From positions 1 through 64,000 of the forward strand of contig NZ_VORT01000008.1 in the NCBI RefSeq assembly GCF_007997155.1: a DNA stretch of 64,000 bases. Reading direction: 5' to 3'. Position numbers and translations under genes: made by a program. The notes beneath the pieces are model-generated. The model made no database searches, was not told the DNA's origin, and worked only from the letters and a program-made list of their open reading frames with translations. Below, one piece after another: positions 1 to 64,000 of the stretch (position 1 is its first letter; every line of letters begins with the position of its first letter). This stretch comes from Aequorivita antarctica. GTDB lineage: Bacteria > Bacteroidota > Bacteroidia > Flavobacteriales > Flavobacteriaceae.

Positions 1-568
1 CGCCTTTGCTCTTGCGAAAAGGTTTTTCTTTATCCATTGTGCTTATGTGGCGAATCTTACGCAGATGTGCTTCCAGTTCTTCCTCGGGAACTTTAAGCTC
101 TAAACTATCCATAGAGGCATTGGCCTTTACAGGTGCACTGTCCACCGTCTGGGTATGGCCGCTGACCATCCCAGCATCTACGCAAAGTGTAAAAACCTTA
201 GTGAATACTGCTTCAAAAACAGCTTCAGGAAAGAGTTGTCGTGTGCGGCTGATCGTTGAGTGCCAAGGAAGTTCCTCGTCTATGCCATAGCCTAAAAAGA
301 AAAGAATGTCGAGACGCATCCCGCAATGGTCAACAAGCTTGCGGTCGCTGGTGATATTCTCCAAATAACCAACCAGACAGAGCTTGAAAAATACCACGGG
401 GTCGATACTCTTCTGACCGCTCTCGCCATAAAAGTCCTTGGTAAGTACATATAAATAATTAAGGTCCAGAACCGACTGCAGCCGTCGATAAAAATTGTGC
501 GCTGGAACGCGCTCACTCAAACGGAAATCGTTGAAGAGCTTTTCTTGGTAGATCTTTTTTCCTTGCAT
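1..568 (-). mobile_element. IS1182-like transposase, 5' part (runs off window)
   Basis: Reading the minus strand from the ATG at 566-568 gives an open frame of 189 codons with no stop before the window edge, so only the N-terminal part is present. It begins MQGKKIYQEKLFNDF and contains the block FFKLCLVGYLENI, then LPWHSTISRTRQLFPE, then GHTQTVDSAPVKANAS. This is the layout of IS1182/IS5-type DDE transposases, where the last block carries the first catalytic Asp. The other catalytic residues would lie left of base 1, so intactness cannot be judged. The terminal inverted repeat should lie between about 570 and 720, but I could not define it. Family assignment is from motif recognition only. 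Confidence 0.8.
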
Positions 569-680
569 ACCATGAAATTAAGGAAAATTGGTAACTTGTG
601 CAACAGGCACAACAGCTATAGTTCATTGCGGCGGAATTTTCTGCTGAAAATTCTCGCCGTTTTGCTATCTTTCGGCTACA

Positions 681-708
681 GCGGAAAAGTCCTTCGGACA
701 TTTTCCGC
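681..708. repeat. Strong hairpin in spacer upstream of small hypothetical gene
   Basis: GCGGAAAAGTCC at 681-692 pairs with GGAC-A-TTTTCCGC at 696-708 around a three-base loop, with one bulged A. It lies in a spacer (about 600-734) that is more GC-rich than the flanking genes and ends in AAACGTTGGC (725-734). The same ten bases recur at 1482-1491, after the next gene. There is no U tract, so it does not look like a normal terminator. It may be a fold within a repeated or cassette-type spacer. Confidence 0.6.
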
Positions 709-746
709 AACGAAACCATAGCCTAAACGTTGGCCCAAACTGAAAA

Positions 747-1349
747 ATGGAAATTTCAATAAACATATCGAAACGGAAAAAGAGTATTTGGGATAATCCT
801 ATTATTGCTCTTTTTATGAAAATGATTATTTCTCCAATAATTTTCGTTTGCGCAATACTAACTGTTGTTTTTGTTGAAGGTTATGGCTTTGTGAAACATA
901 AAATTTTTGGAATAAAGGAAAGAACTGTTAAATACAGTGCTCCAATTTTTATGGAGAACAAGAATTTTAAACTTATCAAAGAACATATTTTAGGTGGAAT
1001 TGAAGAATATAAAATTGCCACAGACTTTTTGTTTTCTATTGCAGACTATGATGATGAAATAGAAATCTTTAAAGTCATAAATGACAATAAAAAAACTGAA
1101 CTTGACGGAGAGTTTCTGACAGGATTTTATGTTGATTTGAAAAATGAAATTTTACTTCAAAGAATCAAGTACACTTCCAAAGGTGAACCAACATCGGAAT
1201 TAATAGTATTTGATCCAAATACAGGTAAAGTAAATGTATGTGAGGAAATTGGAATTTTTGAATTGTATAAATTTGATAAAGAAAAGAATGTCATACTCGG
1301 AGGAAATAAAATAGACGATATAAGAATTAAAATAAAAGCCAGTGCCTGA
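747..1349 (+). CDS. Hypothetical membrane-anchored protein, 200 aa
   Basis: I do not recognise this protein. It starts MEISINISKRKKSIWDN, has one hydrophobic segment at about residues 21-45 (ALFMKMIISPIIFVCAILTV), then a charged soluble domain of about 150 residues, so it is probably anchored with the C-terminal domain on one side of the inner membrane. The ATG at 747 is the first in frame and lies 13 bases after the AAACGTTGGC that ends the upstream spacer. It is more AT-rich than the housekeeping genes to its right. Its position between two AAACGTTGGC-ending spacers next to an IS suggests accessory DNA. No function is proposed. Confidence 0.6.
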   Translation: MEISINISKRKKSIWDNPIIALFMKMIISPIIFVCAILTVVFVEGYGFVKHKIFGIKERTVKYSAPIFMENKNFKLIKEHILGGIEEYKIATDFLFSIADYDDEIEIFKVINDNKKTELDGEFLTGFYVDLKNEILLQRIKYTSKGEPTSELIVFDPNTGKVNVCEEIGIFELYKFDKEKNVILGGNKIDDIRIKIKASA

Positions 1350-1481
1350 CAAAGAACTGAGGTAAAAAACAACGCTATTCTCCATTAATTTTTGATAGTA
1401 TTATTTTAGGGGTATGGATTTCTGAAAGCCAGTTGTTAGCTGGAGAGGTTCGCGACGAGACACGCAACGGCTCATACACAA

Positions 1482-1491
1482 AAACGTTGGC
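1482..1491 (+). repeat. AAACGTTGGC spacer end, second copy
   Basis: The spacer 1350-1521 contains CCAGTTGTTAGCTGG near 1429-1443 and ends in AAACGTTGGC at 1482-1491, identical to 725-734. Each copy lies 13-31 bases before the start of a small hypothetical gene. I see no gene in the spacer. The arrangement resembles the recombination spacers of gene cassettes, but no integrase is in the window. Confidence 0.45.
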
Positions 1492-1521
1492 AGCAATTAA
1501 AAAACAATAAAAAAAGCTACA

Positions 1522-1752
1522 ATGGAAAAAATTTCAACAATTACATTACTAACAGCCCTATCGGTTTTTTTGATAAGCATTTTTCTTTATTGGAAGATTA
1601 TGCGTTATAATAGCAAAAAAGAAATGGGTGCAGAAATGTATAAACAATGGACTTCGAGACTTTATTTTTGGCAAGGTGCAATATTCACCGGTACTGGAGT
1701 AACATTTCTAATACTGTTTCTTTTAAAATGGGCAGCTGTTTTGACTTTTTAG
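1522..1752 (+). CDS. Small hypothetical two-TM protein, 76 aa
   Basis: MEKISTITLLTALSVFLISIFLYWKIM is a hydrophobic helix at about residues 5-26. A polar loop (NSKKEMGAEMYKQWTSR) follows, then a second helix at about 49-72 (FWQGAIFTGTGVTFLILFLL). It is a small bitopic or hairpin inner-membrane protein of unknown role. The ATG follows an A-rich leader (AAAAAAAGCTACA) typical of Bacteroidota starts. It stands alone, separated by spacers of 172 bases on each side. No homologue is recognised. Confidence 0.55.
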   Translation: MEKISTITLLTALSVFLISIFLYWKIMRYNSKKEMGAEMYKQWTSRLYFWQGAIFTGTGVTFLILFLLKWAAVLTF

Positions 1753-1924
1753 AAGTCTAAAAGAATTGCGTTTGCCGACAAAGAGCAGATTTAAACAAAA
1801 CACTTTCCTTTATTTATTTTTTTTGACACTATTATTCTAAGCTACTTACCATAATCTTCACAGATTTTCAAGTAGGTTTGCATTTGCTAATTAGGTGCCT
1901 AAACAACTTATCATTCACTACAAC

Positions 1925-2281
1925 ATGGAACAAACAGAATTCTTAGAAAAAAATATATTTACTGATTTGAAAAATTTGAATGAAGGTTCAGAAATAGATG
2001 CCGTTCCATATTTTTCTGAGGATGATTTCGAAATTGTTCTTCAAAGGGTGGAACACTTCGGGATTGGAGTTTATACCATTGAGTCTAGACTAAATGGTGA
2101 AGTTTCCGAAGTTGCGGCACACGAAGATTTCAAAAAGAAAGCCACAGACCCAAAATGGTACAAAAAAGCATTTTTGACTTTTAAATCCCGCCAACCCGGA
2201 CTTTCTTATTCTGCTACCTACAAAGTTTCGAATAAACTTTTAGCGAAACAAAACACTATAGGAGACGAAGAATTGAGTTAA
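1925..2281 (+). CDS. Hypothetical protein, 118 aa
   Basis: The protein begins MEQTEFLEKNIFTDLKN and is soluble and charged, with neither a signal peptide nor a membrane segment. An in-frame GTG lies 30 bases upstream at 1895, but the ATG at 1925 is preferred because it follows an A/C-rich leader (CACTACAAC). I do not recognise the family. The stop at 2279-2281 is followed by a good terminator shared with the M16 genes on the other strand. It ends the accessory stretch that begins with the IS at the left edge. Confidence 0.55.
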   Translation: MEQTEFLEKNIFTDLKNLNEGSEIDAVPYFSEDDFEIVLQRVEHFGIGVYTIESRLNGEVSEVAAHEDFKKKATDPKWYKKAFLTFKSRQPGLSYSATYKVSNKLLAKQNTIGDEELS

Positions 2282-2321
2282 AAACCCTGCTCTTCTTAAA
2301 TTAATTTTCAACCGGAAAATA

Positions 2322-2350
2322 AAAAAAGCCCAACTCATGCTGGGCTTTTC
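2322..2350. terminator. Bidirectional rho-independent terminator
   Basis: AAAAAAGCCCA (2322-2332 region) pairs with TGGGCTTTTCT (2341-2350) around the loop ACTCATGC. It has A-rich and T-rich flanks on both sides. It lies between two convergent genes (stops at 2281 on plus and 2379 on minus), so it can serve both. Confidence 0.8.
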
Positions 2351-2378
2351 TATTTTCAACTAAATCAAATTACAATAT

Positions 2379-3764
2379 TTATTGTTCTTTTTTCGCTGGC
2401 TGCGCGATGGTTTCCTTTACTTGATCTTTAATCTTTTCTTTATCGCCCACAACTATCAACGTCATAGTTTCTGGAGTAATATATTTTTTTGCCATTTCCT
2501 GCACTTGTTGCGGGGTTACGGCATTTATGTTTTTCACTTGGTTTACCAAGAAAGATTCATCCAAATTGTGAACATCCAAGAAATTCAACTGCCCTATTAT
2601 TCCGTTAGGTGTTGAATTTTGCAAAACGTAAATGCCAGATTTATAACTTTTCATTCCGTCCAATTCTGCTTTGCTTGGTGCTTCGGTTTGCAAACGCACA
2701 ATTTCCTTTTTAATTTCATCTACCGAGGCGCCTGTAAATTCGGTAGTTACGTCGGCGCTTTCAAACCAAAGTCCGCTTTTGTAATTGGCTACCAAAGCAC
2801 TGCTAGGAGAATAAGTATATCCTTTGTCCTCACGAATATTGCTGGTAATTCGAGACCCAAACGAACCGCCCAAAAGCGTGTTCATAACATCCAGCGCAAT
2901 ATAATCCTTGTTTGAAGGATCTGCCACGGGAAGCCCATAATAAATTGTCGATTGCGGGGCGCCGGGGCGATCAATGATTTTCACTTTTCCGTTGGACTGT
3001 GCCTGTGCAACAGGATAATTTTCCTTTGCACCCTTGCGCCAATCTCCCAATTGGCTTTTCACAACTTGTTTTACTTTCTCGGCGTCAAAATTTCCCACTA
3101 TATAAATGGTGGTGCGTTGTGCCCCAAAATTTGCTTCGTAGAAGGATTTTACATCGTTCAAAGTGTATGAATCCACTTGTTCGGTTGTTGGATAAAGTCT
3201 TCCGTAGGGATGGTTGGGATACATTTCCGCGAAAAAATCCTGACGAGCTTGTGCCCCCGGCGTGGAAAGTGCAACCGTCAAGTTTCGTTTCATGTTATTT
3301 TTAAGGCGGTCCAATTCACTTTGCGGCAATTTTGGGTTTTCCAATACATCAGCAAGAATTTTCAATGCCTCGGGAGCAAATTCCGAAAGTACGTCAGTGC
3401 TGAGTGAAGTATTGTGCGAACTCACCCCAATATTCAGGTTACCACCCATTCCAGCAAGTTTGTCCTTTACGGAATAATCTGCGGTACTACCCTCTTTCAT
3501 CAAATCACCCAACAAATCAGCAAGCCAAACTTGGTCTTTGGTTTCGTTGATATTTCCAGTTTTTAAGGTGATACTAATAGTTGCTTTTGGAATACTTCCG
3601 TAAGGTACCAGTACCAATTGTAGGCCATTGTCAAAATTCACCACTTCTTTTTTCGGAAGCGTAAAGTTTTTTGGTTCCGCTCCTTTTGGCGGAGTTTGTT
3701 TCTGCGCGATGCTAGGCACAGCGAGAAACAAGGCTATCAAAAATGTATATATTGAAGTTTTCAT
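2379..3764 (-). CDS. M16 family peptidase-like protein, non-catalytic partner
   Basis: 461 aa with a signal peptide (MKTSIYTFLIALFLAVPSIAQ), so it is periplasmic. The two-lobe M16 (insulinase/pitrilysin) fold is recognisable: NGLQLVLVPYGSIPKATI at the start of the first lobe and GSFGSRITSNIREDKGYTY in the second. Where catalytic members have HxxEH it has WLADLLGDLMKEGS, so the zinc site is absent. M16B enzymes often work as a catalytic plus a non-catalytic subunit, and this gene would be the second. Its ATG (3762-3764) directly follows the TAA (3765-3767) of the catalytic gene, which suggests translational coupling. It would be affected by the nonsense codon in that gene. Confidence 0.85.
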   Translation of the reverse strand: MKTSIYTFLIALFLAVPSIAQKQTPPKGAEPKNFTLPKKEVVNFDNGLQLVLVPYGSIPKATISITLKTGNINETKDQVWLADLLGDLMKEGSTADYSVKDKLAGMGGNLNIGVSSHNTSLSTDVLSEFAPEALKILADVLENPKLPQSELDRLKNNMKRNLTVALSTPGAQARQDFFAEMYPNHPYGRLYPTTEQVDSYTLNDVKSFYEANFGAQRTTIYIVGNFDAEKVKQVVKSQLGDWRKGAKENYPVAQAQSNGKVKIIDRPGAPQSTIYYGLPVADPSNKDYIALDVMNTLLGGSFGSRITSNIREDKGYTYSPSSALVANYKSGLWFESADVTTEFTGASVDEIKKEIVRLQTEAPSKAELDGMKSYKSGIYVLQNSTPNGIIGQLNFLDVHNLDESFLVNQVKNINAVTPQQVQEMAKKYITPETMTLIVVGDKEKIKDQVKETIAQPAKKEQ

Positions 3765-5153
3765 TTAATTTGTTTTTTCGTTGTTTGCCAAAAGTGGGTT
3801 TACTACCAAAATGGTGCGGTTTGTCTTTCTCAAATATTCTGAAATGGTCTTCTTCACAATTTCAGGCGTCACTTTTTTAAATTCGTCTTCCAAAGTATTT
3901 ATACGTGCGGGATTGTCGTCAAAAAGGGCAAAACTGCACAGCAAATCGGCGCGGCCGAAACCAAAACTGCCTCCCAACTCATCATATAACTGAGAGCGCA
4001 TTTTTATAATTGCATTGTCTATCATTTCCTGATTTACTTTAGCCGAAAGACCATCAATTACTTCATCAACAGCATCCATCAATTGTTTTTTGGAAGTTTC
4101 GTTGTCATAGGTTACATCGAACATAATCTGCATTGGACCGTTGTAATTGAACATATTTCCCAAATAATTGATACCTCCACTAACGTATGAAGTATACCCT
4201 TTTTCATCAACCAATTTTTTCTGAAGCAACGCATTGTCGCCTTGAATTAAAATCTGGTCCAAAAGGCCCATTGCATAATATTCAGGTGTATTTCTTGTTG
4301 GCATATGGTATGCCACTGCAAGCGCTGGTTTGTTTGCCAAAGAATCGTTTTTAGTGAATTCTTTTTCCTTTTCCTGCCTCGGCTCAGAAACATCTGGCTT
4401 TGCAGGTATTTTCACAGAAGGAATTCCTCCAAAATATTTTTCGATCCAAGCTTTTGCCTCGGCCATTTCAAAATCGCCAACAACAGATATTGCTGCATTA
4501 TTGGGTGCATAATATGTTTTAAAGAAACTTTCAACGTCCTCTAAATTTGCGGCGTCAAGATCTTTTAAATCGCCTTAAAAGTTGTGGGCGTTATACCAAT
4601 TGGTGTTTGCGTACTGCGGCATATCTAACCACGGAAACCCTCCGTATGGCTGATTTAGTACGTTCACTTTCACTTCATTTTTAACAACTCCTTGTTGGTT
4701 AGTGAGGTTATCTTGCGTAATATCTAGCCCTTTCATTCTGTCAGCTTCCGCCCAAAGCATGGTTTCCAGCTTATTTGAGGGAACAATTTCAAAGTAATTA
4801 GTAAAATCGAATCGGGTTGAGCCATTTAAAACGCCTCCATTTTCCTGTACCAATTTTATGAATTCCATCTTGCCCAAATTTTTGGAACCTTGAAACATCA
4901 TATGTTCAAATAAATGCGCGAAACCTGTGCGGTCTTTCGGCTCTATCCGAAAGCCGATGTTGTAATAAGCAGCAACAATAACGGTTGGCGAAGATTTATC
5001 CTGAGATAAAATCACCTTCAGCCCATTGTTCAATTTGTAGTATTCTACCGGAATGTTAAATTCCGACGCTTTCTTTTTTTGTGCATTATCATTTTGGGCA
5101 AATCCTACAATTCCGGTCGCCAAAAACAAAAGCAGCAGCAGTTTGTTTTTCAT
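3765..5153 (-). pseudogene. M16 zinc peptidase, catalytic member, interrupted by in-frame TAA
   Basis: The frame of 463 codons would give a 462-residue protein, the same size as the neighbouring partner. It has a signal peptide (MKNKLLLLLFLATGIVGFAQ) and the zinc motif HLFEH at residues 80-84, with the probable third ligand Glu at about 160 (VVKNEVK). Codon 193, in NAHNF-stop-GDLKDLDAANLED, is TAA at 4575-4577. Related proteins normally have Tyr there, and TAT or TAC to TAA is a single change. Homology continues in the same frame without a gap (VESFFKTYYAPNNAAISVVGDF). As written, a 192-residue fragment keeping the zinc site would be made, and the rest could restart only at an internal codon such as the ATG at 4466. 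It could be a true nonsense mutation or a sequencing error. Confidence 0.8.
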
Positions 5154-5335
5154 AAATGGTGGTTTTTTGTTAAGAACAATAAATATAATGTAATATAATA
5201 GACCTTCGATTTATTAAATTGTTACAGAAAATTATTTTTATAGGAATAAAAAATTACTACCCAAAGTATTTATTTTGAACCTTCCGAAATATTAATTTTG
5301 TTGCCCGTTTCAATACTTATCTGTACTTTTAGTTT

Positions 5336-7540
5336 ATGACAGAAGCCGCTATAGAAGAAGAGAAAAAAGAGATTGCCAAGCATTACAAGCAGTTGCTTAA
5401 AATCAGTTATCGCACCCTCACCAAGGAAGATAAAAAACTGATTCGCAGCGCTTTTGACCTTGCCGTGGATGCCCACAAAGAGCAACGCCGCAAAAGTGGC
5501 GAAGCCTATATTTTTCATCCTATTGCGGTTGCTAAAATTGTTGCCGCTGAGATTGGTTTAGATGCCACCAGCATCGCCGCCGCTCTTTTACACGATGTTG
5601 TTGAGGACACAACGTATAGTCTAGAAGATATTGAAAGCATGTTTGGCTCCGCCGTAGCCCGCATTGTGGATGGGCTTACTAAGATTGCACACATCTCTAT
5701 GTCTGAAGATGTATCCATGCAAGCCGAAAACTTCCGGAAAATGTTGCTTACTCTGAATGAGGACATTCGTGTAATAATCATCAAAATTGCGGACCGTCTG
5801 CACAATATGCAAACGATGGACAGCATGCCGCCAGATAAACAGCGGAAAATCGCTTCGGAAACGCTTTACATTTATGCTCCCCTCGCCCACCGAATTGGAC
5901 TTTACAATATAAAAACTGAACTCGAAGATTTAGGCCTAAAATTCACCGAACCCGAAGTGTATGCAGATATTCTTGGACGAATAAAGGAAAGCAAAGAAGA
6001 GCAGGATGCCTATATTGAAGCCTTCAACAAAGTGATAAAGGATTCTTTGGATGCCGAAGAGTTGCAATACGAAATTAAAGGTCGTCCAAAATCCATTTTT
6101 TCCATCCGAAGGAAAATGCTCGCACAGAATGTAAGCTTTGACGAGGTTTATGACAAATTCGCGGTTCGTATTATTTATAAAAGTACGCCAGAGAACGAAA
6201 AATTCTTCGCCTGGAAAATTTATTCTATCGTTACCGATCATTTCCGTCCAAACCCAATTAGGCTGCGCGATTGGATTTCTTCACCAAAATCAACTGGTTA
6301 CGAAGCTTTGCATATCACAGTAATGGGTCCTAAAGGCCGTTGGGTAGAAGTGCAGATTCGCAGCGAACGCATGAACGAAATTGCTGAAAAAGGTTTCGCG
6401 GCACACTACAAATACAAAAACAAGGAAAAAGACGACGCCGGATTGGAAAACTGGCTGGACAAACTGCAGGACACCCTTGAAAATTCTGAAATAAGCGCCG
6501 TGGATTTTGTGGAAGAATTTAAACTAAACCTTTACGCCAAGGAAATTTTTGTCTTTACACCAAAAGGCGATTTGTATTCGCTGCCCAAAGGCGCAACGGC
6601 TTTAGATTTCGCTTTTCACATTCACACCGAAATTGGGATGCACACCCGTGGCACAAAAGTAAACGGAAAACTCGTTCCTCTGAGCCACGAACTAAAAAGT
6701 GGCGACCAAGTGGAAATAATTACATCAGAAAACGCCAAGCCTACTGCTAACTGGTTAAACTACGCAACAACGGGCCGAGCACGCTCCAAAATTAAATCGT
6801 CTTTAAAAGACGAAAAGAAACAACTCGCCGAGGAAGGAAAAGTAATTTTGGGCCGCAAACTAAAGTCTTTAAAATTAAACTTGGACGAGAGTATGCTCAA
6901 TCAATTGGTGGTTTTCTTTAAAGTAAAAACCAGCCTTGACTTATATTATCGTGTGGGTGCCGGAATTATAGACAACCCAAAACTAAAGGATTTTGCAGCT
7001 TCGCGAAGCAACGCCTTTATCAGTTTCTTCAAAAACAGAATCCGAAAGCCTGACAAGCCTGAGGATGTTCACAAAGAAGAATTAACCGAAAAGTTTGATC
7101 AGTTAGTTTTCGGGAAAAACGAAGATAAACTGGATTACAAAATGGCCAACTGCTGCAATCCCATTCCGGGCGATGATGTTTTCGGTTTTGTAACTGTAAA
7201 CGAAGGGATAAAAGTCCATAAGACCAACTGCCCAAACGCCTTGCAACTTCAGAGCAATTATAGTTATCGCATAATGCCCGCAAAATGGATTGACAGCACT
7301 CAGCGCGAGTTTAAGGCAGATTTAACCATTAGTGGAATTGATACCATCGGCTTGGTAAACGAAGTGACAAAAGTAATTTCAAACAACCTTCACATAGATA
7401 TGAAAAGCGTCCACTTTGATAGTAATGATGGAGTCTTCACCGGGAAAATAGTCGTTGTGGTTAAAAACAAAACCATTCTCAACAACCTTGTGGAGAACAT
7501 CAAAAAAATAAACGGAATTGATAAAGTTACTAGAGTGTAA
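5336..7540 (+). CDS. rel: Bifunctional (p)ppGpp synthetase/hydrolase, RelA/SpoT family
   Basis: 734 aa, full length for a long RSH enzyme; it makes and degrades (p)ppGpp in the stringent response. An HD hydrolase domain lies at about residues 40-200 with H47, H61 and the HD pair at 86-87 intact (AALLHDVVEDT), plus RLHNMQT. The synthetase domain is at about 240-365 (GRPKSIFSIRRKM, DRWISS-like RDWISSPKSTGYEALH, VEVQIRSERMNEIAEKG). TGS follows at about 400-460 (IFVFTPKGDLYSLPKGATALDFAF), then a zinc-finger-like region (MANCCNPIPGDDVFGF) and a C-terminal ACT domain at about 660-734. Both catalytic halves look active. It is divergent from the M16 genes and lies 27 bases before fur. Membership is clear. 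Confidence 0.96.
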   Translation: MTEAAIEEEKKEIAKHYKQLLKISYRTLTKEDKKLIRSAFDLAVDAHKEQRRKSGEAYIFHPIAVAKIVAAEIGLDATSIAAALLHDVVEDTTYSLEDIESMFGSAVARIVDGLTKIAHISMSEDVSMQAENFRKMLLTLNEDIRVIIIKIADRLHNMQTMDSMPPDKQRKIASETLYIYAPLAHRIGLYNIKTELEDLGLKFTEPEVYADILGRIKESKEEQDAYIEAFNKVIKDSLDAEELQYEIKGRPKSIFSIRRKMLAQNVSFDEVYDKFAVRIIYKSTPENEKFFAWKIYSIVTDHFRPNPIRLRDWISSPKSTGYEALHITVMGPKGRWVEVQIRSERMNEIAEKGFAAHYKYKNKEKDDAGLENWLDKLQDTLENSEISAVDFVEEFKLNLYAKEIFVFTPKGDLYSLPKGATALDFAFHIHTEIGMHTRGTKVNGKLVPLSHELKSGDQVEIITSENAKPTANWLNYATTGRARSKIKSSLKDEKKQLAEEGKVILGRKLKSLKLNLDESMLNQLVVFFKVKTSLDLYYRVGAGIIDNPKLKDFAASRSNAFISFFKNRIRKPDKPEDVHKEELTEKFDQLVFGKNEDKLDYKMANCCNPIPGDDVFGFVTVNEGIKVHKTNCPNALQLQSNYSYRIMPAKWIDSTQREFKADLTISGIDTIGLVNEVTKVISNNLHIDMKSVHFDSNDGVFTGKIVVVVKNKTILNNLVENIKKINGIDKVTRV

Positions 7541-7548
7541 AATTTAAG

Positions 7549-7556
7549 TAACTTTG
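7549..7556 (+). promoter_or_regulatory. Candidate -7 element for the fur-purA pair
   Basis: TAACTTTG matches the Bacteroidota -7 consensus TAnnTTTG and ends 11 bases before the fur ATG. I see no good TTTG at the expected -33 position, which would lie inside rel, so this is only a moderate candidate. Confidence 0.4.
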
Positions 7557-7567
7557 CAAACTTAATT

Positions 7568-8044
7568 ATGAGTTCAAAAACAAACATAAATAACCAAGCA
7601 ATTGTAAAGAACGTTTTTACGGGTTTTCTTGAGAAAAAAGGACATCGTAAAACGCCGGAACGCTATGCTATTCTTCAAGAAATTTATGACCACGACGATC
7701 ATTTTGACATTGAATCGTTGTACATTAATATGAAGAATAAAAACTACCGCGTAAGCCGTGCAACGCTTTACAACACTATTGAATTACTTTTGGAATGTGG
7801 CTTGGTGCGCAAACACCAGTTTGGGCAGAACCAAGCGCATTATGAAAAATCATATTTTGATCGCAACCACGATCACGTTATCCTCGCAGATGGCGAAGTG
7901 ATTGAGTTTTGCGACCCGCGAATTCACAGCATTAAAAAAACCATCGAGGAGGTTTTTAATATTGAAATAACCAACCATTCACTTTATTTCTACGGAAATA
8001 AAAAAACTCCCGCCACAACCGATGACGGGAACAATTCCAAATAA
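7568..8044 (+). CDS. Fur-family transcriptional regulator
   Basis: 158 aa, the usual size for Fur/PerR/Zur proteins. The N-terminal winged helix (about 15-95) contains [25 protein letters not shown] and the recognition-helix region [20 protein letters not shown]. The dimerisation domain has [19 protein letters not shown]. The HDH metal ligands remain, but the CxxC usually found right after them is replaced by LADG, leaving a single Cys in FCDPR. Which metal or peroxide signal it senses cannot be told. It starts 27 bases after rel and its TAA is three bases before the purA ATG, so fur and purA are co-transcribed. Confidence 0.9.
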
Positions 8045-8047
8045 ATT

Positions 8048-9322
8048 ATGGCAGTAGACTTACTACTTGGACTACAATGGGGCGACGAAGGCAAAGGAAA
8101 AATTGTCGATGTCCTGACAAAAAATTATGATATAATAGCGCGTTTTCAAGGCGGTCCAAATGCAGGCCACACCTTGGAATTTGACGGAATAAAACACGTC
8201 TTGCGGACCATTCCTTCAGGAATTTTCCACAAGGATTCCATAAATGTGATTGGAAACGGCGTGGTAATAGACCCTGTGGTTTTCGTGAAAGAGCTGGAAG
8301 GACTGGAAAAATACAATATTGATTATAAGAAAAATTTGATTGTTTCCAGAAAAGCACACGTTATTTTGCCTACACACCGTTTGCTTGATGCTGCTTCGGA
8401 AGCTTCTAAAGGAAAAGCGAAAATCGGTTCCACTTTAAAAGGGATTGGCCCAACCTATATGGACAAAACCGGAAGGAACGGAATCCGTATTGGGGATTTG
8501 GAATTGGAAAACTGGCAAGATAAATACCGCGCTTTAGCAGATAAGCATGAAGCCATGATATCTTTTTACAATGTGGATGTGCAATATGATTTGGCAGATC
8601 TTGAAGCTGAATTTTTCGAAGCAGTTGAAACATTGAAAACGCTAACTTTCATTGATAGCGAAGAATATTTGCACCAAGCACAAAAAGACGGAAAAACCAT
8701 TTTGGCGGAAGGTGCACAAGGTTCATTGTTAGATATTGACTTTGGAACCTATCCATTTGTAACCTCTTCAAATACAACGGCAGCAGGAGCTTGTACAGGC
8801 TTGGGTGTTCCACCGAACAAAGTAAAAGATGTTTTCGGAATTTTTAAAGCATACACAACCCGCGTAGGAAGTGGCCCCTTCCCTACCGAACTTTTTGACG
8901 AAGACGGTGAAAAAATGGCGAGAATAGGAAACGAATTTGGAGCCGTAACCGGTCGCCCAAGACGCTGCGGTTGGTTAGATTTGGTGGCTTTGCGCTATGC
9001 CGTTCAAGTTAACGGAGTTACCCAACTAATAATGATGAAAGCAGATGTTTTGAGTGGTTTTGAAAAATTAAAGGTCTGTACTGCCTATAATTACAAAGGC
9101 AAAACAATTCACCATTTACCGTATAATATTGAAGCTGAAAACGTAACGCCAATCTTCACAGAAATGAAAGGCTGGTATGCCGATTTAACCAAAATGAGCG
9201 AAGCTTCGCAGTTACCAAAGACGTTGAATGATTATATTGATTTCCTTGAAAAGGAATTGGAAGTGCCTATCAAAATAGTTTCTGTGGGACCAGACAGAAA
9301 ACAGACCATTCATCGGGATTAG
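8048..9322 (+). CDS. purA: Adenylosuccinate synthetase
   Basis: 424 aa, normal for PurA, which joins IMP and aspartate with GTP in the first committed step to AMP. The glycine-rich GTP loop LGLQWGDEGKGK is at residues 6-17, followed by GGPNAGHT (about 37-44), IGSTLKGIGPTYMDK, EGAQGSLLDIDFGTYPFVTSS and the C-terminal GPDRKQTI. The last codons, CGG GAT TAG, are already part of a GGGATTA heptamer array, so the final Arg-Asp and the stop appear to be repeat-derived. It is the second gene of a pair with the Fur-like regulator, three bases apart. Confidence 0.96.
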   Translation: MAVDLLLGLQWGDEGKGKIVDVLTKNYDIIARFQGGPNAGHTLEFDGIKHVLRTIPSGIFHKDSINVIGNGVVIDPVVFVKELEGLEKYNIDYKKNLIVSRKAHVILPTHRLLDAASEASKGKAKIGSTLKGIGPTYMDKTGRNGIRIGDLELENWQDKYRALADKHEAMISFYNVDVQYDLADLEAEFFEAVETLKTLTFIDSEEYLHQAQKDGKTILAEGAQGSLLDIDFGTYPFVTSSNTTAAGACTGLGVPPNKVKDVFGIFKAYTTRVGSGPFPTELFDEDGEKMARIGNEFGAVTGRPRRCGWLDLVALRYAVQVNGVTQLIMMKADVLSGFEKLKVCTAYNYKGKTIHHLPYNIEAENVTPIFTEMKGWYADLTKMSEASQLPKTLNDYIDFLEKELEVPIKIVSVGPDRKQTIHRD

Positions 9323-9424
9323 GGATTAGGGATTTGGTCCTTCAACTGTGCTCAGGATGACAAAATCGTGATTTGGGATTTGGGATTTGGGATTTGGGAT
9401 TTGGGATTTGGGATTTGGGATTTT
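9315..9424. repeat. Heptamer array GGGATTA / GGGATTT spanning the purA stop
   Basis: GGGATTA GGGATTA GGGATTT (9315-9335) overlaps the purA stop TAG at 9320-9322. A 34-base interruption contains CCTTCAACTGTGCTCAGG (9339-9356), then seven further GATTTGG units run from 9370 to 9418 with a partial unit to 9424. The whole gap between purA and the next start at 9436 is repeat. On the reverse strand it encodes a meaningless IPNPKSQ repeat. Confidence 0.9.
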
Positions 9425-9435
9425 AAAAATATCAT

Positions 9436-11226
9436 TTGAAAATAAATACGGTATATAGTTTTTATCTTTTTTTTCTTCTCTACTTCGGATATGGAATAAA
9501 TCTTTCCGCACAGGAAAAACAAAAGGTCGATATTCAATCGGGCTATCTGGAATTGCGCCCCGAATTTCCCGATGCCGCCATTTATACCAAGGACGAAGCC
9601 GGACAAGTTTATATCGTTCACGAAGGCGTGGAAATGTGGTGTGACCAAGCGTTTGTTTACTTAAAGAGCAACTTTGTAAAAGCTTACGGTGCGGTTCGAA
9701 TTTCACAAGGCGACACTGTTTCCATGAACAGCAAATACGCTGAATACAACGGAAATACCCAGTTTGCATTCGCCAGTGGCGATGTGGTTTTAACCGAACC
9801 AAAAACCACCCTTCAAACCGATACACTTTACTTCGACAGAATAAAACAACAAGCCTATTACAGAACTGGCGGAACGGTTCGCGACACCGCAAGCGTTTTG
9901 ACCAGTCGTTCCGGTAGATATTTCGCTGAAACTAAAAAATATCAATTTCTTTCCAATGTAAAAATCGTAAACCCAAAATATACTGTCAACAGCAACCAAC
10001 TCGATTTTTACTCTGAAACTGGTGCGGCTTATCTTTACGGACCTTCAACCATTGTGAGTGAAACCAGCACTGTTTACTGTGAACGCGGGTATTACGACAC
10101 ACGGGGAGACACGGGTTATTTCGTAAAAAATTCAAAAGTGGATTACGAAAACCGAACGCTTTATGGCGACAGTATTTACTTTGACCGAAACAAGAGTTTT
10201 GCTTCAGCAACCAACAATATTCGGGTTCTGGACACTATTAATAAAAGTGTAATTCGAGGTCATTATGCCGAAGTTTTCCGTGAAAAAGATTCGGTTTTTA
10301 TAACGAAACGAGCTGTAGCCATTACTGTTCGCGACGGCGACTCCATTTATGTTCACGCCGATACGCTACGGGTAACAGGAAAACCAGACAATAGAATCCT
10401 TAAAGGATTTTATCGCGCGCGACTCTTTAAGCCGGGAAAACTTGGCGACGATCCCACCAGCGGAAAATGTGACTCTATTTACGTAAATGAAAAACGAGGT
10501 ATTACCAAATTACTCCGAAACCCTGTGCTTTGGAGCGGTGAAAACCAAATGATTGGCGATACTATACATCTACTTTCAGACACACTCACAGATAAACTCG
10601 ATACCTTAAAGGTTTTTAACAATGCTTTTTTGGTTCAAAAGGACAGCATGGGTTTCAACCAAGTAAAGGGGGAACGACTAATTGGTTTGTTCACGAATAA
10701 TGAGTTGGACACTGTAAACATTAACAAAAATGCCCAAGTAATTTATTATTCCCGGAACGACAATGAGGAATTAGTGGGTATAAATATTACGGTTTCCAGT
10801 TCTATTCAAATGTATTTGGAAGAACAACAGATTACCGGAATTCGGTTTATAAAAAAGGCAGATGGAAAAGTTTATCCGCCTTCCATGCTGCCTGAAAACG
10901 CACGTATATTGCCCGGTTTTCAATGGCGGGGCGAGGAACGCTTGTATTCTGTTGAAGATTTATTCAAAGGAAAACCTGTGCCCATACTTCCGAAAATAAC
11001 GGGAATTCCTTTACCAAAAGATGAAGGTGAATTTTTTGAGGATATTCCAGTTGATAAAATTCAACTTCCTGAAGAATCCAAACTTAGCCCGAAAGATTTT
11101 CAAAACCGACCCGACGACCCAAAACCGGAAACTTTGGAAAGCGAGGCAAAACGGGATTCTATTAAGAAAACATTGAACGATTCCATTCAAAAAGCGAATG
11201 ATTCCGTCCCGAATAATAATCAATAA
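9436..11226 (+). CDS. OstA/LptA-like periplasmic protein of LPS export
   Basis: 596 aa starting at TTG (9436-9438), which gives a clean signal peptide (MKINTVYSFYLFFLLYFGYG then LSAQ). The body is a long run of beta-strand repeats of the OstA-like type (VYIVHEGVEMWCDQAFVYLK, NFVKAYGAVRISQGDTV, GDVVLTEPKTTLQTDTLYFD), which form the beta-jellyroll slide that carries LPS through the periplasm. It is much longer than E. coli LptA (185 aa), as is usual in Bacteroidota. The last 60 residues are Pro/Glu/Asp rich. LptB is encoded at 45.3 kb. Exact pairing with LptC or LptD is not shown here. Confidence 0.8.
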   Translation: MKINTVYSFYLFFLLYFGYGINLSAQEKQKVDIQSGYLELRPEFPDAAIYTKDEAGQVYIVHEGVEMWCDQAFVYLKSNFVKAYGAVRISQGDTVSMNSKYAEYNGNTQFAFASGDVVLTEPKTTLQTDTLYFDRIKQQAYYRTGGTVRDTASVLTSRSGRYFAETKKYQFLSNVKIVNPKYTVNSNQLDFYSETGAAYLYGPSTIVSETSTVYCERGYYDTRGDTGYFVKNSKVDYENRTLYGDSIYFDRNKSFASATNNIRVLDTINKSVIRGHYAEVFREKDSVFITKRAVAITVRDGDSIYVHADTLRVTGKPDNRILKGFYRARLFKPGKLGDDPTSGKCDSIYVNEKRGITKLLRNPVLWSGENQMIGDTIHLLSDTLTDKLDTLKVFNNAFLVQKDSMGFNQVKGERLIGLFTNNELDTVNINKNAQVIYYSRNDNEELVGINITVSSSIQMYLEEQQITGIRFIKKADGKVYPPSMLPENARILPGFQWRGEERLYSVEDLFKGKPVPILPKITGIPLPKDEGEFFEDIPVDKIQLPEESKLSPKDFQNRPDDPKPETLESEAKRDSIKKTLNDSIQKANDSVPNNNQ

Positions 11227-11247
11227 TGGCTGGTCGAACACCATCTA

Positions 11248-12432
11248 ATGAAGAACGATTTCTACAAATACCAAGCACAAACAACCCCACACCCATTGGC
11301 GTTAGAGATTTCGCACGCCAAAGGGAGTTACGTTTATGACTCTTCAGGGAAAAAGCATCTCGATTTTGTAGCTGGAGTTTCAGCCTGTACACTTGGACAT
11401 TGTCATCCAAAAATTGTTTCAGCAATAAAGAATCAAGCTGAAAAGTATTTGCACGTCATGGTTTATGGCGAATATATTCAAGAACCCGCAGTGGAACTTG
11501 CAAAATTGCTTGCTGAAAATCTTCCGCCGAATTTAAACACAACTTATCTAGTCAATAGTGGAACGGAAGCCATTGAAGGCGCATTAAAGCTCGCCCGTCG
11601 CGCAACTGGAAGAACCCAGCTTTTATACGCAAACAACGCGTACCACGGCAACACTATGGGCTCGATGAGCGTGATGGGTTATGAAGAACGTAAAAACGCT
11701 TTCAAACCTTTAGTGCCGGATTGTTTCCCTGTAAATTTCAATAACGAAGCCGATCTTCAAAAAATAACTAAGGAAACCGCGGCTATAATTTTGGAAACCA
11801 TTCAAGGCGGCGCAGGCTTTATTCAGCCAGAGAATGATTATTTAAAAAAAGTCCGTAAGCGTTGTGACGAAACGGGAACGCTTTTAATCTTGGACGAAAT
11901 ACAACCAGGCTTTGGACGCACTGGAAGACTCTTCGCATTTGAACATTTCGGTATCGTTCCCGATATTTTGGTAATGGGAAAAGGAATGGGCGGCGGACTT
12001 CCTATTGGCGCCTTCACAGCTTCACACGAAGTTATGGGGTTGTTGCAAGACAATCCAAAACTTGGGCACATTACCACTTTTGGAGGAAATCCTGTAATCG
12101 CAGCTGCCGCTTTGGCTACTCTTAAGGAACTGACAGAGACTGATATTATTCAACAAACGCTTCAAAAAGAAAAACTTTTCAGAAAGCTTCTAAAACATCC
12201 ATTGATTAAAGAAGTTCGCGGACAAGGCTTGATGCTTGCTGCAATGTTGGAAACTGCCGAAATCGCTTCCGAAGTAATTCTTGCCTGCAAAGACCGCGGA
12301 TTGATACTTTTTTGGCTGCTTTTTGAAGACCGCGCCATCCGTATTACACCGCCACTTACCATCAGTAATGACGAAATTGCAGAAGGTTGCAAAATATTGC
12401 AAAACGTACTAAATAGAATCAAAAGCAATTAA
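11248..12432 (+). CDS. Class III aminotransferase (acetylornithine/ornithine-type)
   Basis: 394 aa, PLP-dependent fold type I. Visible features are DFVAGVSACTLGHCHP near residue 40, VNSGTEAIEGALKLAR (about 101-116), AYHGNTMGSMSVMG, the pyridine-binding Asp in LLILDEIQPGFGRTG (about 212-226), and the PLP lysine in VMGKGMGGGLPIGAF at about residue 244. It is closest to the ArgD/RocD group. Flavobacteria usually annotate this stand-alone copy only as an aspartate aminotransferase family protein. No arginine genes are adjacent, so the substrate is uncertain. The start lies 21 bases after the OstA-like gene, so the two may be co-transcribed. Confidence 0.88.
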   Translation: MKNDFYKYQAQTTPHPLALEISHAKGSYVYDSSGKKHLDFVAGVSACTLGHCHPKIVSAIKNQAEKYLHVMVYGEYIQEPAVELAKLLAENLPPNLNTTYLVNSGTEAIEGALKLARRATGRTQLLYANNAYHGNTMGSMSVMGYEERKNAFKPLVPDCFPVNFNNEADLQKITKETAAIILETIQGGAGFIQPENDYLKKVRKRCDETGTLLILDEIQPGFGRTGRLFAFEHFGIVPDILVMGKGMGGGLPIGAFTASHEVMGLLQDNPKLGHITTFGGNPVIAAAALATLKELTETDIIQQTLQKEKLFRKLLKHPLIKEVRGQGLMLAAMLETAEIASEVILACKDRGLILFWLLFEDRAIRITPPLTISNDEIAEGCKILQNVLNRIKSN

Positions 12433-12515
12433 TTTCAAGCAAACTCTTTATTAATAGGCAATTACAGCCTATCTTTATGTTGATAAGTCCGTTAACAAGA
12501 AAGACGGCATAACTA

Positions 12516-12545
12516 TTGAACTTATTTTTACATTATTATCTTTAA
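12516..12545 (+). promoter_or_regulatory. Candidate promoter for the TPR gene
   Basis: ATTG at 12516-12519 and TATCTTTA at 12538-12545 are separated by 18 bases, close to the Bacteroidota pattern TTTG-N19-TAnnTTTG with one mismatch in each box. They lie 28 bases before the ATG at 12573. Confidence 0.5.
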
Positions 12546-12572
12546 AATAGAAGAAACCGTTAAACCGTGCGT

Positions 12573-13973
12573 ATGCAATTAAGTTCAAACGAGCATAACA
12601 ACTTCTCCCTTGAAAGATTTGAATCTATGCTGAAAACCAACAGCGTACTTTTTTTCGACTCAGAGGAATTTGAAGAAATAGTGCATCACTACCTTGAAAA
12701 CGGGAAAATAGCACTGGCCAAAAAGGCAACCAAACTGGGGTTGGAACAACATCCTACCTCTACAAGCCTTAAACTTTTTCAAATTGAAATGTACATTTTT
12801 GAAAACCAATTGGACATCGCCGATGAACTTTTGGACGAACTGTACCAATTGGAACAGAGCAACGAGGAAATCTACATTCAAAAAGCAAATATTTTTTCGC
12901 GCCGTGACAAGCACAAAGAAGCCATCACACTTTTGGAGCAGGCATTGGAAATAACCGATGACGAAGCTGACGTACTGTCATTACTTGGAATGGAATATCT
13001 TTTTATGGAAGATTATGAAAACGCCAAGTTTTATTTTATGAAATGTTTGGAAGCCGACGAAGAAGATTATTCCGCTCTTTACAATATTATTTACTGCTTC
13101 GAGTATCTTGACGAATACGAAGCGGCGATAGACTATTTAAACGATTACCTAAACAAAAACCCGTATTGTGAAGTTGCATGGCACCAAGTGGGCAAGCAAT
13201 ATTACGAACTGAAAGATTATAAAAAAGCACTTGCCGCTTTTGATTTTGCTATAATCAGTGACGACCGTTTTATTGGTGCATACCTTGAGAAAGGAAGGGT
13301 TTTGGAGAAAATGAAGAAGTATGCGGAAGCCATTGAAAGCTACTCCGTTACTTTAGGCCTGGATGATCCCACCTCCTATGCATTATTGCGAATTGGGAAA
13401 TGTTACGAAAAACTGGGAAATGCCGAAATGACGCTTCAGTTCTATACAAAATGTGTGGAAGAAGATTCTTTGCTAGATAAGGGTTGGATTTCGATTACCG
13501 ATTTTTATATTAAAAGCAAACAATACCAAAAAGCTCTTTATTATATAGAAAAAGCCATCAACATTGATAGCGAAAATGTATTTTACTGGAAACGTTACGC
13601 CAAAATCAACAATAAGCTGAATCTTTTTGAAGAAGCCGAGGTTGGCTATCGCAAAGCTTTAGAACTTGGAAACTATGAACTGGAATCTTGGTTAACCCGA
13701 GGTGACATTCTCACGAATTTGGGTGAATTTGAAGCAGCAGTGAACAACTTAAACCAAGCTTTGGAGTTTTATCCCGAACACGCTGAAATAGAGTACCGCC
13801 TTTCTGGACTCTATTATTCCTTAAATGAATATGACAAAGGAGCGTTCCACTTAAAAAACGCCCTAAAATCTGAACCCGAATTTTTGATGATAATTGAGGA
13901 GCTATTTCCGCTAGTCTATCAGATGAAAAAGGTTAAAGAAATAATAGTACAGCACAAAAATCCTTCTCTTTAA
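12573..13973 (+). CDS. Tetratricopeptide repeat protein
   Basis: 466 aa made almost wholly of TPR helical pairs, for example AKFYFMKCLEADEEDYSALY, YKKALAAFDFAIISDDRFIG, YQKALYYIEKAINIDSENVF and FEEAEVGYRKALELGNYELE. It has neither signal peptide nor membrane segment, so it is probably a cytoplasmic protein-protein scaffold. The ATG at 12573 is preferred over a GTG six bases upstream. It lies 37 bases before the first DUF368 gene and may be in the same transcript. Partner and pathway cannot be read from the sequence. Confidence 0.88.
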   Translation: MQLSSNEHNNFSLERFESMLKTNSVLFFDSEEFEEIVHHYLENGKIALAKKATKLGLEQHPTSTSLKLFQIEMYIFENQLDIADELLDELYQLEQSNEEIYIQKANIFSRRDKHKEAITLLEQALEITDDEADVLSLLGMEYLFMEDYENAKFYFMKCLEADEEDYSALYNIIYCFEYLDEYEAAIDYLNDYLNKNPYCEVAWHQVGKQYYELKDYKKALAAFDFAIISDDRFIGAYLEKGRVLEKMKKYAEAIESYSVTLGLDDPTSYALLRIGKCYEKLGNAEMTLQFYTKCVEEDSLLDKGWISITDFYIKSKQYQKALYYIEKAINIDSENVFYWKRYAKINNKLNLFEEAEVGYRKALELGNYELESWLTRGDILTNLGEFEAAVNNLNQALEFYPEHAEIEYRLSGLYYSLNEYDKGAFHLKNALKSEPEFLMIIEELFPLVYQMKKVKEIIVQHKNPSL

Positions 13974-14009
13974 TTTGTGTATTTTTGGGGTTATTAGCAA
14001 AATAAACCT

Positions 14010-14996
14010 ATGCCTCAAAGAAATTTTCTTCAGTATCTAACAGTAACCGCAAAAGGGCTCGCAATGGGAGCTGCAGATGTAGTTCCGGGAGTTTCCGGTG
14101 GAACGATTGCTTTCATTTCAGGCATCTATGAGGAATTGATAGAAACCATCCACAAGATTGACCTAGGCTTTTTCAAAATCTGGAAAAAAGAAAGTTTTTT
14201 AACTGCTTGGAAACATTACAATCTCTCTTTTTTACTTGCCCTTTTTACAGGAGTTTTTATAAGCATTATTTCACTTGCTAAATTGATTACCTGGCTTTTA
14301 GAGGTTTACCCAATTATGGTTTGGTCATTTTTCTTCGGATTGGTAATTGCAAGTATTGTTTACGTCGGGAAACAAATAACCCATTGGAGGCTTATCGCAA
14401 TTGGTGCGCTAATTTTAGCTTCTATACTATCTTATTTAATAACCATTGCAGACCCCATTGGCTCTCCTGAAAGCACTTGGTTTCTTTTTCTAGCCGGTTT
14501 TATTGCTATAATTGCAATGATACTTCCCGGTATCTCGGGCGCTTTTATTCTTTTGCTTTTGGGAGCTTACACAGCCGTTATTGGAATTGTAACTCAATTG
14601 GGCGAAGGAATAACAACTTTGAACGGCTCGCTCTTTATAAGTGCATTTGGCAAACTTTTAATATTCGGATTGGGCGCAATTTTAGGACTAAAAATGTTTT
14701 CACGGGTTTTGAACTGGATGTTCAAACATCATAAAAATTTAATACTTGCTGTGCTAACCGGTTTTATGATTGGTGCACTGAATAAAATATGGCCTTGGAA
14801 AGAAGTTTTACAATACAGAATGAACCATGCTGGAAAAAATATTCCTTTCATTGAAAGAAGTATTCTTCCCCAAAATTATGAAGGAAATCCTCAAATTTTA
14901 TATGCCATACTTTTTGCTATCATTGGGTTTTTGACCATTTTCCTATTGGAACGAATTGCAGTTAAAAAAGTAGATAGTAGTCAAAATAGCTTATAA
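14010..14996 (+). CDS. DUF368 polyprenyl-phosphate transporter (PopT-like), copy 1
   Basis: 328 aa polytopic inner-membrane protein with about eight to ten hydrophobic segments. It has the two DUF368 signatures, VVPGVSGGTIAFISGIYEEL (about 26-45) and ILPGISGAFILLLLGAY (about 172-188), arranged as an inverted repeat. DUF368 proteins have been linked experimentally to recycling of undecaprenyl phosphate across the membrane (PopT). The step applies here by family only. A second, divergent DUF368 gene follows 14 bases downstream. Confidence 0.88.
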   Translation: MPQRNFLQYLTVTAKGLAMGAADVVPGVSGGTIAFISGIYEELIETIHKIDLGFFKIWKKESFLTAWKHYNLSFLLALFTGVFISIISLAKLITWLLEVYPIMVWSFFFGLVIASIVYVGKQITHWRLIAIGALILASILSYLITIADPIGSPESTWFLFLAGFIAIIAMILPGISGAFILLLLGAYTAVIGIVTQLGEGITTLNGSLFISAFGKLLIFGLGAILGLKMFSRVLNWMFKHHKNLILAVLTGFMIGALNKIWPWKEVLQYRMNHAGKNIPFIERSILPQNYEGNPQILYAILFAIIGFLTIFLLERIAVKKVDSSQNSL

Positions 14997-15010
14997 CATA
15001 AACATAATCC

Positions 15011-16033
15011 GTGTACGAAAATCGCTCCTTTTCCGATAAAACTTGGTTGGTCTTAAAAGGGCTCGGGATGGGCGCAGCCAATAAAGTTCCTGGAATTTCG
15101 GGAGGCGTCGTCGCTTTTGTTGCAGGTTTTTATGAGGAGTTTATTTATTCACTACAAAAAATAAATAAGAAAGCTTTTAAACTACTTATTGGTGGGCGTT
15201 TCAAAAGCTTGTATCGTTACACGAATGGACAATTCTTAAGTTTGTTGATTTTGGGAATGATTATTAGTTATTTCAGTATTTCCAAGATACTCGATTATTT
15301 GATTTTACATTACGAAGTCTATGTTTGGAGTGCTTTTTTTGGAATGATAATAGGTTCTACTTACTTTATAGCAAAGGATTTTGGTGACTGGAACCGTAAG
15401 TATGCAGCCTATTTATTGTGTGGCTTAATCGCCGGTGTGGGCATCAGCTTTTTGGAACCCGCAAAGGAAAACAGCAACCTTATTTTTGTGTTTTTCTGTG
15501 GAATAATTAGTGTTTCGGGAATGACTTTACCAGGACTATCGGGTTCTTTTATTCTGATCCTTTTGGGGAATTATGTGCTGCTTTTGGTAGATTCAGTAAA
15601 CGCACTTTTTGACACAATCGCCAATATTTTTCAGTTGGATTTTAGTTGGATTTATGATCCCGAACGAATAGAGCTTTTAAAAGTATTGGTAGTTTTTTCA
15701 CTGGGTTCTTTGGTCGGTTTAGTTTCGCTTTCACATTTGTTGGCGTATGTTTTAAAGCGATTCAAAAAAGCCACTTATGCGGTAATTATTGGCTTCATAG
15801 CCGGGTCGCTGGGCGTAGTTTGGCCGTGGAAGGATGAAAAATACGTTTTGGATGCCTTGGGAGAAATACAGCATGACGCCAACGGAAGGGAAATAATAAC
15901 AGGTTATACACGCTATTTTCCTGAGCATTTTGGCACAGAAACCATTCTAGCAATAGTATTTATGATAGTTGGAGTAGCCATCGTTTTAAGTCTGGATTGG
16001 TACGATAATTATAAAAAGAGCCAACATGTCTAA
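15011..16033 (+). CDS. DUF368 polyprenyl-phosphate transporter (PopT-like), copy 2
   Basis: 340 aa, starting at GTG (15011); the next ATG falls inside the conserved region LGMGAANKVPGISGGVVAF and is too late. The signatures KVPGISGGVVAFVAGFYEEF and TLPGLSGSFILILLGNY match copy 1, but the sequences are otherwise clearly divergent, so the duplication is old. It has the same polytopic layout and probably carries lipid-linked sugar carrier. Its stop overlaps the aroE start by eight bases, giving the order popT1-popT2-aroE. Confidence 0.88.
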   Translation: MYENRSFSDKTWLVLKGLGMGAANKVPGISGGVVAFVAGFYEEFIYSLQKINKKAFKLLIGGRFKSLYRYTNGQFLSLLILGMIISYFSISKILDYLILHYEVYVWSAFFGMIIGSTYFIAKDFGDWNRKYAAYLLCGLIAGVGISFLEPAKENSNLIFVFFCGIISVSGMTLPGLSGSFILILLGNYVLLLVDSVNALFDTIANIFQLDFSWIYDPERIELLKVLVVFSLGSLVGLVSLSHLLAYVLKRFKKATYAVIIGFIAGSLGVVWPWKDEKYVLDALGEIQHDANGREIITGYTRYFPEHFGTETILAIVFMIVGVAIVLSLDWYDNYKKSQHV

Positions 16034-16757
16034 ATTTGGATTGATAGGAAAAAACATCGGCTATTCATTTTCAAAATCTTTTTTTTCTGAAAAATTTGAG
16101 AAGGAAGGCTTACCACATTCATACGAGAATTTCGACATCCCTTCAATAGCATTTTTTCCAAATATAATTTCAGAAACTCCTTATTTAAAAGGCTTGAACG
16201 TTACCATTCCCTATAAAGAGAAAGTGATTGCACTAGTAGATAATTTGGATGAAGAAGCCAAGAAAATTGGTGCCGTAAATACGATTAAAATTTCCGAAGA
16301 CAACAAACTTACGGGCTACAACACCGACCATTACGGTTTTCAAAAATCGTTAGAAGCTTTTTTGCCGCTTCAAAAAAAAACAGCTTTAATTTTGGGCACG
16401 GGCGGGGCTTCAAAAGCGGTGGCATATGCACTTGAAAAACTTGGATTAGATTTCAAATTTGTAAGCAGAAATAAGTCTTCAAATACCATAGAATATACTG
16501 CTTTGGACAAATCAATTATTGAATATCACTTACTAATAATCAATTGTACGCCCTTAGGCACTTTTCCTAATATTACCGATTGTCCACCAATTCCTTACCA
16601 ATTTCTTACCAAAAACCATTTGCTTTTCGATTTAATCTATAATCCCACTGAGACAGAGTTTTTAAAACGCGGGAAATTCCAAGGCTCAAAAACAAGCAAC
16701 GGATTGAAGATGTTGGAATTACAGGCCAATAAAGCGTGGGAAATCTGGAATTCATAA
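16026..16757 (+). CDS. aroE: Shikimate dehydrogenase
   Basis: 243 aa, slightly short for AroE, which reduces 3-dehydroshikimate with NADPH in the aromatic amino acid pathway. Substrate-binding SFSKSFF (about 14-20), the catalytic Lys in GLNVTIPYKEKV (about 59-70), NTDHYGFQ with the conserved Asp, the nucleotide-binding loop LGTGGASKAVAYAL (about 122-135), NCTPLGTFP and the C-terminal GLKMLELQANKAWEIW are all present. The start overlaps the end of the second DUF368 gene, so it depends on that transcript. No other aro genes are near. Confidence 0.93.
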   Translation: MSKFGLIGKNIGYSFSKSFFSEKFEKEGLPHSYENFDIPSIAFFPNIISETPYLKGLNVTIPYKEKVIALVDNLDEEAKKIGAVNTIKISEDNKLTGYNTDHYGFQKSLEAFLPLQKKTALILGTGGASKAVAYALEKLGLDFKFVSRNKSSNTIEYTALDKSIIEYHLLIINCTPLGTFPNITDCPPIPYQFLTKNHLLFDLIYNPTETEFLKRGKFQGSKTSNGLKMLELQANKAWEIWNS

Positions 16758-16793
16758 AATTTACCTAAAAATCTTCAAAAAAACGCTGTGTGC

Positions 16794-16824
16794 TTTGCTA
16801 GTAACACAGTTGTTAGTATCTTGA
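16794..16824 (+). promoter_or_regulatory. Possible promoter for the DUF349 gene
   Basis: TTTG at 16794-16797 is followed after exactly 19 bases by TATCTTGA (16817-16824), which keeps only part of the TAnnTTTG core. It is 35 bases before the ATG at 16860, where a promoter is expected after aroE ends. Confidence 0.35.
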
Positions 16825-16859
16825 CCCTCTAAGAAAAACGAACCTAAACATTGAAACAA

Positions 16860-19049
16860 ATGTCTGACGAAAAATTACCTCAGGAAGAAAACGAAACGAA
16901 AATTCCAACCCCCGAAACAGCTGAAGAAACAAAAGTTACTTCCGAAAATTCTGAAACAAACGATGCCGAAGAAAACATTTTGGGAGATGAAGTGACGGAA
17001 AAAACAGCTGAAACTAAGGTTGATAGTGAAGAAGCGATAGAAGTTTCTAATGTCCAAGAAAATAATTCTGAAGTAATTACTGCCGAAGAAAATTCCGAAA
17101 CCAATACCATTGATGAGGAAGCAATAGCTGAAGAAAAAAAATCGATTGATACTGTTTCAGAAGAAGGTCCTGGATCCTCTGACAAAGCTTCAGATGACGA
17201 TCCTTCTACCGCTATAGCTTCTGAGGACGAAGAAGCCCCATCCTTAGCTGAAGCTTCGGAGAGTGAAGATGAGGAAGAAGTAGCTTCTTCCGAAGATGAA
17301 GAGGACGAAGAAGAACACGAGGAAAAAACCCAAAAAGATTACAGCACCCTTTCTGAAAAAGAATTGGTTGCAGAACTCGATAACCTTCTGAAAACAAAAA
17401 AAATTCAGGAGTTAAAGCACGATGTAGAAGAAATTCGTTCAGAATTCAACAATCTATTCAACGAAGAACTGGAACATAAAAAAGAGGAATTTCTTGCCGA
17501 AGGTGGAAATATCATTGACTTCCACTACACTACCGCGCTAAAAAAAGAATTCAACTCGCTTTATTTTGACTATAAAGAGAAGCGAAACAGTCACTACAGA
17601 AATCTTAAAAAAGACCTTCAAGCTAATATAGATAAGCGCTGGGAGCTTATTGAGGAACTGAAAAGCTTATTGAGTGCAGAAGAAAACATCAACACTACAT
17701 ACAAACATTTCAAGGATATTCAAGAAAAGTGGCATGTAGCCGGAGCAATTCCGAGGGACAAATACAACACCGTTTGGAACACTTACCATCACCATGTTGA
17801 AAATTTCTATGATTTCCTTCATTTGAACCGTGAGTTCCGCGATTTAGACTTCAAGCACAATCTAGACAGTAAACTGAAAATCATTACCCGTGCTGAAGAG
17901 CTGGGTCAGGAAGTTGATATAAATAAGGCTTTCAGAGAACTTCAGATGCTCCACAAAATGTGGAAAGAGGATATTGGTCCTGTTGCGAAGGAATACCGCG
18001 ATGAAGTGTGGGACAAATTCAGCGAGGCCACAAAAGTAATCCATGATAAACGCCAATCACAATTGGCCGAAGTGGAAAAAGACTTTGAAGTCAATTACGA
18101 AAAGAAAAAACAACTGGTTGAAGAAATAAACAAGGTCATTGAAGAGTCCAAACCGAGCCATCAAGGCTGGCAAAATGCCATTAAAAAGGTGCAGGAATTG
18201 CGTGATGCTTTTTTCAATACCGGTCGTGTTCCAAGAGCTAACAATAAAGAAATCTGGAAAGCTTTTAAAGATGCGACAGGCAACTTCAACCATCAGAAGA
18301 ACAGTTTTTACAAGAACCAAAAAAAGGAACAATACACCAATCTTGAACAGAAGCGCGAGCTTATAAAAATTGCTGAGGATAACCAAGACAGCGAGGATTT
18401 TGATGCTACGACCGCTTTGATGAAAAAAATCCAGGATAATTGGAAGAGCATTGGCCACGTGCCGCGAAAGGACAGCGATAAGATCTGGAAACGGTTCAAA
18501 AAAGCCTGTAACCATTATTTTGACAGACTTCATGCCCAGAAAAACGAAGCCAACCAAGAAGAGATGGTTCACTTTGAAGCCAAGCAAGAAATGCTCGAAA
18601 AACTTTCTTCTTTTGAATTGAGCGGCGACCATAAAACCGATGTGAAAACCATAAAAGAACACATTACTGCTTGGAAAGAAATTGGACGCGTACCATACAA
18701 CAAACGCAATATTGAACAAAAATTCAACAAAATGTTGGACGGCCTATTTTCAAAACTCGATTTAGGTAAAAAGGAAACTGAACTCATCAAGTTCGACAAT
18801 AAATTGAACACGCTCGTAAATCGTGAAGACGATCGCAAACTGCAGAACGAGCACTTCTTTATTTCGAAAAAAATTGATGAAACCCGTGATGAAATTCGCC
18901 AATTGGAAAACAATTTAGGTTTCTTCCGACATGTTCCCGATGACAACCCAATGGTAAAAGAAGTTCACAAAAACATTGAAAAGCACAAAGAACAGCTTGA
19001 AGTATGGAAGGCAAAGCTTTCGAAAATCAAACAGGCAAGAGAGGATTAA
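16860..19049 (+). CDS. DUF349 repeat protein with acidic N-terminus
   Basis: 729 aa. Residues 1-160 are a low-complexity acidic tail rich in Glu, Ser and Thr. The rest is a run of DUF349 modules, each about 70 residues and helical, recognisable by W-x-x-G-x-x-P-R-x-x-x-x-x-x-W: EKWHVAGAIPRDKYNTVW, KMWKEDIGPVAKEYRDEVW, FNTGRVPRANNKEIW, DNWKSIGHVPRKDSDKIW and TAWKEIGRVPYNKRNIEQKF. It ends in a coiled coil (ENLG...KHKEQLEVWKAKLSK). The ATG at 16860 follows an in-frame TTG nine bases upstream. The family is conserved in Bacteroidota; its role is unknown to me. Confidence 0.85.
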   Translation: MSDEKLPQEENETKIPTPETAEETKVTSENSETNDAEENILGDEVTEKTAETKVDSEEAIEVSNVQENNSEVITAEENSETNTIDEEAIAEEKKSIDTVSEEGPGSSDKASDDDPSTAIASEDEEAPSLAEASESEDEEEVASSEDEEDEEEHEEKTQKDYSTLSEKELVAELDNLLKTKKIQELKHDVEEIRSEFNNLFNEELEHKKEEFLAEGGNIIDFHYTTALKKEFNSLYFDYKEKRNSHYRNLKKDLQANIDKRWELIEELKSLLSAEENINTTYKHFKDIQEKWHVAGAIPRDKYNTVWNTYHHHVENFYDFLHLNREFRDLDFKHNLDSKLKIITRAEELGQEVDINKAFRELQMLHKMWKEDIGPVAKEYRDEVWDKFSEATKVIHDKRQSQLAEVEKDFEVNYEKKKQLVEEINKVIEESKPSHQGWQNAIKKVQELRDAFFNTGRVPRANNKEIWKAFKDATGNFNHQKNSFYKNQKKEQYTNLEQKRELIKIAEDNQDSEDFDATTALMKKIQDNWKSIGHVPRKDSDKIWKRFKKACNHYFDRLHAQKNEANQEEMVHFEAKQEMLEKLSSFELSGDHKTDVKTIKEHITAWKEIGRVPYNKRNIEQKFNKMLDGLFSKLDLGKKETELIKFDNKLNTLVNREDDRKLQNEHFFISKKIDETRDEIRQLENNLGFFRHVPDDNPMVKEVHKNIEKHKEQLEVWKAKLSKIKQARED

Positions 19050-19109
19050 AATTTCTAAAGATGTCCGTGCGAGCGCAATCCAAGATTTGAAACCCCTAAA
19101 CATCAATTA

Positions 19110-19135
19110 GGTCTCGACTGCGCTCGACCAGACAT
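19110..19135. repeat. Dispersed repeat GGTCTCGACTGCGCTCGA
   Basis: GGTCTCGACTGCGCTCGACC followed by AGACA is repeated with one mismatch at 47422-47446. It lies between the DUF349 gene and the next start. It is GC-rich relative to its surroundings and contains two TCGA boxes. Confidence 0.75.
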
Positions 19136-19158
19136 ACTAATTTCTTCTAAACAATTTT

Positions 19159-19632
19159 ATGATTGACATTCATAATTTCGATTTTCTCATTGGTAAATGG
19201 GATGTAGTAAACCGAAGACTGAAGGAGCGTTTGACTAATTGTGATGAATGGATTGAGTTCTCCGCCGAAATGGAAACCAAATCAATTTTGAATGGTCTGG
19301 GAACAATGGATGAAATGAAATCTTCGCATTTCGGGAATAACTTTGTGGGTCTCAGCATCCGAATTTTAAACCCTGTCTTAGATGAATGGACCATTTATTG
19401 GGCAGATACCGCAAATCCTGAGGTTGGTCTTAAAAAACAAGTTGTCGGTAAATTTGAGAATGGCAAAGGAACTTTTTTCGGCAAAGAAGATTACCAAGGA
19501 AAAGTGGTTAAATTAAGATTTCTTTGGATCAAGGAATCTTTGAGTACAGCAAAATGGGAACAGGCCTATTATGATGAGGCAAACCAAGTTTGGGAAACCA
19601 ATTGGACTATGTTTTTTACTACCATTGAATGA
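19159..19632 (+). CDS. Conserved hypothetical protein, possible lipocalin-like fold
   Basis: 157 aa, soluble, no signal peptide. It opens NFDFLIGKWDVVNRRLKERL and continues with strand-rich segments (LDEWTIYWADTANPEVGL, GKGTFFGKEDYQGKVVKLRFLW, WEQAYYDEANQVWETNWTM). The FLIGKWDV opening and the W-rich strands resemble DUF1579-type or other lipocalin-like proteins, but I cannot make a firm assignment. It is transcribed toward mazG, with 39 bases between the converging stops. Confidence 0.6.
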   Translation: MIDIHNFDFLIGKWDVVNRRLKERLTNCDEWIEFSAEMETKSILNGLGTMDEMKSSHFGNNFVGLSIRILNPVLDEWTIYWADTANPEVGLKKQVVGKFENGKGTFFGKEDYQGKVVKLRFLWIKESLSTAKWEQAYYDEANQVWETNWTMFFTTIE

Positions 19633-19671
19633 CAAAAAAGTTACTAGATTGAGAAGCACTGTCGTGCGTAT

Positions 19672-20460
19672 TTAGGCAGCACCGTCTGATTTTTTTGATT
19701 CATTCCAATAAACATCCATTTCCGCCAATGACATATCTTTTAAAGATTTTCCAATTTCCTTGGCTTTGCTTTCCAAATATTGAAAACGCTTGATAAATTT
19801 TTTATTGGTGCGTTCCAGCGCATTTTCAGGGTTCACTTTTAGGAATCTCGCATAATTTATCATTGAGAAAAGAACATCGCCAAATTCGGCTTCTATCTTT
19901 TCTTGGTTATCTTCATTTATTTCGTGTTGCAGTTCGCCCAACTCTTCCTGTAATTTTTCAAAAACCTGTTGCGGTTCTTCCCAATCAAACCCCACGCCTG
20001 CCACTTTATCTTGAATCCTGCTCGCTTTTACCAAAGCTGGCAATGATTTTGGAACACCTTCCAAAACGCTTTTTTTACCCTCCTTCAGTTTTAGATTTTC
20101 CCAGTTTCGTTTTACTTCTTCTTCGTCAGCCACTTTTACGTCGCCGTAAATATGTGGGTGGCGCGAAATGAGTTTTTCACAAATCTCGTTGCACACATCG
20201 GCAATATCAAAATCATTGGTCTCGCTACCTATTTTCGCATAAAAAACAATGTGCAGCAACACATCTCCCAATTCGTTTTTTACTTCGTTTAAATCATTGT
20301 CAAGAATAGCATCGCCCAACTCATAGGTTTCTTCAATGGTCAAATGCCGAAGTGTTTCCATCGTTTGCTTTTTGTCCCACGGGCATTGCTCGCGCAGTTC
20401 GTCCATAATGGTCAATAGTCTGTCGAAGGCGTTTAGTTGGTCTTTTCGAGCGTTTTTCAT
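19672..20460 (-). CDS. mazG: Nucleoside triphosphate pyrophosphohydrolase MazG
   Basis: 262 aa, essentially the length of E. coli MazG (263). It removes pyrophosphate from (d)NTPs and belongs to the house-cleaning enzymes. Two MazG domains are seen. The first (about 12-120) has LREQCPWDKKQTMETLRHLTIEE and ELGDAILDNDLNEVKNELGDVLLHIVFYA with the EExxE...ExxD metal motif. The second (about 150-250) has ELGELQHEINEDNQEKIEAEFGDVLFSMINYARF. MazG also affects ppGpp levels in E. coli; no link to rel is shown here. Confidence 0.94.
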   Translation of the reverse strand: MKNARKDQLNAFDRLLTIMDELREQCPWDKKQTMETLRHLTIEETYELGDAILDNDLNEVKNELGDVLLHIVFYAKIGSETNDFDIADVCNEICEKLISRHPHIYGDVKVADEEEVKRNWENLKLKEGKKSVLEGVPKSLPALVKASRIQDKVAGVGFDWEEPQQVFEKLQEELGELQHEINEDNQEKIEAEFGDVLFSMINYARFLKVNPENALERTNKKFIKRFQYLESKAKEIGKSLKDMSLAEMDVYWNESKKSDGAA

Positions 20461-20461
20461 T

Positions 20462-20511
20462 GTTTCAGGTTTCAGGTTTCTTCACATCGACTCCCGAAGC
20501 CTCGGGAAAGG
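20462..20511. repeat. Short heptamer run and inverted repeat in the mazG leader
   Basis: GTTTCAGGTTTCAGGTTTC (20462-20480) holds two and a half copies of a seven-base unit. CTCCCGAAGCCTCGGGA (20491-20507) is a small inverted repeat. Both lie between the mazG start and the terminator at 20541. Confidence 0.45.
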
Positions 20512-20540
20512 GTGACAGTTTTACAGCGGAAGTAACAAAA

Positions 20541-20572
20541 AAATCCCGCAAGTATAGAAACTTTCGGGATTT
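20541..20572. terminator. Hairpin terminator downstream of the DUF5606 gene
   Basis: AAATCCCG-C-AAGT (20541-20553) pairs with ACTT-T-CGGGATTT (20561-20572) around a seven-base loop. It lies about 25 bases past the stop of the minus-strand DUF5606 gene and separates it from mazG. Confidence 0.65.
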
Positions 20573-20596
20573 ATATTATTCAATAGAAATTGATTA

Positions 20597-21136
20597 TTAG
20601 GTTTTGCGCGAAGCTGCGTTTTTTGTAGAGCCACCTTTTTTGGTTGAGGAAGCTTTCGGATTTGCCGTTTTAGGAGTAGCGGCTTTTGAAGCCATTGCCT
20701 TTGCGGGCTTTGCTGCTTTGGTTTCTTCTTCCTTAGTTTCTTCTTTTGGTGCAGAAAAGTCAGTCAAGTTATTTTTCACAAGAAGGTTGTACCATTGCAC
20801 CATCTTCTTAATATCACTGGCATACACGCGGTCTTCATCATAATCTGGCATCACGCTGAAGAAAAATTCCTCAAGCTCCTCTTTTGAAGCTTTATGGCTT
20901 AGGGCTTCCTTCCCACTTGCCTTTTCAGAAATTTTCTGAAATACCTCGCGAAGAGGCACTTCTTCTGTCAAAGTGTAAACTGCAATCTCCGAAAGCAAGC
21001 TCACATTGTGGCGGCCACTAACGTTTATGGTTTTTCCGTCCAAAAGAGATTCGGCAAGAAAACCGGCACGGGTCTGTGTTTTTAATTTATAAAGTCCGGG
21101 TTTGCCGGCAATGGAAAGCACTTTTTCTAAGCTCAT
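20597..21136 (-). CDS. DUF5606-type protein with basic Ala/Lys tail
   Basis: 179 aa. The N-terminal 135 residues (MSLEKVLSIAGKPGLYKLKT, LLDGKTINVSGRHNVSLLSE, FFFSVMPDYDEDRVYASDIKKMVQWYNLL) match a conserved Bacteroidota family that I recall as DUF5606. The last 45 residues are a low-complexity tail rich in Lys, Ala, Thr and Ser, probably disordered and possibly nucleic-acid binding (inference). It is cytoplasmic, of unknown function, and lies downstream of def on the same strand with 65 bases between. Confidence 0.75.
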   Translation of the reverse strand: MSLEKVLSIAGKPGLYKLKTQTRAGFLAESLLDGKTINVSGRHNVSLLSEIAVYTLTEEVPLREVFQKISEKASGKEALSHKASKEELEEFFFSVMPDYDEDRVYASDIKKMVQWYNLLVKNNLTDFSAPKEETKEEETKAAKPAKAMASKAATPKTANPKASSTKKGGSTKNAASRKT

Positions 21137-21201
21137 AGAATACTTTTATAATGATTTAATGAATACAAATATCTTTGGTTTGGTTTATATACACAAGCGT
21201 G

Positions 21202-21792
21202 TTAACGTTTCTTTTTTACATTTGGAAATTTCATGCGGTAATCTATGCTCACATTCCCTTTTGAAATGTTTGCCAATTTGCTTTTTATCAAACGTTTCTT
21301 CAGCGGTGAAAGCTTGTCAGTAAAGAGAATACCTTCAATATGATCATACTCATGTTGAATAATTCGCGCCACAATCCCGCTGAAAGTTTCTTTGTGTTTT
21401 TTGAAATTTTCATCTTCATATTCAATCACGATATCCGGCTGGCGAAAAACATCCTCACGCACATCTGGAATGCTCAAACAGCCTTCATTGAAAGCCCATT
21501 CATCACCAGATTCATCAAGAATTCGCGCATTGATGAAGACTCTTTTAAAGGTAGAAACAAATTTTTGTTCTTCTTCCGAAAGATCTTCATCATCCTCAAA
21601 AGGTGTTGCATCAACAATAAAAAGACGAACGGAAGCACCAACCTGCGGTGCCGCAAGACCAATGCCCCGAGCTTGGTACATAGTCTCAAACATATTGTTT
21701 AAAAGCACGTCAAGTTTTGGGTACTGTTTGGTTATTACTTCGGTTTCCTTTCTTAAAACGGGGTCGCCGTAGGCTACAATCGGTAGTATCAT
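21202..21792 (-). CDS. def: Peptide deformylase
   Basis: 196 aa. It removes the formyl group from nascent proteins. All three metal-site motifs are present: GIGLAAPQVG (about 44-53), EGCLS (about 106-110) containing the metal-binding Cys, and QHEYDHIEG (about 148-156) containing the two His and the catalytic Glu. An acidic insertion (DATPFEDDEDLSEEEQKF) at about 65-82 lies between motifs 1 and 2, as is common in Bacteroidota. It is downstream of ruvX and is separated from it by the four-helix-bundle insertion. Confidence 0.96.
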   Translation of the reverse strand: MILPIVAYGDPVLRKETEVITKQYPKLDVLLNNMFETMYQARGIGLAAPQVGASVRLFIVDATPFEDDEDLSEEEQKFVSTFKRVFINARILDESGDEWAFNEGCLSIPDVREDVFRQPDIVIEYEDENFKKHKETFSGIVARIIQHEYDHIEGILFTDKLSPLKKRLIKSKLANISKGNVSIDYRMKFPNVKKKR

Positions 21793-21814
21793 CTAAATGT
21801 TTATTGTTTAATGA

Positions 21815-22231
21815 TTAATGAATAATCTTCATTAAAAATAATTATCGATTCATGTTTTTTTCAGCAGTAATTCTGGATGCAATGAATATTGAGGTTAATT
21901 CTGCTGATTCCATTAGCAAAGACTCACATTTTTCTTTTTCCAAAAGATTTTCATCTATTAAAAATTCAATCCAAAAATTACTTTCATCTACTTCTTCAAT
22001 TGCTATACTTAGTTTCGCAATAAAACTTTTTTTCGACTGGCCAATACAGGCAGCTCTATAATTTGCGGCAACTGATGTAGCACTTCTAATTAATTGCCCT
22101 TCAATATGACTTCCTAATTTTGTTTTTGGAAGCGAAATGGCCAATTTTACACAACGATGTGCAAATGCTTTTGAACGTACTTTTAAATCCTTCTCCATAG
22201 CTACATATTCTTCATTAAACATTATTCATTA
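21815..22231. mobile_element. Inverted-repeat-bounded insertion carrying the four-helix-bundle gene
   Basis: TAATGAATAAT at 21816-21826 is the exact inverse of ATTATTCATTA at 22221-22231. CTTCATTAAA also occurs in both flanks. The unit of about 417 bases holds a single gene, lies between ruvX and def, and its right edge TTA (22229-22231) is the ruvX stop read on the minus strand. No target duplication was seen. Mobility is inferred from arrangement only. Confidence 0.5.
21842..22222 (-). CDS. Four-helix bundle protein (23S rRNA intervening-sequence protein family)
   Basis: 126 aa, all-helical: MEKDLKVRSKAFAHRCVKLAISLPKT, then GSHIEGQLIRSATSVAANYRAAC, SFIAKLSIAIEEVDESNFWIEFLI and CESLLMESAELTSIFIASRI. 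The LIRSATSVAANYREA-type block is the family signature, first seen in ORFs inside 23S rRNA intervening sequences. Function is unknown. It is bounded by TTAATGAATAAT (21815-21826) and its inverse ATTATTCATTA (22221-22231). The second copy contains both its own start codon and the stop codon of ruvX. It therefore looks like a compact insertion between ruvX and def. Confidence 0.85.
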   Translation of the reverse strand: MFNEEYVAMEKDLKVRSKAFAHRCVKLAISLPKTKLGSHIEGQLIRSATSVAANYRAACIGQSKKSFIAKLSIAIEEVDESNFWIEFLIDENLLEKEKCESLLMESAELTSIFIASRITAEKNMNR

Positions 22232-22639
22232 GCCATAATAAAGGTATTCCTGAAGAATAATTGTTGCACTAATCTCATCCACCAACGCTTTGTTTTGACG
22301 TTGTTTTTTTTTCAATCCGCTGTCAATCATGGTTTGGAAAGCCATTTTACTGGTGTAGCGTTCATCAACTCGCTTCACTTCTAAGTCGGAAAAAACTTTA
22401 TAAAATTTCTTCAAAAATTTCTGAATTTCTATTTCAATGTTGGAATGGGTTCCATCTTTCTGTTTCGGTTCGCCCACTAAAACCAGTTCCACTTTTTCTG
22501 TAGCAATATATTTCTTTAAAAAATCCATCAATTCAGAAGTAGCAACCGTCGTCAAACCTGAAGCAATCAGCTGCAACTCGTCCGTAATGGCAATACCTGT
22601 GCGCTTACTACCGTAATCCAATGCTAAAATTCTTCCCAT
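22229..22639 (-). CDS. ruvX: Putative pre-16S rRNA nuclease / Holliday junction resolvase-like RuvX
   Basis: 136 aa, normal length for YqgF/RuvX. The RNase H-like fold motifs are visible: LALDYGSKRTGIAITD (5-20) with the first acidic residue, ELVLVGEPKQKDGT (about 55-68), VKRVDERYTSKMAF (about 93-106) and ALVDEISATIILQEYL (about 117-132) with the last Asp. In E. coli the homologue processes the 16S rRNA 5' end. The stop TAA forms part of the inverted repeat bounding the four-helix-bundle insertion. Confidence 0.93.
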   Translation of the reverse strand: MGRILALDYGSKRTGIAITDELQLIASGLTTVATSELMDFLKKYIATEKVELVLVGEPKQKDGTHSNIEIEIQKFLKKFYKVFSDLEVKRVDERYTSKMAFQTMIDSGLKKKQRQNKALVDEISATIILQEYLYYG

Positions 22640-22836
22640 ACCGACTGCAAAAATAAGGGTTTGTTAATTACTATACTATTATCATCTGCAATTTTGAATT
22701 ATGAAGCCTATATTTGTGGATATGAACCACGAAACACGACGAAAGGGAAACACTATTATCCATTAACAAAAATGATTTCATCAAGAAAATCTCCCTTCAG
22801 TAGTGGTTCAAAATGAAAAGCATAAAAGATAAAACA

Positions 22837-23652
22837 ATGCAAGAACTCCAACAAACCATAGAAAAAGCTTGGGAAGACCGTTCCCTACTCACTGAAACCG
22901 AAACCATCGTCGCCATTCGCGAAGTGGTAAACCTTTGCGATGAAGGCAAACTGCGCTGCGCTGAACCAACGGCTGACGGCTGGCAAGTGAACGAATGGGT
23001 TAAAAAAGCGATTGTGCTCTACTTCCCCATCCAAAAAATGAAGACTTTAGAGGCTGGCATTTTTGAATATCACGACAAAATTCCACTAAAATCGGGTTAC
23101 GAAGCCAAGGGAATCCGCGTAGTGCCTAATGCCGTAGCGCGTCACGGTGCTTACATATCCAGAGGCGTAATCTTAATGCCTAGCTACGTAAACATAGGCG
23201 CATATGTGGACGAAGGCACGATGGTGGATACTTGGGCCACCGTGGGCAGTTGCGCACAGATTGGCAAAAACGTACACCTAAGCGGTGGCGTGGGCATTGG
23301 TGGCGTTTTAGAACCGCTACAAGCAGCGCCGGTTATTATTGAAGATGGCGCTTTTATAGGCTCGCGCTGTATTGTTGTTGAAGGTGTTCGCGTAGGCAAA
23401 GAAGCCGTTCTCGGCGCCAACGTAGTGCTAACCGCTTCCACAAAAATAATTGATGTAACTGGTGAAAACCCAATAGAAATAAAAGGATATGTCCCTGAAC
23501 GTTCGGTGGTCATTCCCGGAAGCTACACCAAAAAGTTTCCTGCCGGTGAATACCAAGTGCCATGTGCGCTGATTATTGGGGTGCGTAAAGAAAGTACCAA
23601 CTTAAAAACTTCTTTGAATGATGCTTTAAGGGAGTATGGAGTGGCTGTGTAG
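22837..23652 (+). CDS. dapD: 2,3,4,5-tetrahydropyridine-2,6-dicarboxylate N-succinyltransferase
   Basis: 271 aa from the ATG at 22837 (MQELQQTIEKAWEDRS), the usual DapD length; an in-frame ATG 24 bases upstream would add MKSIKDKT and is less likely. It succinylates tetrahydrodipicolinate on the lysine/diaminopimelate route. The N-terminal helical part includes KIPLKSGYEAKGIRVVPNAVARHG. A left-handed beta-helix of hexapeptide repeats follows (GAYISRGVILMPSYVNIGAY, GTMVDTWATVGSCAQIGKNV, GGVGIGGVLEPLQAAP). It stands alone between ruvX and the glycosylation region. Confidence 0.95.
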   Translation: MQELQQTIEKAWEDRSLLTETETIVAIREVVNLCDEGKLRCAEPTADGWQVNEWVKKAIVLYFPIQKMKTLEAGIFEYHDKIPLKSGYEAKGIRVVPNAVARHGAYISRGVILMPSYVNIGAYVDEGTMVDTWATVGSCAQIGKNVHLSGGVGIGGVLEPLQAAPVIIEDGAFIGSRCIVVEGVRVGKEAVLGANVVLTASTKIIDVTGENPIEIKGYVPERSVVIPGSYTKKFPAGEYQVPCALIIGVRKESTNLKTSLNDALREYGVAV

Positions 23653-23731
23653 TAAGTTGAAAGTTGCCATGTGTAGTCAAAGAAAAAACAAAATTTCTTT
23701 TTGACTAACCCACAGTTATTTAACACCAGAA

Positions 23732-24478
23732 TTACTTCCTTCTCCTAAGTTTCTTACTATTAATTTTCTTCTGAAAAGCCCTGCTATGCTTCAACATCAG
23801 TGCATGGGTTTCTTTAAAACTTTTTCCATAAAGCTCCGCATATTCCTGCGCCATAATTTTAACCATCGTTTTTGAAAGCCACAATCTGCGAAAGTTGTGC
23901 ATCCGCTTTTCAAAATCCATCGGTTCAAAACGCATTCGGTTTAAATCGATTAAATAAAAGTCGAACTCATTCTTCGCTGTCTCATTTATCAAGGTATTTC
24001 CTGGGGAATGATCCAGAAAGTTTATTCCATTTTCGTGTAGTTTAAAAGTAAATTTTGTGAACTGTTTCAGAACATCGTTGCGCTTTTTAAACCTTGGATT
24101 GTGTATCAATTCCCGGAAATCAAAATCGTAGTTAATGTGTTCACTTATGTAGAAGCTCTCCTGTAGTCCGCCTGAAAAAACTTCAAAATAAGCCACGGGA
24201 AAAGGGGTTTGTATTCCTAAGCCAATCAACTTTGATGCGTATTCAAAAGATCGTTTCGCTTTACTTTTCCGAAGAAATTGATAAACCAACGATTGAAATA
24301 AATTTGGGGTTTTAAATTTTTTAATATTGAAGGAAGTTCCCTTTATCTGCACCATCTTTATCACATTGCGCTCGCCTTTAGTCACATATTCCCCATTTTG
24401 GGAAAAATCGTGAAGAACATCCTCTAACTTTTCAGCCAAGTGGGAATATTTTGGGTTGATAAAAAAATTCTCGCGCAT
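23732..24478 (-). CDS. WaaP/Kdo-kinase-like lipopolysaccharide kinase
   Basis: 248 aa with a protein-kinase-like fold. The catalytic loop is FLDHSPGNTLI (about residues 155-165), matching HxDxSPGN of the Kdo/WaaP kinases. The metal-binding segment is FYLIDLNRMRF (about 173-183), and the lysine-containing N-lobe strand is TSFNIKKFKTPN. These enzymes phosphorylate Kdo or heptose in the LPS core from the cytoplasmic side. Divergent from the GT9 gene, 48 bases apart, it opens the glycosylation region. The acceptor sugar is inferred only from family. Confidence 0.8.
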   Translation of the reverse strand: MRENFFINPKYSHLAEKLEDVLHDFSQNGEYVTKGERNVIKMVQIKGTSFNIKKFKTPNLFQSLVYQFLRKSKAKRSFEYASKLIGLGIQTPFPVAYFEVFSGGLQESFYISEHINYDFDFRELIHNPRFKKRNDVLKQFTKFTFKLHENGINFLDHSPGNTLINETAKNEFDFYLIDLNRMRFEPMDFEKRMHNFRRLWLSKTMVKIMAQEYAELYGKSFKETHALMLKHSRAFQKKINSKKLRRRK

Positions 24479-24526
24479 TTATAAAAAAGATACTTTTAAA
24501 AAAGGTATTTTGCGAAGGTAATCTAT

Positions 24527-25600
24527 ATGAAGAAGATACTTGTAATACAAAACAAAAGAATTGGCGACGTACTCATCAGCTCCGTTATTGCCAATAATAT
24601 AAAGAAGGTTTTTCCCGAAAGTGAAGTAACCTATTTTGTATATGAGTATACCGCAGGTGTTTTGGAAAACAACCCAAATATTGATCGAATTATCTCAGTT
24701 AAGGAAAAAGAGTTAAAGAGTTACACAAAGCTTTTTCAGACCATTTCAAAAATAAAAAAAGAGGAATACGATATCATTTTTGATCCCTATTCCAAATTGC
24801 AAAGTAGGTTGATCTGTCTCTTTTCAGGTGCCGAATACAGAATTGGACTGAAACGTGCCCATAAAGAATTGAAACTTCCCTTTTACACGCATCCCATAAG
24901 TTTTTTAGAACACCGCTCCAAAAACTGCGGCAAAGCAATTGAAGATAGAATCAATATGATAGCCTCGGTTTTTGAATTGAAAGAACCCGAATACGCCCCA
25001 AAAATATTCTTGACGGAAGAAGAAAAACAATACAGTAGAATCGATTCTCTTCAAAAACCCGTAATTATGCTTGGCATTTTGGGCAGTACGCCCCAAAAAT
25101 CCATGTCCTATGAATATATGGTGGAAATAATAGATTATATAACTGAAAATTACGGCGGCACGGTGCTCTTTAACTACGCACCCAATCAAAAGGAAGAAGC
25201 GAAGAAGGTTTATGAAATTTGTAAAAACAAAAACCAGATAAACCTCGACATTTACGAAGATTCCATCCGAGGTTTCATAAAACTGATGAATAAGTGTGAT
25301 CTACTGGTTTCAAATGAAGGCGGAAGTGTTCACATCACCAAAGCCCTAAACAAACCAACGTTCACAATTTATTCGCCTTATGTAAACAAAGAACATTGGT
25401 GCAGTTTTGAAGATGGCGATTATCACGATTCCATTCATTTATTAGAAGAAAAACCTGACCTTTTCAGCAGCTTCACCTTGGAAGGACGAAGAACCATTGA
25501 AGAAGACCCCCATTCACTTTACAAAGAATTGACGCCAGAATTGATTCTTTCAAAACTGAAACCATTTTTAGCGCATCATCTCGCACAATTTTCTTCCTAA
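24527..25600 (+). CDS. Glycosyltransferase family 9 (heptosyltransferase-like)
   Basis: 357 aa GT-B fold enzyme. It starts KILVIQNKRIGDVLISSVIANNIKKVFPESEVTYFVY, the typical opening of LPS heptosyltransferases. The C-terminal domain has IMLGILGSTPQKSMSYEYMVEIIDYI and CDLLVSNEGGSVHITKALNKPTFTIYS, the GT9 pattern in which D(S/T)GG-type residues bind the nucleotide sugar (here NEGG). It probably adds a sugar to the LPS core. Its last four bases overlap the end of the converging tandem GT2 gene at 25597. Confidence 0.87.
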   Translation: MKKILVIQNKRIGDVLISSVIANNIKKVFPESEVTYFVYEYTAGVLENNPNIDRIISVKEKELKSYTKLFQTISKIKKEEYDIIFDPYSKLQSRLICLFSGAEYRIGLKRAHKELKLPFYTHPISFLEHRSKNCGKAIEDRINMIASVFELKEPEYAPKIFLTEEEKQYSRIDSLQKPVIMLGILGSTPQKSMSYEYMVEIIDYITENYGGTVLFNYAPNQKEEAKKVYEICKNKNQINLDIYEDSIRGFIKLMNKCDLLVSNEGGSVHITKALNKPTFTIYSPYVNKEHWCSFEDGDYHDSIHLLEEKPDLFSSFTLEGRRTIEEDPHSLYKELTPELILSKLKPFLAHHLAQFSS

Positions 25601-27282
25601 TTTTTCAAAATTTCTTCTTTTGGAAGACTCACAGGGTTTGTAGATTTAACAATACCGTGTTTAGTCCAAACACGTTTTTCCTGTTTTGTTACTTTTCGAA
25701 TTGCTTTGTTTTTCACAAACATTTCTTTGGTAACATAGCTACGCTCGTGATCCAAGTGCAAGGTTACGGTGCTATACCTTATTTGTTGTGGTTTTATGCC
25801 GTAATTCATCAAACGTTCGCCCATTTCGCGGTCCTCGCCCCCGTATTGCATACGCTCGTCAAAACCGTTTACTGTAAGTACATCTTTGCGCCAACCGGAA
25901 GCATTATTTCCATCCCAAGTGGCACTGGTTGGCGTGAAAGTGTTTAATATATCTTCCTTCAATCCGTAGGAAGTAAGTTTATTGATTTTAAAAGTTTTTT
26001 TAAGCCCGTGTTTCAAAAGCCATTTTGCATTAAAACAACGCTGTGTTTCAATGTCGCTTTTAGTGATTTGCTTTGAAATGTTCATGGATAGCTTAAAATA
26101 ACCCGCAGAAAGAAAACATCCTGGACGACTCAGTCCTAAATGCGTTGAAACTAAATCGTTCCGAGGAATGCAATCACCATCTGTAAAAATAAGATATTCT
26201 CCTTTTGAAGCCACGATGGCCTTGTTCAGAATTTTTGTTTTCTGAAAACCGTGGTCTTCCTGCCAAACGTGAGTTATTTTTAAAGAAGATTTTTCTTTAA
26301 AAGAATCGATCAGTTTTTTCGTTTCTTCCCTAGAACCATCATCAGCAATAACAATTTCAAAATTCTTCTCCAGTTGTTGTTCAAACCCCCAAAGTGCTTT
26401 TTGAAGCCATTCGGGTTGATTGTATGTACTAACAATAACTGAGACATAAGGTATTGTATCTGTGTTTTTCACAATTCCGTAGGGCGTCCATTTCTTTTTT
26501 TGATCGCGGGTTTGTCTGCGAATAGCCAGATTTTTTTCAATGGATTGCTGGTTTTTGTAACCGCGCGGATGGTCCAAATGCAGTACCACCGCATTGTAGC
26601 GAATCTGCTTGCTTTTTATCCCCAAGTTGGTCAAACGCTCCCCAAGCTCGCGATCCTGCCCGCCGTATTGCATACGTTCGTCAAAGCCGTTTATAGTCAA
26701 AATATCTTTCTTCCACCCAGAAGCGTTATGACCGTTCCAGCTGGCATTGGTAGGCGTAAAAGCGTTTAAAAGTGAAGCCTTAAACGGGCCCGAATGTAGC
26801 TTGTTGTTTTTAAAGGAATAATTTAAACCTTGATCCTTCAACCACTTAACATTGAAACATTTTTCCGAATAAATGTCCTCTTTGCTAATTTCTTTGGAAA
26901 TCTTCATCGGCAACATAAAATATCCACCTGAAAGAAAATAGCCTTCCTCACGATACTTAACGTGTTGCTCCACAAAATCCTTCCGCGGAATGCAGTCGCC
27001 ATCGCTCATAATAATATATTCGGTGCTGCATTGTTGGATGGCTTTATTGAGGATTTGTGACTTCTGAAAACCATTGTCCTCGTGCCAAACGTGAACTATG
27101 GTGTAAAAAACTTCTGTTTCCATTCTTTTTAACAACTGCCTCGTTTCATCATTGGAACCGTCATCGGCAATTACCACTTCAAATTGTCTATAGGTTTGAT
27201 TGTTATAACCATAGAGTACTTTTTCAAGCCATTCGGTGGAATTGTAAGTGCTGATAATTATGGAAGTGTCCAGTTGCTTCAT
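25597..27282 (-). CDS. Tandem double-domain GT2 glycosyltransferase
   Basis: 561 aa containing two copies of the same GT-A domain. Copy 1 (about 1-275): IIISTYNSTEWLEKVLYGYN, ADDGS, the DxD in SDGDCIPRKDF and the 7C-type motif FDERMQYGGQDRELGERL. Copy 2 (about 278-545): VIVSTYNQPEWLQKALWGFE, ADDGS, TDGDCIPRND and FDERMQYGGEDREMGERL. Both domains keep every motif, so both look active. The two halves also match closely in DNA. Double-GT2 proteins can be polymerases adding two alternating sugars, or may add two residues in succession; which applies is unknown. Confidence 0.88.
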   Translation of the reverse strand: MKQLDTSIIISTYNSTEWLEKVLYGYNNQTYRQFEVVIADDGSNDETRQLLKRMETEVFYTIVHVWHEDNGFQKSQILNKAIQQCSTEYIIMSDGDCIPRKDFVEQHVKYREEGYFLSGGYFMLPMKISKEISKEDIYSEKCFNVKWLKDQGLNYSFKNNKLHSGPFKASLLNAFTPTNASWNGHNASGWKKDILTINGFDERMQYGGQDRELGERLTNLGIKSKQIRYNAVVLHLDHPRGYKNQQSIEKNLAIRRQTRDQKKKWTPYGIVKNTDTIPYVSVIVSTYNQPEWLQKALWGFEQQLEKNFEIVIADDGSREETKKLIDSFKEKSSLKITHVWQEDHGFQKTKILNKAIVASKGEYLIFTDGDCIPRNDLVSTHLGLSRPGCFLSAGYFKLSMNISKQITKSDIETQRCFNAKWLLKHGLKKTFKINKLTSYGLKEDILNTFTPTSATWDGNNASGWRKDVLTVNGFDERMQYGGEDREMGERLMNYGIKPQQIRYSTVTLHLDHERSYVTKEMFVKNKAIRKVTKQEKRVWTKHGIVKSTNPVSLPKEEILKN

Positions 27283-27361
27283 GATTGCAAAGATAAAGTT
27301 ATTTATGAAGTTGGCTCAAGAAACAAAAAGTTGTAATTTCGAAAAAATCAAAGAACCATTA

Positions 27362-27380
27362 ATTCGTGAATTTGTAGCAA
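27362..27380 (+). repeat. Degenerate ATTCGTG repeat before a GT2 gene
   Basis: ATTCGTGAATTTGTAGCAA (27362-27380) is a degenerate copy of the ATTCGTGTATTCGTGG repeat found at 35649, 35695 and 48731. Here the GTGG start has become GTAG and the gene starts at an ATG six bases later. Confidence 0.5.
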
Positions 27381-27386
27381 ATAAAT

Positions 27387-28124
27387 ATGCCAAAGCTAAC
27401 AGTAATCATACCCACTTTCAACGAGCAAGCCTTTCTTGAAGATGCGCTTTTTTCGGTTTCTTTCGCAGATGAAATCATCGTGGTTGATTCCTTCAGTACT
27501 GATAAAACCCCAGAAATAGCCAAAAAATACGCCACCAAATTCCTTCAACGAAAGTTCGATAATTTCTCGAACCAGAAAAACTTCGCATTAAAAGAAGCTA
27601 CAGGCGATTGGATTCTCTTTGTTGATGCCGACGAACGCGTGACCCATTCTTTGGAAGCGGAAATAAAGGAAACGCTCCAAAACCCAAAACACAGCGGTTA
27701 CAAAATAAACTTCCCACATTTTTATATGAACCGTTTTCTATATCATCACAGCGACGATGTATTGCGATTGGTAAAGCGGGAAGGTGCTAAATTTTCCGGG
27801 TCCGTGCACGAAAAACTGCAATGCGAAGGCAGGATTGGGAAACTGAAAAACAAAATGCTCCATTTTACCTACAAAGGTTTCGATAATTATATATCAAAAA
27901 AAGAATCGTACGCTTGGTTTCAGGCACAACAACAATTTGATAAAGGGAAAAAAACCACTTGGTTCCACTTGCTTTTTAAACCTACCTATCGGTTTTTCCG
28001 TTCTTTCATTTTAAAAGGGGGTTTCCGCGACGGGGTTCCCGGGATGACTGTTGCAGCCGTTAACGCCTATGGAGTTTTTGAACGGTATGTGAAGTTGATG
28101 CTACTTCAAAGAGGAATGAAATGA
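27387..28124 (+). CDS. GT2 glycosyltransferase, WaaE/KdtX-like
   Basis: 245 aa. TVIIPTFNEQAFLEDALFSVSFADEIIVVDSFSTDKTPEIA, then FLQRKFDNFSNQKNFALKEATGDWILFVDADERVT, is the WaaE/KdtX type, which adds glucose to LPS core heptose in enterobacteria. The DADE motif provides the metal site. Near the C-terminus TWFHLLFKPTYRFFRSFILKGGFRDGVPG is amphipathic and likely membrane-associated. A paralogue lies at 28914, and the deacetylase gene lies between them on the opposite strand. Confidence 0.85.
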   Translation: MPKLTVIIPTFNEQAFLEDALFSVSFADEIIVVDSFSTDKTPEIAKKYATKFLQRKFDNFSNQKNFALKEATGDWILFVDADERVTHSLEAEIKETLQNPKHSGYKINFPHFYMNRFLYHHSDDVLRLVKREGAKFSGSVHEKLQCEGRIGKLKNKMLHFTYKGFDNYISKKESYAWFQAQQQFDKGKKTTWFHLLFKPTYRFFRSFILKGGFRDGVPGMTVAAVNAYGVFERYVKLMLLQRGMK

Positions 28125-28149
28125 CTCCCAAGCATCTAAAAATCTATAT

Positions 28150-28854
28150 TTAAAACAATTTTCCAAACCTAATTTTCTGCCGAAATTTCAATAATGAAAA
28201 CTCTCCTTTCACATCAATTCTTTCAATCTCATAAAGCCTTTTAAAAGGGAAGTTATTTATTCGGTTGCCAATTCGCAAGCCGTATTGTATTCCATTAGCT
28301 GAAAGAATCTTTTTAAAAATTTCATTGTGTTTTTTTTCCTTTGGGAATTTGCCATAGGGATAGGCCAAAACGGGAGAAAAGTTCAAATTATTTTCCGAAA
28401 CGAATTCCAAGCAACGGCGCGTATCGGCCTCAATTTCTGCATTGGAAAGTTCGGTATATTTTTTATGGTAAAAGGAGTGAAAACCGAGTTCCACGATTTT
28501 AGGGTCGAGGGATTTCAATTGTTCCGCAGTCATTATTTCCAAGGAAGAAGTATTCCAACTGTCTGTCTGTCCAAGAAAATCCAAAGGCACAAAAAAAGTA
28601 GCTTTCAACTTGTATTTTTTTAACAAAGGAATGGCGAGTTCCATCTGGCTTACATAGCCGTCGTCAAAGGTGATAACTATATTTTTTCCTTTTGGCAAAT
28701 CCTTAATTTGCAACAGTTCTTTTAAGTGAAATGTTTTGTAACCATTTTCAGCCAAATGTTTTAATTGCTTTTCAAGTTTTTCAATGGAAATGGTTAAACC
28801 CTTTCCCTCTTCAACAGTAATATGATGGTACATTAAAATTGGGAGCTTCGCCAT
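28150..28854 (-). CDS. Polysaccharide deacetylase (CE4, NodB-like)
   Basis: 234 aa from the ATG at 28852-28854 (MAKLPILMYHHITVEEGKG); a start 57 bases further upstream would collide with the promoter region. NodB motifs are visible: the His pair in MYHHI, VITFDDGYVSQME with the catalytic and metal Asp pair, and ELGFHSFYHKKYTELS with the metal His residues. The C-terminal half has FSPVLAYPYGKFPKE. It removes N-acetyl groups from a polysaccharide. There is no signal peptide, so it would act in the cytoplasm or on lipid-linked sugar, consistent with its setting among glycosyltransferases. Confidence 0.85.
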   Translation of the reverse strand: MAKLPILMYHHITVEEGKGLTISIEKLEKQLKHLAENGYKTFHLKELLQIKDLPKGKNIVITFDDGYVSQMELAIPLLKKYKLKATFFVPLDFLGQTDSWNTSSLEIMTAEQLKSLDPKIVELGFHSFYHKKYTELSNAEIEADTRRCLEFVSENNLNFSPVLAYPYGKFPKEKKHNEIFKKILSANGIQYGLRIGNRINNFPFKRLYEIERIDVKGEFSLLKFRQKIRFGKLF

Positions 28855-28863
28855 AACAGATTT

Positions 28864-28894
28864 CAAATTTATACCTGTAAAATTATTACTTTTA
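28864..28894. promoter_or_regulatory. Overlapping divergent -7 elements
   Basis: On minus, TAAATTTG (28871-28864) is a full TAnnTTTG match and ends nine bases before the deacetylase ATG, supporting that start. On plus, TACTTTTA (28887-28894) is a seven-of-eight-type match upstream of the TTG start at 28914. I saw no good -33 box for either. Confidence 0.4.
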
Positions 28895-28913
28895 CGCAAA
28901 CTACAACCCATTT

Positions 28914-29675
28914 TTGGAAAACCCTGTAAAAATTACTGCTATTGCCATTACGCTCAACGAAGCGCACAATATCGAAGGGTATCTAAAAAGCCTTTGGTTT
29001 GCAGATGAAATTGTGATTGTAGATTCCTTCAGCAGTGATGAAACAGTGGCTTTGGCTTCAAAGCACGAAAAAGTTACAGTTTACCAACGCAAGTTTGATA
29101 ATTTTTCGGCTCAAAAAAACTTCGCCATTTCGAAAGCAAAAAACGATTGGGTCACTTTTTTTGATTTGGATGAAGAGATAACCCCATCATTGGCAAACGA
29201 AATAATTGAAAAAGCCAAAAACCCGAAAGCTATAGCCTATTTCGTAAAACGCGATTTCTATTTTATGGGAAAACGCATAAAATACAGTGGTTTGCAGAAT
29301 GATTACATCGTGCGTTTTTTCAATAAAAACCATTGCCAATACAACGCAAATTTGGTGCACGAAACCTTGGAAGTTGGGGGTAAAAGCGAAAATTTAAAAC
29401 ACACACTGCCGCACTATACCTACAAATCTTTTGACGACTATACAGCTAAGTCGCATCTATACAGTGCATTGCAAGCGGAAATGCTCTATAAAAAGGGAAA
29501 GAGGCCCAACTATTATCATTTTCTATTTCGTCCATTTTATCGTTTTTGCAACCAGTTTATTTTCAGACTGGGAATTTTGGACGGAAAAGAAGGTTTCATT
29601 TTGGCATATGTGAGCGCCTTTTCAGTTTTTAAAAGGTATGTAAATCTTTGGTTGCTGTACAGGAAGATTAATTGA
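28914..29675 (+). CDS. GT2 glycosyltransferase, WaaE/KdtX-like paralogue
   Basis: 253 aa starting at TTG (28914). KITAIAITLNEAHNIEGYLKSLWFADEIVIVDSFSSDET and YQRKFDNFSAQKNFAISKAKNDWVTFFDLDEEIT mirror the paralogue at 27387, with DLDE at the metal site. The C-terminal YHFLFRPFYRFCNQFIFRLGILDGKEG is again the amphipathic tail typical of this subfamily. Two such enzymes in one locus suggest successive additions to the core. The stop is three bases before the stop of the converging GT2 gene. Confidence 0.85.
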   Translation: MENPVKITAIAITLNEAHNIEGYLKSLWFADEIVIVDSFSSDETVALASKHEKVTVYQRKFDNFSAQKNFAISKAKNDWVTFFDLDEEITPSLANEIIEKAKNPKAIAYFVKRDFYFMGKRIKYSGLQNDYIVRFFNKNHCQYNANLVHETLEVGGKSENLKHTLPHYTYKSFDDYTAKSHLYSALQAEMLYKKGKRPNYYHFLFRPFYRFCNQFIFRLGILDGKEGFILAYVSAFSVFKRYVNLWLLYRKIN

Positions 29676-29677
29676 GA

Positions 29678-30463
29678 TTACAAATATTTATCAATTCCCT
29701 TTTCACACCATTTGGTTCCTTCTGCAATCGCTTTTTCCTGAAGTGTATCGTTAATTTTAAAACGGCTTTGGTCTTTCACTTTGTGCCAAATATGATATAC
29801 AATCCCACGGTAGCGAAGCCTTCTGCCCATCACGCCGTTATGCATCATCCGTATAATCAATTCGGAGTCTTCCCTACCCCAGCCCTCAAATTCTTCATTG
29901 TACCCGTTTACGGCAATCACATCCTTTTTCCAAAAGGAAACATTACAACCACGCATTTTCTCTGAGACTTCAGCTGAGGTTTTATAAAGGTTGCTCAATG
30001 CTGGAACACGCAGGTTCCGAGTGCGTTTTTTTATGCCTTTGTCAAAGAAGTTGAATTTTATCTTTTGCGAAGCAAACAGCTTCGGAAGAAATTCTTCCTG
30101 AATGTTCACCCGGCTTCCGAAAAGATACACATTAGGTTGCGCCAAAGCTTTGTGATCTCGCACAAAATCTTTGTGCATAATACAATCGCCATCCACTTGA
30201 ATAATATAGTCGCCAGTTGCGGCAGCGATGGCCTTGTTTAAAATTATTGCTTTTCGAAAACCTTTGTCCTCGTGCCAAAAATGAAGAATTGGCACAAACA
30301 TTTTCTTTTTAAAATCTTCAATTAAGTTTTTTGTCACTTCCGAAGAACCATCATCGGCTATTAATATCTCATTGGGGGGGTCGGTTTGGTTGTGGACGCT
30401 CAAAAGCACTAATTCCAATGCTTCAGGCCAGTTATATGTGGAAATAAGTAGTGAGGTATTCAT
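29678..30463 (-). CDS. GT2 glycosyltransferase with C-terminal galactosyltransferase-type domain
   Basis: 261 aa. It has the single-domain version of the fold in the fused protein at 25597: LLISTYNWPEALELVLLSVHNQ, ADDGSSEVTKNLI, the DxD in VDGDCIMHKDFV, and the 7C-type motif YNEEFEGWGREDSELIIRMM. Cytoplasmic, it probably adds a hexose. Its ATG overlaps the stop of the next upstream gene by four bases, so the two are translated from one message. Confidence 0.86.
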   Translation of the reverse strand: MNTSLLISTYNWPEALELVLLSVHNQTDPPNEILIADDGSSEVTKNLIEDFKKKMFVPILHFWHEDKGFRKAIILNKAIAAATGDYIIQVDGDCIMHKDFVRDHKALAQPNVYLFGSRVNIQEEFLPKLFASQKIKFNFFDKGIKKRTRNLRVPALSNLYKTSAEVSEKMRGCNVSFWKKDVIAVNGYNEEFEGWGREDSELIIRMMHNGVMGRRLRYRGIVYHIWHKVKDQSRFKINDTLQEKAIAEGTKWCEKGIDKYL

Positions 30464-31329
30464 TTAAAAAGGTGTTTAAAATATTGTCCGATATTCTTTT
30501 TGAAAAGAAAAAAGGACGAAGGATGCAGCTCTGGTTTTGTGTTCAACTGCATTTTAATTTCATCCATATCTTTTGAGCCTATATAATCCAATTTTTTCCA
30601 TCCTTCTGGCTGTAAGTAGAAAAAATCCTGCATTTCTTTATAATTGTCCTTATTCACCGATCGCCATTTTTCAACGTACTTTTCAATATCAAAATCCTTG
30701 GAATGTCCCCAGTTGGTTAACTTTGTCATTAAATCTTTTTCACTGCGCGAAATACATTCGTGCATCAAAAGGTTGTCTGTATAAATAATACGCTTCCTAT
30801 TTTGACGCGCAAAAGTGTATTTTGGGTAATTGGTTGCCAATAAAACCTTGGTTGGGTTATCCACATACAGCAAACCATCATCTGTGTATTTGTACATATT
30901 TATAAGAAATCCGGCGATCTGAACTGGCGTTTTTTCTGGGTTTTTCAGAAAGCTATCATATTTGCGAAGCGTTTTTACAAAACTTTTGAAGTCGATAAAA
31001 TATTCGTCGGCATCTACTTGCACCAGCCAGTTGCCAACACCCATTTTTTCAGAAAGTAGGGTGCGTTCCCGTGTATCGTTTTCAATAGCGGAAAGCTCAG
31101 GTAGGTAGAAATTATCCTTATAAATCTGTATTTTATTCTCAGTGTCGAATTCCTTCAACCAATCGTAAAATGATGGTGAAACCTCAAATCTTTCACCAGA
31201 CCAGGTTCTGTATTCTTTGTCCTCGGCAATAAAGATGGCATCAGCATCTTCATAAACCGGGGGAATGGCTTTTTTGAGGTTTTCATAATCGTAGGACAAC
31301 AAAAAACCGACGTGAATTTTTTTAGACAT
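30460..31329 (-). CDS. Glycosyltransferase-like protein of uncertain family
   Basis: 289 aa, starting MSKKIHVGFLLSYDYENLKKAIPPVYEDADAIFIAEDKE. It lacks the classic GT2 opening but has a metal-site-like QVDADEYFIDFKSF at about residues 130-143, preceded by NDTRERTLLSEKMGVGNWLV, as in GT2-like or family-92-like enzymes. It ends in a basic stretch (FLFKKNIGQYFKHLFK). Its overlap with the GT2 at 29678 supports a shared pathway. The activity and sugar are not known to me. Confidence 0.6.
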   Translation of the reverse strand: MSKKIHVGFLLSYDYENLKKAIPPVYEDADAIFIAEDKEYRTWSGERFEVSPSFYDWLKEFDTENKIQIYKDNFYLPELSAIENDTRERTLLSEKMGVGNWLVQVDADEYFIDFKSFVKTLRKYDSFLKNPEKTPVQIAGFLINMYKYTDDGLLYVDNPTKVLLATNYPKYTFARQNRKRIIYTDNLLMHECISRSEKDLMTKLTNWGHSKDFDIEKYVEKWRSVNKDNYKEMQDFFYLQPEGWKKLDYIGSKDMDEIKMQLNTKPELHPSSFFLFKKNIGQYFKHLFK

Positions 31330-31354
31330 ACCTTTGTGATGGTTAGTTTATTCA

Positions 31355-31387
31355 CAAAAATAGCCTATTTTTAAAGCCTTTGGCAAA
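31355..31387 (-). promoter_or_regulatory. Candidate promoter for the 31329-29678 pair
   Basis: On the minus strand TTTG (31387-31384) and TATTTTTG (31362-31355) are 21 bases apart, within the range for the Bacteroidota promoter. The -7 element ends 25 bases before the ATG at 31329. It overlaps the AAAATAGCCTATTTTTAA motif. Confidence 0.5.
31357..31374. promoter_or_regulatory. AAAATAGCCTATTTTTAA motif, copy 1
   Basis: AAAATAG-C-CTATTTT is an inverted repeat of seven bases with a one-base centre, and the whole 18-base string recurs at 33771-33788. This copy lies between the divergent genes starting at 31329 and 31404. It could be an operator shared by glycosyltransferase genes, or a chance product of AT-rich promoters. 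Confidence 0.4.
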
Positions 31388-31403
31388 CCAAACAGATTAA
31401 ATT

Positions 31404-32345
31404 TTGGAAAAAACCACTTCCGCAAAACCGCTTGTTTCGGTCATAATTTTGAATTACAACACCTTTCAATTAACGTTGGATTGTGTGGCTTCGATTAAAA
31501 AACACACTCCGCTCAATGTTTCTGTTGAATATATAATTGTAGATAATGCTTCGGCAAACAACGAAGGAGTTGCGCTTGAAAATACATTTCAAAATCAAGA
31601 CGATTGCAAAGTGCTCCGAAGCCAAATAAATCTGGGGTTCGGAGCTGGCAATGTATTGGGCTCACAGCAAGCCAAGGGGCATTATTTTGCCTTTATAAAC
31701 AGCGATGTTCTTTTTACTGAAGATTGTTTTTCAGAAATGGTTGCTTTTATGAAAAGCCATACAGATGCTGGCGTTTGCGGAATTCAAATCTTGGATGGCG
31801 ATGGCAGAAAAACTATTTCGCACCGTCCTTTTGAAGGGGTTCGTTATAAATTATTTGGAAGAAAATTTTTGTACAGAACTGATGCAAGAATCATAAAAAT
31901 AAACGCAGATTTAAAAATGCCAACCCAAGTGGATTTCGTGATTGGTAGTTTTATATTTTTTAGCGCAAAAGCCTATCGCGAATGTGGTGGCTTCGACCCA
32001 AATATTTTTCTTTATTACGAAGAATTCGACCTTTGTTACCGTTTAAAAAAACTTGGTTACAAAACCTTTTTTCTGCCACAACTAAACTACGTTCATTTGG
32101 AAGGAAAGAGCGGAGGCATAAATCGGTTGATGGAGAAGGAGCATTTGCTTTCCTATTTATATGTGGTTCGGAAAAATCTTGGTTTTTTTAAATTTTGGAT
32201 TATAAAAAACTTCTTGTTATTTACTTATATATATAAAGCACCTTTTAAACCGAAGTACCGCCCATTACTGAAATTTCTGCTTTTTCGGGGCGAGAGTTTG
32301 TCACATTCTCTTCGGCACCAACAAAAACAGCTTGAAAGGGATTAA
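31404..32345 (+). CDS. GT2 glycosyltransferase, rhamnosyltransferase-like
   Basis: 313 aa starting at TTG (31404). SVIILNYNTFQLTLDCVASIKKHTP, NLGFGAGNVLGSQQAKGHYFAFINSDVLFTEDCF (INSD as metal site) and FLYYEEFDLCYRLKKLGYKTFFLP are typical of WbbL/rhamnosyltransferase-type GT2 enzymes. It is cytoplasmic, with a basic C-terminal stretch that may touch the membrane. It is divergent from the gene at 31329 and converges with the GT4 at 32408. Confidence 0.87.
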   Translation: MEKTTSAKPLVSVIILNYNTFQLTLDCVASIKKHTPLNVSVEYIIVDNASANNEGVALENTFQNQDDCKVLRSQINLGFGAGNVLGSQQAKGHYFAFINSDVLFTEDCFSEMVAFMKSHTDAGVCGIQILDGDGRKTISHRPFEGVRYKLFGRKFLYRTDARIIKINADLKMPTQVDFVIGSFIFFSAKAYRECGGFDPNIFLYYEEFDLCYRLKKLGYKTFFLPQLNYVHLEGKSGGINRLMEKEHLLSYLYVVRKNLGFFKFWIIKNFLLFTYIYKAPFKPKYRPLLKFLLFRGESLSHSLRHQQKQLERD

Positions 32346-32407
32346 AAAACAATCACTTACCTATCCGCTGACAGACGGATTTGTGGTGAAATATTTAAGT
32401 AAAGGTT

Positions 32408-33628
32408 TTATTTCAGAACTTCCATTATTCTTTCTTCAATCTTGGCCAGTGAAAAAGGTTCCAATATTTTTTCAGAATTTTCACTTACACTATTCCAGAA
32501 ATTTTCATTTGTATAAAGTGAAATAATCTTTTCAGCAAAAACTTCTGGATTATCAATGGGAGCAATCATTAATTCTGCATTAGATGAGAAATCGAAACCT
32601 TCGGCACCTATTTCAGTAGTTACCAACGGAAGCCCAAACTCTAGACTCTGTCCAATTTTTCCTTTGATTCCCGCTCCAAAAGCCAGAGGAGCAACAAATA
32701 ATTTTGCACTATTGAAATATTCCGAAATATCCTCAACAAAACCCAAAATTCTAAAATTCTCAGAATTGAGGTCCAAGATTTCTTGAGGTGCATAACTTCC
32801 AATTATATCAATTTTCAATGTTGGAAGTATCTTTAGCAAATTTGGAAGGATTTTATTGTGAAGATATTTTACTGCATCCAAATTTGGTGTGTGCAGAAAA
32901 CTTCCTATAAATAAAAGGTTTTCTCGTTGGTTGAAATTTTTAAAACCAAAATTATCGCTTTTGAATTGATGTATGTTGCCTACGACCACCATTTTTGTTT
33001 CTTTACCAAGGAGCGGAAGCAATTCCATTTTATCATCATCCGTTATTGGCACTACTATATTGGCCATCTCGGCATTATGAAGTTCTATTTTCAAATATTT
33101 TCTCATTGCCTTTTCAATCGATGGGTTTTTGCTCCGCTCCCACTCACGCTTAAATCGCAAATAGTGAAAATCGACCATATCAAAAATCAGTTTTGACCTC
33201 GAATATTTTTTTACCAATGCATAATATTTATAAAAAACATCAGGTCGGTGGAGCCATGCAAATTCAATATTCGGACTTACTATTTGAATGAATCTTTTGC
33301 GGTCTATAAGTTTATTATTTTCATCTAAAGCTGGTTCGTAAACTACTGCCCCCATCTTTCTATAAACCTCACAGTATTGATTTTTAAACTTATATTCTTT
33401 CGAATCCGCCATCAAAAAAACATTGAAACCGCGCTTCAGCATTATTTCAATAATGTGGAAAAGACGGCGAGAACCTGAATCCCGGTCATATTCTGGAACA
33501 ATACTGTCTATAATGAGAACCCCTTTTTTGGCTTTATCAAAATTCGAGAAATCCAGATTCTCAGCTTTTATCCGTAACTTTTTTTCGAGTTTTCGATTTC
33601 TAATATAGTGTTTCAGTTTTTTATACAT
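32408..33628 (-). CDS. Glycosyltransferase family 4 (group 1)
   Basis: 406 aa. The N-terminal 30 residues are very basic (MYKKLKHYIRNRKLEKKLRIK). VLIIDSIVPEYDRDSGSRRLFHIIEIML begins the first Rossmann domain. The C-terminal GT-B domain has NLLFIGSFLHTPNLDAVKYL, IDIIGSYAPQEILDL, and FVAPLAFGAGIKGKIGQSLEFGLPLVTTEIGAEGF, where the E of SLEFG fits the nucleotide-sugar contact. The opening resembles GT4 enzymes found next to rhamnan or polymannose synthesis genes. The substrate is unknown. Confidence 0.85.
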   Translation of the reverse strand: MYKKLKHYIRNRKLEKKLRIKAENLDFSNFDKAKKGVLIIDSIVPEYDRDSGSRRLFHIIEIMLKRGFNVFLMADSKEYKFKNQYCEVYRKMGAVVYEPALDENNKLIDRKRFIQIVSPNIEFAWLHRPDVFYKYYALVKKYSRSKLIFDMVDFHYLRFKREWERSKNPSIEKAMRKYLKIELHNAEMANIVVPITDDDKMELLPLLGKETKMVVVGNIHQFKSDNFGFKNFNQRENLLFIGSFLHTPNLDAVKYLHNKILPNLLKILPTLKIDIIGSYAPQEILDLNSENFRILGFVEDISEYFNSAKLFVAPLAFGAGIKGKIGQSLEFGLPLVTTEIGAEGFDFSSNAELMIAPIDNPEVFAEKIISLYTNENFWNSVSENSEKILEPFSLAKIEERIMEVLK

Positions 33629-33770
33629 CCACTTAAATTTGTTGGTAAAGCTACAAAACCATTTAGAAGCTTTTATAGATTAAAACAAGTTTTCGGATTA
33701 TAAATTCACCTTCAAAATGTCTCGTGTAGAACTTTTTGCCCCTACCTTTGCCATTGTTCCGTTTTTGCTT

Positions 33771-33788
33771 AAAATAGCCTATTTTTAA
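33771..33788. promoter_or_regulatory. AAAATAGCCTATTTTTAA motif, copy 2
   Basis: The string is identical over 18 bases to 31357-31374 and lies 60 bases before the ATG of the GT4 gene at 33848. TACCTTTG, a TAnnTTTG match, lies just upstream at 33743-33750. Confidence 0.4.
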
Positions 33789-33847
33789 GGTTTTTTAAGA
33801 ACAAAGGACCATGAAAAGTGAACAAAACAAACCAGTAAAAACCTGTT

Positions 33848-34834
33848 ATGCACATTCTAATAGTTGATTGGTCCGGCCCTATTCCCGCTCTAAAATACGG
33901 AGGGACCGAACGCGTTATCTGGGGACTTGGAAAATGCCTTCACGAACTTGGCCATAAAGTTACCTTTTTGGTGCCCGACGGTTTTACGGGCGATTTTGCT
34001 GGGAGTATTCCGCTGGACCAAACCAAGAACCTGAACGACCAAATACCAGAAGATGTTGACCTTGTACATTTCAATTATCCTCCCAGACAGCCCATCAACA
34101 AACCCTATATTATAACGATGCACGGCAATCCCAAGCCGGACGAACACATAGATACGAACACTGTTTTTATTTCCAGAAATCAAGCTGAGCGCTATAATTC
34201 AGATGTATTTGTACACAACGGTCTGTATTGGGGCGATTATGGAATGCCCGATTTAGATAAGCCACGAACCTATTTTCATTTTTTGGGAAAGGCTTCGCGT
34301 AGGGTAAAAAACGTATTCGGGGCTGCTAAAATAGTTGCAAAAGCAAAGGGAAAGCTAATGGTAATGGGTGGAGAACGATGGACTTCCCGTAATTTTACCC
34401 GTGGGTTACGTTATGTTTTAAATCCGAAAATCACTTTTTTGGGAATGTTAGGCGATACTGAAAAAATGAAGATTATGGAAAAATCGAAAGCTTTGGTTTT
34501 TCCTGTTGAATGGCACGAGCCTTTTGGCCTGGTCATCATTGAGAGTCTGTATGCAGGCTGTGCCGTGTTTTGCACCACAAACGGTTCGCTACCCGAACTT
34601 TTAAGTCCGGAAGTAGGACTTGCATCAAATGATTCCAATGAATTAGCAGAAGCCCTTCGCAATTTTAAATATGACCCACAAGCTTGCCATCGCTATGCAA
34701 AGGAGCATTTCAATGCCCGAAAAATGACTTTGGAATATCTAAAATTATACGAAAAAGTGATTTTTGGTGAAACCTTACACACTGAAAACCCCACGTACAT
34801 AACAAAAAAGAACCAAGTAAAACCTTTGATATAA
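33848..34834 (+). CDS. Glycosyltransferase family 4
   Basis: 328 aa GT-B enzyme. It starts MHILIVDWSGPIPALKYGGTERVIWGLGKCLHELGHKVTFLV, with the N-terminal glycine-rich acceptor loop. The C-terminal half has YFHFLGKASRRVKNVFGAAKIVA, VMGGERWTSRNF, FLGMLGDTEKMKIMEKSKALVFPVEWHEPFGLVIIESLYAGCAVF, with the EPFGLVIIE pattern that binds the nucleotide sugar. It is a single-gene transcript with a long leader, between the GT4 at 32408 and tsaC. Confidence 0.88.
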   Translation: MHILIVDWSGPIPALKYGGTERVIWGLGKCLHELGHKVTFLVPDGFTGDFAGSIPLDQTKNLNDQIPEDVDLVHFNYPPRQPINKPYIITMHGNPKPDEHIDTNTVFISRNQAERYNSDVFVHNGLYWGDYGMPDLDKPRTYFHFLGKASRRVKNVFGAAKIVAKAKGKLMVMGGERWTSRNFTRGLRYVLNPKITFLGMLGDTEKMKIMEKSKALVFPVEWHEPFGLVIIESLYAGCAVFCTTNGSLPELLSPEVGLASNDSNELAEALRNFKYDPQACHRYAKEHFNARKMTLEYLKLYEKVIFGETLHTENPTYITKKNQVKPLI

Positions 34835-34924
34835 TGAAACATACATTATTAATTTTTAATCACACAGTGGCATGTCTATTAAGGATGTTCCATCTGTCCT
34901 TTAAAAAACAAATATTTTAGACAG

Positions 34925-35485
34925 ATGAAAGAAGAAATTGATAACGCATTACTTGTACTAAAAAAAGGCGGCCTCATCCTCTATCCCACGGACACCGTTT
35001 GGGGAATAGGCTGCGATGCCACAAACCCCGATGCCATTGATAAAGTTTTTAAACTGAAAGAAAGAAGCGACGAAAAATCGCTGATATGCTTAGTGAACGA
35101 TTTCAGAATGTTGAATGAATATGTTGAGAACGTACCTGAAGTAGCTTATGATATTTTGAAATACGCCAAAAAACCAACCACAATCATTTATGACGACCCA
35201 ATTCGCGTAGCTGAGAATATTATTGCTGAAGACAATTCGCTCGCCATTCGGGTAACCAAGGATGAATTTTGCAAAAAATTAATACAGAAATTCCGCAGGC
35301 CGCTGGTTTCTACATCGGCTAATATTTCAGGAAAAAAAACGCCACAAAGTTATGCCGAAATAGACCCCTTAATTTTGGAAGGCGTGGACTATGTTGTAAA
35401 TTTGCATCACCAAAAAAAATCAGAAAAGCCTTCGGCGATCATTAAGTTGAAAAATGATGGGTCGGTGAAGGTTATTCGGAAGTAA
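34925..35485 (+). CDS. tsaC: L-threonylcarbamoyladenylate synthase
   Basis: 186 aa, YrdC/Sua5 family without the C-terminal Sua5 domain. It makes threonylcarbamoyl-AMP for the t6A37 modification of ANN-decoding tRNAs. Motifs: GGLILYPTDTVWGIGCDATN (about 15-34), DKVFKLKERSDEKSLICLV with the KxR motif, and RRPLVSTSANISGKKTPQSY (about 127-146). It stands alone; neighbours are unrelated except cca, another tRNA gene, downstream across a repeat-rich gap. Confidence 0.92.
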   Translation: MKEEIDNALLVLKKGGLILYPTDTVWGIGCDATNPDAIDKVFKLKERSDEKSLICLVNDFRMLNEYVENVPEVAYDILKYAKKPTTIIYDDPIRVAENIIAEDNSLAIRVTKDEFCKKLIQKFRRPLVSTSANISGKKTPQSYAEIDPLILEGVDYVVNLHHQKKSEKPSAIIKLKNDGSVKVIRK

Positions 35486-35526
35486 ATTGTTTAAACGAAT
35501 GTCTTTTGGTTAGCAAAATATAATAT

Positions 35527-35625
35527 TTAACCACAAAGTGCACAAAGTTTTACACAAAGACCACAAAGCCTTTATTTAAATACCTTTGTGAACTTTGTGC
35601 CTTTCTTAGTGAACTTTGTGGTTAA
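35527..35625. repeat. Solo CCACAAAG inverted-repeat element
   Basis: TTAACCACAAAGTGCACAAAG (start 35527) is mirrored by CTTAGTGAACTTTGTGGTTAA ending at 35625, with ACACAAAGACCACAAAG and CTTTGTGAACTTTGTG as inner copies. The unit of 99 bases has no gene. It is a solo relative of the gene-bearing elements at 46068 and 55322. Confidence 0.85.
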
Positions 35626-35648
35626 AAAAACATCAGTTTAAATAGAAA

Positions 35649-35716
35649 ATTCGTGCATTCGTGGTAAAACACACCGCATTAAACATAAAAAAACATTCGT
35701 GTATTCGTGGTAAAAC
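35649..35716 (+). repeat. ATTCGTG repeat, two copies, second supplying the cca start
   Basis: ATTCGTGCATTCGTGG (from 35649) and ATTCGTGTATTCGTGG (from 35695) are both followed by TAAAAC. The final GTG of the second copy (35707-35709) is the start codon of cca. The same repeat supplies the start at 48743. Confidence 0.85.
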
Positions 35717-37134
35717 CATCCTACATATCCGCTTTAAAAAGCCCAATTTTTAGAACTATTTCCAAAGCTTCCGAAAACCTAAACTTGGAAAGCTACGTAA
35801 TTGGAGGTTTTGTTCGTGATTTTATTTTGAAACGCGGCGAAGCGAAAGACATTGATATAGTTGCGGTTGGAAGCGGAATTGATTTAGCTGAAGAAGTTTC
35901 AAGACTCTTGCCAGGAAAACCAAAAGTTTCCGTATTCAAAACCTACGGCACTGCAATGCTGAAAAGTGGTGGTATCGAACTTGAGTTCGTTGGAGCACGA
36001 AAAGAATCCTATTCCGAGGAAAGCCGAAATCCTGCAGTAGAAAATGGCACTTTGGAAGATGATCAAAACCGAAGGGATTTTACAATAAACGCTTTGGCAC
36101 TAAGCCTTAGTAATGAAAATTTTGGAGCGTTGCTCGACCCATTCAACGGTATTGAAGATCTTCAAAAAAAGATAATCCGAACGCCGCTCGATCCAGATAT
36201 TACCTATAGCGACGACCCATTGCGGATGCTTCGCGCCATTCGGTTTGCAACCCAATTGAATTTCATAATTGAAAAGGAATCTTTGGAAGCGATCACTAGG
36301 AATGCTGACCGCATAAAAATTATTTCCAAAGAACGGATTGTTGACGAGCTCAACAAAATATTGCTTTCAGAAGTGCCTTCAAAAGGTTTTTCCCTGCTGC
36401 ATAAAACGGGCTTATTGCCTTTTATTTTACCAGAATTGGTTGCTCTGCAGGGCATTGACGAGATTGAAGGACAGACCCATAAAGACAACTTTTGGCATAC
36501 GCTGGAAGTGGTCGATAATATTTCAAATGCTACAGACGACCTTTGGTTGCGTTGGGCTGCTTTGCTTCACGACATTGGGAAAGCGCCGACAAAAAAGTTT
36601 GATAAAAAACTGGGGTGGACTTTTCACGCACACGAGTTTGTGGGTGCAAAAATGGTTTATAAACTATTCAAACGCTTGAAGATGCCCTTGAACGAAAAGA
36701 TGAAATTCGTCCAAAAAATGGTTATGATGAGCTCGCGTCCTATTGTTTTGGCAAGTGAAGTTACTGATAGCGCCGTAAGGCGTTTGATTTTTGACGCAGG
36801 TGAAAATGTAGAAGATTTAATGACTCTTTGTGAAGCAGATATAACCACTAAAAACCCGAAGAAGTACAAAAAGTATCACTCCAATTTTCAGTTGGTGCGC
36901 GACAAAATAGTAGAAGTGGAAGAACGCGATCAAGTTAGAAACTTTCAGCCTCCAGTAACTGGTGAAGAAATTATGAAGACGTTCAATTTGAAACCTTCAC
37001 GCGAAATAGGCATTATTAAAGACGCCATAAAAGAAGCAATCCTTGAAGGTGAAATTCCAAATGAATACGAAGCCGCGAAGGAATTTATGTTGAAGAAGGG
37101 AGCGGAAATTGGATTAACGATTGCTGATTGCTGA
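35707..37134 (+). CDS. cca: CCA-adding enzyme with HD domain (tRNA nucleotidyltransferase)
   Basis: 475 aa. It builds or repairs the tRNA CCA end. The GTG start is needed, since no ATG occurs before codon 80. The class II nucleotidyltransferase head (about 25-150) has [26 protein letters not shown] with the DxD pair, then [16 protein letters not shown] and [17 protein letters not shown]. An HD domain follows at about 255-370 ([26 protein letters not shown]). The last residues IADC and the stop TGA are encoded by a GATTGCT array. The GTG start lies in an ATTCGTG repeat, so both gene ends are repeat-derived. Confidence 0.93.
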
Positions 37135-37157
37135 TTGCTGATTGCTGATTGCTGATT
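37119..37157 (+). repeat. GATTGCT heptamer array across the cca stop
   Basis: Five perfect GATTGCT units and a partial one run from 37119 to 37157. The cca stop TGA is at 37132-37134, inside the array, so the last four codons and the stop are repeat sequence. Confidence 0.9.
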
Positions 37158-37210
37158 TTTCAACTTTAAGCTTTAAAACTAAAAAATATCAAATAATAAA
37201 TCTTGAATTC

Positions 37211-38230
37211 GTGGCAAACAAAGACAATAAAAAAGTAATATACTGGCTCCTCGCAGGATGTTTCCTAATTTTTGTGATGGTAGTCGTTGGCGGAATCACG
37301 CGACTCACGCACTCTGGGCTTTCAATATCAAGCTACAAACTTATTTCAGGCACTTTACCGCCCTTGAATGAAGCACAATGGATTGCGGAATTTGACCATT
37401 ACAAACAATTTCCGGAATACCAAAAACTGAACAACCATTTCAGTTTGGAGGATTTTAAGGATATCTATTTCTGGGAATGGTTACATCGTTTTCTGGGAAG
37501 ATTTTTGGGTGTAGTTTTTATAATTCCCTTCCTCTATTTTCTTTTGAAAAAACAACTTACAAAACCCACAATCAAAAAAGCAATAATTTTAATGTGCTTG
37601 GGTGCATTTCAAGGGTTTTTGGGTTGGTATATGGTAAAAAGCGGTTTGGTGGACCGACCGGATGTGAGTCATTACCGGCTTGCTATGCACTTAACAACCG
37701 CCTTTATAACTTTTGCATATACGTTATGGGTGGCATTGGATCTGTGGTATCCTGTTAAAAAAGAAATCAATAAATATATTCGCAACATTATTAGGGTTGG
37801 AATGGCAATCCTGCTTATTCAGATTATTTGGGGTGCCTTTGTAGCAGGCCTCGATGCTGGTTTTATCCACAACCATTGGCCACTGATGAACGATGGCGAA
37901 TGGATACACGAAACAGTTTATACAGAACAAGTTCCTCTTTGGAAAAACTTTGTAGAGGGCAAAAGTGGTGTACAGTTTTTTCATCGATATATGGCTTATG
38001 CAGTTGTGGGAATGATTTTCTTAATATGGTACAAAACCCGAAAATTGCAGCTCACGCTTCGTCAGAAAAGCGGAATAAATGTTTTGTTGCTTTTGGTATT
38101 GGTGCAATTCACCTTAGGGATTTTCACGCTGATCCTCCATGTGCCTGTTGTTTTGGGAGTTTTGCACCAAGTAACGGCATTTTTCCTGCTTGCTGCAATG
38201 ACTTTTGTGTTACATAGATTTTCGAAATAA
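37211..38230 (+). CDS. ctaA: Heme A synthase (COX15/CtaA family)
   Basis: 339 aa from the GTG at 37211 (MANKDNKKVIYWLLAG). An upstream in-frame ATG at 37142 lies in the GATTGCT array and is rejected. It oxidises heme O to heme A for aa3-type cytochrome oxidase. Eight membrane segments are apparent. Heme-ligand histidines lie in FWEWLHRFLGRFLG, HYRLAMHLTTAFI, FFHRYMAYAVVGM and VLGVLHQVTAFFLL. GGITRLTHSGLSI is the family start motif. The ATTCGTGG around the start resembles half of the ATTCGTG repeat. Confidence 0.93.
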   Translation: MANKDNKKVIYWLLAGCFLIFVMVVVGGITRLTHSGLSISSYKLISGTLPPLNEAQWIAEFDHYKQFPEYQKLNNHFSLEDFKDIYFWEWLHRFLGRFLGVVFIIPFLYFLLKKQLTKPTIKKAIILMCLGAFQGFLGWYMVKSGLVDRPDVSHYRLAMHLTTAFITFAYTLWVALDLWYPVKKEINKYIRNIIRVGMAILLIQIIWGAFVAGLDAGFIHNHWPLMNDGEWIHETVYTEQVPLWKNFVEGKSGVQFFHRYMAYAVVGMIFLIWYKTRKLQLTLRQKSGINVLLLLVLVQFTLGIFTLILHVPVVLGVLHQVTAFFLLAAMTFVLHRFSK

Positions 38231-38255
38231 AACACAAGCAAAACCGCAAACTGCA

Positions 38256-38286
38256 ATTGAATACTGCCTACTTTTTAATAACTTTG
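38256..38286 (+). promoter_or_regulatory. Promoter for the PRiA4_ORF3-like gene
   Basis: ATTG at 38256-38259, a 19-base spacer and TAACTTTG at 38279-38286 fit the Bacteroidota promoter TTTG-N19-TAnnTTTG with one mismatch. The ATG is 21 bases downstream. This is the best promoter match I found in the window. Confidence 0.65.
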
Positions 38287-38307
38287 CAGTCCAAAAAAAT
38301 TAGATAA

Positions 38308-38823
38308 ATGATTTACCGTTTCAGAATAATCCTCGACACTCACGAAGACGTTTTCCGCGACTTAGAAATAGAAGCTTCGGCCACATTGGAAGATTTTCAC
38401 AATGCCATTACCCAATCCTTTGGGTTTGATGGGCAGGAAATGGCTTCTTTTTATACGAGTAACGATTTATGGGAAGAAGGCGAGGAAATCTCCCTTTTTG
38501 ACGTAAGCGATGAGCCAGAAGGTATTCGCATTATGGGCGAAACTTATTTGGAAGATGTTGTTGACAAAGAAAAAACACGTCTCCTATATGTATATGATTT
38601 TCTAAATATGTGGACGTTTATGGTGGAACTTGCCGATATTGCTGAAGTTGAAGCCGGCCAGATTTATCCAAATTTGATGTACTCACACGGCCAAATTCCA
38701 GAAGAAGCACCCGAAAAGGAATTCATATCAGAACCCATTGAAGGGGAAGACGATTTTGACGAAGAATTCGATCTGGATCCCGAAGATTACGACAACCTCG
38801 ATTTTGACGAAAACTGGAATTGA
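38308..38823 (+). CDS. Plasmid pRiA4b ORF-3-like protein
   Basis: 171 aa, soluble. MIYRFRIILDTHEDVFRDLEIEASATLEDFHNAITQSFGF, followed by FYTSNDLWEEGEEISLFD and LLYVYDFLNMWTFMVEL, is the PRiA4_ORF3 family pattern (YDFGD-type segment, here YDFLN). The last 40 residues are strongly acidic (EGEDDFDEEFDLDPEDYDNLDF), probably disordered. Function is unknown. The stop at 38821 is followed directly by four GGTTGTC-like heptamers. Confidence 0.8.
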   Translation: MIYRFRIILDTHEDVFRDLEIEASATLEDFHNAITQSFGFDGQEMASFYTSNDLWEEGEEISLFDVSDEPEGIRIMGETYLEDVVDKEKTRLLYVYDFLNMWTFMVELADIAEVEAGQIYPNLMYSHGQIPEEAPEKEFISEPIEGEDDFDEEFDLDPEDYDNLDFDENWN

Positions 38824-38826
38824 TTT

Positions 38827-38857
38827 GGTTGTCAGTTGTTGGTTGTCGGTTGTCGGT
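38827..38857 (+). repeat. Degenerate GGTTGTC heptamer array
   Basis: GGTTGTC, AGTTGTT, GGTTGTC, GGTTGTC and GGT follow the stop of the preceding gene by three bases. Confidence 0.7.
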
Positions 38858-38919
38858 ATGAAAAAATCAAATTTACATTTCACATTTTAATTTTACATTT
38901 TTAATTTCCCATTTCAAAT

Positions 38920-39978
38920 ATGATCAATCTTTTCAGTACCCACATTGAATCCCTTTCCATACACCGAGTGGGTAACAAAAGCCGAAACGAAGCTATTTTT
39001 CTTTCTGCAGAACCTTATAAAACAGATGATGAGCTTACGCCATTGTTGAAGGAATTCTTTCTGAAACCTTTTCGCGATAAGGAAGAAAACTATTTTAAGT
39101 TTTCGCACGAAGCAGATTTAGAGTTTCACGAACTCTTTAACAGTACTTCAAAAATATTTGACAATCCGCAAAACATCCACGAAGAGAGCCGAAAAATGGC
39201 TACTTATCTTTACAATCAATCCGAACATCCACATATTAAAAGTGGCGAGGTTTATGTGGCCTATCTTGAAAACGTGCAATTGGACAACGTAAAAATGGAC
39301 GCCATCGGTATTTTTAAAAGCGAATTGAAACAGGATTTTCTTCAGTTTTCAGAAGATGGAAATCAGTTGGAAGCCATGCTGCAACACGGTGTAAACCTGA
39401 ATAAATTGGATAAAGGTTGTATCATTTTCAATTCAAATAAAGAAGAAGGGTATAAAATTCTTTCCGTAGACAGCAATCGTTACGATGCTCGTTACTGGTT
39501 GGAAAGTTTTCTTGGGGTTGAAGCGTTAGCCGATGATAACTTCCACACTAAAAAATATTTAAAATTTTGTCAAGATTTTGCAAAGGACGTTGTTTTACCT
39601 GCCGAAGACAAAAAACAGGAAGTGATGTTTATGAACCGTGCTGTAAATCATTTTGCGAAAAATGACACTTTTGAAGAAACAGCGTTTATGAACGACGTTA
39701 TAGACAATCCAGATTTGTTTCCAGAATTTCGTCATTATAAAAGTGAAAAAGCACCTAAATACAGCATAGAGGATTTAACTACTTTTCCTATTGCGAATAC
39801 AGCAGTAACCGCTGCTCGGAAGAAAATAAAAAACGTAATAAATCTGGATACAAACATTCAGATAAAACTGGATTTCATCAATCCCGAAAGCGCCGAAAAA
39901 TTTATTGAAAAAGGCTGGGATGAGGAGAAGCAGATGTATTATTATTTAGTGTATTTTAATAAAGAACAGAAGGTTTAG
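38920..39978 (+). CDS. Nucleoid-associated protein (YejK/NdpA family)
   Basis: 352 aa, the length of E. coli YejK (335) and its relatives. It starts MINLFSTHIESLSIHRVGNKSRNEAIFLS and contains YLYNQSEHPHIKSGEVYVAYLENV and AIGIFKSELKQDFLQF, with the family's typical QLEAMLQHGVNLNKLDKGCIIFN. The family is a DNA-binding nucleoid-associated group of poorly known role. Its stop TAG at 39976 is followed after two bases by a nine-unit heptamer array that runs up to the next gene's start. Confidence 0.85.
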   Translation: MINLFSTHIESLSIHRVGNKSRNEAIFLSAEPYKTDDELTPLLKEFFLKPFRDKEENYFKFSHEADLEFHELFNSTSKIFDNPQNIHEESRKMATYLYNQSEHPHIKSGEVYVAYLENVQLDNVKMDAIGIFKSELKQDFLQFSEDGNQLEAMLQHGVNLNKLDKGCIIFNSNKEEGYKILSVDSNRYDARYWLESFLGVEALADDNFHTKKYLKFCQDFAKDVVLPAEDKKQEVMFMNRAVNHFAKNDTFEETAFMNDVIDNPDLFPEFRHYKSEKAPKYSIEDLTTFPIANTAVTAARKKIKNVINLDTNIQIKLDFINPESAEKFIEKGWDEEKQMYYYLVYFNKEQKV

Positions 39979-39980
39979 TT

Positions 39981-40043
39981 TCAGTGGTCATTGGTCAGTG
40001 GTCAGTGGTCAGTGGTCAGTAATCAGTAATCAGTAATCAGTAA
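39981..40043 (+). repeat. Nine-unit heptamer array TCAGTGG / TCAGTAA
   Basis: Five TCAGTGG units (the second is TCATTGG) are followed by four TCAGTAA units, continuous from 39981 to 40043. It starts two bases after one stop codon and ends three bases before the next ATG (40047). The same unit occurs after tatC (44824), after recQ (minus, 40619 downwards) and after the sugar transferase (minus, 50235 downwards). Confidence 0.95.
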
Positions 40044-40046
40044 TTT

Positions 40047-40505
40047 ATGAAGATTAGTTGTTCCATTTTGTTGGTTATTGCTGTTTTTGCTTTAAATTCC
40101 TGCAATGTGGACAAGTGTGATGTTGATTGTTCTTCTGGGCCATTGCGTTTGAGTTTTGAACTTTTAGACAAGGCTACTGGCGAAAATATATTTACCAATC
40201 ACACTTTTGATCCGGCCGATATTGCCGTTTTAGATTTGGGCAATAATAACACTGAGGTGCAATTCACCTTCAATTCTGAAAATGATATAAACATTATCAA
40301 CTTGGGCCCTTTTGGCTGGGGAACGAATATTGCTAATTATCTTTTGAAAGTGGGAGAGCGCGATATTTTCACATTGGCTGTTGATGCTGAAGAAATAAAA
40401 GATGTGTGTTGTTCAAATGTGGTTTTGAACAAATTGACCCTTGAGGGTTCGGAATTTTCTCAAAATACCCAAAGTGGGGTTTATGAAGTGTTGGTGGAAC
40501 TTTAG
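40047..40505 (+). CDS. Putative lipoprotein
   Basis: 152 aa. The signal peptide MKISCSILLVIAVFALNSC ends in a lipobox (LNSC, Cys 19), so the mature protein is lipid-anchored. The start of the mature chain is Cys-rich (CNVDKCDVDCSSGPL), suggesting disulfides or metal binding. The rest is beta-strand-rich (LRLSFELLDKATGENIF, TLAVDAEEIKDVCCSNVVLNKLTLEGSEF). No family is recognised. It starts three bases after a heptamer array, so its leader contains repeat units. Confidence 0.75.
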   Translation: MKISCSILLVIAVFALNSCNVDKCDVDCSSGPLRLSFELLDKATGENIFTNHTFDPADIAVLDLGNNNTEVQFTFNSENDINIINLGPFGWGTNIANYLLKVGERDIFTLAVDAEEIKDVCCSNVVLNKLTLEGSEFSQNTQSGVYEVLVEL

Positions 40506-40587
40506 CCGAAATTCCAAATAACAAATTCAAGAAAATGGAGCCTTCCAAGATTATAGCGTTGAATTGAGGTCTCTATAGCTACCTACT

Positions 40588-40622
40588 CCCACTGTATACT
40601 GACCCCTGATTACTGACCACTA
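40588..40622 (-). repeat. Degenerate TCAGTGG-type array beginning at the recQ stop
   Basis: Read on minus from the recQ stop TAG (40622-40620): TGG, TCAGTAA, TCAGGGG, TCAGTAT, ACAGTGG, GAG. It has the same unit and orientation relative to its gene as the array at 39981. Confidence 0.75.
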
Positions 40623-42812
40623 ATTCCCAACCTCGCTTATAAATTTTATTCGGTACAAACGCAATTCTTCTTCGTCATAATCGCCTTCAAATTCATCTAA
40701 GGCTTCTTCAATATTGTCGGTTTTGGCCTCAAGAAAATATTCGTGGATTTCTTCCTGCTGTTCTTCATCTAAAACCTCATCAACCCAATAATCAATGTTT
40801 AGTTTGGTGCCACTGTAAACAATGGCTTCCATTTCCTTTATAAACTCAGGCATTTCGAGACCTTTGGCATTTGCAATGTCAGGCAAAGCAAGTTTGCGAT
40901 CCACATTTTGAATAATATATAATTTAAGTGAACTATTGCTTCCCGTGGATTTTACAACAAAATCTTCTGGACGGATTATGTCGTTTTCTTCAACGTAATT
41001 TTGAATCAACTTTAAAAAAGACTTGCCATATTTTTTTGCTTTCCCTTCTCCCACTCCGTGGACATTGGAAAGTTCTTCCATTGTTACAGGATATTTTAGC
41101 GCCATATCTTCCAAGGAAGGCTCCTGAAAAATTACAAATGGGGGCAAATCTAAATTGTGCGCCACCTTTTTAAGTTCTGCCTTCAGAAGTTTGAAAAGAT
41201 TTTCGTCGGCAACATCGCCTCCTATATTGGCTGTAACAATTACGTCGTCATTGGCATCCTTAAAAGAATGGTCTTCGGTCATCATAAAAGAGGTGGGCGA
41301 TTTTATAAATTCCTTTCCCAAATCTGTTAAATGAATAACTCCATAGGTTTCTATATCCTTTTTCAAATAGCCCGCCACCAATAATTGACGCAACAAAGCC
41401 ATCCAATAAGGTGAATCATGCTTTGCGCCAGTACCAAAATATTCTTGAGCATCGGTACGGTGTGATTTAATGAGTGCGTTTACCTTCCCAATCAAAACAT
41501 TGACAATTTCCTTACTTCTGTATTGTTCATTGGTTTTAAAAACCACTTCCAAAAGTTGTTTTGCGTCGTCTTTTGCTTCGTGTTTCTTCTTAGGGTAACG
41601 CATATTATCGTCCATCATGCCACCATCACCTGTTTCATTGTCAAACTCTTCGCCAAAATAATGAAGAATGAATTTTCGTCGAGACATTGAAGTTTCGGCA
41701 AAAGCGACCACTTCCTGTAAAAGCGCATGTCCAATTTCCTGTTCGGCAACGGGCTTACCACTCATAAATTTCTCAAGCTTCTCTATGTCTTTATAACTGT
41801 AAAAAGCTAGACAATGCCCCTCCCCACCGTCACGGCCACCGCGTCCGGTTTCCTGATAATAGCTCTCTATACTTTTGGGAATATCGTTATGGATTACAAA
41901 ACGAACGTCTGGTTTGTCAATTCCCATCCCAAAGGCTATGGTAGCCACTACCACATCTACATCTTCCATCAAAAACATATCTTGATGCTTTACGCGGGTT
42001 TTACTGTCAAGACCAGCGTGATAGGGAACAGCTTTTATACCGTTTACCTGCAAGGCTTGAGCAAGCTCTTCTACCCTTTTTCTACTTAAGCAATAAATAA
42101 TCCCGCTTTTGCCTTCGTTCTGTTTTACGAAGCGAATAACATCTGAATCAACATTTTTGGTTTTCGGTCTTATTTCATAATAAAGGTTTGGGCGGTTGAA
42201 AGATGCTTTAAAAGTGTTTGCATCCTGCATATTGAGGTTTTTGAGAATATCCTCCTGTACTTTTGGGGTTGCGGTCGCAGTAAGCCCAATTATTGGAATA
42301 TCGTCTCCAATTCGTTGAATAATGCTTTTTAGATTTCGGTATTCTGGTCGAAAATCGTGGCCCCACTCGCTAATGCAGTGAGCCTCGTCTATAGCCATAA
42401 AGGAGATTTTCTGGGTTTGCAGAAAATTCACATATTCTTCTTTGGTCAGCGATTCGGGCGCTACGTAAAGCAATTTTGTAACTCCACTGGCGATGTCGCT
42501 TTTAACTTTTTTTACTTCGGTTTTGTTTAGGGAGGAGTTTAGCACATGAGCAATTCCTTCTTCCGAAGAAAGGGCGCGCAGGGCATCAACCTGGTTTTTC
42601 ATCAATGCAATAAGTGGTGAAACCACGATTGCCGTTCCTTCCTGCATTAGCGCCGGAAGTTGATAACAAAGCGACTTTCCGCCACCCGTGGGCATTACCA
42701 CGAACGTATTGTTACCGTTGAGGATGCTTTTTACTACTTCCTCCTGCAGACCCTTAAAACGGGTAAATCCAAAAAATTTCTTTAGGGCTGCATAAATGTC
42801 AATCTCTGCCAC
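40620..42812 (-). CDS. recQ: ATP-dependent DNA helicase RecQ
   Basis: 730 aa, longer than E. coli RecQ (about 610) as is usual in Bacteroidota. It unwinds DNA 3' to 5' in recombination and repair. The helicase core has MPTGGGKSLCYQLPAL (Walker A), MAIDEAHCISEWGHDFRPEY (DEAH box and aromatic loop) and YYQETGRGGRDGGEGHCLAFYS (motif VI). An RQC winged helix lies at about 380-490, and a helical HRDC domain around 530-600 has PVTMEELSNVHGVGEGKAKKYGKSF. The C-terminus is acidic. It is divergent from kdsD. Confidence 0.96.
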   Translation of the reverse strand: MAEIDIYAALKKFFGFTRFKGLQEEVVKSILNGNNTFVVMPTGGGKSLCYQLPALMQEGTAIVVSPLIALMKNQVDALRALSSEEGIAHVLNSSLNKTEVKKVKSDIASGVTKLLYVAPESLTKEEYVNFLQTQKISFMAIDEAHCISEWGHDFRPEYRNLKSIIQRIGDDIPIIGLTATATPKVQEDILKNLNMQDANTFKASFNRPNLYYEIRPKTKNVDSDVIRFVKQNEGKSGIIYCLSRKRVEELAQALQVNGIKAVPYHAGLDSKTRVKHQDMFLMEDVDVVVATIAFGMGIDKPDVRFVIHNDIPKSIESYYQETGRGGRDGGEGHCLAFYSYKDIEKLEKFMSGKPVAEQEIGHALLQEVVAFAETSMSRRKFILHYFGEEFDNETGDGGMMDDNMRYPKKKHEAKDDAKQLLEVVFKTNEQYRSKEIVNVLIGKVNALIKSHRTDAQEYFGTGAKHDSPYWMALLRQLLVAGYLKKDIETYGVIHLTDLGKEFIKSPTSFMMTEDHSFKDANDDVIVTANIGGDVADENLFKLLKAELKKVAHNLDLPPFVIFQEPSLEDMALKYPVTMEELSNVHGVGEGKAKKYGKSFLKLIQNYVEENDIIRPEDFVVKSTGSNSSLKLYIIQNVDRKLALPDIANAKGLEMPEFIKEMEAIVYSGTKLNIDYWVDEVLDEEQQEEIHEYFLEAKTDNIEEALDEFEGDYDEEELRLYRIKFISEVGN

Positions 42813-43015
42813 GCTTGTTGGGTTTTAATGGGCAATTCAGTTTTAGCTAACAATATATTGTTTTACAGATTAACAATCGTAATTTTGCAACCGTATTAAG
42901 CTAACTGCATCTTAAAAGAAAGGTATCAATATTTAAGATTACTGAATTTATTTAAATTCTATTCTAAATATACTAATTTCTGATACAGTTACAAACATTC
43001 AAAAGCATTATAATT

Positions 43016-43981
43016 TTGAACAAGAAAGAAAGAATTATTTCCGTAGCGAAAAACACCATAGAAACTGAGAGTAAAGCCATTGCAAACTTGGCCCATTTGG
43101 TGGACGAAGAGTTTGCAGGCGCAGTTGATTATATTTATCACTCCAAGGGAAGGGTAATTGTTACCGGAATAGGCAAAAGTGCCAACATTGCCACCAAAAT
43201 TGTGGCAACTTTAAACTCAACAGGCACTCCTGCAATCTTCATGCATGCTGCGGATGCCATCCATGGCGATCTTGGAACTATTCAAGAAAACGATACGGTT
43301 ATCTGTATTTCCAAAAGCGGAAACACGCCCGAAATAAAGGTGCTTGTGCCATTGATAAAAGCCATTGACAACAAATTAATAGCCATTACCGGAAACCGGG
43401 AATCATTTTTGGGGCAACAAGCAGATTTTGTATTGAACGCCTATGTGGAAAAAGAAGCCTGCCCCAACAACCTTGCCCCCACAACCAGCACAACTGCACA
43501 ATTGGTGATTGGCGATGCTTTGGCAATGTGCCTTTTGGACCTACGCGGATTTTCCAGCAAGGATTTTGCAAAATTCCATCCAGGTGGTTCTTTGGGAAAA
43601 AAACTATATTTGAGAGTGAGCAATCTTACTTCACTTAATGAGAAGCCACAGGTTAGTCCCGATACTGATGTTAAAAAAGTAATTGTCGAAATTTCTGAAA
43701 AAATGCTGGGCGTAACCGCCGTGGTAGAAAATGATAAAATTGTAGGCATAATTACTGATGGCGATTTAAGGCGTATGTTAACCAGAACGGATAGTTTTGC
43801 AGGACTGACCGCAAGGGATATTATGAGCCACAATCCTAAAAAAATAGCCAACAACGCTATGGCAGTTGAAGCAATGGAAATGATGGACAAATTCGGGATC
43901 ACCCAGATTCTTGCTGAAGACAAAGGCAAGTACAGCGGGGTGGTACATATTCATAACCTTACCAAAGAGGGAATTATTTAA
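43016..43981 (+). CDS. kdsD: D-arabinose-5-phosphate isomerase (KdsD/KpsF/GutQ family)
   Basis: 321 aa from a TTG start (43016; MNKKERIISVAKNTI), no nearer ATG being available. It converts ribulose-5-P to arabinose-5-P for Kdo. The SIS domain (about 40-175) has VTGIGKSANIATKIVATLNSTGTPAIF with the sugar-phosphate loop, and CISKSGNTPEIKVLV. FHPGGSLGKKL links to two CBS domains (about 205-320). It is the first gene of a cluster that continues with tatC, sharing one base (TAATG). Confidence 0.93.
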   Translation: MNKKERIISVAKNTIETESKAIANLAHLVDEEFAGAVDYIYHSKGRVIVTGIGKSANIATKIVATLNSTGTPAIFMHAADAIHGDLGTIQENDTVICISKSGNTPEIKVLVPLIKAIDNKLIAITGNRESFLGQQADFVLNAYVEKEACPNNLAPTTSTTAQLVIGDALAMCLLDLRGFSSKDFAKFHPGGSLGKKLYLRVSNLTSLNEKPQVSPDTDVKKVIVEISEKMLGVTAVVENDKIVGIITDGDLRRMLTRTDSFAGLTARDIMSHNPKKIANNAMAVEAMEMMDKFGITQILAEDKGKYSGVVHIHNLTKEGII

Positions 43982-44823
43982 TGAAGAAAAAAGCCTCCCC
44001 AGAAAAAGAAATGTCCTTTTTGGATCATTTAGAGGAGCTGCGTTGGCACCTTATCCGCTCTACGCTCGCAATATTGGTGTTTGCACTATTAGCATTTATT
44101 TTTAAGGATTTTATTTTTGACACCCTCATTTTTGGGCCTAAACACCCAGATTTCCCAACTTATAGAATGTTCTGCAACATTTCCCGCTCTTTGGGAATGG
44201 ATACTTTCTGTTTCCAGGAAATGCCTTTCCGTATTCAAAGTAGAACAATGGCAGGCCAATTTTCTGCACATATGTGGACCTCTATTTACGCTGGAATTAT
44301 TATTGCCTTCCCTTATATTCTTTATGAATTTTGGAAATTCATTAGCCCAGGTTTAAAGGAAAAGGAGCGCAAAACAAGCCGTGGCTTTATTTTTATTGCA
44401 TCCGTACTTTTCTTTATGGGGGTTTTGTTTGGATATTACCTTATCACCCCGCTTTCCATCAACTTTTTGGGAAATTATCAAGTGAGTAAAGAGGTTTTCA
44501 ACGATTTCGATTTGGACAGTTATATTTCGCTAGTGCGCACTTCGGTATTGGCCTGCGGGATTATATTTGAACTGCCAATCTTGATGTACATATTGACCAA
44601 AATAGGTTTGGTAACGCCAGAAAGCCTTCGCAAATACAGGAAGTTCGCTTTGATAATAGTTTTGGTGCTTTCCGCAATTATTACACCGCCCGATATTGTA
44701 AGTCAGGTTATCGTTGCCATCCCGATACTAATTCTATATGAAATAAGTATTTATATTTCAAAGATTGTGATTAGGAACCAGAAGCGAGAAGAAAGAAAAA
44801 GGAAAAAAGAGAGTGGTCTTTAG
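43981..44823 (+). CDS. tatC: Sec-independent protein translocase TatC
   Basis: 280 aa with six predicted membrane segments. It is the receptor for twin-arginine signal peptides. MSFLDHLEELRWHLIRSTLAIL near the start is the conserved N-terminal block (F-DHL-ELR). LYEFWKFISPGLKEKERK and ILTKIGLVTPESLRKYRKFALIIVLVLSAIITPPDIVSQ are family signatures. An insert after TM1 (PKHPDFPTYRMFCNISRS) is common in Bacteroidota. It overlaps kdsD by one base. The stop TAG is followed immediately by five heptamers. No tatA is seen nearby. Confidence 0.96.
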   Translation: MKKKASPEKEMSFLDHLEELRWHLIRSTLAILVFALLAFIFKDFIFDTLIFGPKHPDFPTYRMFCNISRSLGMDTFCFQEMPFRIQSRTMAGQFSAHMWTSIYAGIIIAFPYILYEFWKFISPGLKEKERKTSRGFIFIASVLFFMGVLFGYYLITPLSINFLGNYQVSKEVFNDFDLDSYISLVRTSVLACGIIFELPILMYILTKIGLVTPESLRKYRKFALIIVLVLSAIITPPDIVSQVIVAIPILILYEISIYISKIVIRNQKREERKRKKESGL

Positions 44824-44858
44824 TCAGTGGTTAGTAGTTAGTAGTTAGTAGTTAGTGA
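44821..44858 (+). repeat. Heptamer array directly after the tatC stop
   Basis: After the stop TAG (44821-44823) come TCAGTGG, three TTAGTAG and TTAGTGA. The unit is a variant of the one at 39981. Confidence 0.9.
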
Positions 44859-44896
44859 AAAATCGTTTATTCTCTTAAGAATTAAAATTTATTATA

Positions 44897-45250
44897 ATGG
44901 AAAAAAACATAGTTGAAGAATTCAATGCGTATCGTGAAAAGATGAACGAGAAGATGCTTGCTGACAACAACAAGATCATCAAGCGAATCTTTAATCTGGA
45001 CACCAACACCTATATGGAAGGCGTGCTTCCAAAGAAAACAAAAGAATTGCTTGGCCTTGGTAATTCATTGGTGCTTCGCTGTGACGATTGCGTGCGTTAC
45101 CATTTGGAAGAATGCCACAAACTGGGTCTGACTAAAGAAGAAGTGGTTGAAGGCATGAGTATTTCGTTGCTTATTGGCGGGACCATCGTGATTCCTCATT
45201 TGCGCAGGGCTTTTGAATATTGGGAGGCGTTGGAAGCGCAGCAGTCTTAA
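44897..45250 (+). CDS. Carboxymuconolactone decarboxylase / AhpD-like protein
   Basis: 117 aa. LVLRCDDCVRYHLEECHKLGLTKEEVVEGMSISLLIGG is the AhpD-like core with its CxxC (CDDC, about residues 60-63) and the following His, so a redox (alkylhydroperoxidase-like) role is more likely than a decarboxylase one. All-helical and cytoplasmic. Between tatC and lptB, it belongs to the kdsD-tatC-CMD-lptB string common in Bacteroidota. The partner reductant is unknown. Confidence 0.88.
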   Translation: MEKNIVEEFNAYREKMNEKMLADNNKIIKRIFNLDTNTYMEGVLPKKTKELLGLGNSLVLRCDDCVRYHLEECHKLGLTKEEVVEGMSISLLIGGTIVIPHLRRAFEYWEALEAQQS

Positions 45251-45310
45251 TTTTTTCTTCGTAAAATTATATAGTACATTTATCGTTTTATCTACGGAAA
45301 CAAAAACCGA

Positions 45311-46051
45311 ATGAAGCTAAAAGCCGAAAATCTAATAAAATCCTATAAAGGCCGTAAGGTTGTAAAAGGTATCACCGTAGAAGTAAATCAAGGGGAAATA
45401 GTTGGTTTACTCGGACCGAATGGCGCGGGAAAAACAACTTCTTTTTATATGATTGTTGGCCTGATTAAACCCAATGGCGGCAAGATTTTTCTGGAAGGCA
45501 CCGAAATCACCAATTACCCGATGTACAAACGCGCACAGCACGGAATTGGCTATTTGGCACAGGAAGCTTCGGTTTTTAGGAAGTTGAGCGTTGAGGACAA
45601 TATTTTGAGCGTCTTACAGCTCACAAAACTTTCCAAAAAAGAACAACGCGCCAAAATGGAATTGCTTATTGAGGAATTTGGTTTGGGGCACATCCGCAAA
45701 AACCGCGGCGATCTTTTGAGCGGTGGGGAAAGACGTAGAACCGAGATTGCACGAGCTTTGGCAACCGATCCACATTTTATTCTTTTGGACGAGCCTTTTG
45801 CAGGAGTTGACCCTGTTGCAGTTGAAGATATTCAGCGCATAGTGGCGCAGCTTAAAAATAAAAATATTGGTATTCTTATTACCGATCACAACGTACAAGA
45901 AACGCTTGCCATTACTGACAGAACTTATTTAATGTTTGAAGGGAGCATTCTTAAACACGGTATTCCCGAAGAACTTGCCGCAGACGAAATGGTTCGGAAA
46001 GTATATCTAGGCCAGAATTTTGAACTTCGGAAAAAGAAGTTGGAATTTTAG
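45311..46051 (+). CDS. lptB: LPS export ABC transporter ATPase LptB
   Basis: 246 aa, the standard LptB length. It powers extraction of LPS from the inner membrane with LptFG. Walker [10 protein letters not shown] (about 37-45), the Q-loop [17 protein letters not shown], signature [16 protein letters not shown] (about 137-152), Walker [15 protein letters not shown] (about 155-168) and the H-loop [10 protein letters not shown] are intact. The [12 protein letters not shown]-loop is typical of LptB. It ends 17 bases before a repeat element. Confidence 0.95.
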
Positions 46052-46067
46052 AAACAACTCGAAATCT

Positions 46068-46593
46068 TTAACCACAAAGGACACAATGGCTTCACAAAGG
46101 ACACAAAGGTTTTAAAATTATAGCTCTCCGTTTATCACTCTTTTAATACCCTGCTTCAGTAGACTTACATTAAAATTGATTAGCAGACCTAATTTAAAAC
46201 CACCAAGTTTCATATATGTAAGGGTTTGTGCTAAATGAACATCGTTTAAAGCTTCCACACTTTTTATTTCGATAACTACTTTATTTTCAACAAGTATATC
46301 AATTCGATAGCCAATCTCTAATTGTACTTCTTCAAATATGAGGGGCATAGGTTTTTGTTTGGCAACTGCCAAACCTTCCTTCATTAGTTTATAAAAAAGA
46401 CATTCTTGGTAAGCAGATTCCAACAATCCAGGACCAAGTGCTTTATGAACTTCCAAAGCACAGCCTATAATCTTATTTGCTATTTGATTTTCAGTCATTA
46501 CAATTAAATTTAACAACCTGATTTAAAACAAATTTAAATGTTCCCGGATCTTTATTTATATACATTGTAACTTCTTAGTGGTCTTTGTGTTTA
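46068..46593. mobile_element. CCACAAAGG inverted-repeat element carrying a GxxExxY gene
   Basis: The left arm starts TTAACCACAAAGGACACAAT (46068), with a second ACAAAGGACACAAAGG (46094-46109). The right arm CTTCTTAGTGGTCTTTGTGTTT (46571-46592) is an imperfect inverse. Between them lies one gene, in the minus direction. Another complete solo copy follows at once (46598-46682). No transposase and no clear target duplication are seen. Confidence 0.65.
46118..46498 (-). CDS. GxxExxY protein (PD-(D/E)XK nuclease-like)
   Basis: 126 aa from the ATG at 46496-46498 (MTENQIANKIIGCALEVHKALGPGLLESAYQECL). The GLLESAY block is the family's GxxExxY signature. The rest, QLEIGYRIDILVENKVVIEIKSVEAL, gives the D...ExK pattern of the PD-(D/E)XK fold (PF13366 type). 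The C-terminus VLINFN-type segment is conserved with the second copy at 55353, which is also 126 aa. No activity has been firmly shown for the family to my knowledge. It lies inside inverted repeats, as the other copy does. Confidence 0.9.
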   Translation of the reverse strand: MTENQIANKIIGCALEVHKALGPGLLESAYQECLFYKLMKEGLAVAKQKPMPLIFEEVQLEIGYRIDILVENKVVIEIKSVEALNDVHLAQTLTYMKLGGFKLGLLINFNVSLLKQGIKRVINGEL

Positions 46594-46597
46594 TTCC

Positions 46598-46682
46598 TTA
46601 ACCACAAAGGACACAATGTTTACGCAAAGTTCACGGAGCTTTCTTTGTGCCCATTGTGACTTCTTAGTGTTCTTTGTGTTTA
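46598..46682. repeat. Solo CCACAAAGG element at the 3' end of pssA
   Basis: TTAACCACAAAGGACACAAT (46598) is mirrored by CTTAGTGTTCTTTGTGTTTA ending at 46682. The pssA stop (46664-46666) and its last five codons are inside the right arm. Confidence 0.8.
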
Positions 46683-47413
46683 AAGAAAGACAGCAAGATA
46701 TAAAGTAGGATTATAAAAGGTATTGCCAAAAACTTCAGTAGTACCAGAAGCACAACGCAAAGAATTAAAAACACATAACGGACAGCATTACTCTTAAAAT
46801 CCCAAGTTTTGAATTTTAATGCGAAAAGGGATATTTCGGCATTCAGAAGAATGCAGCTCAATAGGGTCATCCCTATCAAAAACCATTTATTGAGGATTAT
46901 GCTTTCCGCAAATTCAGAATATTGAAACTGTAAAATCAAAGGAAGGCTTAAGATTAACAAAGTATTTGCGGGAGTGGGTAGCCCAATAAAACCAGAAGTC
47001 TGGCGTGTGTCAACATTAAATTTTGCCAAACGGTATGCCGATGCAATCACAATCAGCAAACCAATAAGTGGTAAATAATTTTTAAAACTTACGTTCCATC
47101 CATCCAAAGAAAATGTTTCAGTCAGCGTCTGCATATGCCCGAAATAGGACAAATTCAACATCTGGTACATTATGATACCCGGTGCTACTCCACTGGTAAT
47201 AACATCAGCCAAGGAATCGAGCTGAAGCCCTACTTCGCTTTGCGCTTTCAGTAATCGAGCTGCAAGTCCATCAAAAAAGTCGAAGAAAATTCCAAGGAAA
47301 ACGAAAAAGGAAGCAGTTATTAAATCTCCCGATGTCGCGAAAAGTATAGCCACACAGCCGCAGAGGATATTTAGGGAGGTGATGATGTTTGGGATTTGTT
47401 TTAGCATATTCAT
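46664..47413 (-). CDS. pssA: CDP-diacylglycerol--serine O-phosphatidyltransferase
   Basis: 249 aa. It makes phosphatidylserine, the precursor of phosphatidylethanolamine. The CDP-alcohol phosphotransferase motif is exact: DG-xx-AR-x8-G-xxx-D-xxx-D in FFDGLAARLLKAQSEVGLQL followed by DSLAD (about 47-70). About seven to eight membrane segments follow. The final residues KHKEH and the stop are encoded by an arm of the CCACAAAGG element. The leader (47414-47450) holds a copy of the GGTCTCGACTGCGCTCGA repeat. Confidence 0.92.
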   Translation of the reverse strand: MNMLKQIPNIITSLNILCGCVAILFATSGDLITASFFVFLGIFFDFFDGLAARLLKAQSEVGLQLDSLADVITSGVAPGIIMYQMLNLSYFGHMQTLTETFSLDGWNVSFKNYLPLIGLLIVIASAYRLAKFNVDTRQTSGFIGLPTPANTLLILSLPLILQFQYSEFAESIILNKWFLIGMTLLSCILLNAEISLFALKFKTWDFKSNAVRYVFLILCVVLLVLLKFLAIPFIILLYILLSFFKHKEH

Positions 47414-47421
47414 TTTAATAA

Positions 47422-47446
47422 GGTCTCGACTGCGCTCGAACAGACA
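47422..47446. repeat. Dispersed repeat GGTCTCGACTGCGCTCGA, copy 2
   Basis: One mismatch over 25 bases to 19110-19134. It lies just upstream of the pssA start codon on minus, in the divergent gap with the PorV-like gene. Confidence 0.75.
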
Positions 47447-47562
47447 AAGTTTTGTAAAAATAGCAAAGTATTTTCGTCCAAAGGCATACTAACACAATAT
47501 GTGCATAAATTTAAAGTTTAATATTCTGTAAAATTGTGTCATATTTGTCCAAATATTTAAGC

Positions 47563-48630
47563 TTGAAAGAGAAAATTCTCCTCCTTTTATTACTTGTTTC
47601 AGTTACGCTGGGAGCGCAAACCGTTCGCAAATACTCTAACGAATTTATGAATATTGGCGTAGATGCCGCCGCTTTTGGGATGAGCAATGCCGTGGTGGCC
47701 TCCTCAGCCGATGTAAATTCGGGCTATTGGAATCCTGCCGGTCTTGTAAATCTTGAAGACAAACAAATTTCATTGATGCACGCCTCCTATTTTGCAAACA
47801 TTGCGAATTATGATTACGCTGCTTTTGCAATGCCGCTTGACGACAAAAGCGCCGTAGGACTTTCCGTAATTCGGTTTGGAGTGGATGATATTTTGAACAC
47901 CACACAATTGATTGATGATGAAGGAAGAATTGATTACAATCGTATCAGTCTTTTTTCAACTGCAGATTATGGTTTTACGTTTTCTTATGCGCGACGACTA
48001 CCGTTGGATGGTTTAAATTACGGTGTAAACGCAAAGGTAATCCGCCGCGTTATTGGCGATTTCGCTTCTTCTTGGGGCTTTGGGCTGGATGCAGCCATTC
48101 AATTTAGAAACGACAAATGGATGTTTGGAATTATGGCTCGCGATATAACCACAACTTTTAACGCTTGGAGCATAGATGAAAAAAAGTTTGCTGAAATTCA
48201 AGGTGCCGTTGAAGGACAAAACCAAGAATTACCTGAAACCACAGAGATTACCATTCCGAAGTTGCAATTGGGAATGGCGCGTAAATTTGTTTACCACTAT
48301 GATTTTTCACTCTTGGCTGAAGTGGATCTAAACTTCCGGTTTGCCCAAACCAACGACATTATTTCTACTTCATTTACGAGTATGACTCCTTCACTGGGAC
48401 TTGAATTTGCGTATATCGAAATGGTTTATGTGCGTGGTGGTGTAGGTAATTTTCAGAATATAAAACAATTGGACGGGGGTGATTCCGTTGGTTTTCAGCC
48501 CAACATTGGGGTTGGGTTCAGATATAAAGGCATTCAAGTGGATTATGCCCTGACCGATATTGGCGACCAAAGTGCTGCCTTATATTCCAATGTGTTTTCA
48601 TTAAAACTGGATTGGGAGATTTTTAGGTAG
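47563..48630 (+). CDS. PorV/PorQ-family outer-membrane protein (type IX secretion-linked)
   Basis: 355 aa from the TTG at 47563, which gives a clean signal peptide (MKEKILLLLLLVSVTLGAQ); a GTG 27 bases upstream would add an unlikely polar leader. NEFMNIGVDAAAFGMSNAVVASSADVNSGYWNPAGL is the family's N-terminal hallmark. Alternating amphipathic strands follow, ending in a C-terminal Arg-Phe-type strand (LKLDWEIFR), so it is a beta-barrel. The PorV/PorQ family includes components of the T9SS, and other members are of unknown role. Seven GTTGAGGA units follow the stop. Confidence 0.82.
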   Translation: MKEKILLLLLLVSVTLGAQTVRKYSNEFMNIGVDAAAFGMSNAVVASSADVNSGYWNPAGLVNLEDKQISLMHASYFANIANYDYAAFAMPLDDKSAVGLSVIRFGVDDILNTTQLIDDEGRIDYNRISLFSTADYGFTFSYARRLPLDGLNYGVNAKVIRRVIGDFASSWGFGLDAAIQFRNDKWMFGIMARDITTTFNAWSIDEKKFAEIQGAVEGQNQELPETTEITIPKLQLGMARKFVYHYDFSLLAEVDLNFRFAQTNDIISTSFTSMTPSLGLEFAYIEMVYVRGGVGNFQNIKQLDGGDSVGFQPNIGVGFRYKGIQVDYALTDIGDQSAALYSNVFSLKLDWEIFR

Positions 48631-48640
48631 AAGTTGATGG

Positions 48641-48696
48641 GTTGAGGAGTTGAGGAGTTGAGGAGTTGAGGAGTTGAGGAGTTGAGGAGTTGAGGA
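48641..48696 (+). repeat. Octamer array GTTGAGGA x7
   Basis: Seven perfect GTTGAGGA units begin ten bases after the stop of the PorV-like gene. A unit of eight bases distinguishes it from the heptamer arrays. Confidence 0.95.
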
Positions 48697-48730
48697 GAAA
48701 AATACTTGAAGCAATTAATAAAACAAAAAC

Positions 48731-48752
48731 ATTCGTGTATTCGTGGTGAAAA
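48731..48752 (+). repeat. ATTCGTG repeat supplying the DUF4105 gene start
   Basis: ATTCGTGTATTCGTGG at 48731-48746 is identical to 35695-35710, and its GTG at 48743 starts the next gene. Confidence 0.85.
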
Positions 48753-49924
48753 ATTATATCCTCTTACTTCTTTTACTTATAAGCGTTTCTGTAAAAGCAC
48801 AGTTTGTTCCATTATCTGAAACTTCAGAAATAAGCATTTTAACCATTGGTCCGGGAGCAGAGCTATATGATAAGTTCGGGCACAGTGCATTTAGAATTCA
48901 AGACAGTTTGAATGGGGTTGATGTGGTTTTCAATTACGGTAAGTTTGATTTCGATACGCCAAATTTCTATACCAAGTTTGCGCGGGGAAAACTGCTTTAT
49001 GAACTGGGCGTAAGTTATTACCAACCATTCTTTGAAAGTTACGTAGCCCAAAACCGTTGGGTAAAAGAACAAACCTTAAACCTGAGTTATACTGAAAAAC
49101 AAGCTGTTTCAGATTTTCTGTGGAACAATGTTAAGCCCGAAAACAAAAAATACAAATACGATTTCTTTTTTGATAACTGCGCTACCAAAATTCGCGATGT
49201 AATTCAAGAAGTACTGGGTAATAAGCTCGAATTTAAGGAAGACCATCTAAAAGAAGAATATACCTTTCGGCAACTTATACAGCAAAACCTTAAAGCAAAT
49301 AGCTGGGGAAGTTTGGGAATAGACATTGCCCTTGGCGCTGTGATTGATAGAACAGCAAAGCCAATTGAATATCAATTTCTTCCCGAATATGTTTATGAAG
49401 GAGCTGCAAACGCAGTAATAAACAGAAATGGAACTTCGGAAAGTTTGGTGAGACAAACATCCGTTCTTTTTGAAAACAGCCCTACCCCACCAGAAAACGA
49501 TTTCTTTTTGAGTCCGTTATTTGTATTAGGTTTTCTGGGGTTATTAATTGTTTTTATAACCTATAGGGATTTTAAAAGAAAAACCAGAAGTCGCTATTTA
49601 GATACCTTCCTCTTCTTTTTTACTGGTCTGATTGGTATATTGCTTTTATTGCTTTGGTTTGCTACAGACCATACTGCTACAGCTAATAATTACAATTTGT
49701 TATGGGCCTTTCCAATCTCTCTTGTATTGATTATTGCGATTTCAAAAAGAAACGTATCCCCTAAAATGAAACGATATGTTTTGCTTTTACTGCTTCTCTT
49801 AGTTCTTTTAACTATCCATTGGACGACAGGGGTGCAGGTTTTTGCTATTGGATTGTTGCCGCTTTTGATTGCATTGGCAGTGCGCTATATTTATTTACTT
49901 TATTTTATTAGAAAGCAGAATTGA
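48743..49924 (+). CDS. DUF4105 membrane protein (Lnb-type N-terminal periplasmic domain)
   Basis: 393 aa from the GTG at 48743 (or the adjacent GTG at 48746, giving MKNYILLL). Signal peptide/anchor (LLLLLISVSVKAQ), then a periplasmic domain with the cysteine-peptidase-like pair GHSAFRIQDS (His) and FFDNCATKIRDV (Cys), typical of DUF4105. The C-terminal half has about five membrane helices (FLSPLFVLGFLGLLIVFITY and onward). DUF4105 proteins have been proposed as lipoprotein N-acyltransferases (Lnb) in Bacteroides. The same role here is inferred by family only. Confidence 0.8.
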   Translation: MVKNYILLLLLLISVSVKAQFVPLSETSEISILTIGPGAELYDKFGHSAFRIQDSLNGVDVVFNYGKFDFDTPNFYTKFARGKLLYELGVSYYQPFFESYVAQNRWVKEQTLNLSYTEKQAVSDFLWNNVKPENKKYKYDFFFDNCATKIRDVIQEVLGNKLEFKEDHLKEEYTFRQLIQQNLKANSWGSLGIDIALGAVIDRTAKPIEYQFLPEYVYEGAANAVINRNGTSESLVRQTSVLFENSPTPPENDFFLSPLFVLGFLGLLIVFITYRDFKRKTRSRYLDTFLFFFTGLIGILLLLLWFATDHTATANNYNLLWAFPISLVLIIAISKRNVSPKMKRYVLLLLLLLVLLTIHWTTGVQVFAIGLLPLLIALAVRYIYLLYFIRKQN

Positions 49925-50235
49925 CATCCCTCCCAGTTTCTATTTCGACAAGCTCAGCACATCGCCTTTAAAGGGAGGAGATAGATTCTGACTTCCACTC
50001 ATATTTTAATCAGAATTGAAAATGTCTTCTTTAAAGCGAAATTTATTGGAACTCCCTTTAAAATAAGGGGTTTACAATGTTTTTAGGGGGAGAATTAAAG
50101 CAGGATGTAAATTTGTAGGAAAAAAGGGCTGTTTTCTTACATTTTAATGACTTTGCTATGGCTTTGGTATGGCTTTGGTATGGAGTATCTATGGAGGAGG
50201 GCTTTTGGACAAGACACTGGCCACTGAATACTGAA
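49925..50235. other. Gene-free gap of 311 bases with repeat remnants
   Basis: No gene is seen. The gap holds TTTCGACAAGCTCAGCAC (49943-49960), resembling the dispersed TCGAC/GCTCAG repeats, CTTTAAAGGGAG pieces (near 49966 and, inverted, near 50051), and two direct TATGGCTTTGG copies (50157-50180). A heptamer run ends at the sugar transferase stop (50238). It separates the DUF4105 gene from the polysaccharide locus that runs on minus. Confidence 0.6.
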
Positions 50236-50238
50236 TCA
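50214..50238 (-). repeat. Short TCAGTGG-type array at the sugar transferase stop
   Basis: On minus, the stop TGA (50238-50236) is followed by TTCAGTA, TTCAGTG and GCCAGTG. It has the same unit and orientation as the arrays at 39981, 40619 and 44824. Confidence 0.65.
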
Positions 50239-51627
50239 TTGTCCTCTAAAAAACACAATGGTGCTCAGGGTTTTGATGATAATGGTTATATCTAGAAAAA
50301 GGCTACGGTGCTTTATGTAATAGAGGTCGTATTGGAGCTTTTCAAGGGAATCTTCCTCGCTGGAGCCGTACTTGGCATTTACCTGAGCCCAGCCTGTAAC
50401 GCCTGGCTTTACGAGATGGCGCACTTCATAAAAGGGTATTTTTTCTTTTAAATCTTCAACAAATTCAGGGCGTTCGGGGCGTGGGCCAATGACGCTCATT
50501 TCGCCTTTTAAAACATTTATGAATTGTGGTATTTCATCAAAGCGGGATTTTCTTAAAAAGCGTCCAAATTTGGTAACACGGATATCCTTATCCTTTGCAA
50601 ACTGAGCCCCATTCTTTTCGGCATTTATCACCATGCTTCGCAGTTTGTATATCTTAAAATATTCTCCGTTTTTCCCTACCCGTGTTTGGCTGTAAAACAA
50701 GGGACCGCGGTTTGCGAATAAATTTCCTATAAATAAAATTGGTATCAGTATCAATCCAAACGCAAGCCCTAACACTGAAAAAAACAAATCTAAAATTCTA
50801 TTAAAAAAGAGATATAGTTTGTTTTGATTACTTCTGCTAAAAGGGAAATAGCGGTAAAAATCCTTTTCCACATGCTGCACCGGAATACGATGTGTCAATT
50901 CTTCATATACTTGGGTGTATTCACGTATAGGAATTCCGTTTTCAAGCAATTTTATCAATTTGTTATTGAGCTCAATAGTCATTCCTTCAGAAAGCGGCGT
51001 ACCAACCACTATTTCAGAAATGGTCATTTCGTCAGTCAACAGCGCAATATCTTCTATAGCAATGGAATCTATTTCAAGATTATTTACGATTGTTGCGTCA
51101 TAAGGAGCCGTATTAAAATACCCTATAACCCTGTAATTCGGATCAGATTTTTGGAGAGAGGCCACAATTGTATCCACATCTTGAGCATGCGCAATCAAGA
51201 TTACCCTTTTATAAAACCGCGGTGCCGAAACAAGAACAATATAGGCATAGCGCCAAGCTAGCATTGCCACGTTGATAGCCAAAAAGAAATAGACTATCTG
51301 CAACCTATTTGAAGGTAGCATAGGGGTGTAAAAGGGAGTAAGAAGATAAAAAAGAACAGTTACTGAAGATGTAATGATCACGTTTTTTACCACCACATCA
51401 AACTTGCTTGCTTTTTGAAGGTTATAAAGTTCAAAAATAGTTGCAAACACCGTGAGATAAGCAGCCAAGACAATAGACCACACCCAATGTTCGGAATTTA
51501 TTTTGAAATAATCGAAATTAAAAACAGACCCTACCAAATATAACAACGCAAGCACGCAGACAATATCCAGGATACGGAGCAGGATTTTCCGTTCAGAAAT
51601 ATCAAAATGGATGTTGTTTTTGGCCAT
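50236..51627 (-). CDS. Initiating sugar transferase (exopolysaccharide polyprenyl glycosylphosphotransferase)
   Basis: 463 aa from the ATG at 51625-51627 (MAKNNIHFDISERKI); a longer frame reaching 51699 reads repeat DNA and is rejected. The N-terminal part has four to five membrane helices and a CoA-binding-like domain (KRVILIAHAQDVDTIVASLQKS). The C-terminal bacterial sugar transferase domain has FANRGPLFYSQTRVGKNGEYFKIYKLRSMV, SRFDEIPQFINVLKGEMSVIGPRPERPEFV and KPGVTGWAQVNAKYG. It transfers a sugar-1-P to undecaprenyl phosphate, starting the repeat unit. The donor sugar is unknown. Confidence 0.93.
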   Translation of the reverse strand: MAKNNIHFDISERKILLRILDIVCVLALLYLVGSVFNFDYFKINSEHWVWSIVLAAYLTVFATIFELYNLQKASKFDVVVKNVIITSSVTVLFYLLTPFYTPMLPSNRLQIVYFFLAINVAMLAWRYAYIVLVSAPRFYKRVILIAHAQDVDTIVASLQKSDPNYRVIGYFNTAPYDATIVNNLEIDSIAIEDIALLTDEMTISEIVVGTPLSEGMTIELNNKLIKLLENGIPIREYTQVYEELTHRIPVQHVEKDFYRYFPFSRSNQNKLYLFFNRILDLFFSVLGLAFGLILIPILFIGNLFANRGPLFYSQTRVGKNGEYFKIYKLRSMVINAEKNGAQFAKDKDIRVTKFGRFLRKSRFDEIPQFINVLKGEMSVIGPRPERPEFVEDLKEKIPFYEVRHLVKPGVTGWAQVNAKYGSSEEDSLEKLQYDLYYIKHRSLFLDITIIIKTLSTIVFFRGQ

Positions 51628-51646
51628 TCTTAATTTGTTTGGGGTT

Positions 51647-51664
51647 TCTGGTTTCTGGTTTTTT
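51647..51664. repeat. GTTTCTG heptamer pair
   Basis: GTTTCTGGTTTCTGGTTTT (about 51646-51664) has two and a half heptamers next to the CCACAAAGG element in the leader of the sugar transferase gene. Confidence 0.5.
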
Positions 51665-51749
51665 AGCCACAAAGGTCGCAATGTTTCCATAAAGTTCACA
51701 AGGTTTTACTTCGTGGCCATTGTGCTTTCTTAGTGTTCTTAGTGGTTAT
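51663..51749. repeat. Solo CCACAAAGG element in the polysaccharide locus
   Basis: TTAGCCACAAAGGTCGCAAT (51663) is mirrored by GTGCTTTCTTAGTGTTCTTAGTGGTTAT ending at 51749 region, an imperfect inverse. It lies between the sugar transferase start and the next gene's stop (51821). It carries no gene. Confidence 0.75.
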
Positions 51750-51820
51750 TCTTTAATATCTAATAAAATACCAAACTCATCGATTACGCAGCAATGGGGC
51801 GCCTCAAATTTACTGAAATT

Positions 51821-52843
51821 TCAATCGCCCAAAAGCTTAATCCAACTATGTTTTATTTTTTGCCAATCAAATCCTTCCATTTTAATCCGGGCGTTTTTAG
51901 TGATTTCTTGTGCTTTTATAGGATTTGCACACAAATCATCAATTGCTTTCACAAAAGCTTCTGGATTGTTTGGAGGAACCAATATACCATCAACTTCATT
52001 TTTAATTAAAAAAGGCAAGCCACCTACGTTTGTAGAAACAACAATTAAACCCAATGCCATAGCTTCCATGACGCTTACAGGCATATTGTCGAAATTAGTG
52101 GTGTTTATAAAAATATCGCAATCGCTGGAAAGCGCGATCCATTCTTTTTTTTGTAACATTCCAGGAAAGCTTATTGGCAGCTTTAGTTCGTCGGCAATTT
52201 TTTTACAGCGTTGCATGGAACCGTCTTTGTCTGGGCCAACCATACGAAGGATAGCATCCACTCCTTTTTTCTTCAGCATTTCTAATACTTCCAAAGCCAA
52301 CAAAGGGTTGTAAATTTCTGAAAAGGAACGTACCCACAACAATTTTGGGGTTATTGATTCCCTATGTTTAAAAAAATAATTTTCTATTTCAATGACATTG
52401 GGTATATAGGTTATATTTTGAAAACCTGCTTCCTGAAATTGTTGCATCATATATTTTGAAGGTGCCACGTTTGTAAGCGCTTTTCTAAAAAGTGTATTGC
52501 TTAAACCTTTACTGGTTTTTAGGCGATTTGGTAGGTTGCCACCGTGCAATATCGGGATATAGGGTAATTTGAAAAACCTGCATAATAACCCAGTTAAAAT
52601 TGCGTAATAAAAATTTTGAGTGCTATAAGTATCAATCAAAACAAGGTCAACACGATTTCTATTTTGAATGGTGGTAAACGCCATATCAAGCAACCGAAAG
52701 ATCTTATTTTGTTTTGAAGATGCTGTTATAACGGAATACCCTTCCTCTTCCAGTTTAACTGATAAGGAGTCTATGGCGGCTGGAGGTTTTCCGTGAACCG
52801 CTAGTTTATTTCCTATGTAGAGCAGTTTTTTTCTTGGGTGCAT
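51821..52843 (-). CDS. Glycosyltransferase family 4
   Basis: 340 aa GT-B. It begins MHPRKKLLYIGNKLAVHGKPPAAIDSLSVKLEEEGYSV with the acceptor-side G-rich loop. The C-terminal domain has KLLWVRSFSEIYNPLLALEVLEML, LRMVGPDKDGSMQRCKKIA, DCDIFINTTNFDNMPVSVMEAMALGLIVVSTNVGGLPFLI, the E-x7-E pattern of retaining GT4 enzymes. Its start overlaps the polymerase gene by 38 bases, so the two are coupled. The sugar is unknown. Confidence 0.88.
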   Translation of the reverse strand: MHPRKKLLYIGNKLAVHGKPPAAIDSLSVKLEEEGYSVITASSKQNKIFRLLDMAFTTIQNRNRVDLVLIDTYSTQNFYYAILTGLLCRFFKLPYIPILHGGNLPNRLKTSKGLSNTLFRKALTNVAPSKYMMQQFQEAGFQNITYIPNVIEIENYFFKHRESITPKLLWVRSFSEIYNPLLALEVLEMLKKKGVDAILRMVGPDKDGSMQRCKKIADELKLPISFPGMLQKKEWIALSSDCDIFINTTNFDNMPVSVMEAMALGLIVVSTNVGGLPFLIKNEVDGILVPPNNPEAFVKAIDDLCANPIKAQEITKNARIKMEGFDWQKIKHSWIKLLGD

Positions 52844-54131
52844 AATCTATATTCAACAAACATAAGGCATATATAAAAGCTGGGGCGGCAATCCGCATGG
52901 AGGAATGGGCAATGGTGAGCCCCCAAAATAGCAAAAACGGATAGAAATAAATGTTTTTCCTGCCGTTCATTTTTGTAATTAATGGTGAGAAAACTAGTAC
53001 TAATAAAGCAAAAATTCCAAAGAGTCCGTGCTCTGAAAGCATACGGGAGATTTCGTTATGGGTAGGAAGGTCAATACCCAACTCTGCCTCAAAATAAGTT
53101 TTTACTTGACCTACCCCCACTCCTAAAATTGGACTTCCTTTAAAGGCCTCAAGTTCTGTGGACAATAAATCTACCCTTCCCGTGGTAACATCATCTTTCT
53201 CTCTCCCCAAAGCATCCTCATTGGCATAACGATTCCCAATTAGCCCACCTGTTTGAAAAATAGTAAAAGACCATATGGCCATTGTTATAGCAATCAGGCC
53301 TATCATCTTCAAACTAATTTTAGCCTTATTCTTTAAGCTAGTTGAAAAGTAAAATATTACTATAAAAACAACAGACATTATACCCGCAACCAAAACCCCG
53401 CCTCGCGAAAAAGTCAACAAGGCGCGATAACCCATCAATACCATGAAAAACATCATGGTCCATTGCACCAAGAAATTTTTGTATGGGATAATTAATCGTG
53501 TCAACAAAATAAACACTCCCAGGCCTAAAACCGTTGCCACCTGGTTAGGGCCATACCCACCAGAAACTGCCGAATTGGAAGCAGTACTTGTTATAATTTC
53601 TCGAATATCTGGAGAATAAAGAACAATATAAATTGTCGTGCTTATTAGCGGGTAAATAATATAATCCAATACTTTTAAAAACTGATTCATGGTAATAGTC
53701 CGACCAAAAACGAATACTGAAGCCATGCTTAGGCATAATGGGCCACTAAGATTAAAGAGCACTGCTGTTCGAAAATTACTATCGTAAGCTATAAGATCAA
53801 AAGAAACCAATACGCCTGGTAAGAGGAGTAAAAGATACAACACATATGGGAAGGAATTTTTTTTGAACCCTAAAAAAAAGATTCCCATTAATGAAAACCA
53901 CATTATTGCATATTTTCCCGTTTCATAAAAAATAAAGGCCTTGGTCATTCTGAAAAACACCTCTGCTCCTGTGAAATAAGCACAGGCCAATAAAACGTAT
54001 AACTCTTTCTCTTTCTTTATAATAATCTGCCAGCAGAAATAGGCAAATACTCCAATCATATAGAGAAACATAGAAGAACGACTAAATGAAGCCATTACCC
54101 CAATTCCCACATGGAAAAGAATGGCATGCAA
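52806..54131 (-). CDS. O-antigen polymerase/ligase-like protein (Wzy/WaaL family)
   Basis: 441 aa with about 11-12 hydrophobic segments and one larger periplasmic loop (about 285-345) containing RVDLLSTELEAFKGSPILGVGVGQVKTYFEAELGIDLPTHNEISRML. The GVGxG...H-NE pattern in the loop is typical of O-antigen ligase domain (Wzy_C) proteins. In a locus with an initiating transferase it is most likely the polymerase of lipid-linked repeats, or a ligase; the sequence does not settle it. No flippase (Wzx) or chain-length regulator is seen in this window. Confidence 0.85.
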   Translation of the reverse strand: MHAILFHVGIGVMASFSRSSMFLYMIGVFAYFCWQIIIKKEKELYVLLACAYFTGAEVFFRMTKAFIFYETGKYAIMWFSLMGIFFLGFKKNSFPYVLYLLLLLPGVLVSFDLIAYDSNFRTAVLFNLSGPLCLSMASVFVFGRTITMNQFLKVLDYIIYPLISTTIYIVLYSPDIREIITSTASNSAVSGGYGPNQVATVLGLGVFILLTRLIIPYKNFLVQWTMMFFMVLMGYRALLTFSRGGVLVAGIMSVVFIVIFYFSTSLKNKAKISLKMIGLIAITMAIWSFTIFQTGGLIGNRYANEDALGREKDDVTTGRVDLLSTELEAFKGSPILGVGVGQVKTYFEAELGIDLPTHNEISRMLSEHGLFGIFALLVLVFSPLITKMNGRKNIYFYPFLLFWGLTIAHSSMRIAAPAFIYALCLLNIDYAPKKKTALHRK

Positions 54132-54186
54132 TGGCTTTATATTTTGGAAAAACTGTGATTTGATGGTATTGTCTTTTTTAAAATAT

Positions 54187-55305
54187 TTACTTTAAAATCT
54201 CTGATTCAATTCTATGTCGGTAATTCTCAAAGGTAAAATCTTTAGCAACTTTATGTGACGCTATCGCCTTTATTTTTAAAATTTTTGAATCCAATACTAT
54301 CAACTTTTTTAAGACATTGTTCAGTTCTTTCGCTGTACAAGGATTTACTATAAAACCATTCTTTGTATTTATATATTGCGCTATGCTCGATACTGTTGAT
54401 ACAATTGGTAAACAACCAAAGTTCATAGCTTCGGCTATAACTTTTGGAAACCCTTCCGAAGCTGTGCTTGGCAACATTAAAAATTGAGAATTTTTATAAA
54501 TCTCAAAAACCTGTGGGCGTTCCAAAAAGCCATGAAATGTGGCAGGCAATCCAAAATCATCACATTGTTTTTGATAGTAGTTCAACTTCTCTCCATTGCC
54601 AATAAAATGAATGGTTTTTATTTTCTCTAAATTATCTAATGCATCCAAAGCATCAATGATTCGCTGTACGCCCTTGGCGTCTTCCAATCTGCCAACAAAA
54701 CAAAACGTAAAAGGTGGTGCAAATAATTTATTTTGCGTTATTTGCAGGCCTTCTTCCCGCTCTTTTTCAGTAAGGCACGGATTTTCAAAAGTTAAACAAT
54801 GGCTAGGTTGCTTAGGCCAGCGACCATTGATGGTTACTTTTCGTTTTTGATTTTTCAACATCCAGCGTTGCAGTGCATAACCCAAAGGAGGATTTTCTTG
54901 GTTCCAATTACCGGCGTATTTGTACCAGCCTTTTTTATTGCTGAACAGCGTTAGATAAGGAATCAAAAAAACGCCTATTCCCGTGGGTGTCCGCAATTGG
55001 AAGACATCAACTTGTTTTAATGTTTTTTTGGTCGTAGCTATTATTTTGGGAATATTCAGTAAAACTTTTAATTTTTCGCCTATACCCTTTCCACCAACTG
55101 GTTTTAAAGGAACAAACTTTATTTTGGAAGAAGTATATGGCAAGGAACTCGGCGGCGGCGGGCCGGGATGCAAAAAGGCGATGTGATATATTTCCTCAAA
55201 ATCCTGCGCCAAGTGGTTCAGTTCGCTAATAGTGGGCCCCCAACCTACGATGGTGCCATCGGGTTGCTTGTAGTGTTCGGTATGGGAGATTAATGCGAGT
55301 TTCAA
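54187..55305 (-). CDS. Glycosyltransferase family 4
   Basis: 372 aa from the TTG at 55303-55305 (MKLALISHTEHYKQPDGTIVGWGPTISELNHL). An in-frame GTG at 55329 falls inside the arm of the GxxExxY element and adds VKINSAY, so it is rejected as less likely. The C-terminal domain has FTFCFVGRLEDAKGVQRIIDAL, IHFIGNGEKLNYYQKQCDDF and FLMLPSTASEGFPKVIAEAMNFGCLPIVS, the usual EGFPKVIAE nucleotide-sugar site. It acts in the cytoplasm on lipid-linked repeat units. Confidence 0.86.
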   Translation of the reverse strand: MKLALISHTEHYKQPDGTIVGWGPTISELNHLAQDFEEIYHIAFLHPGPPPPSSLPYTSSKIKFVPLKPVGGKGIGEKLKVLLNIPKIIATTKKTLKQVDVFQLRTPTGIGVFLIPYLTLFSNKKGWYKYAGNWNQENPPLGYALQRWMLKNQKRKVTINGRWPKQPSHCLTFENPCLTEKEREEGLQITQNKLFAPPFTFCFVGRLEDAKGVQRIIDALDALDNLEKIKTIHFIGNGEKLNYYQKQCDDFGLPATFHGFLERPQVFEIYKNSQFLMLPSTASEGFPKVIAEAMNFGCLPIVSTVSSIAQYINTKNGFIVNPCTAKELNNVLKKLIVLDSKILKIKAIASHKVAKDFTFENYRHRIESEILK

Positions 55306-55321
55306 ATATGCTGAATTAATT

Positions 55322-55775
55322 TTAACCACAGAGGCACAGAGAGCACAGAGGTTTAGATATAGCCATTTATTATTCTTTTTATTCCGTCGACAACTTTTAC
55401 ACTATTGAAGTTTATTAAAAGTCCAAGCTTAATATCTTTAAGTTTTAAATAAGTTAATATTTGTGCTGTATGAATGGGAGCTAAAACCTCAATAGATTTT
55501 ATTTCAATTATTATACTCTCTTCTACTATCATATCAATTCTATAACCTGCATTCAGTTTTATCCCTTTATAAATTACTGGTAAAGGTACTTGCTGTTTAA
55601 ATTCTAATCCCAATGTTCTCAATTCATGAGCCAAACAGACTTCATAGGTACTTTCCAAAAGCCCAGGACCTAACTGCTTGTGGACCTCAATACACGCTCC
55701 TATAATCTTTGAAGATAATTCATTTTCTGTCATAAAAGTAATATTTATCTGTGTCCTCTGTGCCTCTGTGGTTAA
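55322..55775. mobile_element. CCACAGAGG inverted-repeat element carrying a GxxExxY gene
   Basis: TTAACCACAGAGGCACAGAG (55322-55341) is an exact 20-base inverse of the right arm CTCTGTGCCTCTGTGGTTAA (55756-55775). The unit is 454 bases and contains only the GxxExxY gene, in the same direction as both neighbours. The right edge contributes the stop of the adjacent GT4 (55772-55774). No transposase is present. Confidence 0.8.
55353..55733 (-). CDS. GxxExxY protein (PD-(D/E)XK nuclease-like), second copy
   Basis: 126 aa, same length and layout as the copy at 46118: MTENELSSKIIGACIEVHKQLGPGLLESTYEVCLAHELR with GLLESTY, NAGYRIDMIVEESIIIEIKSIEVL with the D...ExK site, and KLGLLINFNSVKVVDGIKRIINGYI. 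The two proteins are similar but not identical, so the copies are not recent duplicates. The coding region lies between exact 20-base inverted repeats. Family function is unknown to me. Confidence 0.9.
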   Translation of the reverse strand: MTENELSSKIIGACIEVHKQLGPGLLESTYEVCLAHELRTLGLEFKQQVPLPVIYKGIKLNAGYRIDMIVEESIIIEIKSIEVLAPIHTAQILTYLKLKDIKLGLLINFNSVKVVDGIKRIINGYI

Positions 55776-56890
55776 CTTTCATCCTCCTCCTCAATTACTT
55801 CCCTCCTCAAAACCTTCAAATAGGACTTTATCACTTTCTCCCAAGTGAAATCATGCGACCAAGTTTTTGCACCATTGAAATAAGTTTCATAATCGTTCAG
55901 AATTTTTTTCAAAGCTTCAGCTAACTGCTCTGGGTCTTTATTATTTATCAATTTACCCGAGGCTCCGTCTTTTATAGCATCCTCAATTCCACAGCCTATA
56001 GCGCCAATTGCTGGAACTCCCAGTGCATTTGCTTCCAAAATAGCAATTCCAAAGCCCTCGACATCACCGGTTTGGGTAGTTTCGCTCAGCATAACAAAGA
56101 TATCGGCTTCTAGTAGGAGTTCTATTTTCCTATTTTCGGAAACTTTTCCGAAAAAGACAATCGCTTCTTCTACGCCTAGATTTAATGCTAATTTTTCCAA
56201 CTTCTCCATTTCAGTAGGTATCCCAACAATATGATACTTCAAGTCTGGATACTTCTTCAAAAGTAGCGGTAAGGCATTAATTACATTTTGCTGTCCCTTC
56301 CTTTGGGTTACGTTGCCTACGGTTATTAAAACCGGCACGGGTTCGTTCTTATCTTGAGTATCTGCATTAACTTTTAGTTCAAAACCATTAGGAACCACTT
56401 CTACATTTTTTAGCTCCAGATGCTTTACCAAAGTCTTGGTATAATTACTTACAGCTATAATATTATGAAACCGTTTTAAGGAATAATCTGTCAATTTCCG
56501 TAAAATACTATTAGGAAGTTGTACCTCGCTACCGTGAATTATAGCAATAAGTTTTCTTCGGAAGAAAAAAGATAAAAGTGCTCCCAACCAAAGGGAAAAT
56601 TTGCCAGTACAAAGCACTATTTCGTTTTTAGAAACCAAGGAAAAAGCGGTGATAATACGTTTCAAATAACTGAAAAGAATAATACGCTTCCGCGGGATAC
56701 GAATCACTTCAAAAGTAAGGTCCCTATCAAATTTTCTTTCTTCTTCCCCCATTTCTGAACGGGTATCACAGACCAACTGCACTTTAAAACCATTGGCTTG
56801 CAAACCTTTCGCCAGATTATAGGCGTGATTGCCTATACCGCCTGGTTGGGGAGGGAATTCGGAGGTAAGTATGAGAATTTTGGTCATCAA
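55772..56890 (-). CDS. Glycosyltransferase family 4
   Basis: 372 aa, starting MMTKILILTSEFPPQPGGIGNHAYNLAKGLQANGFKVQLV (GGIGNHA is the GT4 N-terminal loop); MTKILIL from the second ATG is equally possible. The C-terminal domain has VLITVGNVTQRKGQQNVINALPLL, YHIVGIPTEMEKLEKLAL, DIFVMLSETTQTGDVEGFGIAILEANALGVPAIGAIGCG (EGFGIAILE motif). The stop TAA lies in the right arm of the GxxExxY element. Confidence 0.88.
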   Translation of the reverse strand: MMTKILILTSEFPPQPGGIGNHAYNLAKGLQANGFKVQLVCDTRSEMGEEERKFDRDLTFEVIRIPRKRIILFSYLKRIITAFSLVSKNEIVLCTGKFSLWLGALLSFFFRRKLIAIIHGSEVQLPNSILRKLTDYSLKRFHNIIAVSNYTKTLVKHLELKNVEVVPNGFELKVNADTQDKNEPVPVLITVGNVTQRKGQQNVINALPLLLKKYPDLKYHIVGIPTEMEKLEKLALNLGVEEAIVFFGKVSENRKIELLLEADIFVMLSETTQTGDVEGFGIAILEANALGVPAIGAIGCGIEDAIKDGASGKLINNKDPEQLAEALKKILNDYETYFNGAKTWSHDFTWEKVIKSYLKVLRREVIEEEDES

Positions 56891-56920
56891 ATTTAGGAAA
56901 TAGATAGCATCATTTTTTTT

Positions 56921-56991
56921 TCACCACAGAGACACAGAGGGCACAGAGTACATAATCTTTTCTTTGTGTTCTCTGTGCCTCCGTGGTTTAA
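56921..56991. repeat. Solo CCACAGAG element at the 3' end of a GT2 gene
   Basis: TCACCACAGAGACACAGAGG (56921) is mirrored by TGTGTTCTCTGTGCCTCCGTGGTTTA ending near 56990. The stop TAA of the GT2 gene to its right (56988-56990) is the edge of this arm. No gene inside. Confidence 0.8.
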
Positions 56992-58322
56992 TAATCCAGC
57001 TCCCCAATCATTGCCCCCTCCCTTAATTTCTGCGATGCCAATCGCCACGAAATAAACACCTGCAAAACTACGAACGGAAACAAAAATAACGAGATAAAAA
57101 GACCCAAGACCAACATTTTTTTGTTTTTCTTGTAACGGTAGGGGATTATGGATTGGGGAACGGTTTTTAAAATGGCGAGTAGGCTTCTTTTACGTCCATA
57201 ATATTTTCGGTAAAGGTAAAGTACGCTCGGTATGGGCCGAGGCGCAAACAGCTTTTTTGGACGGAAAGCATCCCAACTCCCCATTTCGCGAAGACCGCCT
57301 GAGCCTACTTTTAAGTGAATTCTTCCTGCAAAAGGGTTTGAAATATTTTTACACCCATTTAAATAAGCCCGCAAACCGTATTCCCCATCGCCCATGCGTT
57401 GTTTTTCAAACTGCCTGTCAAAGAGGCCAATCTCTCTAAAGATTTGTTTTTTCAGCAGTACGTTGCCAGTATCAATTTGGTCGGAAATTCTAAAAAAAGA
57501 ATAGTTCTTTGGCACCTCAGCTCCCGAAGCGGAAATAGAAACTCCTGAAGAAATATCGGCTTTAAAAAAGTCAAGACATTTTAGATGGTTTGTTATCCAG
57601 TCTGCTTCCACACGGCTGTCATCGTCAAAAAGCAGTATGTACTCTCCTTTTGAAATTTTAATCGCATGATTGCGCGCAAGCCATAATGCACGCTCCGTTT
57701 GCTGAACAAGTTGTATCTTCAAATTGAAGTTTTTATAAAAATCTTCTTGAAAGGGATTGGATTGATCTACGATAATAACTTCAAAATTTTTGTGACCCTG
57801 CTTTTCCAGGTCTTCCAATACATCCCTTAAATATTCATAGCGGTTGAGGGTTGGAATCACAATACTTACAAATGGTTTTTCCGAAACAAGTGCCGATTTA
57901 AAAGAAATCCAACCATAATAACGAAAAGGCTGTTTTAAATAGTCGCTTCTCTTCACATTGCTACTTTTTTTCCAAGCAGCTATTTCCTGAAAAGGATTTT
58001 TAAATGAAAATATCCGCAGCATTAAAACATACAAAACCCAAACGGGATGAAAGTATTTCCGAAGAAAACGGTATTCGTCTACTACGGGCAGTTTATGAAA
58101 GGAGGCATAAGTTGGGCCATCGCCTATATATCCTTTTTGGAGGGCTTGCCACGAAAGGTCGTATTCCTTTGCTTTTTCACTCTGAAACCTAGTTTCTGTT
58201 TCCAATTGTTCAAGAATTTCATCCGGAAGTTTTTCAACTTTTGGAAAAACAGAAGTGCCATTTTTCCTATATAATTGAAAATAATGGGTGGGATGTAAAT
58301 ATTTTAAGAACTGGAAGAGCAT
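56988..58322 (-). CDS. GT2 glycosyltransferase with C-terminal membrane segment
   Basis: 444 aa. A GT-A domain occupies about residues 145-340: FVSIVIPTLNRYEYLRDVLEDLEKQGHKNFEVIIVDQSNP, LLFDDDSRVEADWI (DDD metal site), and the acceptor-side FDRQFEKQRMGDGEYGLRAYLNGC. The N-terminal 140 residues (FHKLPVVDEYRFLRKYFHPVWVLYVL) are a separate helical region. A hydrophobic helix near the C-terminus (MLVLGLFISLFLFPFVVLQVF) anchors it. The start overlaps the FkbM stop (TAATG). Confidence 0.85.
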   Translation of the reverse strand: MLFQFLKYLHPTHYFQLYRKNGTSVFPKVEKLPDEILEQLETETRFQSEKAKEYDLSWQALQKGYIGDGPTYASFHKLPVVDEYRFLRKYFHPVWVLYVLMLRIFSFKNPFQEIAAWKKSSNVKRSDYLKQPFRYYGWISFKSALVSEKPFVSIVIPTLNRYEYLRDVLEDLEKQGHKNFEVIIVDQSNPFQEDFYKNFNLKIQLVQQTERALWLARNHAIKISKGEYILLFDDDSRVEADWITNHLKCLDFFKADISSGVSISASGAEVPKNYSFFRISDQIDTGNVLLKKQIFREIGLFDRQFEKQRMGDGEYGLRAYLNGCKNISNPFAGRIHLKVGSGGLREMGSWDAFRPKKLFAPRPIPSVLYLYRKYYGRKRSLLAILKTVPQSIIPYRYKKNKKMLVLGLFISLFLFPFVVLQVFISWRLASQKLREGAMIGELDY

Positions 58323-59164
58323 TAATTAGTTTTTGGAATACAAAATATATTTGGTGGAAGTTGATCTCCTGATTGGAATGGATTTAATTTCATATCCAAA
58401 ATCTGATAATCATATGGATTAAAAAAATCGATAATCCTTTTATCATCATTAGTTTCTACAATAAAAATTGGTTTACACCTTTCAATCAAATGAATTGCAC
58501 CCATCAAAATGTCTAATTCTATTCCGTCAACATCAATTTTCACTAGATCGCAACGGTCAATATTGTTCCTGGATGAGAAGGAGTCGATAGAAACCATTTC
58601 AATACGAGTGCTATTATTGTCCTTTTTGTCTGTCCGTAATGTATTTGAAGTGGTGGAGCTTAGAAACAATTCAATACTGCCATCTTTATTTCCAACTGCA
58701 AGGTTATTCAATTGAATGTTAGATTCCTGTTTATTGACTATGATGGATTTATTGAAACTGTTATGGACATTTAAGTTTGGCTCAAAAGCGATAACCTTTC
58801 CGTTTTGAGCAATTGAGTTAGCCCAAACTAAACTTAAATAACCAAAATTAGCCCCAACATCTAACACTACAGCGTTATTTTCCTTTGTCTTCAATCTTTT
58901 TACAAGATTGATGGAGTTTCTCAAAATTGTGTTTTCAATTCCACTTTTTGCCGCCTTTGAAGCTACCTTCAGCGATGCGAAAAAATAGAAATTTATTATA
59001 TATCCTAAATAATCTCTTTTAACCAATACCTTGGTTTCTCTATATCTTCCGTGGGAGCGAAGAAAGAGGTCCCTTACAGGCTTCAATAATCGGGACTGAC
59101 CTATTCCATTCCGGATTTTTCGCGGTAATGTTCTATATAATCCTAAAATGATTTTATTGATCAT
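58322..59164 (-). CDS. FkbM family methyltransferase
   Basis: 280 aa. The SAM-binding motif I is VLDVGANFGYLSLVWANSI (about 99-117). The FkbM signature follows as KVIAFEPNLNVHNSFNKSI, DLVKIDVDGIELDILMGAIHLIERCKPIFIVE (about 206-237). The N-terminal basic stretch precedes the fold. Such enzymes O-methylate sugars or glycan hydroxyls. Between the GT2 and exostosin-like genes (overlaps of 1 and 11 bases), it is probably translated as part of the polysaccharide message. Confidence 0.87.
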   Translation of the reverse strand: MINKIILGLYRTLPRKIRNGIGQSRLLKPVRDLFLRSHGRYRETKVLVKRDYLGYIINFYFFASLKVASKAAKSGIENTILRNSINLVKRLKTKENNAVVLDVGANFGYLSLVWANSIAQNGKVIAFEPNLNVHNSFNKSIIVNKQESNIQLNNLAVGNKDGSIELFLSSTTSNTLRTDKKDNNSTRIEMVSIDSFSSRNNIDRCDLVKIDVDGIELDILMGAIHLIERCKPIFIVETNDDKRIIDFFNPYDYQILDMKLNPFQSGDQLPPNIFCIPKTN

Positions 59165-60209
59165 TAAATATAGTTTTAAAAAATCCCGAGAGTGTTAACC
59201 GTTCTTCCCATAGCTTTCTATTTTCTATCTGTAAATCTATAAAATCCTCTTTAGATAGGGAGTCATGAAATTGTTTTACTTTTAACCCTACTTGATCTCG
59301 TTCTTTATATTCCACCCAAACCACCTGCTTTTTCCAATCTATTTGATTGTCTAGAGGAAGCGCACAGTCTGTATTTATAAAAATGGGGATTCTACCCATG
59401 GCCATGGCTTCATAAAAACGAACCGAGAAGTTACCCGCACCACGCACACAAACCACATAATCTGAGTCTTTTAAATTTTCATAAAATTCAAATGTAGTTT
59501 TATGAGTTTCCTTATTTTGTGTTACTCCAGCCCGGTATTTTTTTCGTACTATAAAATTGGTTGCAACAACTTCTGATTTTTGTAATGTCTTCAATACCGA
59601 TGCCCTTAAAAAAGAAGTTGAAAGGAGTTGTTGGGATTGGTTTTTAGACCTTCCAATCGTATTTTTTAAATTTCGCAAAAAGGTGTTTAAAACTTCTTTC
59701 ACAGCATTTAAACGAGCATCATTTGCTTGTCCACAGAATCCAATAACCGCTCTGCTTTGATAGGGTCTTTCGAAAATCGTATCGCTAGCAAAGTATTTCT
59801 TTAAAGGATCAGCAATAAAAGCTGGGAGCGCGTATTCATTCTCCGTAAATTTTGATTTATAGCCACTGGGACGAAGTACAATCAGATTTTTAAAATAAGG
59901 AATCCGTACCCCAAAATCGCCTGCATTAAAGCCAATCACTTTAATTTTTAGGGCTGCGCATTCTTTTACAAAAGCAATGGCGAGGGCTTCTTGTTTTGTT
60001 TTTACATAATAGTTCCAAGTCATAGTAAGTATGACCACATCCGCTTCTTCTAAAACCTCAGTAAATTCGAAATCCTCTTCGGAAACCCCATAAGAAACCA
60101 AGCGCTGTTCATCAGTAAAACCTGACCCCTTGATAAAAGGCTTTAACAACGGAAAGAGCAGGCCACGATGGGCTTTGCTATAATGTGATTTTGGGTAGTA
60201 CAGTTTCAA
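59154..60209 (-). CDS. Exostosin-like glycosyltransferase
   Basis: 351 aa, starting MKLYYPKSHYSKAHRGLLFPLLKPFIKG. The C-terminal half has SRAVIGFCGQANDARLNAV, FYENLKDSDYVVCVRGAGNFSVRFYEAMAMGRIPIFINTDCALPL, which resembles the exostosin/GT47 region (LxxSxFxLxPxGxxxxSxRxxEAxxxGxIPV), here with RGAGNFSVRFYEAM. No signal peptide, so it is cytoplasmic and likely acts on lipid-linked intermediates. The 129 bases upstream hold no gene. Confidence 0.78.
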   Translation of the reverse strand: MKLYYPKSHYSKAHRGLLFPLLKPFIKGSGFTDEQRLVSYGVSEEDFEFTEVLEEADVVILTMTWNYYVKTKQEALAIAFVKECAALKIKVIGFNAGDFGVRIPYFKNLIVLRPSGYKSKFTENEYALPAFIADPLKKYFASDTIFERPYQSRAVIGFCGQANDARLNAVKEVLNTFLRNLKNTIGRSKNQSQQLLSTSFLRASVLKTLQKSEVVATNFIVRKKYRAGVTQNKETHKTTFEFYENLKDSDYVVCVRGAGNFSVRFYEAMAMGRIPIFINTDCALPLDNQIDWKKQVVWVEYKERDQVGLKVKQFHDSLSKEDFIDLQIENRKLWEERLTLSGFFKTIFNDQ

Positions 60210-60338
60210 AGTTTCTCCTGCTATATTGAATGCTTATATTTTTAACTAAAAAAGGTCATCGATGAATTTCTCTGCCTTTTGCGCATCCTTGTTGTCCTAC
60301 AAGGTAAATCCTTTATATTATTTATTTCGTTGATCGAG

Positions 60339-61232
60339 TTAAAACTTCTTATTCCTGATTTTAATCTTTTCACTTTTTAATACACGTTTAGCAACGAATT
60401 CGAAGTCCCTAACAAAAACTGTATTAAATTTATGGGTGTTAAAATTTTTCAATTCAATTAATCTACGCTGTTTAAAGTCATATTCCACAGGTTTAAATCC
60501 TTTATTTAAAAGTATTTTAAACACTTTTTCATCTTCTATTCCATATTTTTTTCCTGAGCCATTTAGCTCTATAACCACTACTTTCATATCTGGGGATTCA
60601 AGTAAGTTTGCTGCTCCTTGAAGCGCAAAATATTCATATCCTTCAACATCTATTTTAAGGGCAAGGGGAAAATTATGATTGACGATGGTGTCTATTGTGG
60701 AAACGGAAACTTGAACCGAATTTTTATAAGTATCCGCAACAATTCTATCCATTGTATTACGGTCTGTTGAAAAATTAAGCCGTCCGGCTTTTTCAGCAAC
60801 CCCCATATTGTGCAGTTGTATAAGGCCTTCCAATTTGTTTAATTCAATATTTCTAACCAATTGATTGTATGTTGCTGGAACAGGCTCCACGGCTATGCTT
60901 CTACATTTCTTTATGCCGGATAACAGTAATGAATAATGACCCAAATTGGCACCAACATCCAAGAAAACATCTCCTTCTTGTAAAAAATGAAGCAAGAATA
61001 TAGACTCTTCAAATTCATAAACACCATAATAGATGTTTCCTACCAAGCCTGCATCACTTTTGCGTGCATAGAACTTAAGATCTCCTACCCAATAGACTGT
61101 TTGCTCCTCGATAAGCCTATTCATTAAATTAAAAGATATATATCTCCACAAAGCACCATAAGGTTTATCTTTGGTTAAAGGATGTCCTTTAAATTGTTTA
61201 AGCCTTAGCATTATTTTTTTATGAATATTCAT
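60339..61232 (-). CDS. FkbM family methyltransferase, second copy
   Basis: 297 aa. SAM motif VFLDVGANLGHYSLLLSGI (about 102-120), then CRSIAVEPVPATYNQLVRNIELN and FPLALKIDVEGYEYFALQGAANLLESPDMKVVVIELNG, the FkbM pattern. Like the copy at 58322 it probably methylates a sugar of the repeat unit. The two are divergent in sequence and presumably act at different positions. Confidence 0.87.
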   Translation of the reverse strand: MNIHKKIMLRLKQFKGHPLTKDKPYGALWRYISFNLMNRLIEEQTVYWVGDLKFYARKSDAGLVGNIYYGVYEFEESIFLLHFLQEGDVFLDVGANLGHYSLLLSGIKKCRSIAVEPVPATYNQLVRNIELNKLEGLIQLHNMGVAEKAGRLNFSTDRNTMDRIVADTYKNSVQVSVSTIDTIVNHNFPLALKIDVEGYEYFALQGAANLLESPDMKVVVIELNGSGKKYGIEDEKVFKILLNKGFKPVEYDFKQRRLIELKNFNTHKFNTVFVRDFEFVAKRVLKSEKIKIRNKKF

Positions 61233-61291
61233 CTGTGGGTTTAATTTGTCATTGACTCACTGCTTTTCTGCTATATTCTCCGAATGGGACC

Positions 61292-62464
61292 TTATATTTT
61301 GTAAAAACTCACGAATTCGGCTTGCTGCTTTTCTATGTTGAATTCTTCTATTACTCGTTTTTGGGCGTTTTGGCAGATTGTTTTTTTATCAGCTTCACTG
61401 AGAGCCAAGACAGTTTCTATCTGTTGTGCCAATGCTTCCGATGAGTAATTTTCAAACAGCCATCCAGTTTTGCCATCTACAATGTTTTCAGGCAAGCCTC
61501 CCACATTTGATGCAATGGTAAGTTTCCCCATCGCCTGAGCTTCCAAGATAGCATTACAAAAGCCTTCGTTAAGGCTTGGTTGCACATATAAATCAGCAGT
61601 GGATACATGTTCTAAAGTTTCATGATGGGACAGTTTTCCGCAAAAAACCACTTCCTCATTTAGCCCCAACTCATAGGCCATAAACTTATACCGTTCAGTA
61701 TAATTTTTGTCCCCGCCTCCAATAATATAATATTTGAAAGTAAAGCCGTTCTCTTTTAATTTTGCCATAGCAGCAATGGCTATGTCCAATCCTTTTATCC
61801 AAGTGAGTCGGGCTATTGTGACAATCTTAATGTTCTCTGAAGCAGCCAAATGGTTAGATAAGGGCAATTCATCCAATTGAACCGCAGGTGTGATAATAGC
61901 TGATGGAGTTTCTACTGGAAGGCCCATTGAAACTGCCTTGCTTAAAAGATATTGGGAAATACTGTGTACTTTATCTACATGTTTCCACAGAGCTTTGTAA
62001 CAATCGTGATGCTTTATAGGATATACATTTATGTCAAAACCCCGAAAACTCACCGCCATTTTTGCGCCAATGGCCTTAGCAACAGTTTCACTACCCAAAG
62101 CTTGGGTTGCAAAGCCAAAATGTAGCCAGTCCAGTTTGGCCTTTAATAAATGGGCATTGAGATATATTTTTTTAAAAAGTTGAACTATTCCGGTGCCCTC
62201 CTTTCGTTCCAATTTTATATAACGAAGCACGACAAGAAGATAAGGTAGCAATAGCACAAATTCCTTAACAAAATACCAGGCCTGCAAAAATGGGCTACGG
62301 CTTACCTTTGGGCTTTCAATTACAGGACAAAGGGTAAAGTCATCCTTTTTGGTTTGGCAATACAAACGTACCTCCATTCCATTTTTCTGTAAACCTTTGA
62401 TCTTGGAATTGAAGAAGGTTTCGGAATAACTAGGGGTATTGGATAAAACAATGCCTATGCGCAT
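61292..62464 (-). CDS. Glycosyltransferase family 4
   Basis: 390 aa GT-B. MRIGIVLSNTPSYSETFFNSKIKGLQKNGMEVRLYC begins the acceptor domain. The donor domain has IKIVTIARLTWIKGLDIAIAAMAKL, YYIIGGGDKNYTERYKFMA, VVFCGKLSHHETLEHVSTADLYVQPSLNEGFCNAILEAQAMGKLTIASNVGGLPENIV, with NEGFCNAILE fitting the catalytic E-x7-E. The ATG is nine bases from the stop of the next gene, so it is in the same message. Confidence 0.9.
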   Translation of the reverse strand: MRIGIVLSNTPSYSETFFNSKIKGLQKNGMEVRLYCQTKKDDFTLCPVIESPKVSRSPFLQAWYFVKEFVLLLPYLLVVLRYIKLERKEGTGIVQLFKKIYLNAHLLKAKLDWLHFGFATQALGSETVAKAIGAKMAVSFRGFDINVYPIKHHDCYKALWKHVDKVHSISQYLLSKAVSMGLPVETPSAIITPAVQLDELPLSNHLAASENIKIVTIARLTWIKGLDIAIAAMAKLKENGFTFKYYIIGGGDKNYTERYKFMAYELGLNEEVVFCGKLSHHETLEHVSTADLYVQPSLNEGFCNAILEAQAMGKLTIASNVGGLPENIVDGKTGWLFENYSSEALAQQIETVLALSEADKKTICQNAQKRVIEEFNIEKQQAEFVSFYKI

Positions 62465-62473
62465 AAATCCTTT

Positions 62474-63562
62474 TTAATCTATTATTCTTTTATATAGCTT
62501 TTGATGTTCGGCAATAAAGATATCGTAATTGAAATTTTCAATTACATAAGTTCTTAGCTCATTTCCCAAATGTATCCTTTCCTGAATTGTCAAAGCCTTA
62601 ATCTTAAGAATTTCATTTGCCAAATTTGATTCACTGCCAGCTTTACAGAGCAGGTTTTTAAAATGTTTTAAAACAAAATTAATCCCTGAAATATCAGACC
62701 CTAAAACAGGGGTCCCCATACTCATAGCTTCAACTAAAGCCATGGGCATTCCTTCTTTTCTACCTTCATTCAAAGTGGGAATTACATATAAATCTGAAGC
62801 TGCAATATAGGGACGAACATCTGTTTTTTTTCCTAAAAAATTCACTTGTCCTTCAATATTCAACTGTTTACATACTGAAATTAAATATTGCCCATATTCA
62901 TTTGTATTATCACCTAATACTGTCAATTTTATTGAGGAGTCATCAAGCCTCTTAATAGCCTTTATCAAAACCTCAATACCTTTTACAGGAACCAAATTAG
63001 CAACTGTAATTATATTGAATGTGTCATTGGCACCAAGTTTTTCTGGAAAGAGGTCTGGATTGTAATAGTTTGTATCGATTCCCAAAGGAATGAGTTTTTG
63101 GTTTTTTTTGTTCGGAAAGTAATTGTGCATTTCATCATTGATGGTAATAATAAAATTTGCAAGATAACTACGTATCTTCCAATGTTTGTTACCCCAGCTC
63201 ATCGCCTTTTTGGTATAAATCCATTTTGCCCCTGCCCATCTGGCTGCAAGCACTTCGGTCCAATCACTACTCCAATGCCAGGAATGGACGATGTCATAAT
63301 TATTACTTCTTAAAAAGTTTTTGATGGTTTTAATTCGAAAAAATAAGCTGTTATAAGGACGATACTTTGTTGTTGTTTCCACAATAAGAATTGGTATGCC
63401 CAAACCTTCCATCTCACTAAAAAAAGCGCCGCGATTGCTTGAACAGGCTACCTCCACTTCAAATATTTTTCTATCCAAGCCTTTAACAAGGTCATATACC
63501 ACTTTGCCACTACCAGCAGTATCAAAATTGGGAATGGTATAGAGGATTTTTATTTTAGACAT
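62474..63562 (-). CDS. Glycosyltransferase family 4
   Basis: 362 aa GT-B. KILYTIPNFDTAGSGKVVYDLVKGLDRKIFEVEVAC (GSGK-type acceptor loop), then NIITVANLVPVKGIEVLIKAIKRL, KLTVLGDNTNEYGQYLISVC and VNFLGKKTDVRPYIAASDLYVIPTLNEGRKEGMPMALVEAMSMGTPVLGSDISGI, with the E-x7-E pattern (EGMPMALVE). It resembles enzymes that extend exopolysaccharide repeat units. The gap to the methyltransferase stop at 63567 is four bases. Confidence 0.9.
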   Translation of the reverse strand: MSKIKILYTIPNFDTAGSGKVVYDLVKGLDRKIFEVEVACSSNRGAFFSEMEGLGIPILIVETTTKYRPYNSLFFRIKTIKNFLRSNNYDIVHSWHWSSDWTEVLAARWAGAKWIYTKKAMSWGNKHWKIRSYLANFIITINDEMHNYFPNKKNQKLIPLGIDTNYYNPDLFPEKLGANDTFNIITVANLVPVKGIEVLIKAIKRLDDSSIKLTVLGDNTNEYGQYLISVCKQLNIEGQVNFLGKKTDVRPYIAASDLYVIPTLNEGRKEGMPMALVEAMSMGTPVLGSDISGINFVLKHFKNLLCKAGSESNLANEILKIKALTIQERIHLGNELRTYVIENFNYDIFIAEHQKLYKRIID

Positions 63563-63566
63563 GAAA

Positions 63567-64000
63567 TTAAACTTTTAAAACACCTATTCCGTACTTATTT
63601 TGGGTATGATTCTGTATAAATTCTATGTATTCGTAATCACCTTTTATTTCATTCCATAACTTATCTACATAACAATTCAAGTTGTGGTGATATTCTGTAT
63701 CCACAATATCATGAAACCCAATTAAGCCTCCAGGTTTTACTAAAGGTTTGTACATTTCAAAATCACTTTTCACACCCTCATAGCGATGGTCACCATCTAT
63801 GAATAAAAAATCAATTTTTTCGCCTTTTAAAACGCTTTTTAATTTTTCCAAAGTCTCAGTTTGATGTGAGTCCCCCAAAATTATCGACACTTTTGCATGC
63901 TTATCATCAGAAACAAAAAACTTCATAAAAGGAATTTTCTGCTTTGGGAAACCTCCTCCATGAATTCCGCCAGGGAGGTCTATAGATATAAGGTGACGCG
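63567..64000 (-). CDS. Class I SAM methyltransferase, partial (runs off right edge)
   Basis: The frame is open from the right edge; reading from the edge gives HLISIDLPGGIHGGGFPKQK before the internal ATG at 63926, so the gene starts beyond base 64000. Visible blocks are KVSIILGDSHQTETLEKLKSVLKGEKIDFLFIDGDHRYEGVKSDFEMYKPLVKPGGLIGFHDIV, which is the CmcI/Methyltransf_24-type fold with the DGDH and HD metal motif. It probably methylates a sugar in the locus. Confidence 0.85.
   Translation of the reverse strand, partial: RHLISIDLPGGIHGGGFPKQKIPFMKFFVSDDKHAKVSIILGDSHQTETLEKLKSVLKGEKIDFLFIDGDHRYEGVKSDFEMYKPLVKPGGLIGFHDIVDTEYHHNLNCYVDKLWNEIKGDYEYIEFIQNHTQNKYGIGVLKV

Follow-up and report, generated by a model that had tools for sequence, protein, structure and literature searches.

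Repeats at gene stops of Aequorivita antarctica as probable arms of hairpin cassettes at operon junctions

The coincidence of repeats with the stop codons of genes in a 64,000-nucleotide stretch of the Aequorivita antarctica genome (contig NZ_VORT01000008.1, positions 1 to 64,000; the window) raises the question of what these repeats are and why they are located there. Direct reading as well as tandem and inverted repeat scans revealed a repeat at all nine gene stops named in the original prediction, which had assumed several unrelated kinds of repeat and either insertion targeted to stops or selection on position. The reading preferred here, at a probability of about 0.6, is that many of these repeats represent arms of compact hairpin cassettes at operon junctions, usually between genes of the same strand.

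Heptamer arrays on the plus strand contain the stops of purA (GGGATTA, 9315..9334; stop TAG 9320-9322; followed by a GATTTGG array, 9370-9423) and cca (GATTGCT, 37119..37157; stop 37132-37134), and a TAGTTAG array (44821..44856) starts at the tatC stop. Such arrays had likewise been proposed for recQ (40620) and a sugar transferase (50236), where no tandem array was called; instead, each of these stops opens a degenerate minus-strand chain with CAGT every 7-8 nt (40591..40622 from the recQ stop TAG 40620-40622, and 50216..50238 from the sugar-transferase stop 50236-50238). The called tandem array nearest to the latter stop is an 11-mer at 50147-50183. Further plus-strand arrays begin shortly behind stops whose position is the same in all alleles compared: GGTTGTC (38827..38857, 3 nt past the stop, 20/20 alleles; different heptamers occupy this site in many other species), TCAGTGG/TCAGTAA (39981..40044, 2 nt, 20/20) and the octamer AGTTGAGG (48632..48697, 1 nt, 16/16).

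The stop of ruvX (22229-22231) is indeed part of the four-helix-bundle insertion assigned to it. On the minus strand, a PF05635 gene (IVP; 21842..22222; 23S_rRNA_IVP, E 1.3e-15) is located between a left arm (in the sense direction; 22223..22242), which contains this stop, and a right arm (21807..21824) ahead of the def start (21792). With an inverted-repeat score of 19, the left arm is weak and inside the shuffle range; RNA folding predicts it to pair with its right-hand counterpart, the fold as a whole being no better than shuffles (z -1.39). The claim that inverted-repeat elements contain further stops was borne out, too. A PF13366 gene (PDDEXK_3, GxxExxY; 46118..46516, minus strand; E 1.6e-41) between the two converging genes pssA and 45311-46051 is framed by a left arm of CACAAAG type (46643..46686) containing the pssA stop (46664-46666) and a right arm (46065..46108) 13 nt from the stop of the other gene (arm pair score 43). 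A second PF13366 gene (55353..55733, minus strand; E 4.1e-44) follows a left arm of CACAGAG type (55748..55775) containing the stop of a GT4 gene (55772-55774), its right arm (55322..55349) extending over the start called for the next gene (55329; arm pair score 46). The stop of a GT2 gene (56988-56990) ends an ORF-less CACAGAG hairpin (56922..56990, minus strand; read by eye), and an ORF-less CACAAAG hairpin without assigned strand is found at 35526..35626 (arms 35526-35568 and 35584-35626, 79 % complementary). The repeats are thus less unrelated than assumed: the four-helix-bundle insertion possesses heptamer-like arms, and CACAAAG/CACAGAG repeats are arms around PF13366 genes.

This anatomy is found in Aequorivita and in other Bacteroidia, with arm sequences varying by species; of 149 Bacteroidia genomes searched, 122 contain PF05635 IVP matches. 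Across 39 genus loci (the full set of 10 from this genome plus, out of 317 genus matches, the 29 others with the best scores), the inverted-flank score had a median of 31 vs 15 for mispaired flanks of different loci, with 22 loci above the 95th percentile of the latter (p 3e-16, nominal because several genus loci are orthologous sites). Among 29 Bacteroidia loci, one per genome, the medians were 27 vs 15 and 21 loci exceeded that percentile (nominal p 2e-11). Significant inverted flanks within 110 nt were absent at 17 of the 39 and 8 of the 29 loci. Period-7 self-match amounted to 0.446/0.457 in IVP flanks vs 0.319/0.314 in controls; PF13366 arms are devoid of period 7 and resemble each other between cassettes, like classical terminal repeats. 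Ten of the 12 genes with the best inverted flanks among 419 small ORFs belong to PF05635 or PF13366, five of these ten probably representing a single orthologous PF13366 site; two of the ten come from this genome. At 43 of 68 loci, both arm and upstream gene were recognised, and in 32 of these (19/27 genus, 13/16 class) the left arm contains the upstream stop or starts within 5 nt of it. Coding genes of the same strand flank 32 of the 39 genus IVP loci on both sides, and same-strand neighbours on both sides were recorded for 20/23 PF05635/PF13366 genes vs 220/392 controls.

At one thiolase operon junction compared across 26 genomes, ten arm types are present, 13 genomes possess an IVP gene and 13 do not, and the upstream protein aligns through its last residue in all 26. 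The arms pair within a type and not between types (median 25.5 vs 14; 17/26 above the 95th percentile). Since the two arms of an IVP cassette are complementary, yet built of heptamer units that vary from one cassette to another, and at one and the same site from species to species, it is the pairing that is conserved and not the sequence. The ruvX-def cassette is shared with genome G033; G008 retains an 88-nt remnant in which portions of the two arms and the 13 C-terminal IVP residues survive, and 9 of 27 genomes have a gap of only 3-4 nt. These three carriers are not sister genomes, so that transfer, or ancestral presence followed by loss, is possible.

Do the repeats supply or displace stops, as had been proposed? 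Alignment of orthologues agreed for purA, cca and pssA and disagreed for recQ, the sugar transferase and tatC of this genome. In purA, 7 of 11 orthologous alleles are devoid of the array and end at codon 423; the remaining four are one codon longer, the repeat being located at the stop in three of them, whereas G008 has a repeat 39 nt further downstream. The cca tails vary from 2 to 29 residues among 20 alleles, and those of pssA comprise mostly 5-6 residues (range 3-14) without and 5-16 with the element. Stop positions with and without repeat are identical for recQ (20/20 alleles) and the sugar transferase (14/14); the tatC stop of this genome is at the modal position, six other array-bearing alleles being shifted. 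Taken together, stops were displaced in 20/54 alleles bearing a repeat there vs 65/413 others (p 5e-4, nominal as alleles come from related genomes) and kept in 34/54. Most repeats adjoin an unmoved stop, yet often provide its letters. Within orthologous junctions, CAGT chains co-occur with the stop codon TAG (common odds ratio 7.5, p 2e-4; 9 informative junctions), from which it follows that the letters of the stop are often contributed by the repeat without a shift in position.

Tandem arrays of periods 5-12 were surveyed in 2.31 Mb of Aequorivita-like DNA, replacing a TRF-only position test on the own genome; in that narrower test, 9/27 heptamer arrays were within 5 nt of a stop (null expectation 1.5, rising to 3.6 once 30 nt are excluded). 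Period 7 accounted for 104/139 intergenic arrays vs 5/23 arrays within genes, and five shuffles of the own-genome spacers yielded no period-7 array. Only 9/101 period-7 arrays have an IVP gene at a distance of up to 150 nt, although no more than 0.7 % of intergenic bases are that close to one. Solo arrays mostly have no inverted partner (11/83 exceed the 95th percentile of controls), and only 2/25 array-bearing same-strand spacers are significantly inverted, so that the notion of all solo arrays as inverted pairs was rejected. Spacers above their 95th percentile numbered 47/410 (same-strand) and 19/52 (convergent); ordinary terminators, too, make spacers inverted. GT-rich units constituted 26/51 of the arrays nearest a stop vs 3/33 nearest a start in same-strand spacers; as a general start/stop rule, GT/AC polarity is broken by divergent spacers (7/10 GT-rich nearest the start). 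Selection for stop triplets in the units was likewise discarded: in the 30 stop-capping arrays, judged by eye only, sense and antisense hold stops about equally.

Three other explanations were weighed, which are not mutually exclusive and could each apply to part of the repeats. Selection alone, with repeats arising or inserting anywhere and persisting after stops as the sole dispensable DNA in packed same-strand runs, comes close to an even chance of being correct. At same-strand junctions, 30/84 period-7 arrays overlap the upstream stop or lie within 5 nt of it; for 8 arrays, the distance to the following start is 5 nt or less. The anticipated excess over positional expectation stands against a uniform null (11.2 arrays) and shrinks to 17.8 expected when the 20 nt preceding the start are excluded and to 25.3 when 40 nt are barred (p 0.03). 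The pile-up at stops is real, but largely due to limited space, since the start-excluding nulls predict most of the 30 arrays. In further agreement with selection, 15/84 arrays reach into the upstream gene (13 of them by at least 2 nt) and none into the downstream gene, and stop-capping, observed for 7/17 arrays in the sample of this genome and 7/20 in G009, amounts to 0/12 in G001. It leaves unexplained, however, the inverted flanks of PF05635/PF13366 genes, the pairing of IVP arms within but not between cassettes, and the strand polarity shown by CAGT chains: chains up to 60 nt from a stop read CAGT in sense at 81:14, those near starts ACTG at 11:1, whereas isolated tetramers show CAGT:ACTG ratios of 178:165 and 220:174, respectively. 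Moreover, arrays are fewer in convergent spacers (7 in 307 junctions with two stops each vs 84 in 1500 same-strand junctions).

Targeted insertion, the first option of the original prediction, in which an enzyme places elements at stop codons, appears improbable. It could account for the left arms that start at stops in 32/43 IVP loci and for the over-representation of TAG upstream of IVP genes (14/35 vs 362/2127, p 0.001) and of CAGT chains (25/47, p 3e-8), but the TAG enrichment would also arise untargeted from arm letters completing the stop, and neither of the two enzymes looked for, Y1_Tnp (RAYT) and reverse transcriptase, proved a candidate. REP movement driven by RAYT was rejected as this genome contains zero Y1_Tnp genes, and movement driven by reverse transcriptase as the latter occurs in only 9 of 28 genomes and is missing in 19, among them the two genomes with 21 IVP matches each. 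Replication slippage, by which heptamer arrays would be local microsatellite births via the polymerase footprint, with no element involved and IVP genes merely tolerating such flanks, is unlikely, albeit not negligible. The majority of arrays are solo, and an excess of heptamers in bacteria is known and tied to the polymerase footprint in the available part of PMC4692102; yet slippage produces direct arrays, whereas IVP arms are inverted and complementary.

According to the preferred reading of many repeats as cassette arms, the upstream stop at a junction is followed by a left arm, then by a small gene (of PF05635 IVP or PF13366 type, or absent altogether) and by a right arm ahead of the downstream start. 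The left arm opens at or beside the upstream stop, its letters often becoming the stop. In the transcript, the arms may pair as in 23S rRNA intervening sequences (IVS), which would allow the insert to sit between two intact coding regions and perhaps to be excised by RNase III. Slippage and template switching from one quasi-palindromic arm to the other could renew both arms at once, and solo heptamer arrays may be single arms or remains; at loci L245 and L246, the arms are CAGT/ACTG chains that resemble solo ones elsewhere and have the same polarity. More tentatively, and somewhat short of even odds, mRNA intervening sequences may form a class of elements in Bacteroidia, i.e. mobile hairpin cassettes with heptad-built arms free of fixed sequence, lodged from stop to start in operons, supplying the stop and exchanging arms and cargo in the course of evolution while the site stays the same; their left arms would explain the stop-capping repeats. 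Orphan genes annotated as "four-helix bundle / 23S rRNA intervening sequence protein" thereby gain a context as part of a hairpin insert at operon junctions. If true, the model joins the two separate literatures on 23S rRNA IVS and bacterial heptamer repeats and shows gene ends and operon spacers to be rewritten at almost no protein cost; it is open to direct test via RNA end mapping.

Among known systems, REP/BIME elements with RAYT transposases are small palindromes following genes; A. antarctica, the one genome searched in this respect, differs by its lack of Y1_Tnp. Arms conserved between copies, as in insertion sequences and MITEs, apply to PF13366 cassettes, CACAGAG/CACAAAG being common to many copies, and not to IVP cassettes, whose flanks pair across cassettes only as well as those of control ORFs do. 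A diversity-generating retroelement (Avd relative) does not match either, with reverse transcriptase in 9/28 and IVP in 28/28 genomes.

TAACTGA heptamer repeats are described for Beggiatoaceae, Cyanobacteria and Bacteroidetes including A. sublithincola, mostly forward before starts, with one set reversed directly after a stop; forward copies create stops in three frames, and 13 sets overlap upstream stops (available part of PMC4679880). CAGT/ACTG chains probably belong to the same family as the repeats described there, tandem TAACTGA reading ACTGATA: they fit its tandem units, with a variable triplet, and its strand polarity, which other heptamer units do not. The same part of that report treats a single heptamer with a possible regulatory role and draws no link to IVP or inverted arms. 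Xanthomonas GGGAATC repeats are located on average 28 nt from the upstream vs 160 nt from the downstream ORF and resemble the present heptamers in this proximity, in some overlaps with stops and in strand preference; they differ as a single G-rich unit interpreted as G-quadruplex DNA (available part of PMC4692102). Among the open PMC papers listed in literature searches, none described IVP genes flanked by heptamer arms in inverted orientation.

The closest likeness is probably to 23S rRNA IVS, of which the cassettes would be a counterpart in mRNA, putatively mobile and perhaps processed by RNase III. IVS with an S23/IVP gene, e.g. of Coxiella, are termed a selfish element and consist of a small PF05635-type gene between stem-forming terminal inverted repeats (available part of PMC4990558). 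IVP cassettes share this gene type, PF13366 cassettes do not, and terminal inverted repeats are present at 22/39 genus and 21/29 class IVP loci. Unlike 23S rRNA IVS, which reside in an rRNA helix, the cassettes occupy spacers between protein genes, as at the ruvX-def and thiolase sites, with heptamer-built arms that start at a stop.

A repeat is present at each of the nine stop codons originally described as capped by one, though its quality is uneven between stops. True heptamer arrays hold the stops of purA (9320), cca (37132) and tatC (44821), those of recQ (40620) and the sugar transferase (50236) lead into degenerate CAGT chains of 7–8 nt spacing, arms flanking a small gene contain those of pssA (46664), GT4 (55772) and ruvX (22229), and an ORF-less hairpin lies at the end of GT2 (56988). 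The four-helix-bundle gene beside ruvX belongs to PF05635 (23S rRNA intervening sequence protein, IVP), and two small genes within CACAAAG/CACAGAG repeats belong to PF13366. Exact CACAAAGNNCACAAAG sites number 7 in the genome, 4 of them inside the window, where repeats of this kind are locally dense. A period-11 array (CCATAGCAAAG) occupies 50147–50183; such arrays locate mainly in convergent spacers (11/18, orthologous copies counted), a distribution that heptamers do not share.

The source genome (3.84 Mb; window, positions 1–64000 of contig C65) contains 10 matches to PF05635. Across the comparison set of 28 genomes of the genus, PF05635 was detected in 28/28 (with 5 to 21 matches per genome and 317 overall) and PF13366 in 26/28 (78 matches). 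The flanks of the 39 PF05635 loci examined among these matches possess period 7 and are inverted copies of each other (median 31 vs 15 for flanks of different loci paired; 22/39 above the 95th percentile of mispaired flanks). In a class-wide set of 29 loci, one per genome, inverted flanks exceed the mispaired 95th percentile in 21. Flanks of the 30 PF13366 loci examined are likewise inverted (median 24 vs 16, p = 1e-6), only 3/30 surpassing the mispaired 95th percentile because flank sequence is common to different loci. The repeats are thus less unrelated than had been assumed, inverted flanks being shared by both families, although those of PF13366 genes lack period 7 and are alike in sequence between loci. 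PF13366 cassettes, i.e. small gene plus arms, may be an element of another, more classical sort, whose arms resemble each other from copy to copy. In four loci (L021, L022, L027, L034), PF13366 matches near their positions 11300–13050, close to pssA, are broken into two pieces; these are decaying cassettes. Among 419 small ORFs of any family, 10 of the 12 strongest inverted flanks belong to PF05635 or PF13366, 5 of these 10 probably being one orthologous site. Same-strand neighbours surround 20/23 PF05635/PF13366 genes vs 220/392 controls, the pssA cassette of the window, between converging genes, being an exception. G+T is higher in the left than in the right flank at 26/39 IVP loci of the genus (p = 0.002) and 19/29 of the class set (p = 0.006; controls, 160/395). 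The left arm begins at or ≤5 nt from the upstream stop in 32/43 IVP loci with both recognised (43 of 68 usable; arms were called permissively, and the set includes some orthologous loci).

Array placement was assessed in 2.31 Mb of sampled DNA (11 genomes and 14 of the tatC-set loci, with possible genome overlap), in which 2127 genes were called by a custom dicodon model; called stops are exact if the gene itself is correct, and called starts may be off. The nearest named tatC loci belong to Aequorivita (18 used among 80 listed, 2 of the 18 assigned only to Flavobacteriaceae). Heptamers are special to spacers: among arrays of period 5–12, period 7 accounts for 104/139 intergenic vs 5/23 intragenic ones. 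In same-strand spacers, 30/84 period-7 arrays overlap the upstream stop or come within 5 nt of it, and 8/84 are as close to the next start. The former count compares with 11.2 expected under uniform placement and with 17.8 or 25.3 when arrays are barred from the final 20 or 40 nt ahead of that start. The upstream gene is overlapped by 15/84 arrays (13 by at least 2 nt), the downstream gene by none, and the pile-up at stops is seen in two well-sampled genomes (7/17, 7/20) and missing in a third (0/12). Given these placement models, overlaps and genome differences, position alone is evidence of little more than selection for sites where a repeat does no harm. Alignment with orthologues, covering the named stops except GT4 and GT2, compared 46 junctions, of which 37 with at least 6 alleles were kept (467 alleles) and 9 dropped. 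The predicted displacement held for 20/54 alleles with a repeat at the stop vs 65/413 others, but 34/54 retain the commonest stop position. Displacement is seen at purA (20 relatives, 19 with a match), at cca and pssA, and at tatC in other species. TAG stops are associated with CAGT chains within orthologous junctions (9 informative junctions, p = 2e-4), and repeats may supply the stop letters even at unmoved stops. The same stop can carry different heptamers between species, most clearly 3' of the gene at 38308–38823. Read by eye, the heptamers at purA apparently push away the start of the next gene (window 9423–9450); in relatives that lack the repeat, this gene seems to start ~30 nt past the purA stop.

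At ruvX-def, the gap is 3–4 nt in 9/27 genomes. An IVP cassette is present in the source genome and in G033, where the gene is split between frames, and an 88-nt remnant in G008 retains portions of the two arms together with the final 13 residues of that IVP; a ruvX+def tree does not place these three genomes as sisters. Other genomes contain unrelated heptamers, CAGT chains, a CG-rich hairpin or plain spacers. A CG-rich hairpin of about GCTCGCGATTTATCGCGTGC is found repeatedly 3' of stops, at ruvX (loci L288, L283) and at cca (L021, L027), in several cases preceded by a CAGT chain and followed by an ATTCGTG repeat; the three perhaps form a composite dispersed element.

The junction before a thiolase gene was readable in 26/28 genomes (of the other two, one was missing the upstream gene at this locus and one offered only paralogues); p values within the genus are nominal, the genomes being related. 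In 26/26, a spacer of 75–643 nt begins at the stop, and the alignment of the upstream protein runs through to the final residue. Ten arm types occur, in 13 spacers with and 13 without IVP. Arms pair within genomes (median 25.5 vs 14 between types, 95th percentile 22), scores exceeding 22 in 17/26 genomes and 7/10 type means. All 13 ORF-less spacers have predicted folds better than the shuffle mean (mean z –2.3, seven below –2). Since 47/410 ordinary same-strand and 19/52 convergent spacers also exceed their own 95th percentile, terminators contribute. A CCTCCCC/GGGGAGG inverted element replaces the IVP cassette in four genomes (L337, L342, L354, L358), and similar C-rich repeats occur in some relatives 3' of cca and of the gene at 48743–49924.

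Heptamer arrays without a cassette (solo arrays) may be linked to cassettes on three grounds: the remnant in G008; the arms of L245 and L246, CAGT/ACTG chains that match a family common among solo arrays; and the polarity of this family. As doublets, orthologous ones included, CAGT outnumbers ACTG 81:14 within 60 nt of stops (47 vs 15 by gene; 22 vs 6 in three well-sampled genomes) and ACTG outnumbers CAGT 11:1 near starts, turning round to 2:8 beyond 60 nt from starts; isolated tetramers give CAGT:ACTG 178:165 and ACTG:CAGT 174:220, respectively. A wider GT/AC rule for heptamers breaks down in divergent spacers. Only 9/101 period-7 arrays adjoin an IVP gene, against 0.7 % of intergenic bases, and no inverted partner was found for most solo arrays.

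What is conserved in cassettes is, we think, a stem. In the window, the outer arms of the IVP cassette pair in the predicted fold, but overall this fold does not exceed shuffles in stability (z –1.39). Slippage and template switching are established for quasi-palindromes; arms bound to pair but free in sequence would drift together by these processes. The proposed insertion preference for stop regions is not needed, since arms reaching into the upstream gene would survive when supplying a stop. Reverse transcriptase seems dispensable, and no RAYT was found in the source genome.

Heptamers near stops, including those of Aequorivita, and their three-frame stops are already described in PMC4679880 and PMC4692102. 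Among the matches listed in the open-access literature, none described IVP genes flanked by inverted heptamer arms within protein operons. Intervening sequences (IVS) of 23S rRNA are already known: according to PMC4990558, inverted repeats close the loop that carries the S23/IVP gene, and RNase III excises the insert. Both systems combine an S23/IVP gene with inverted repeats, IVS residing in 23S rRNA and cassettes in operon spacers, where such a design would leave both coding regions whole.
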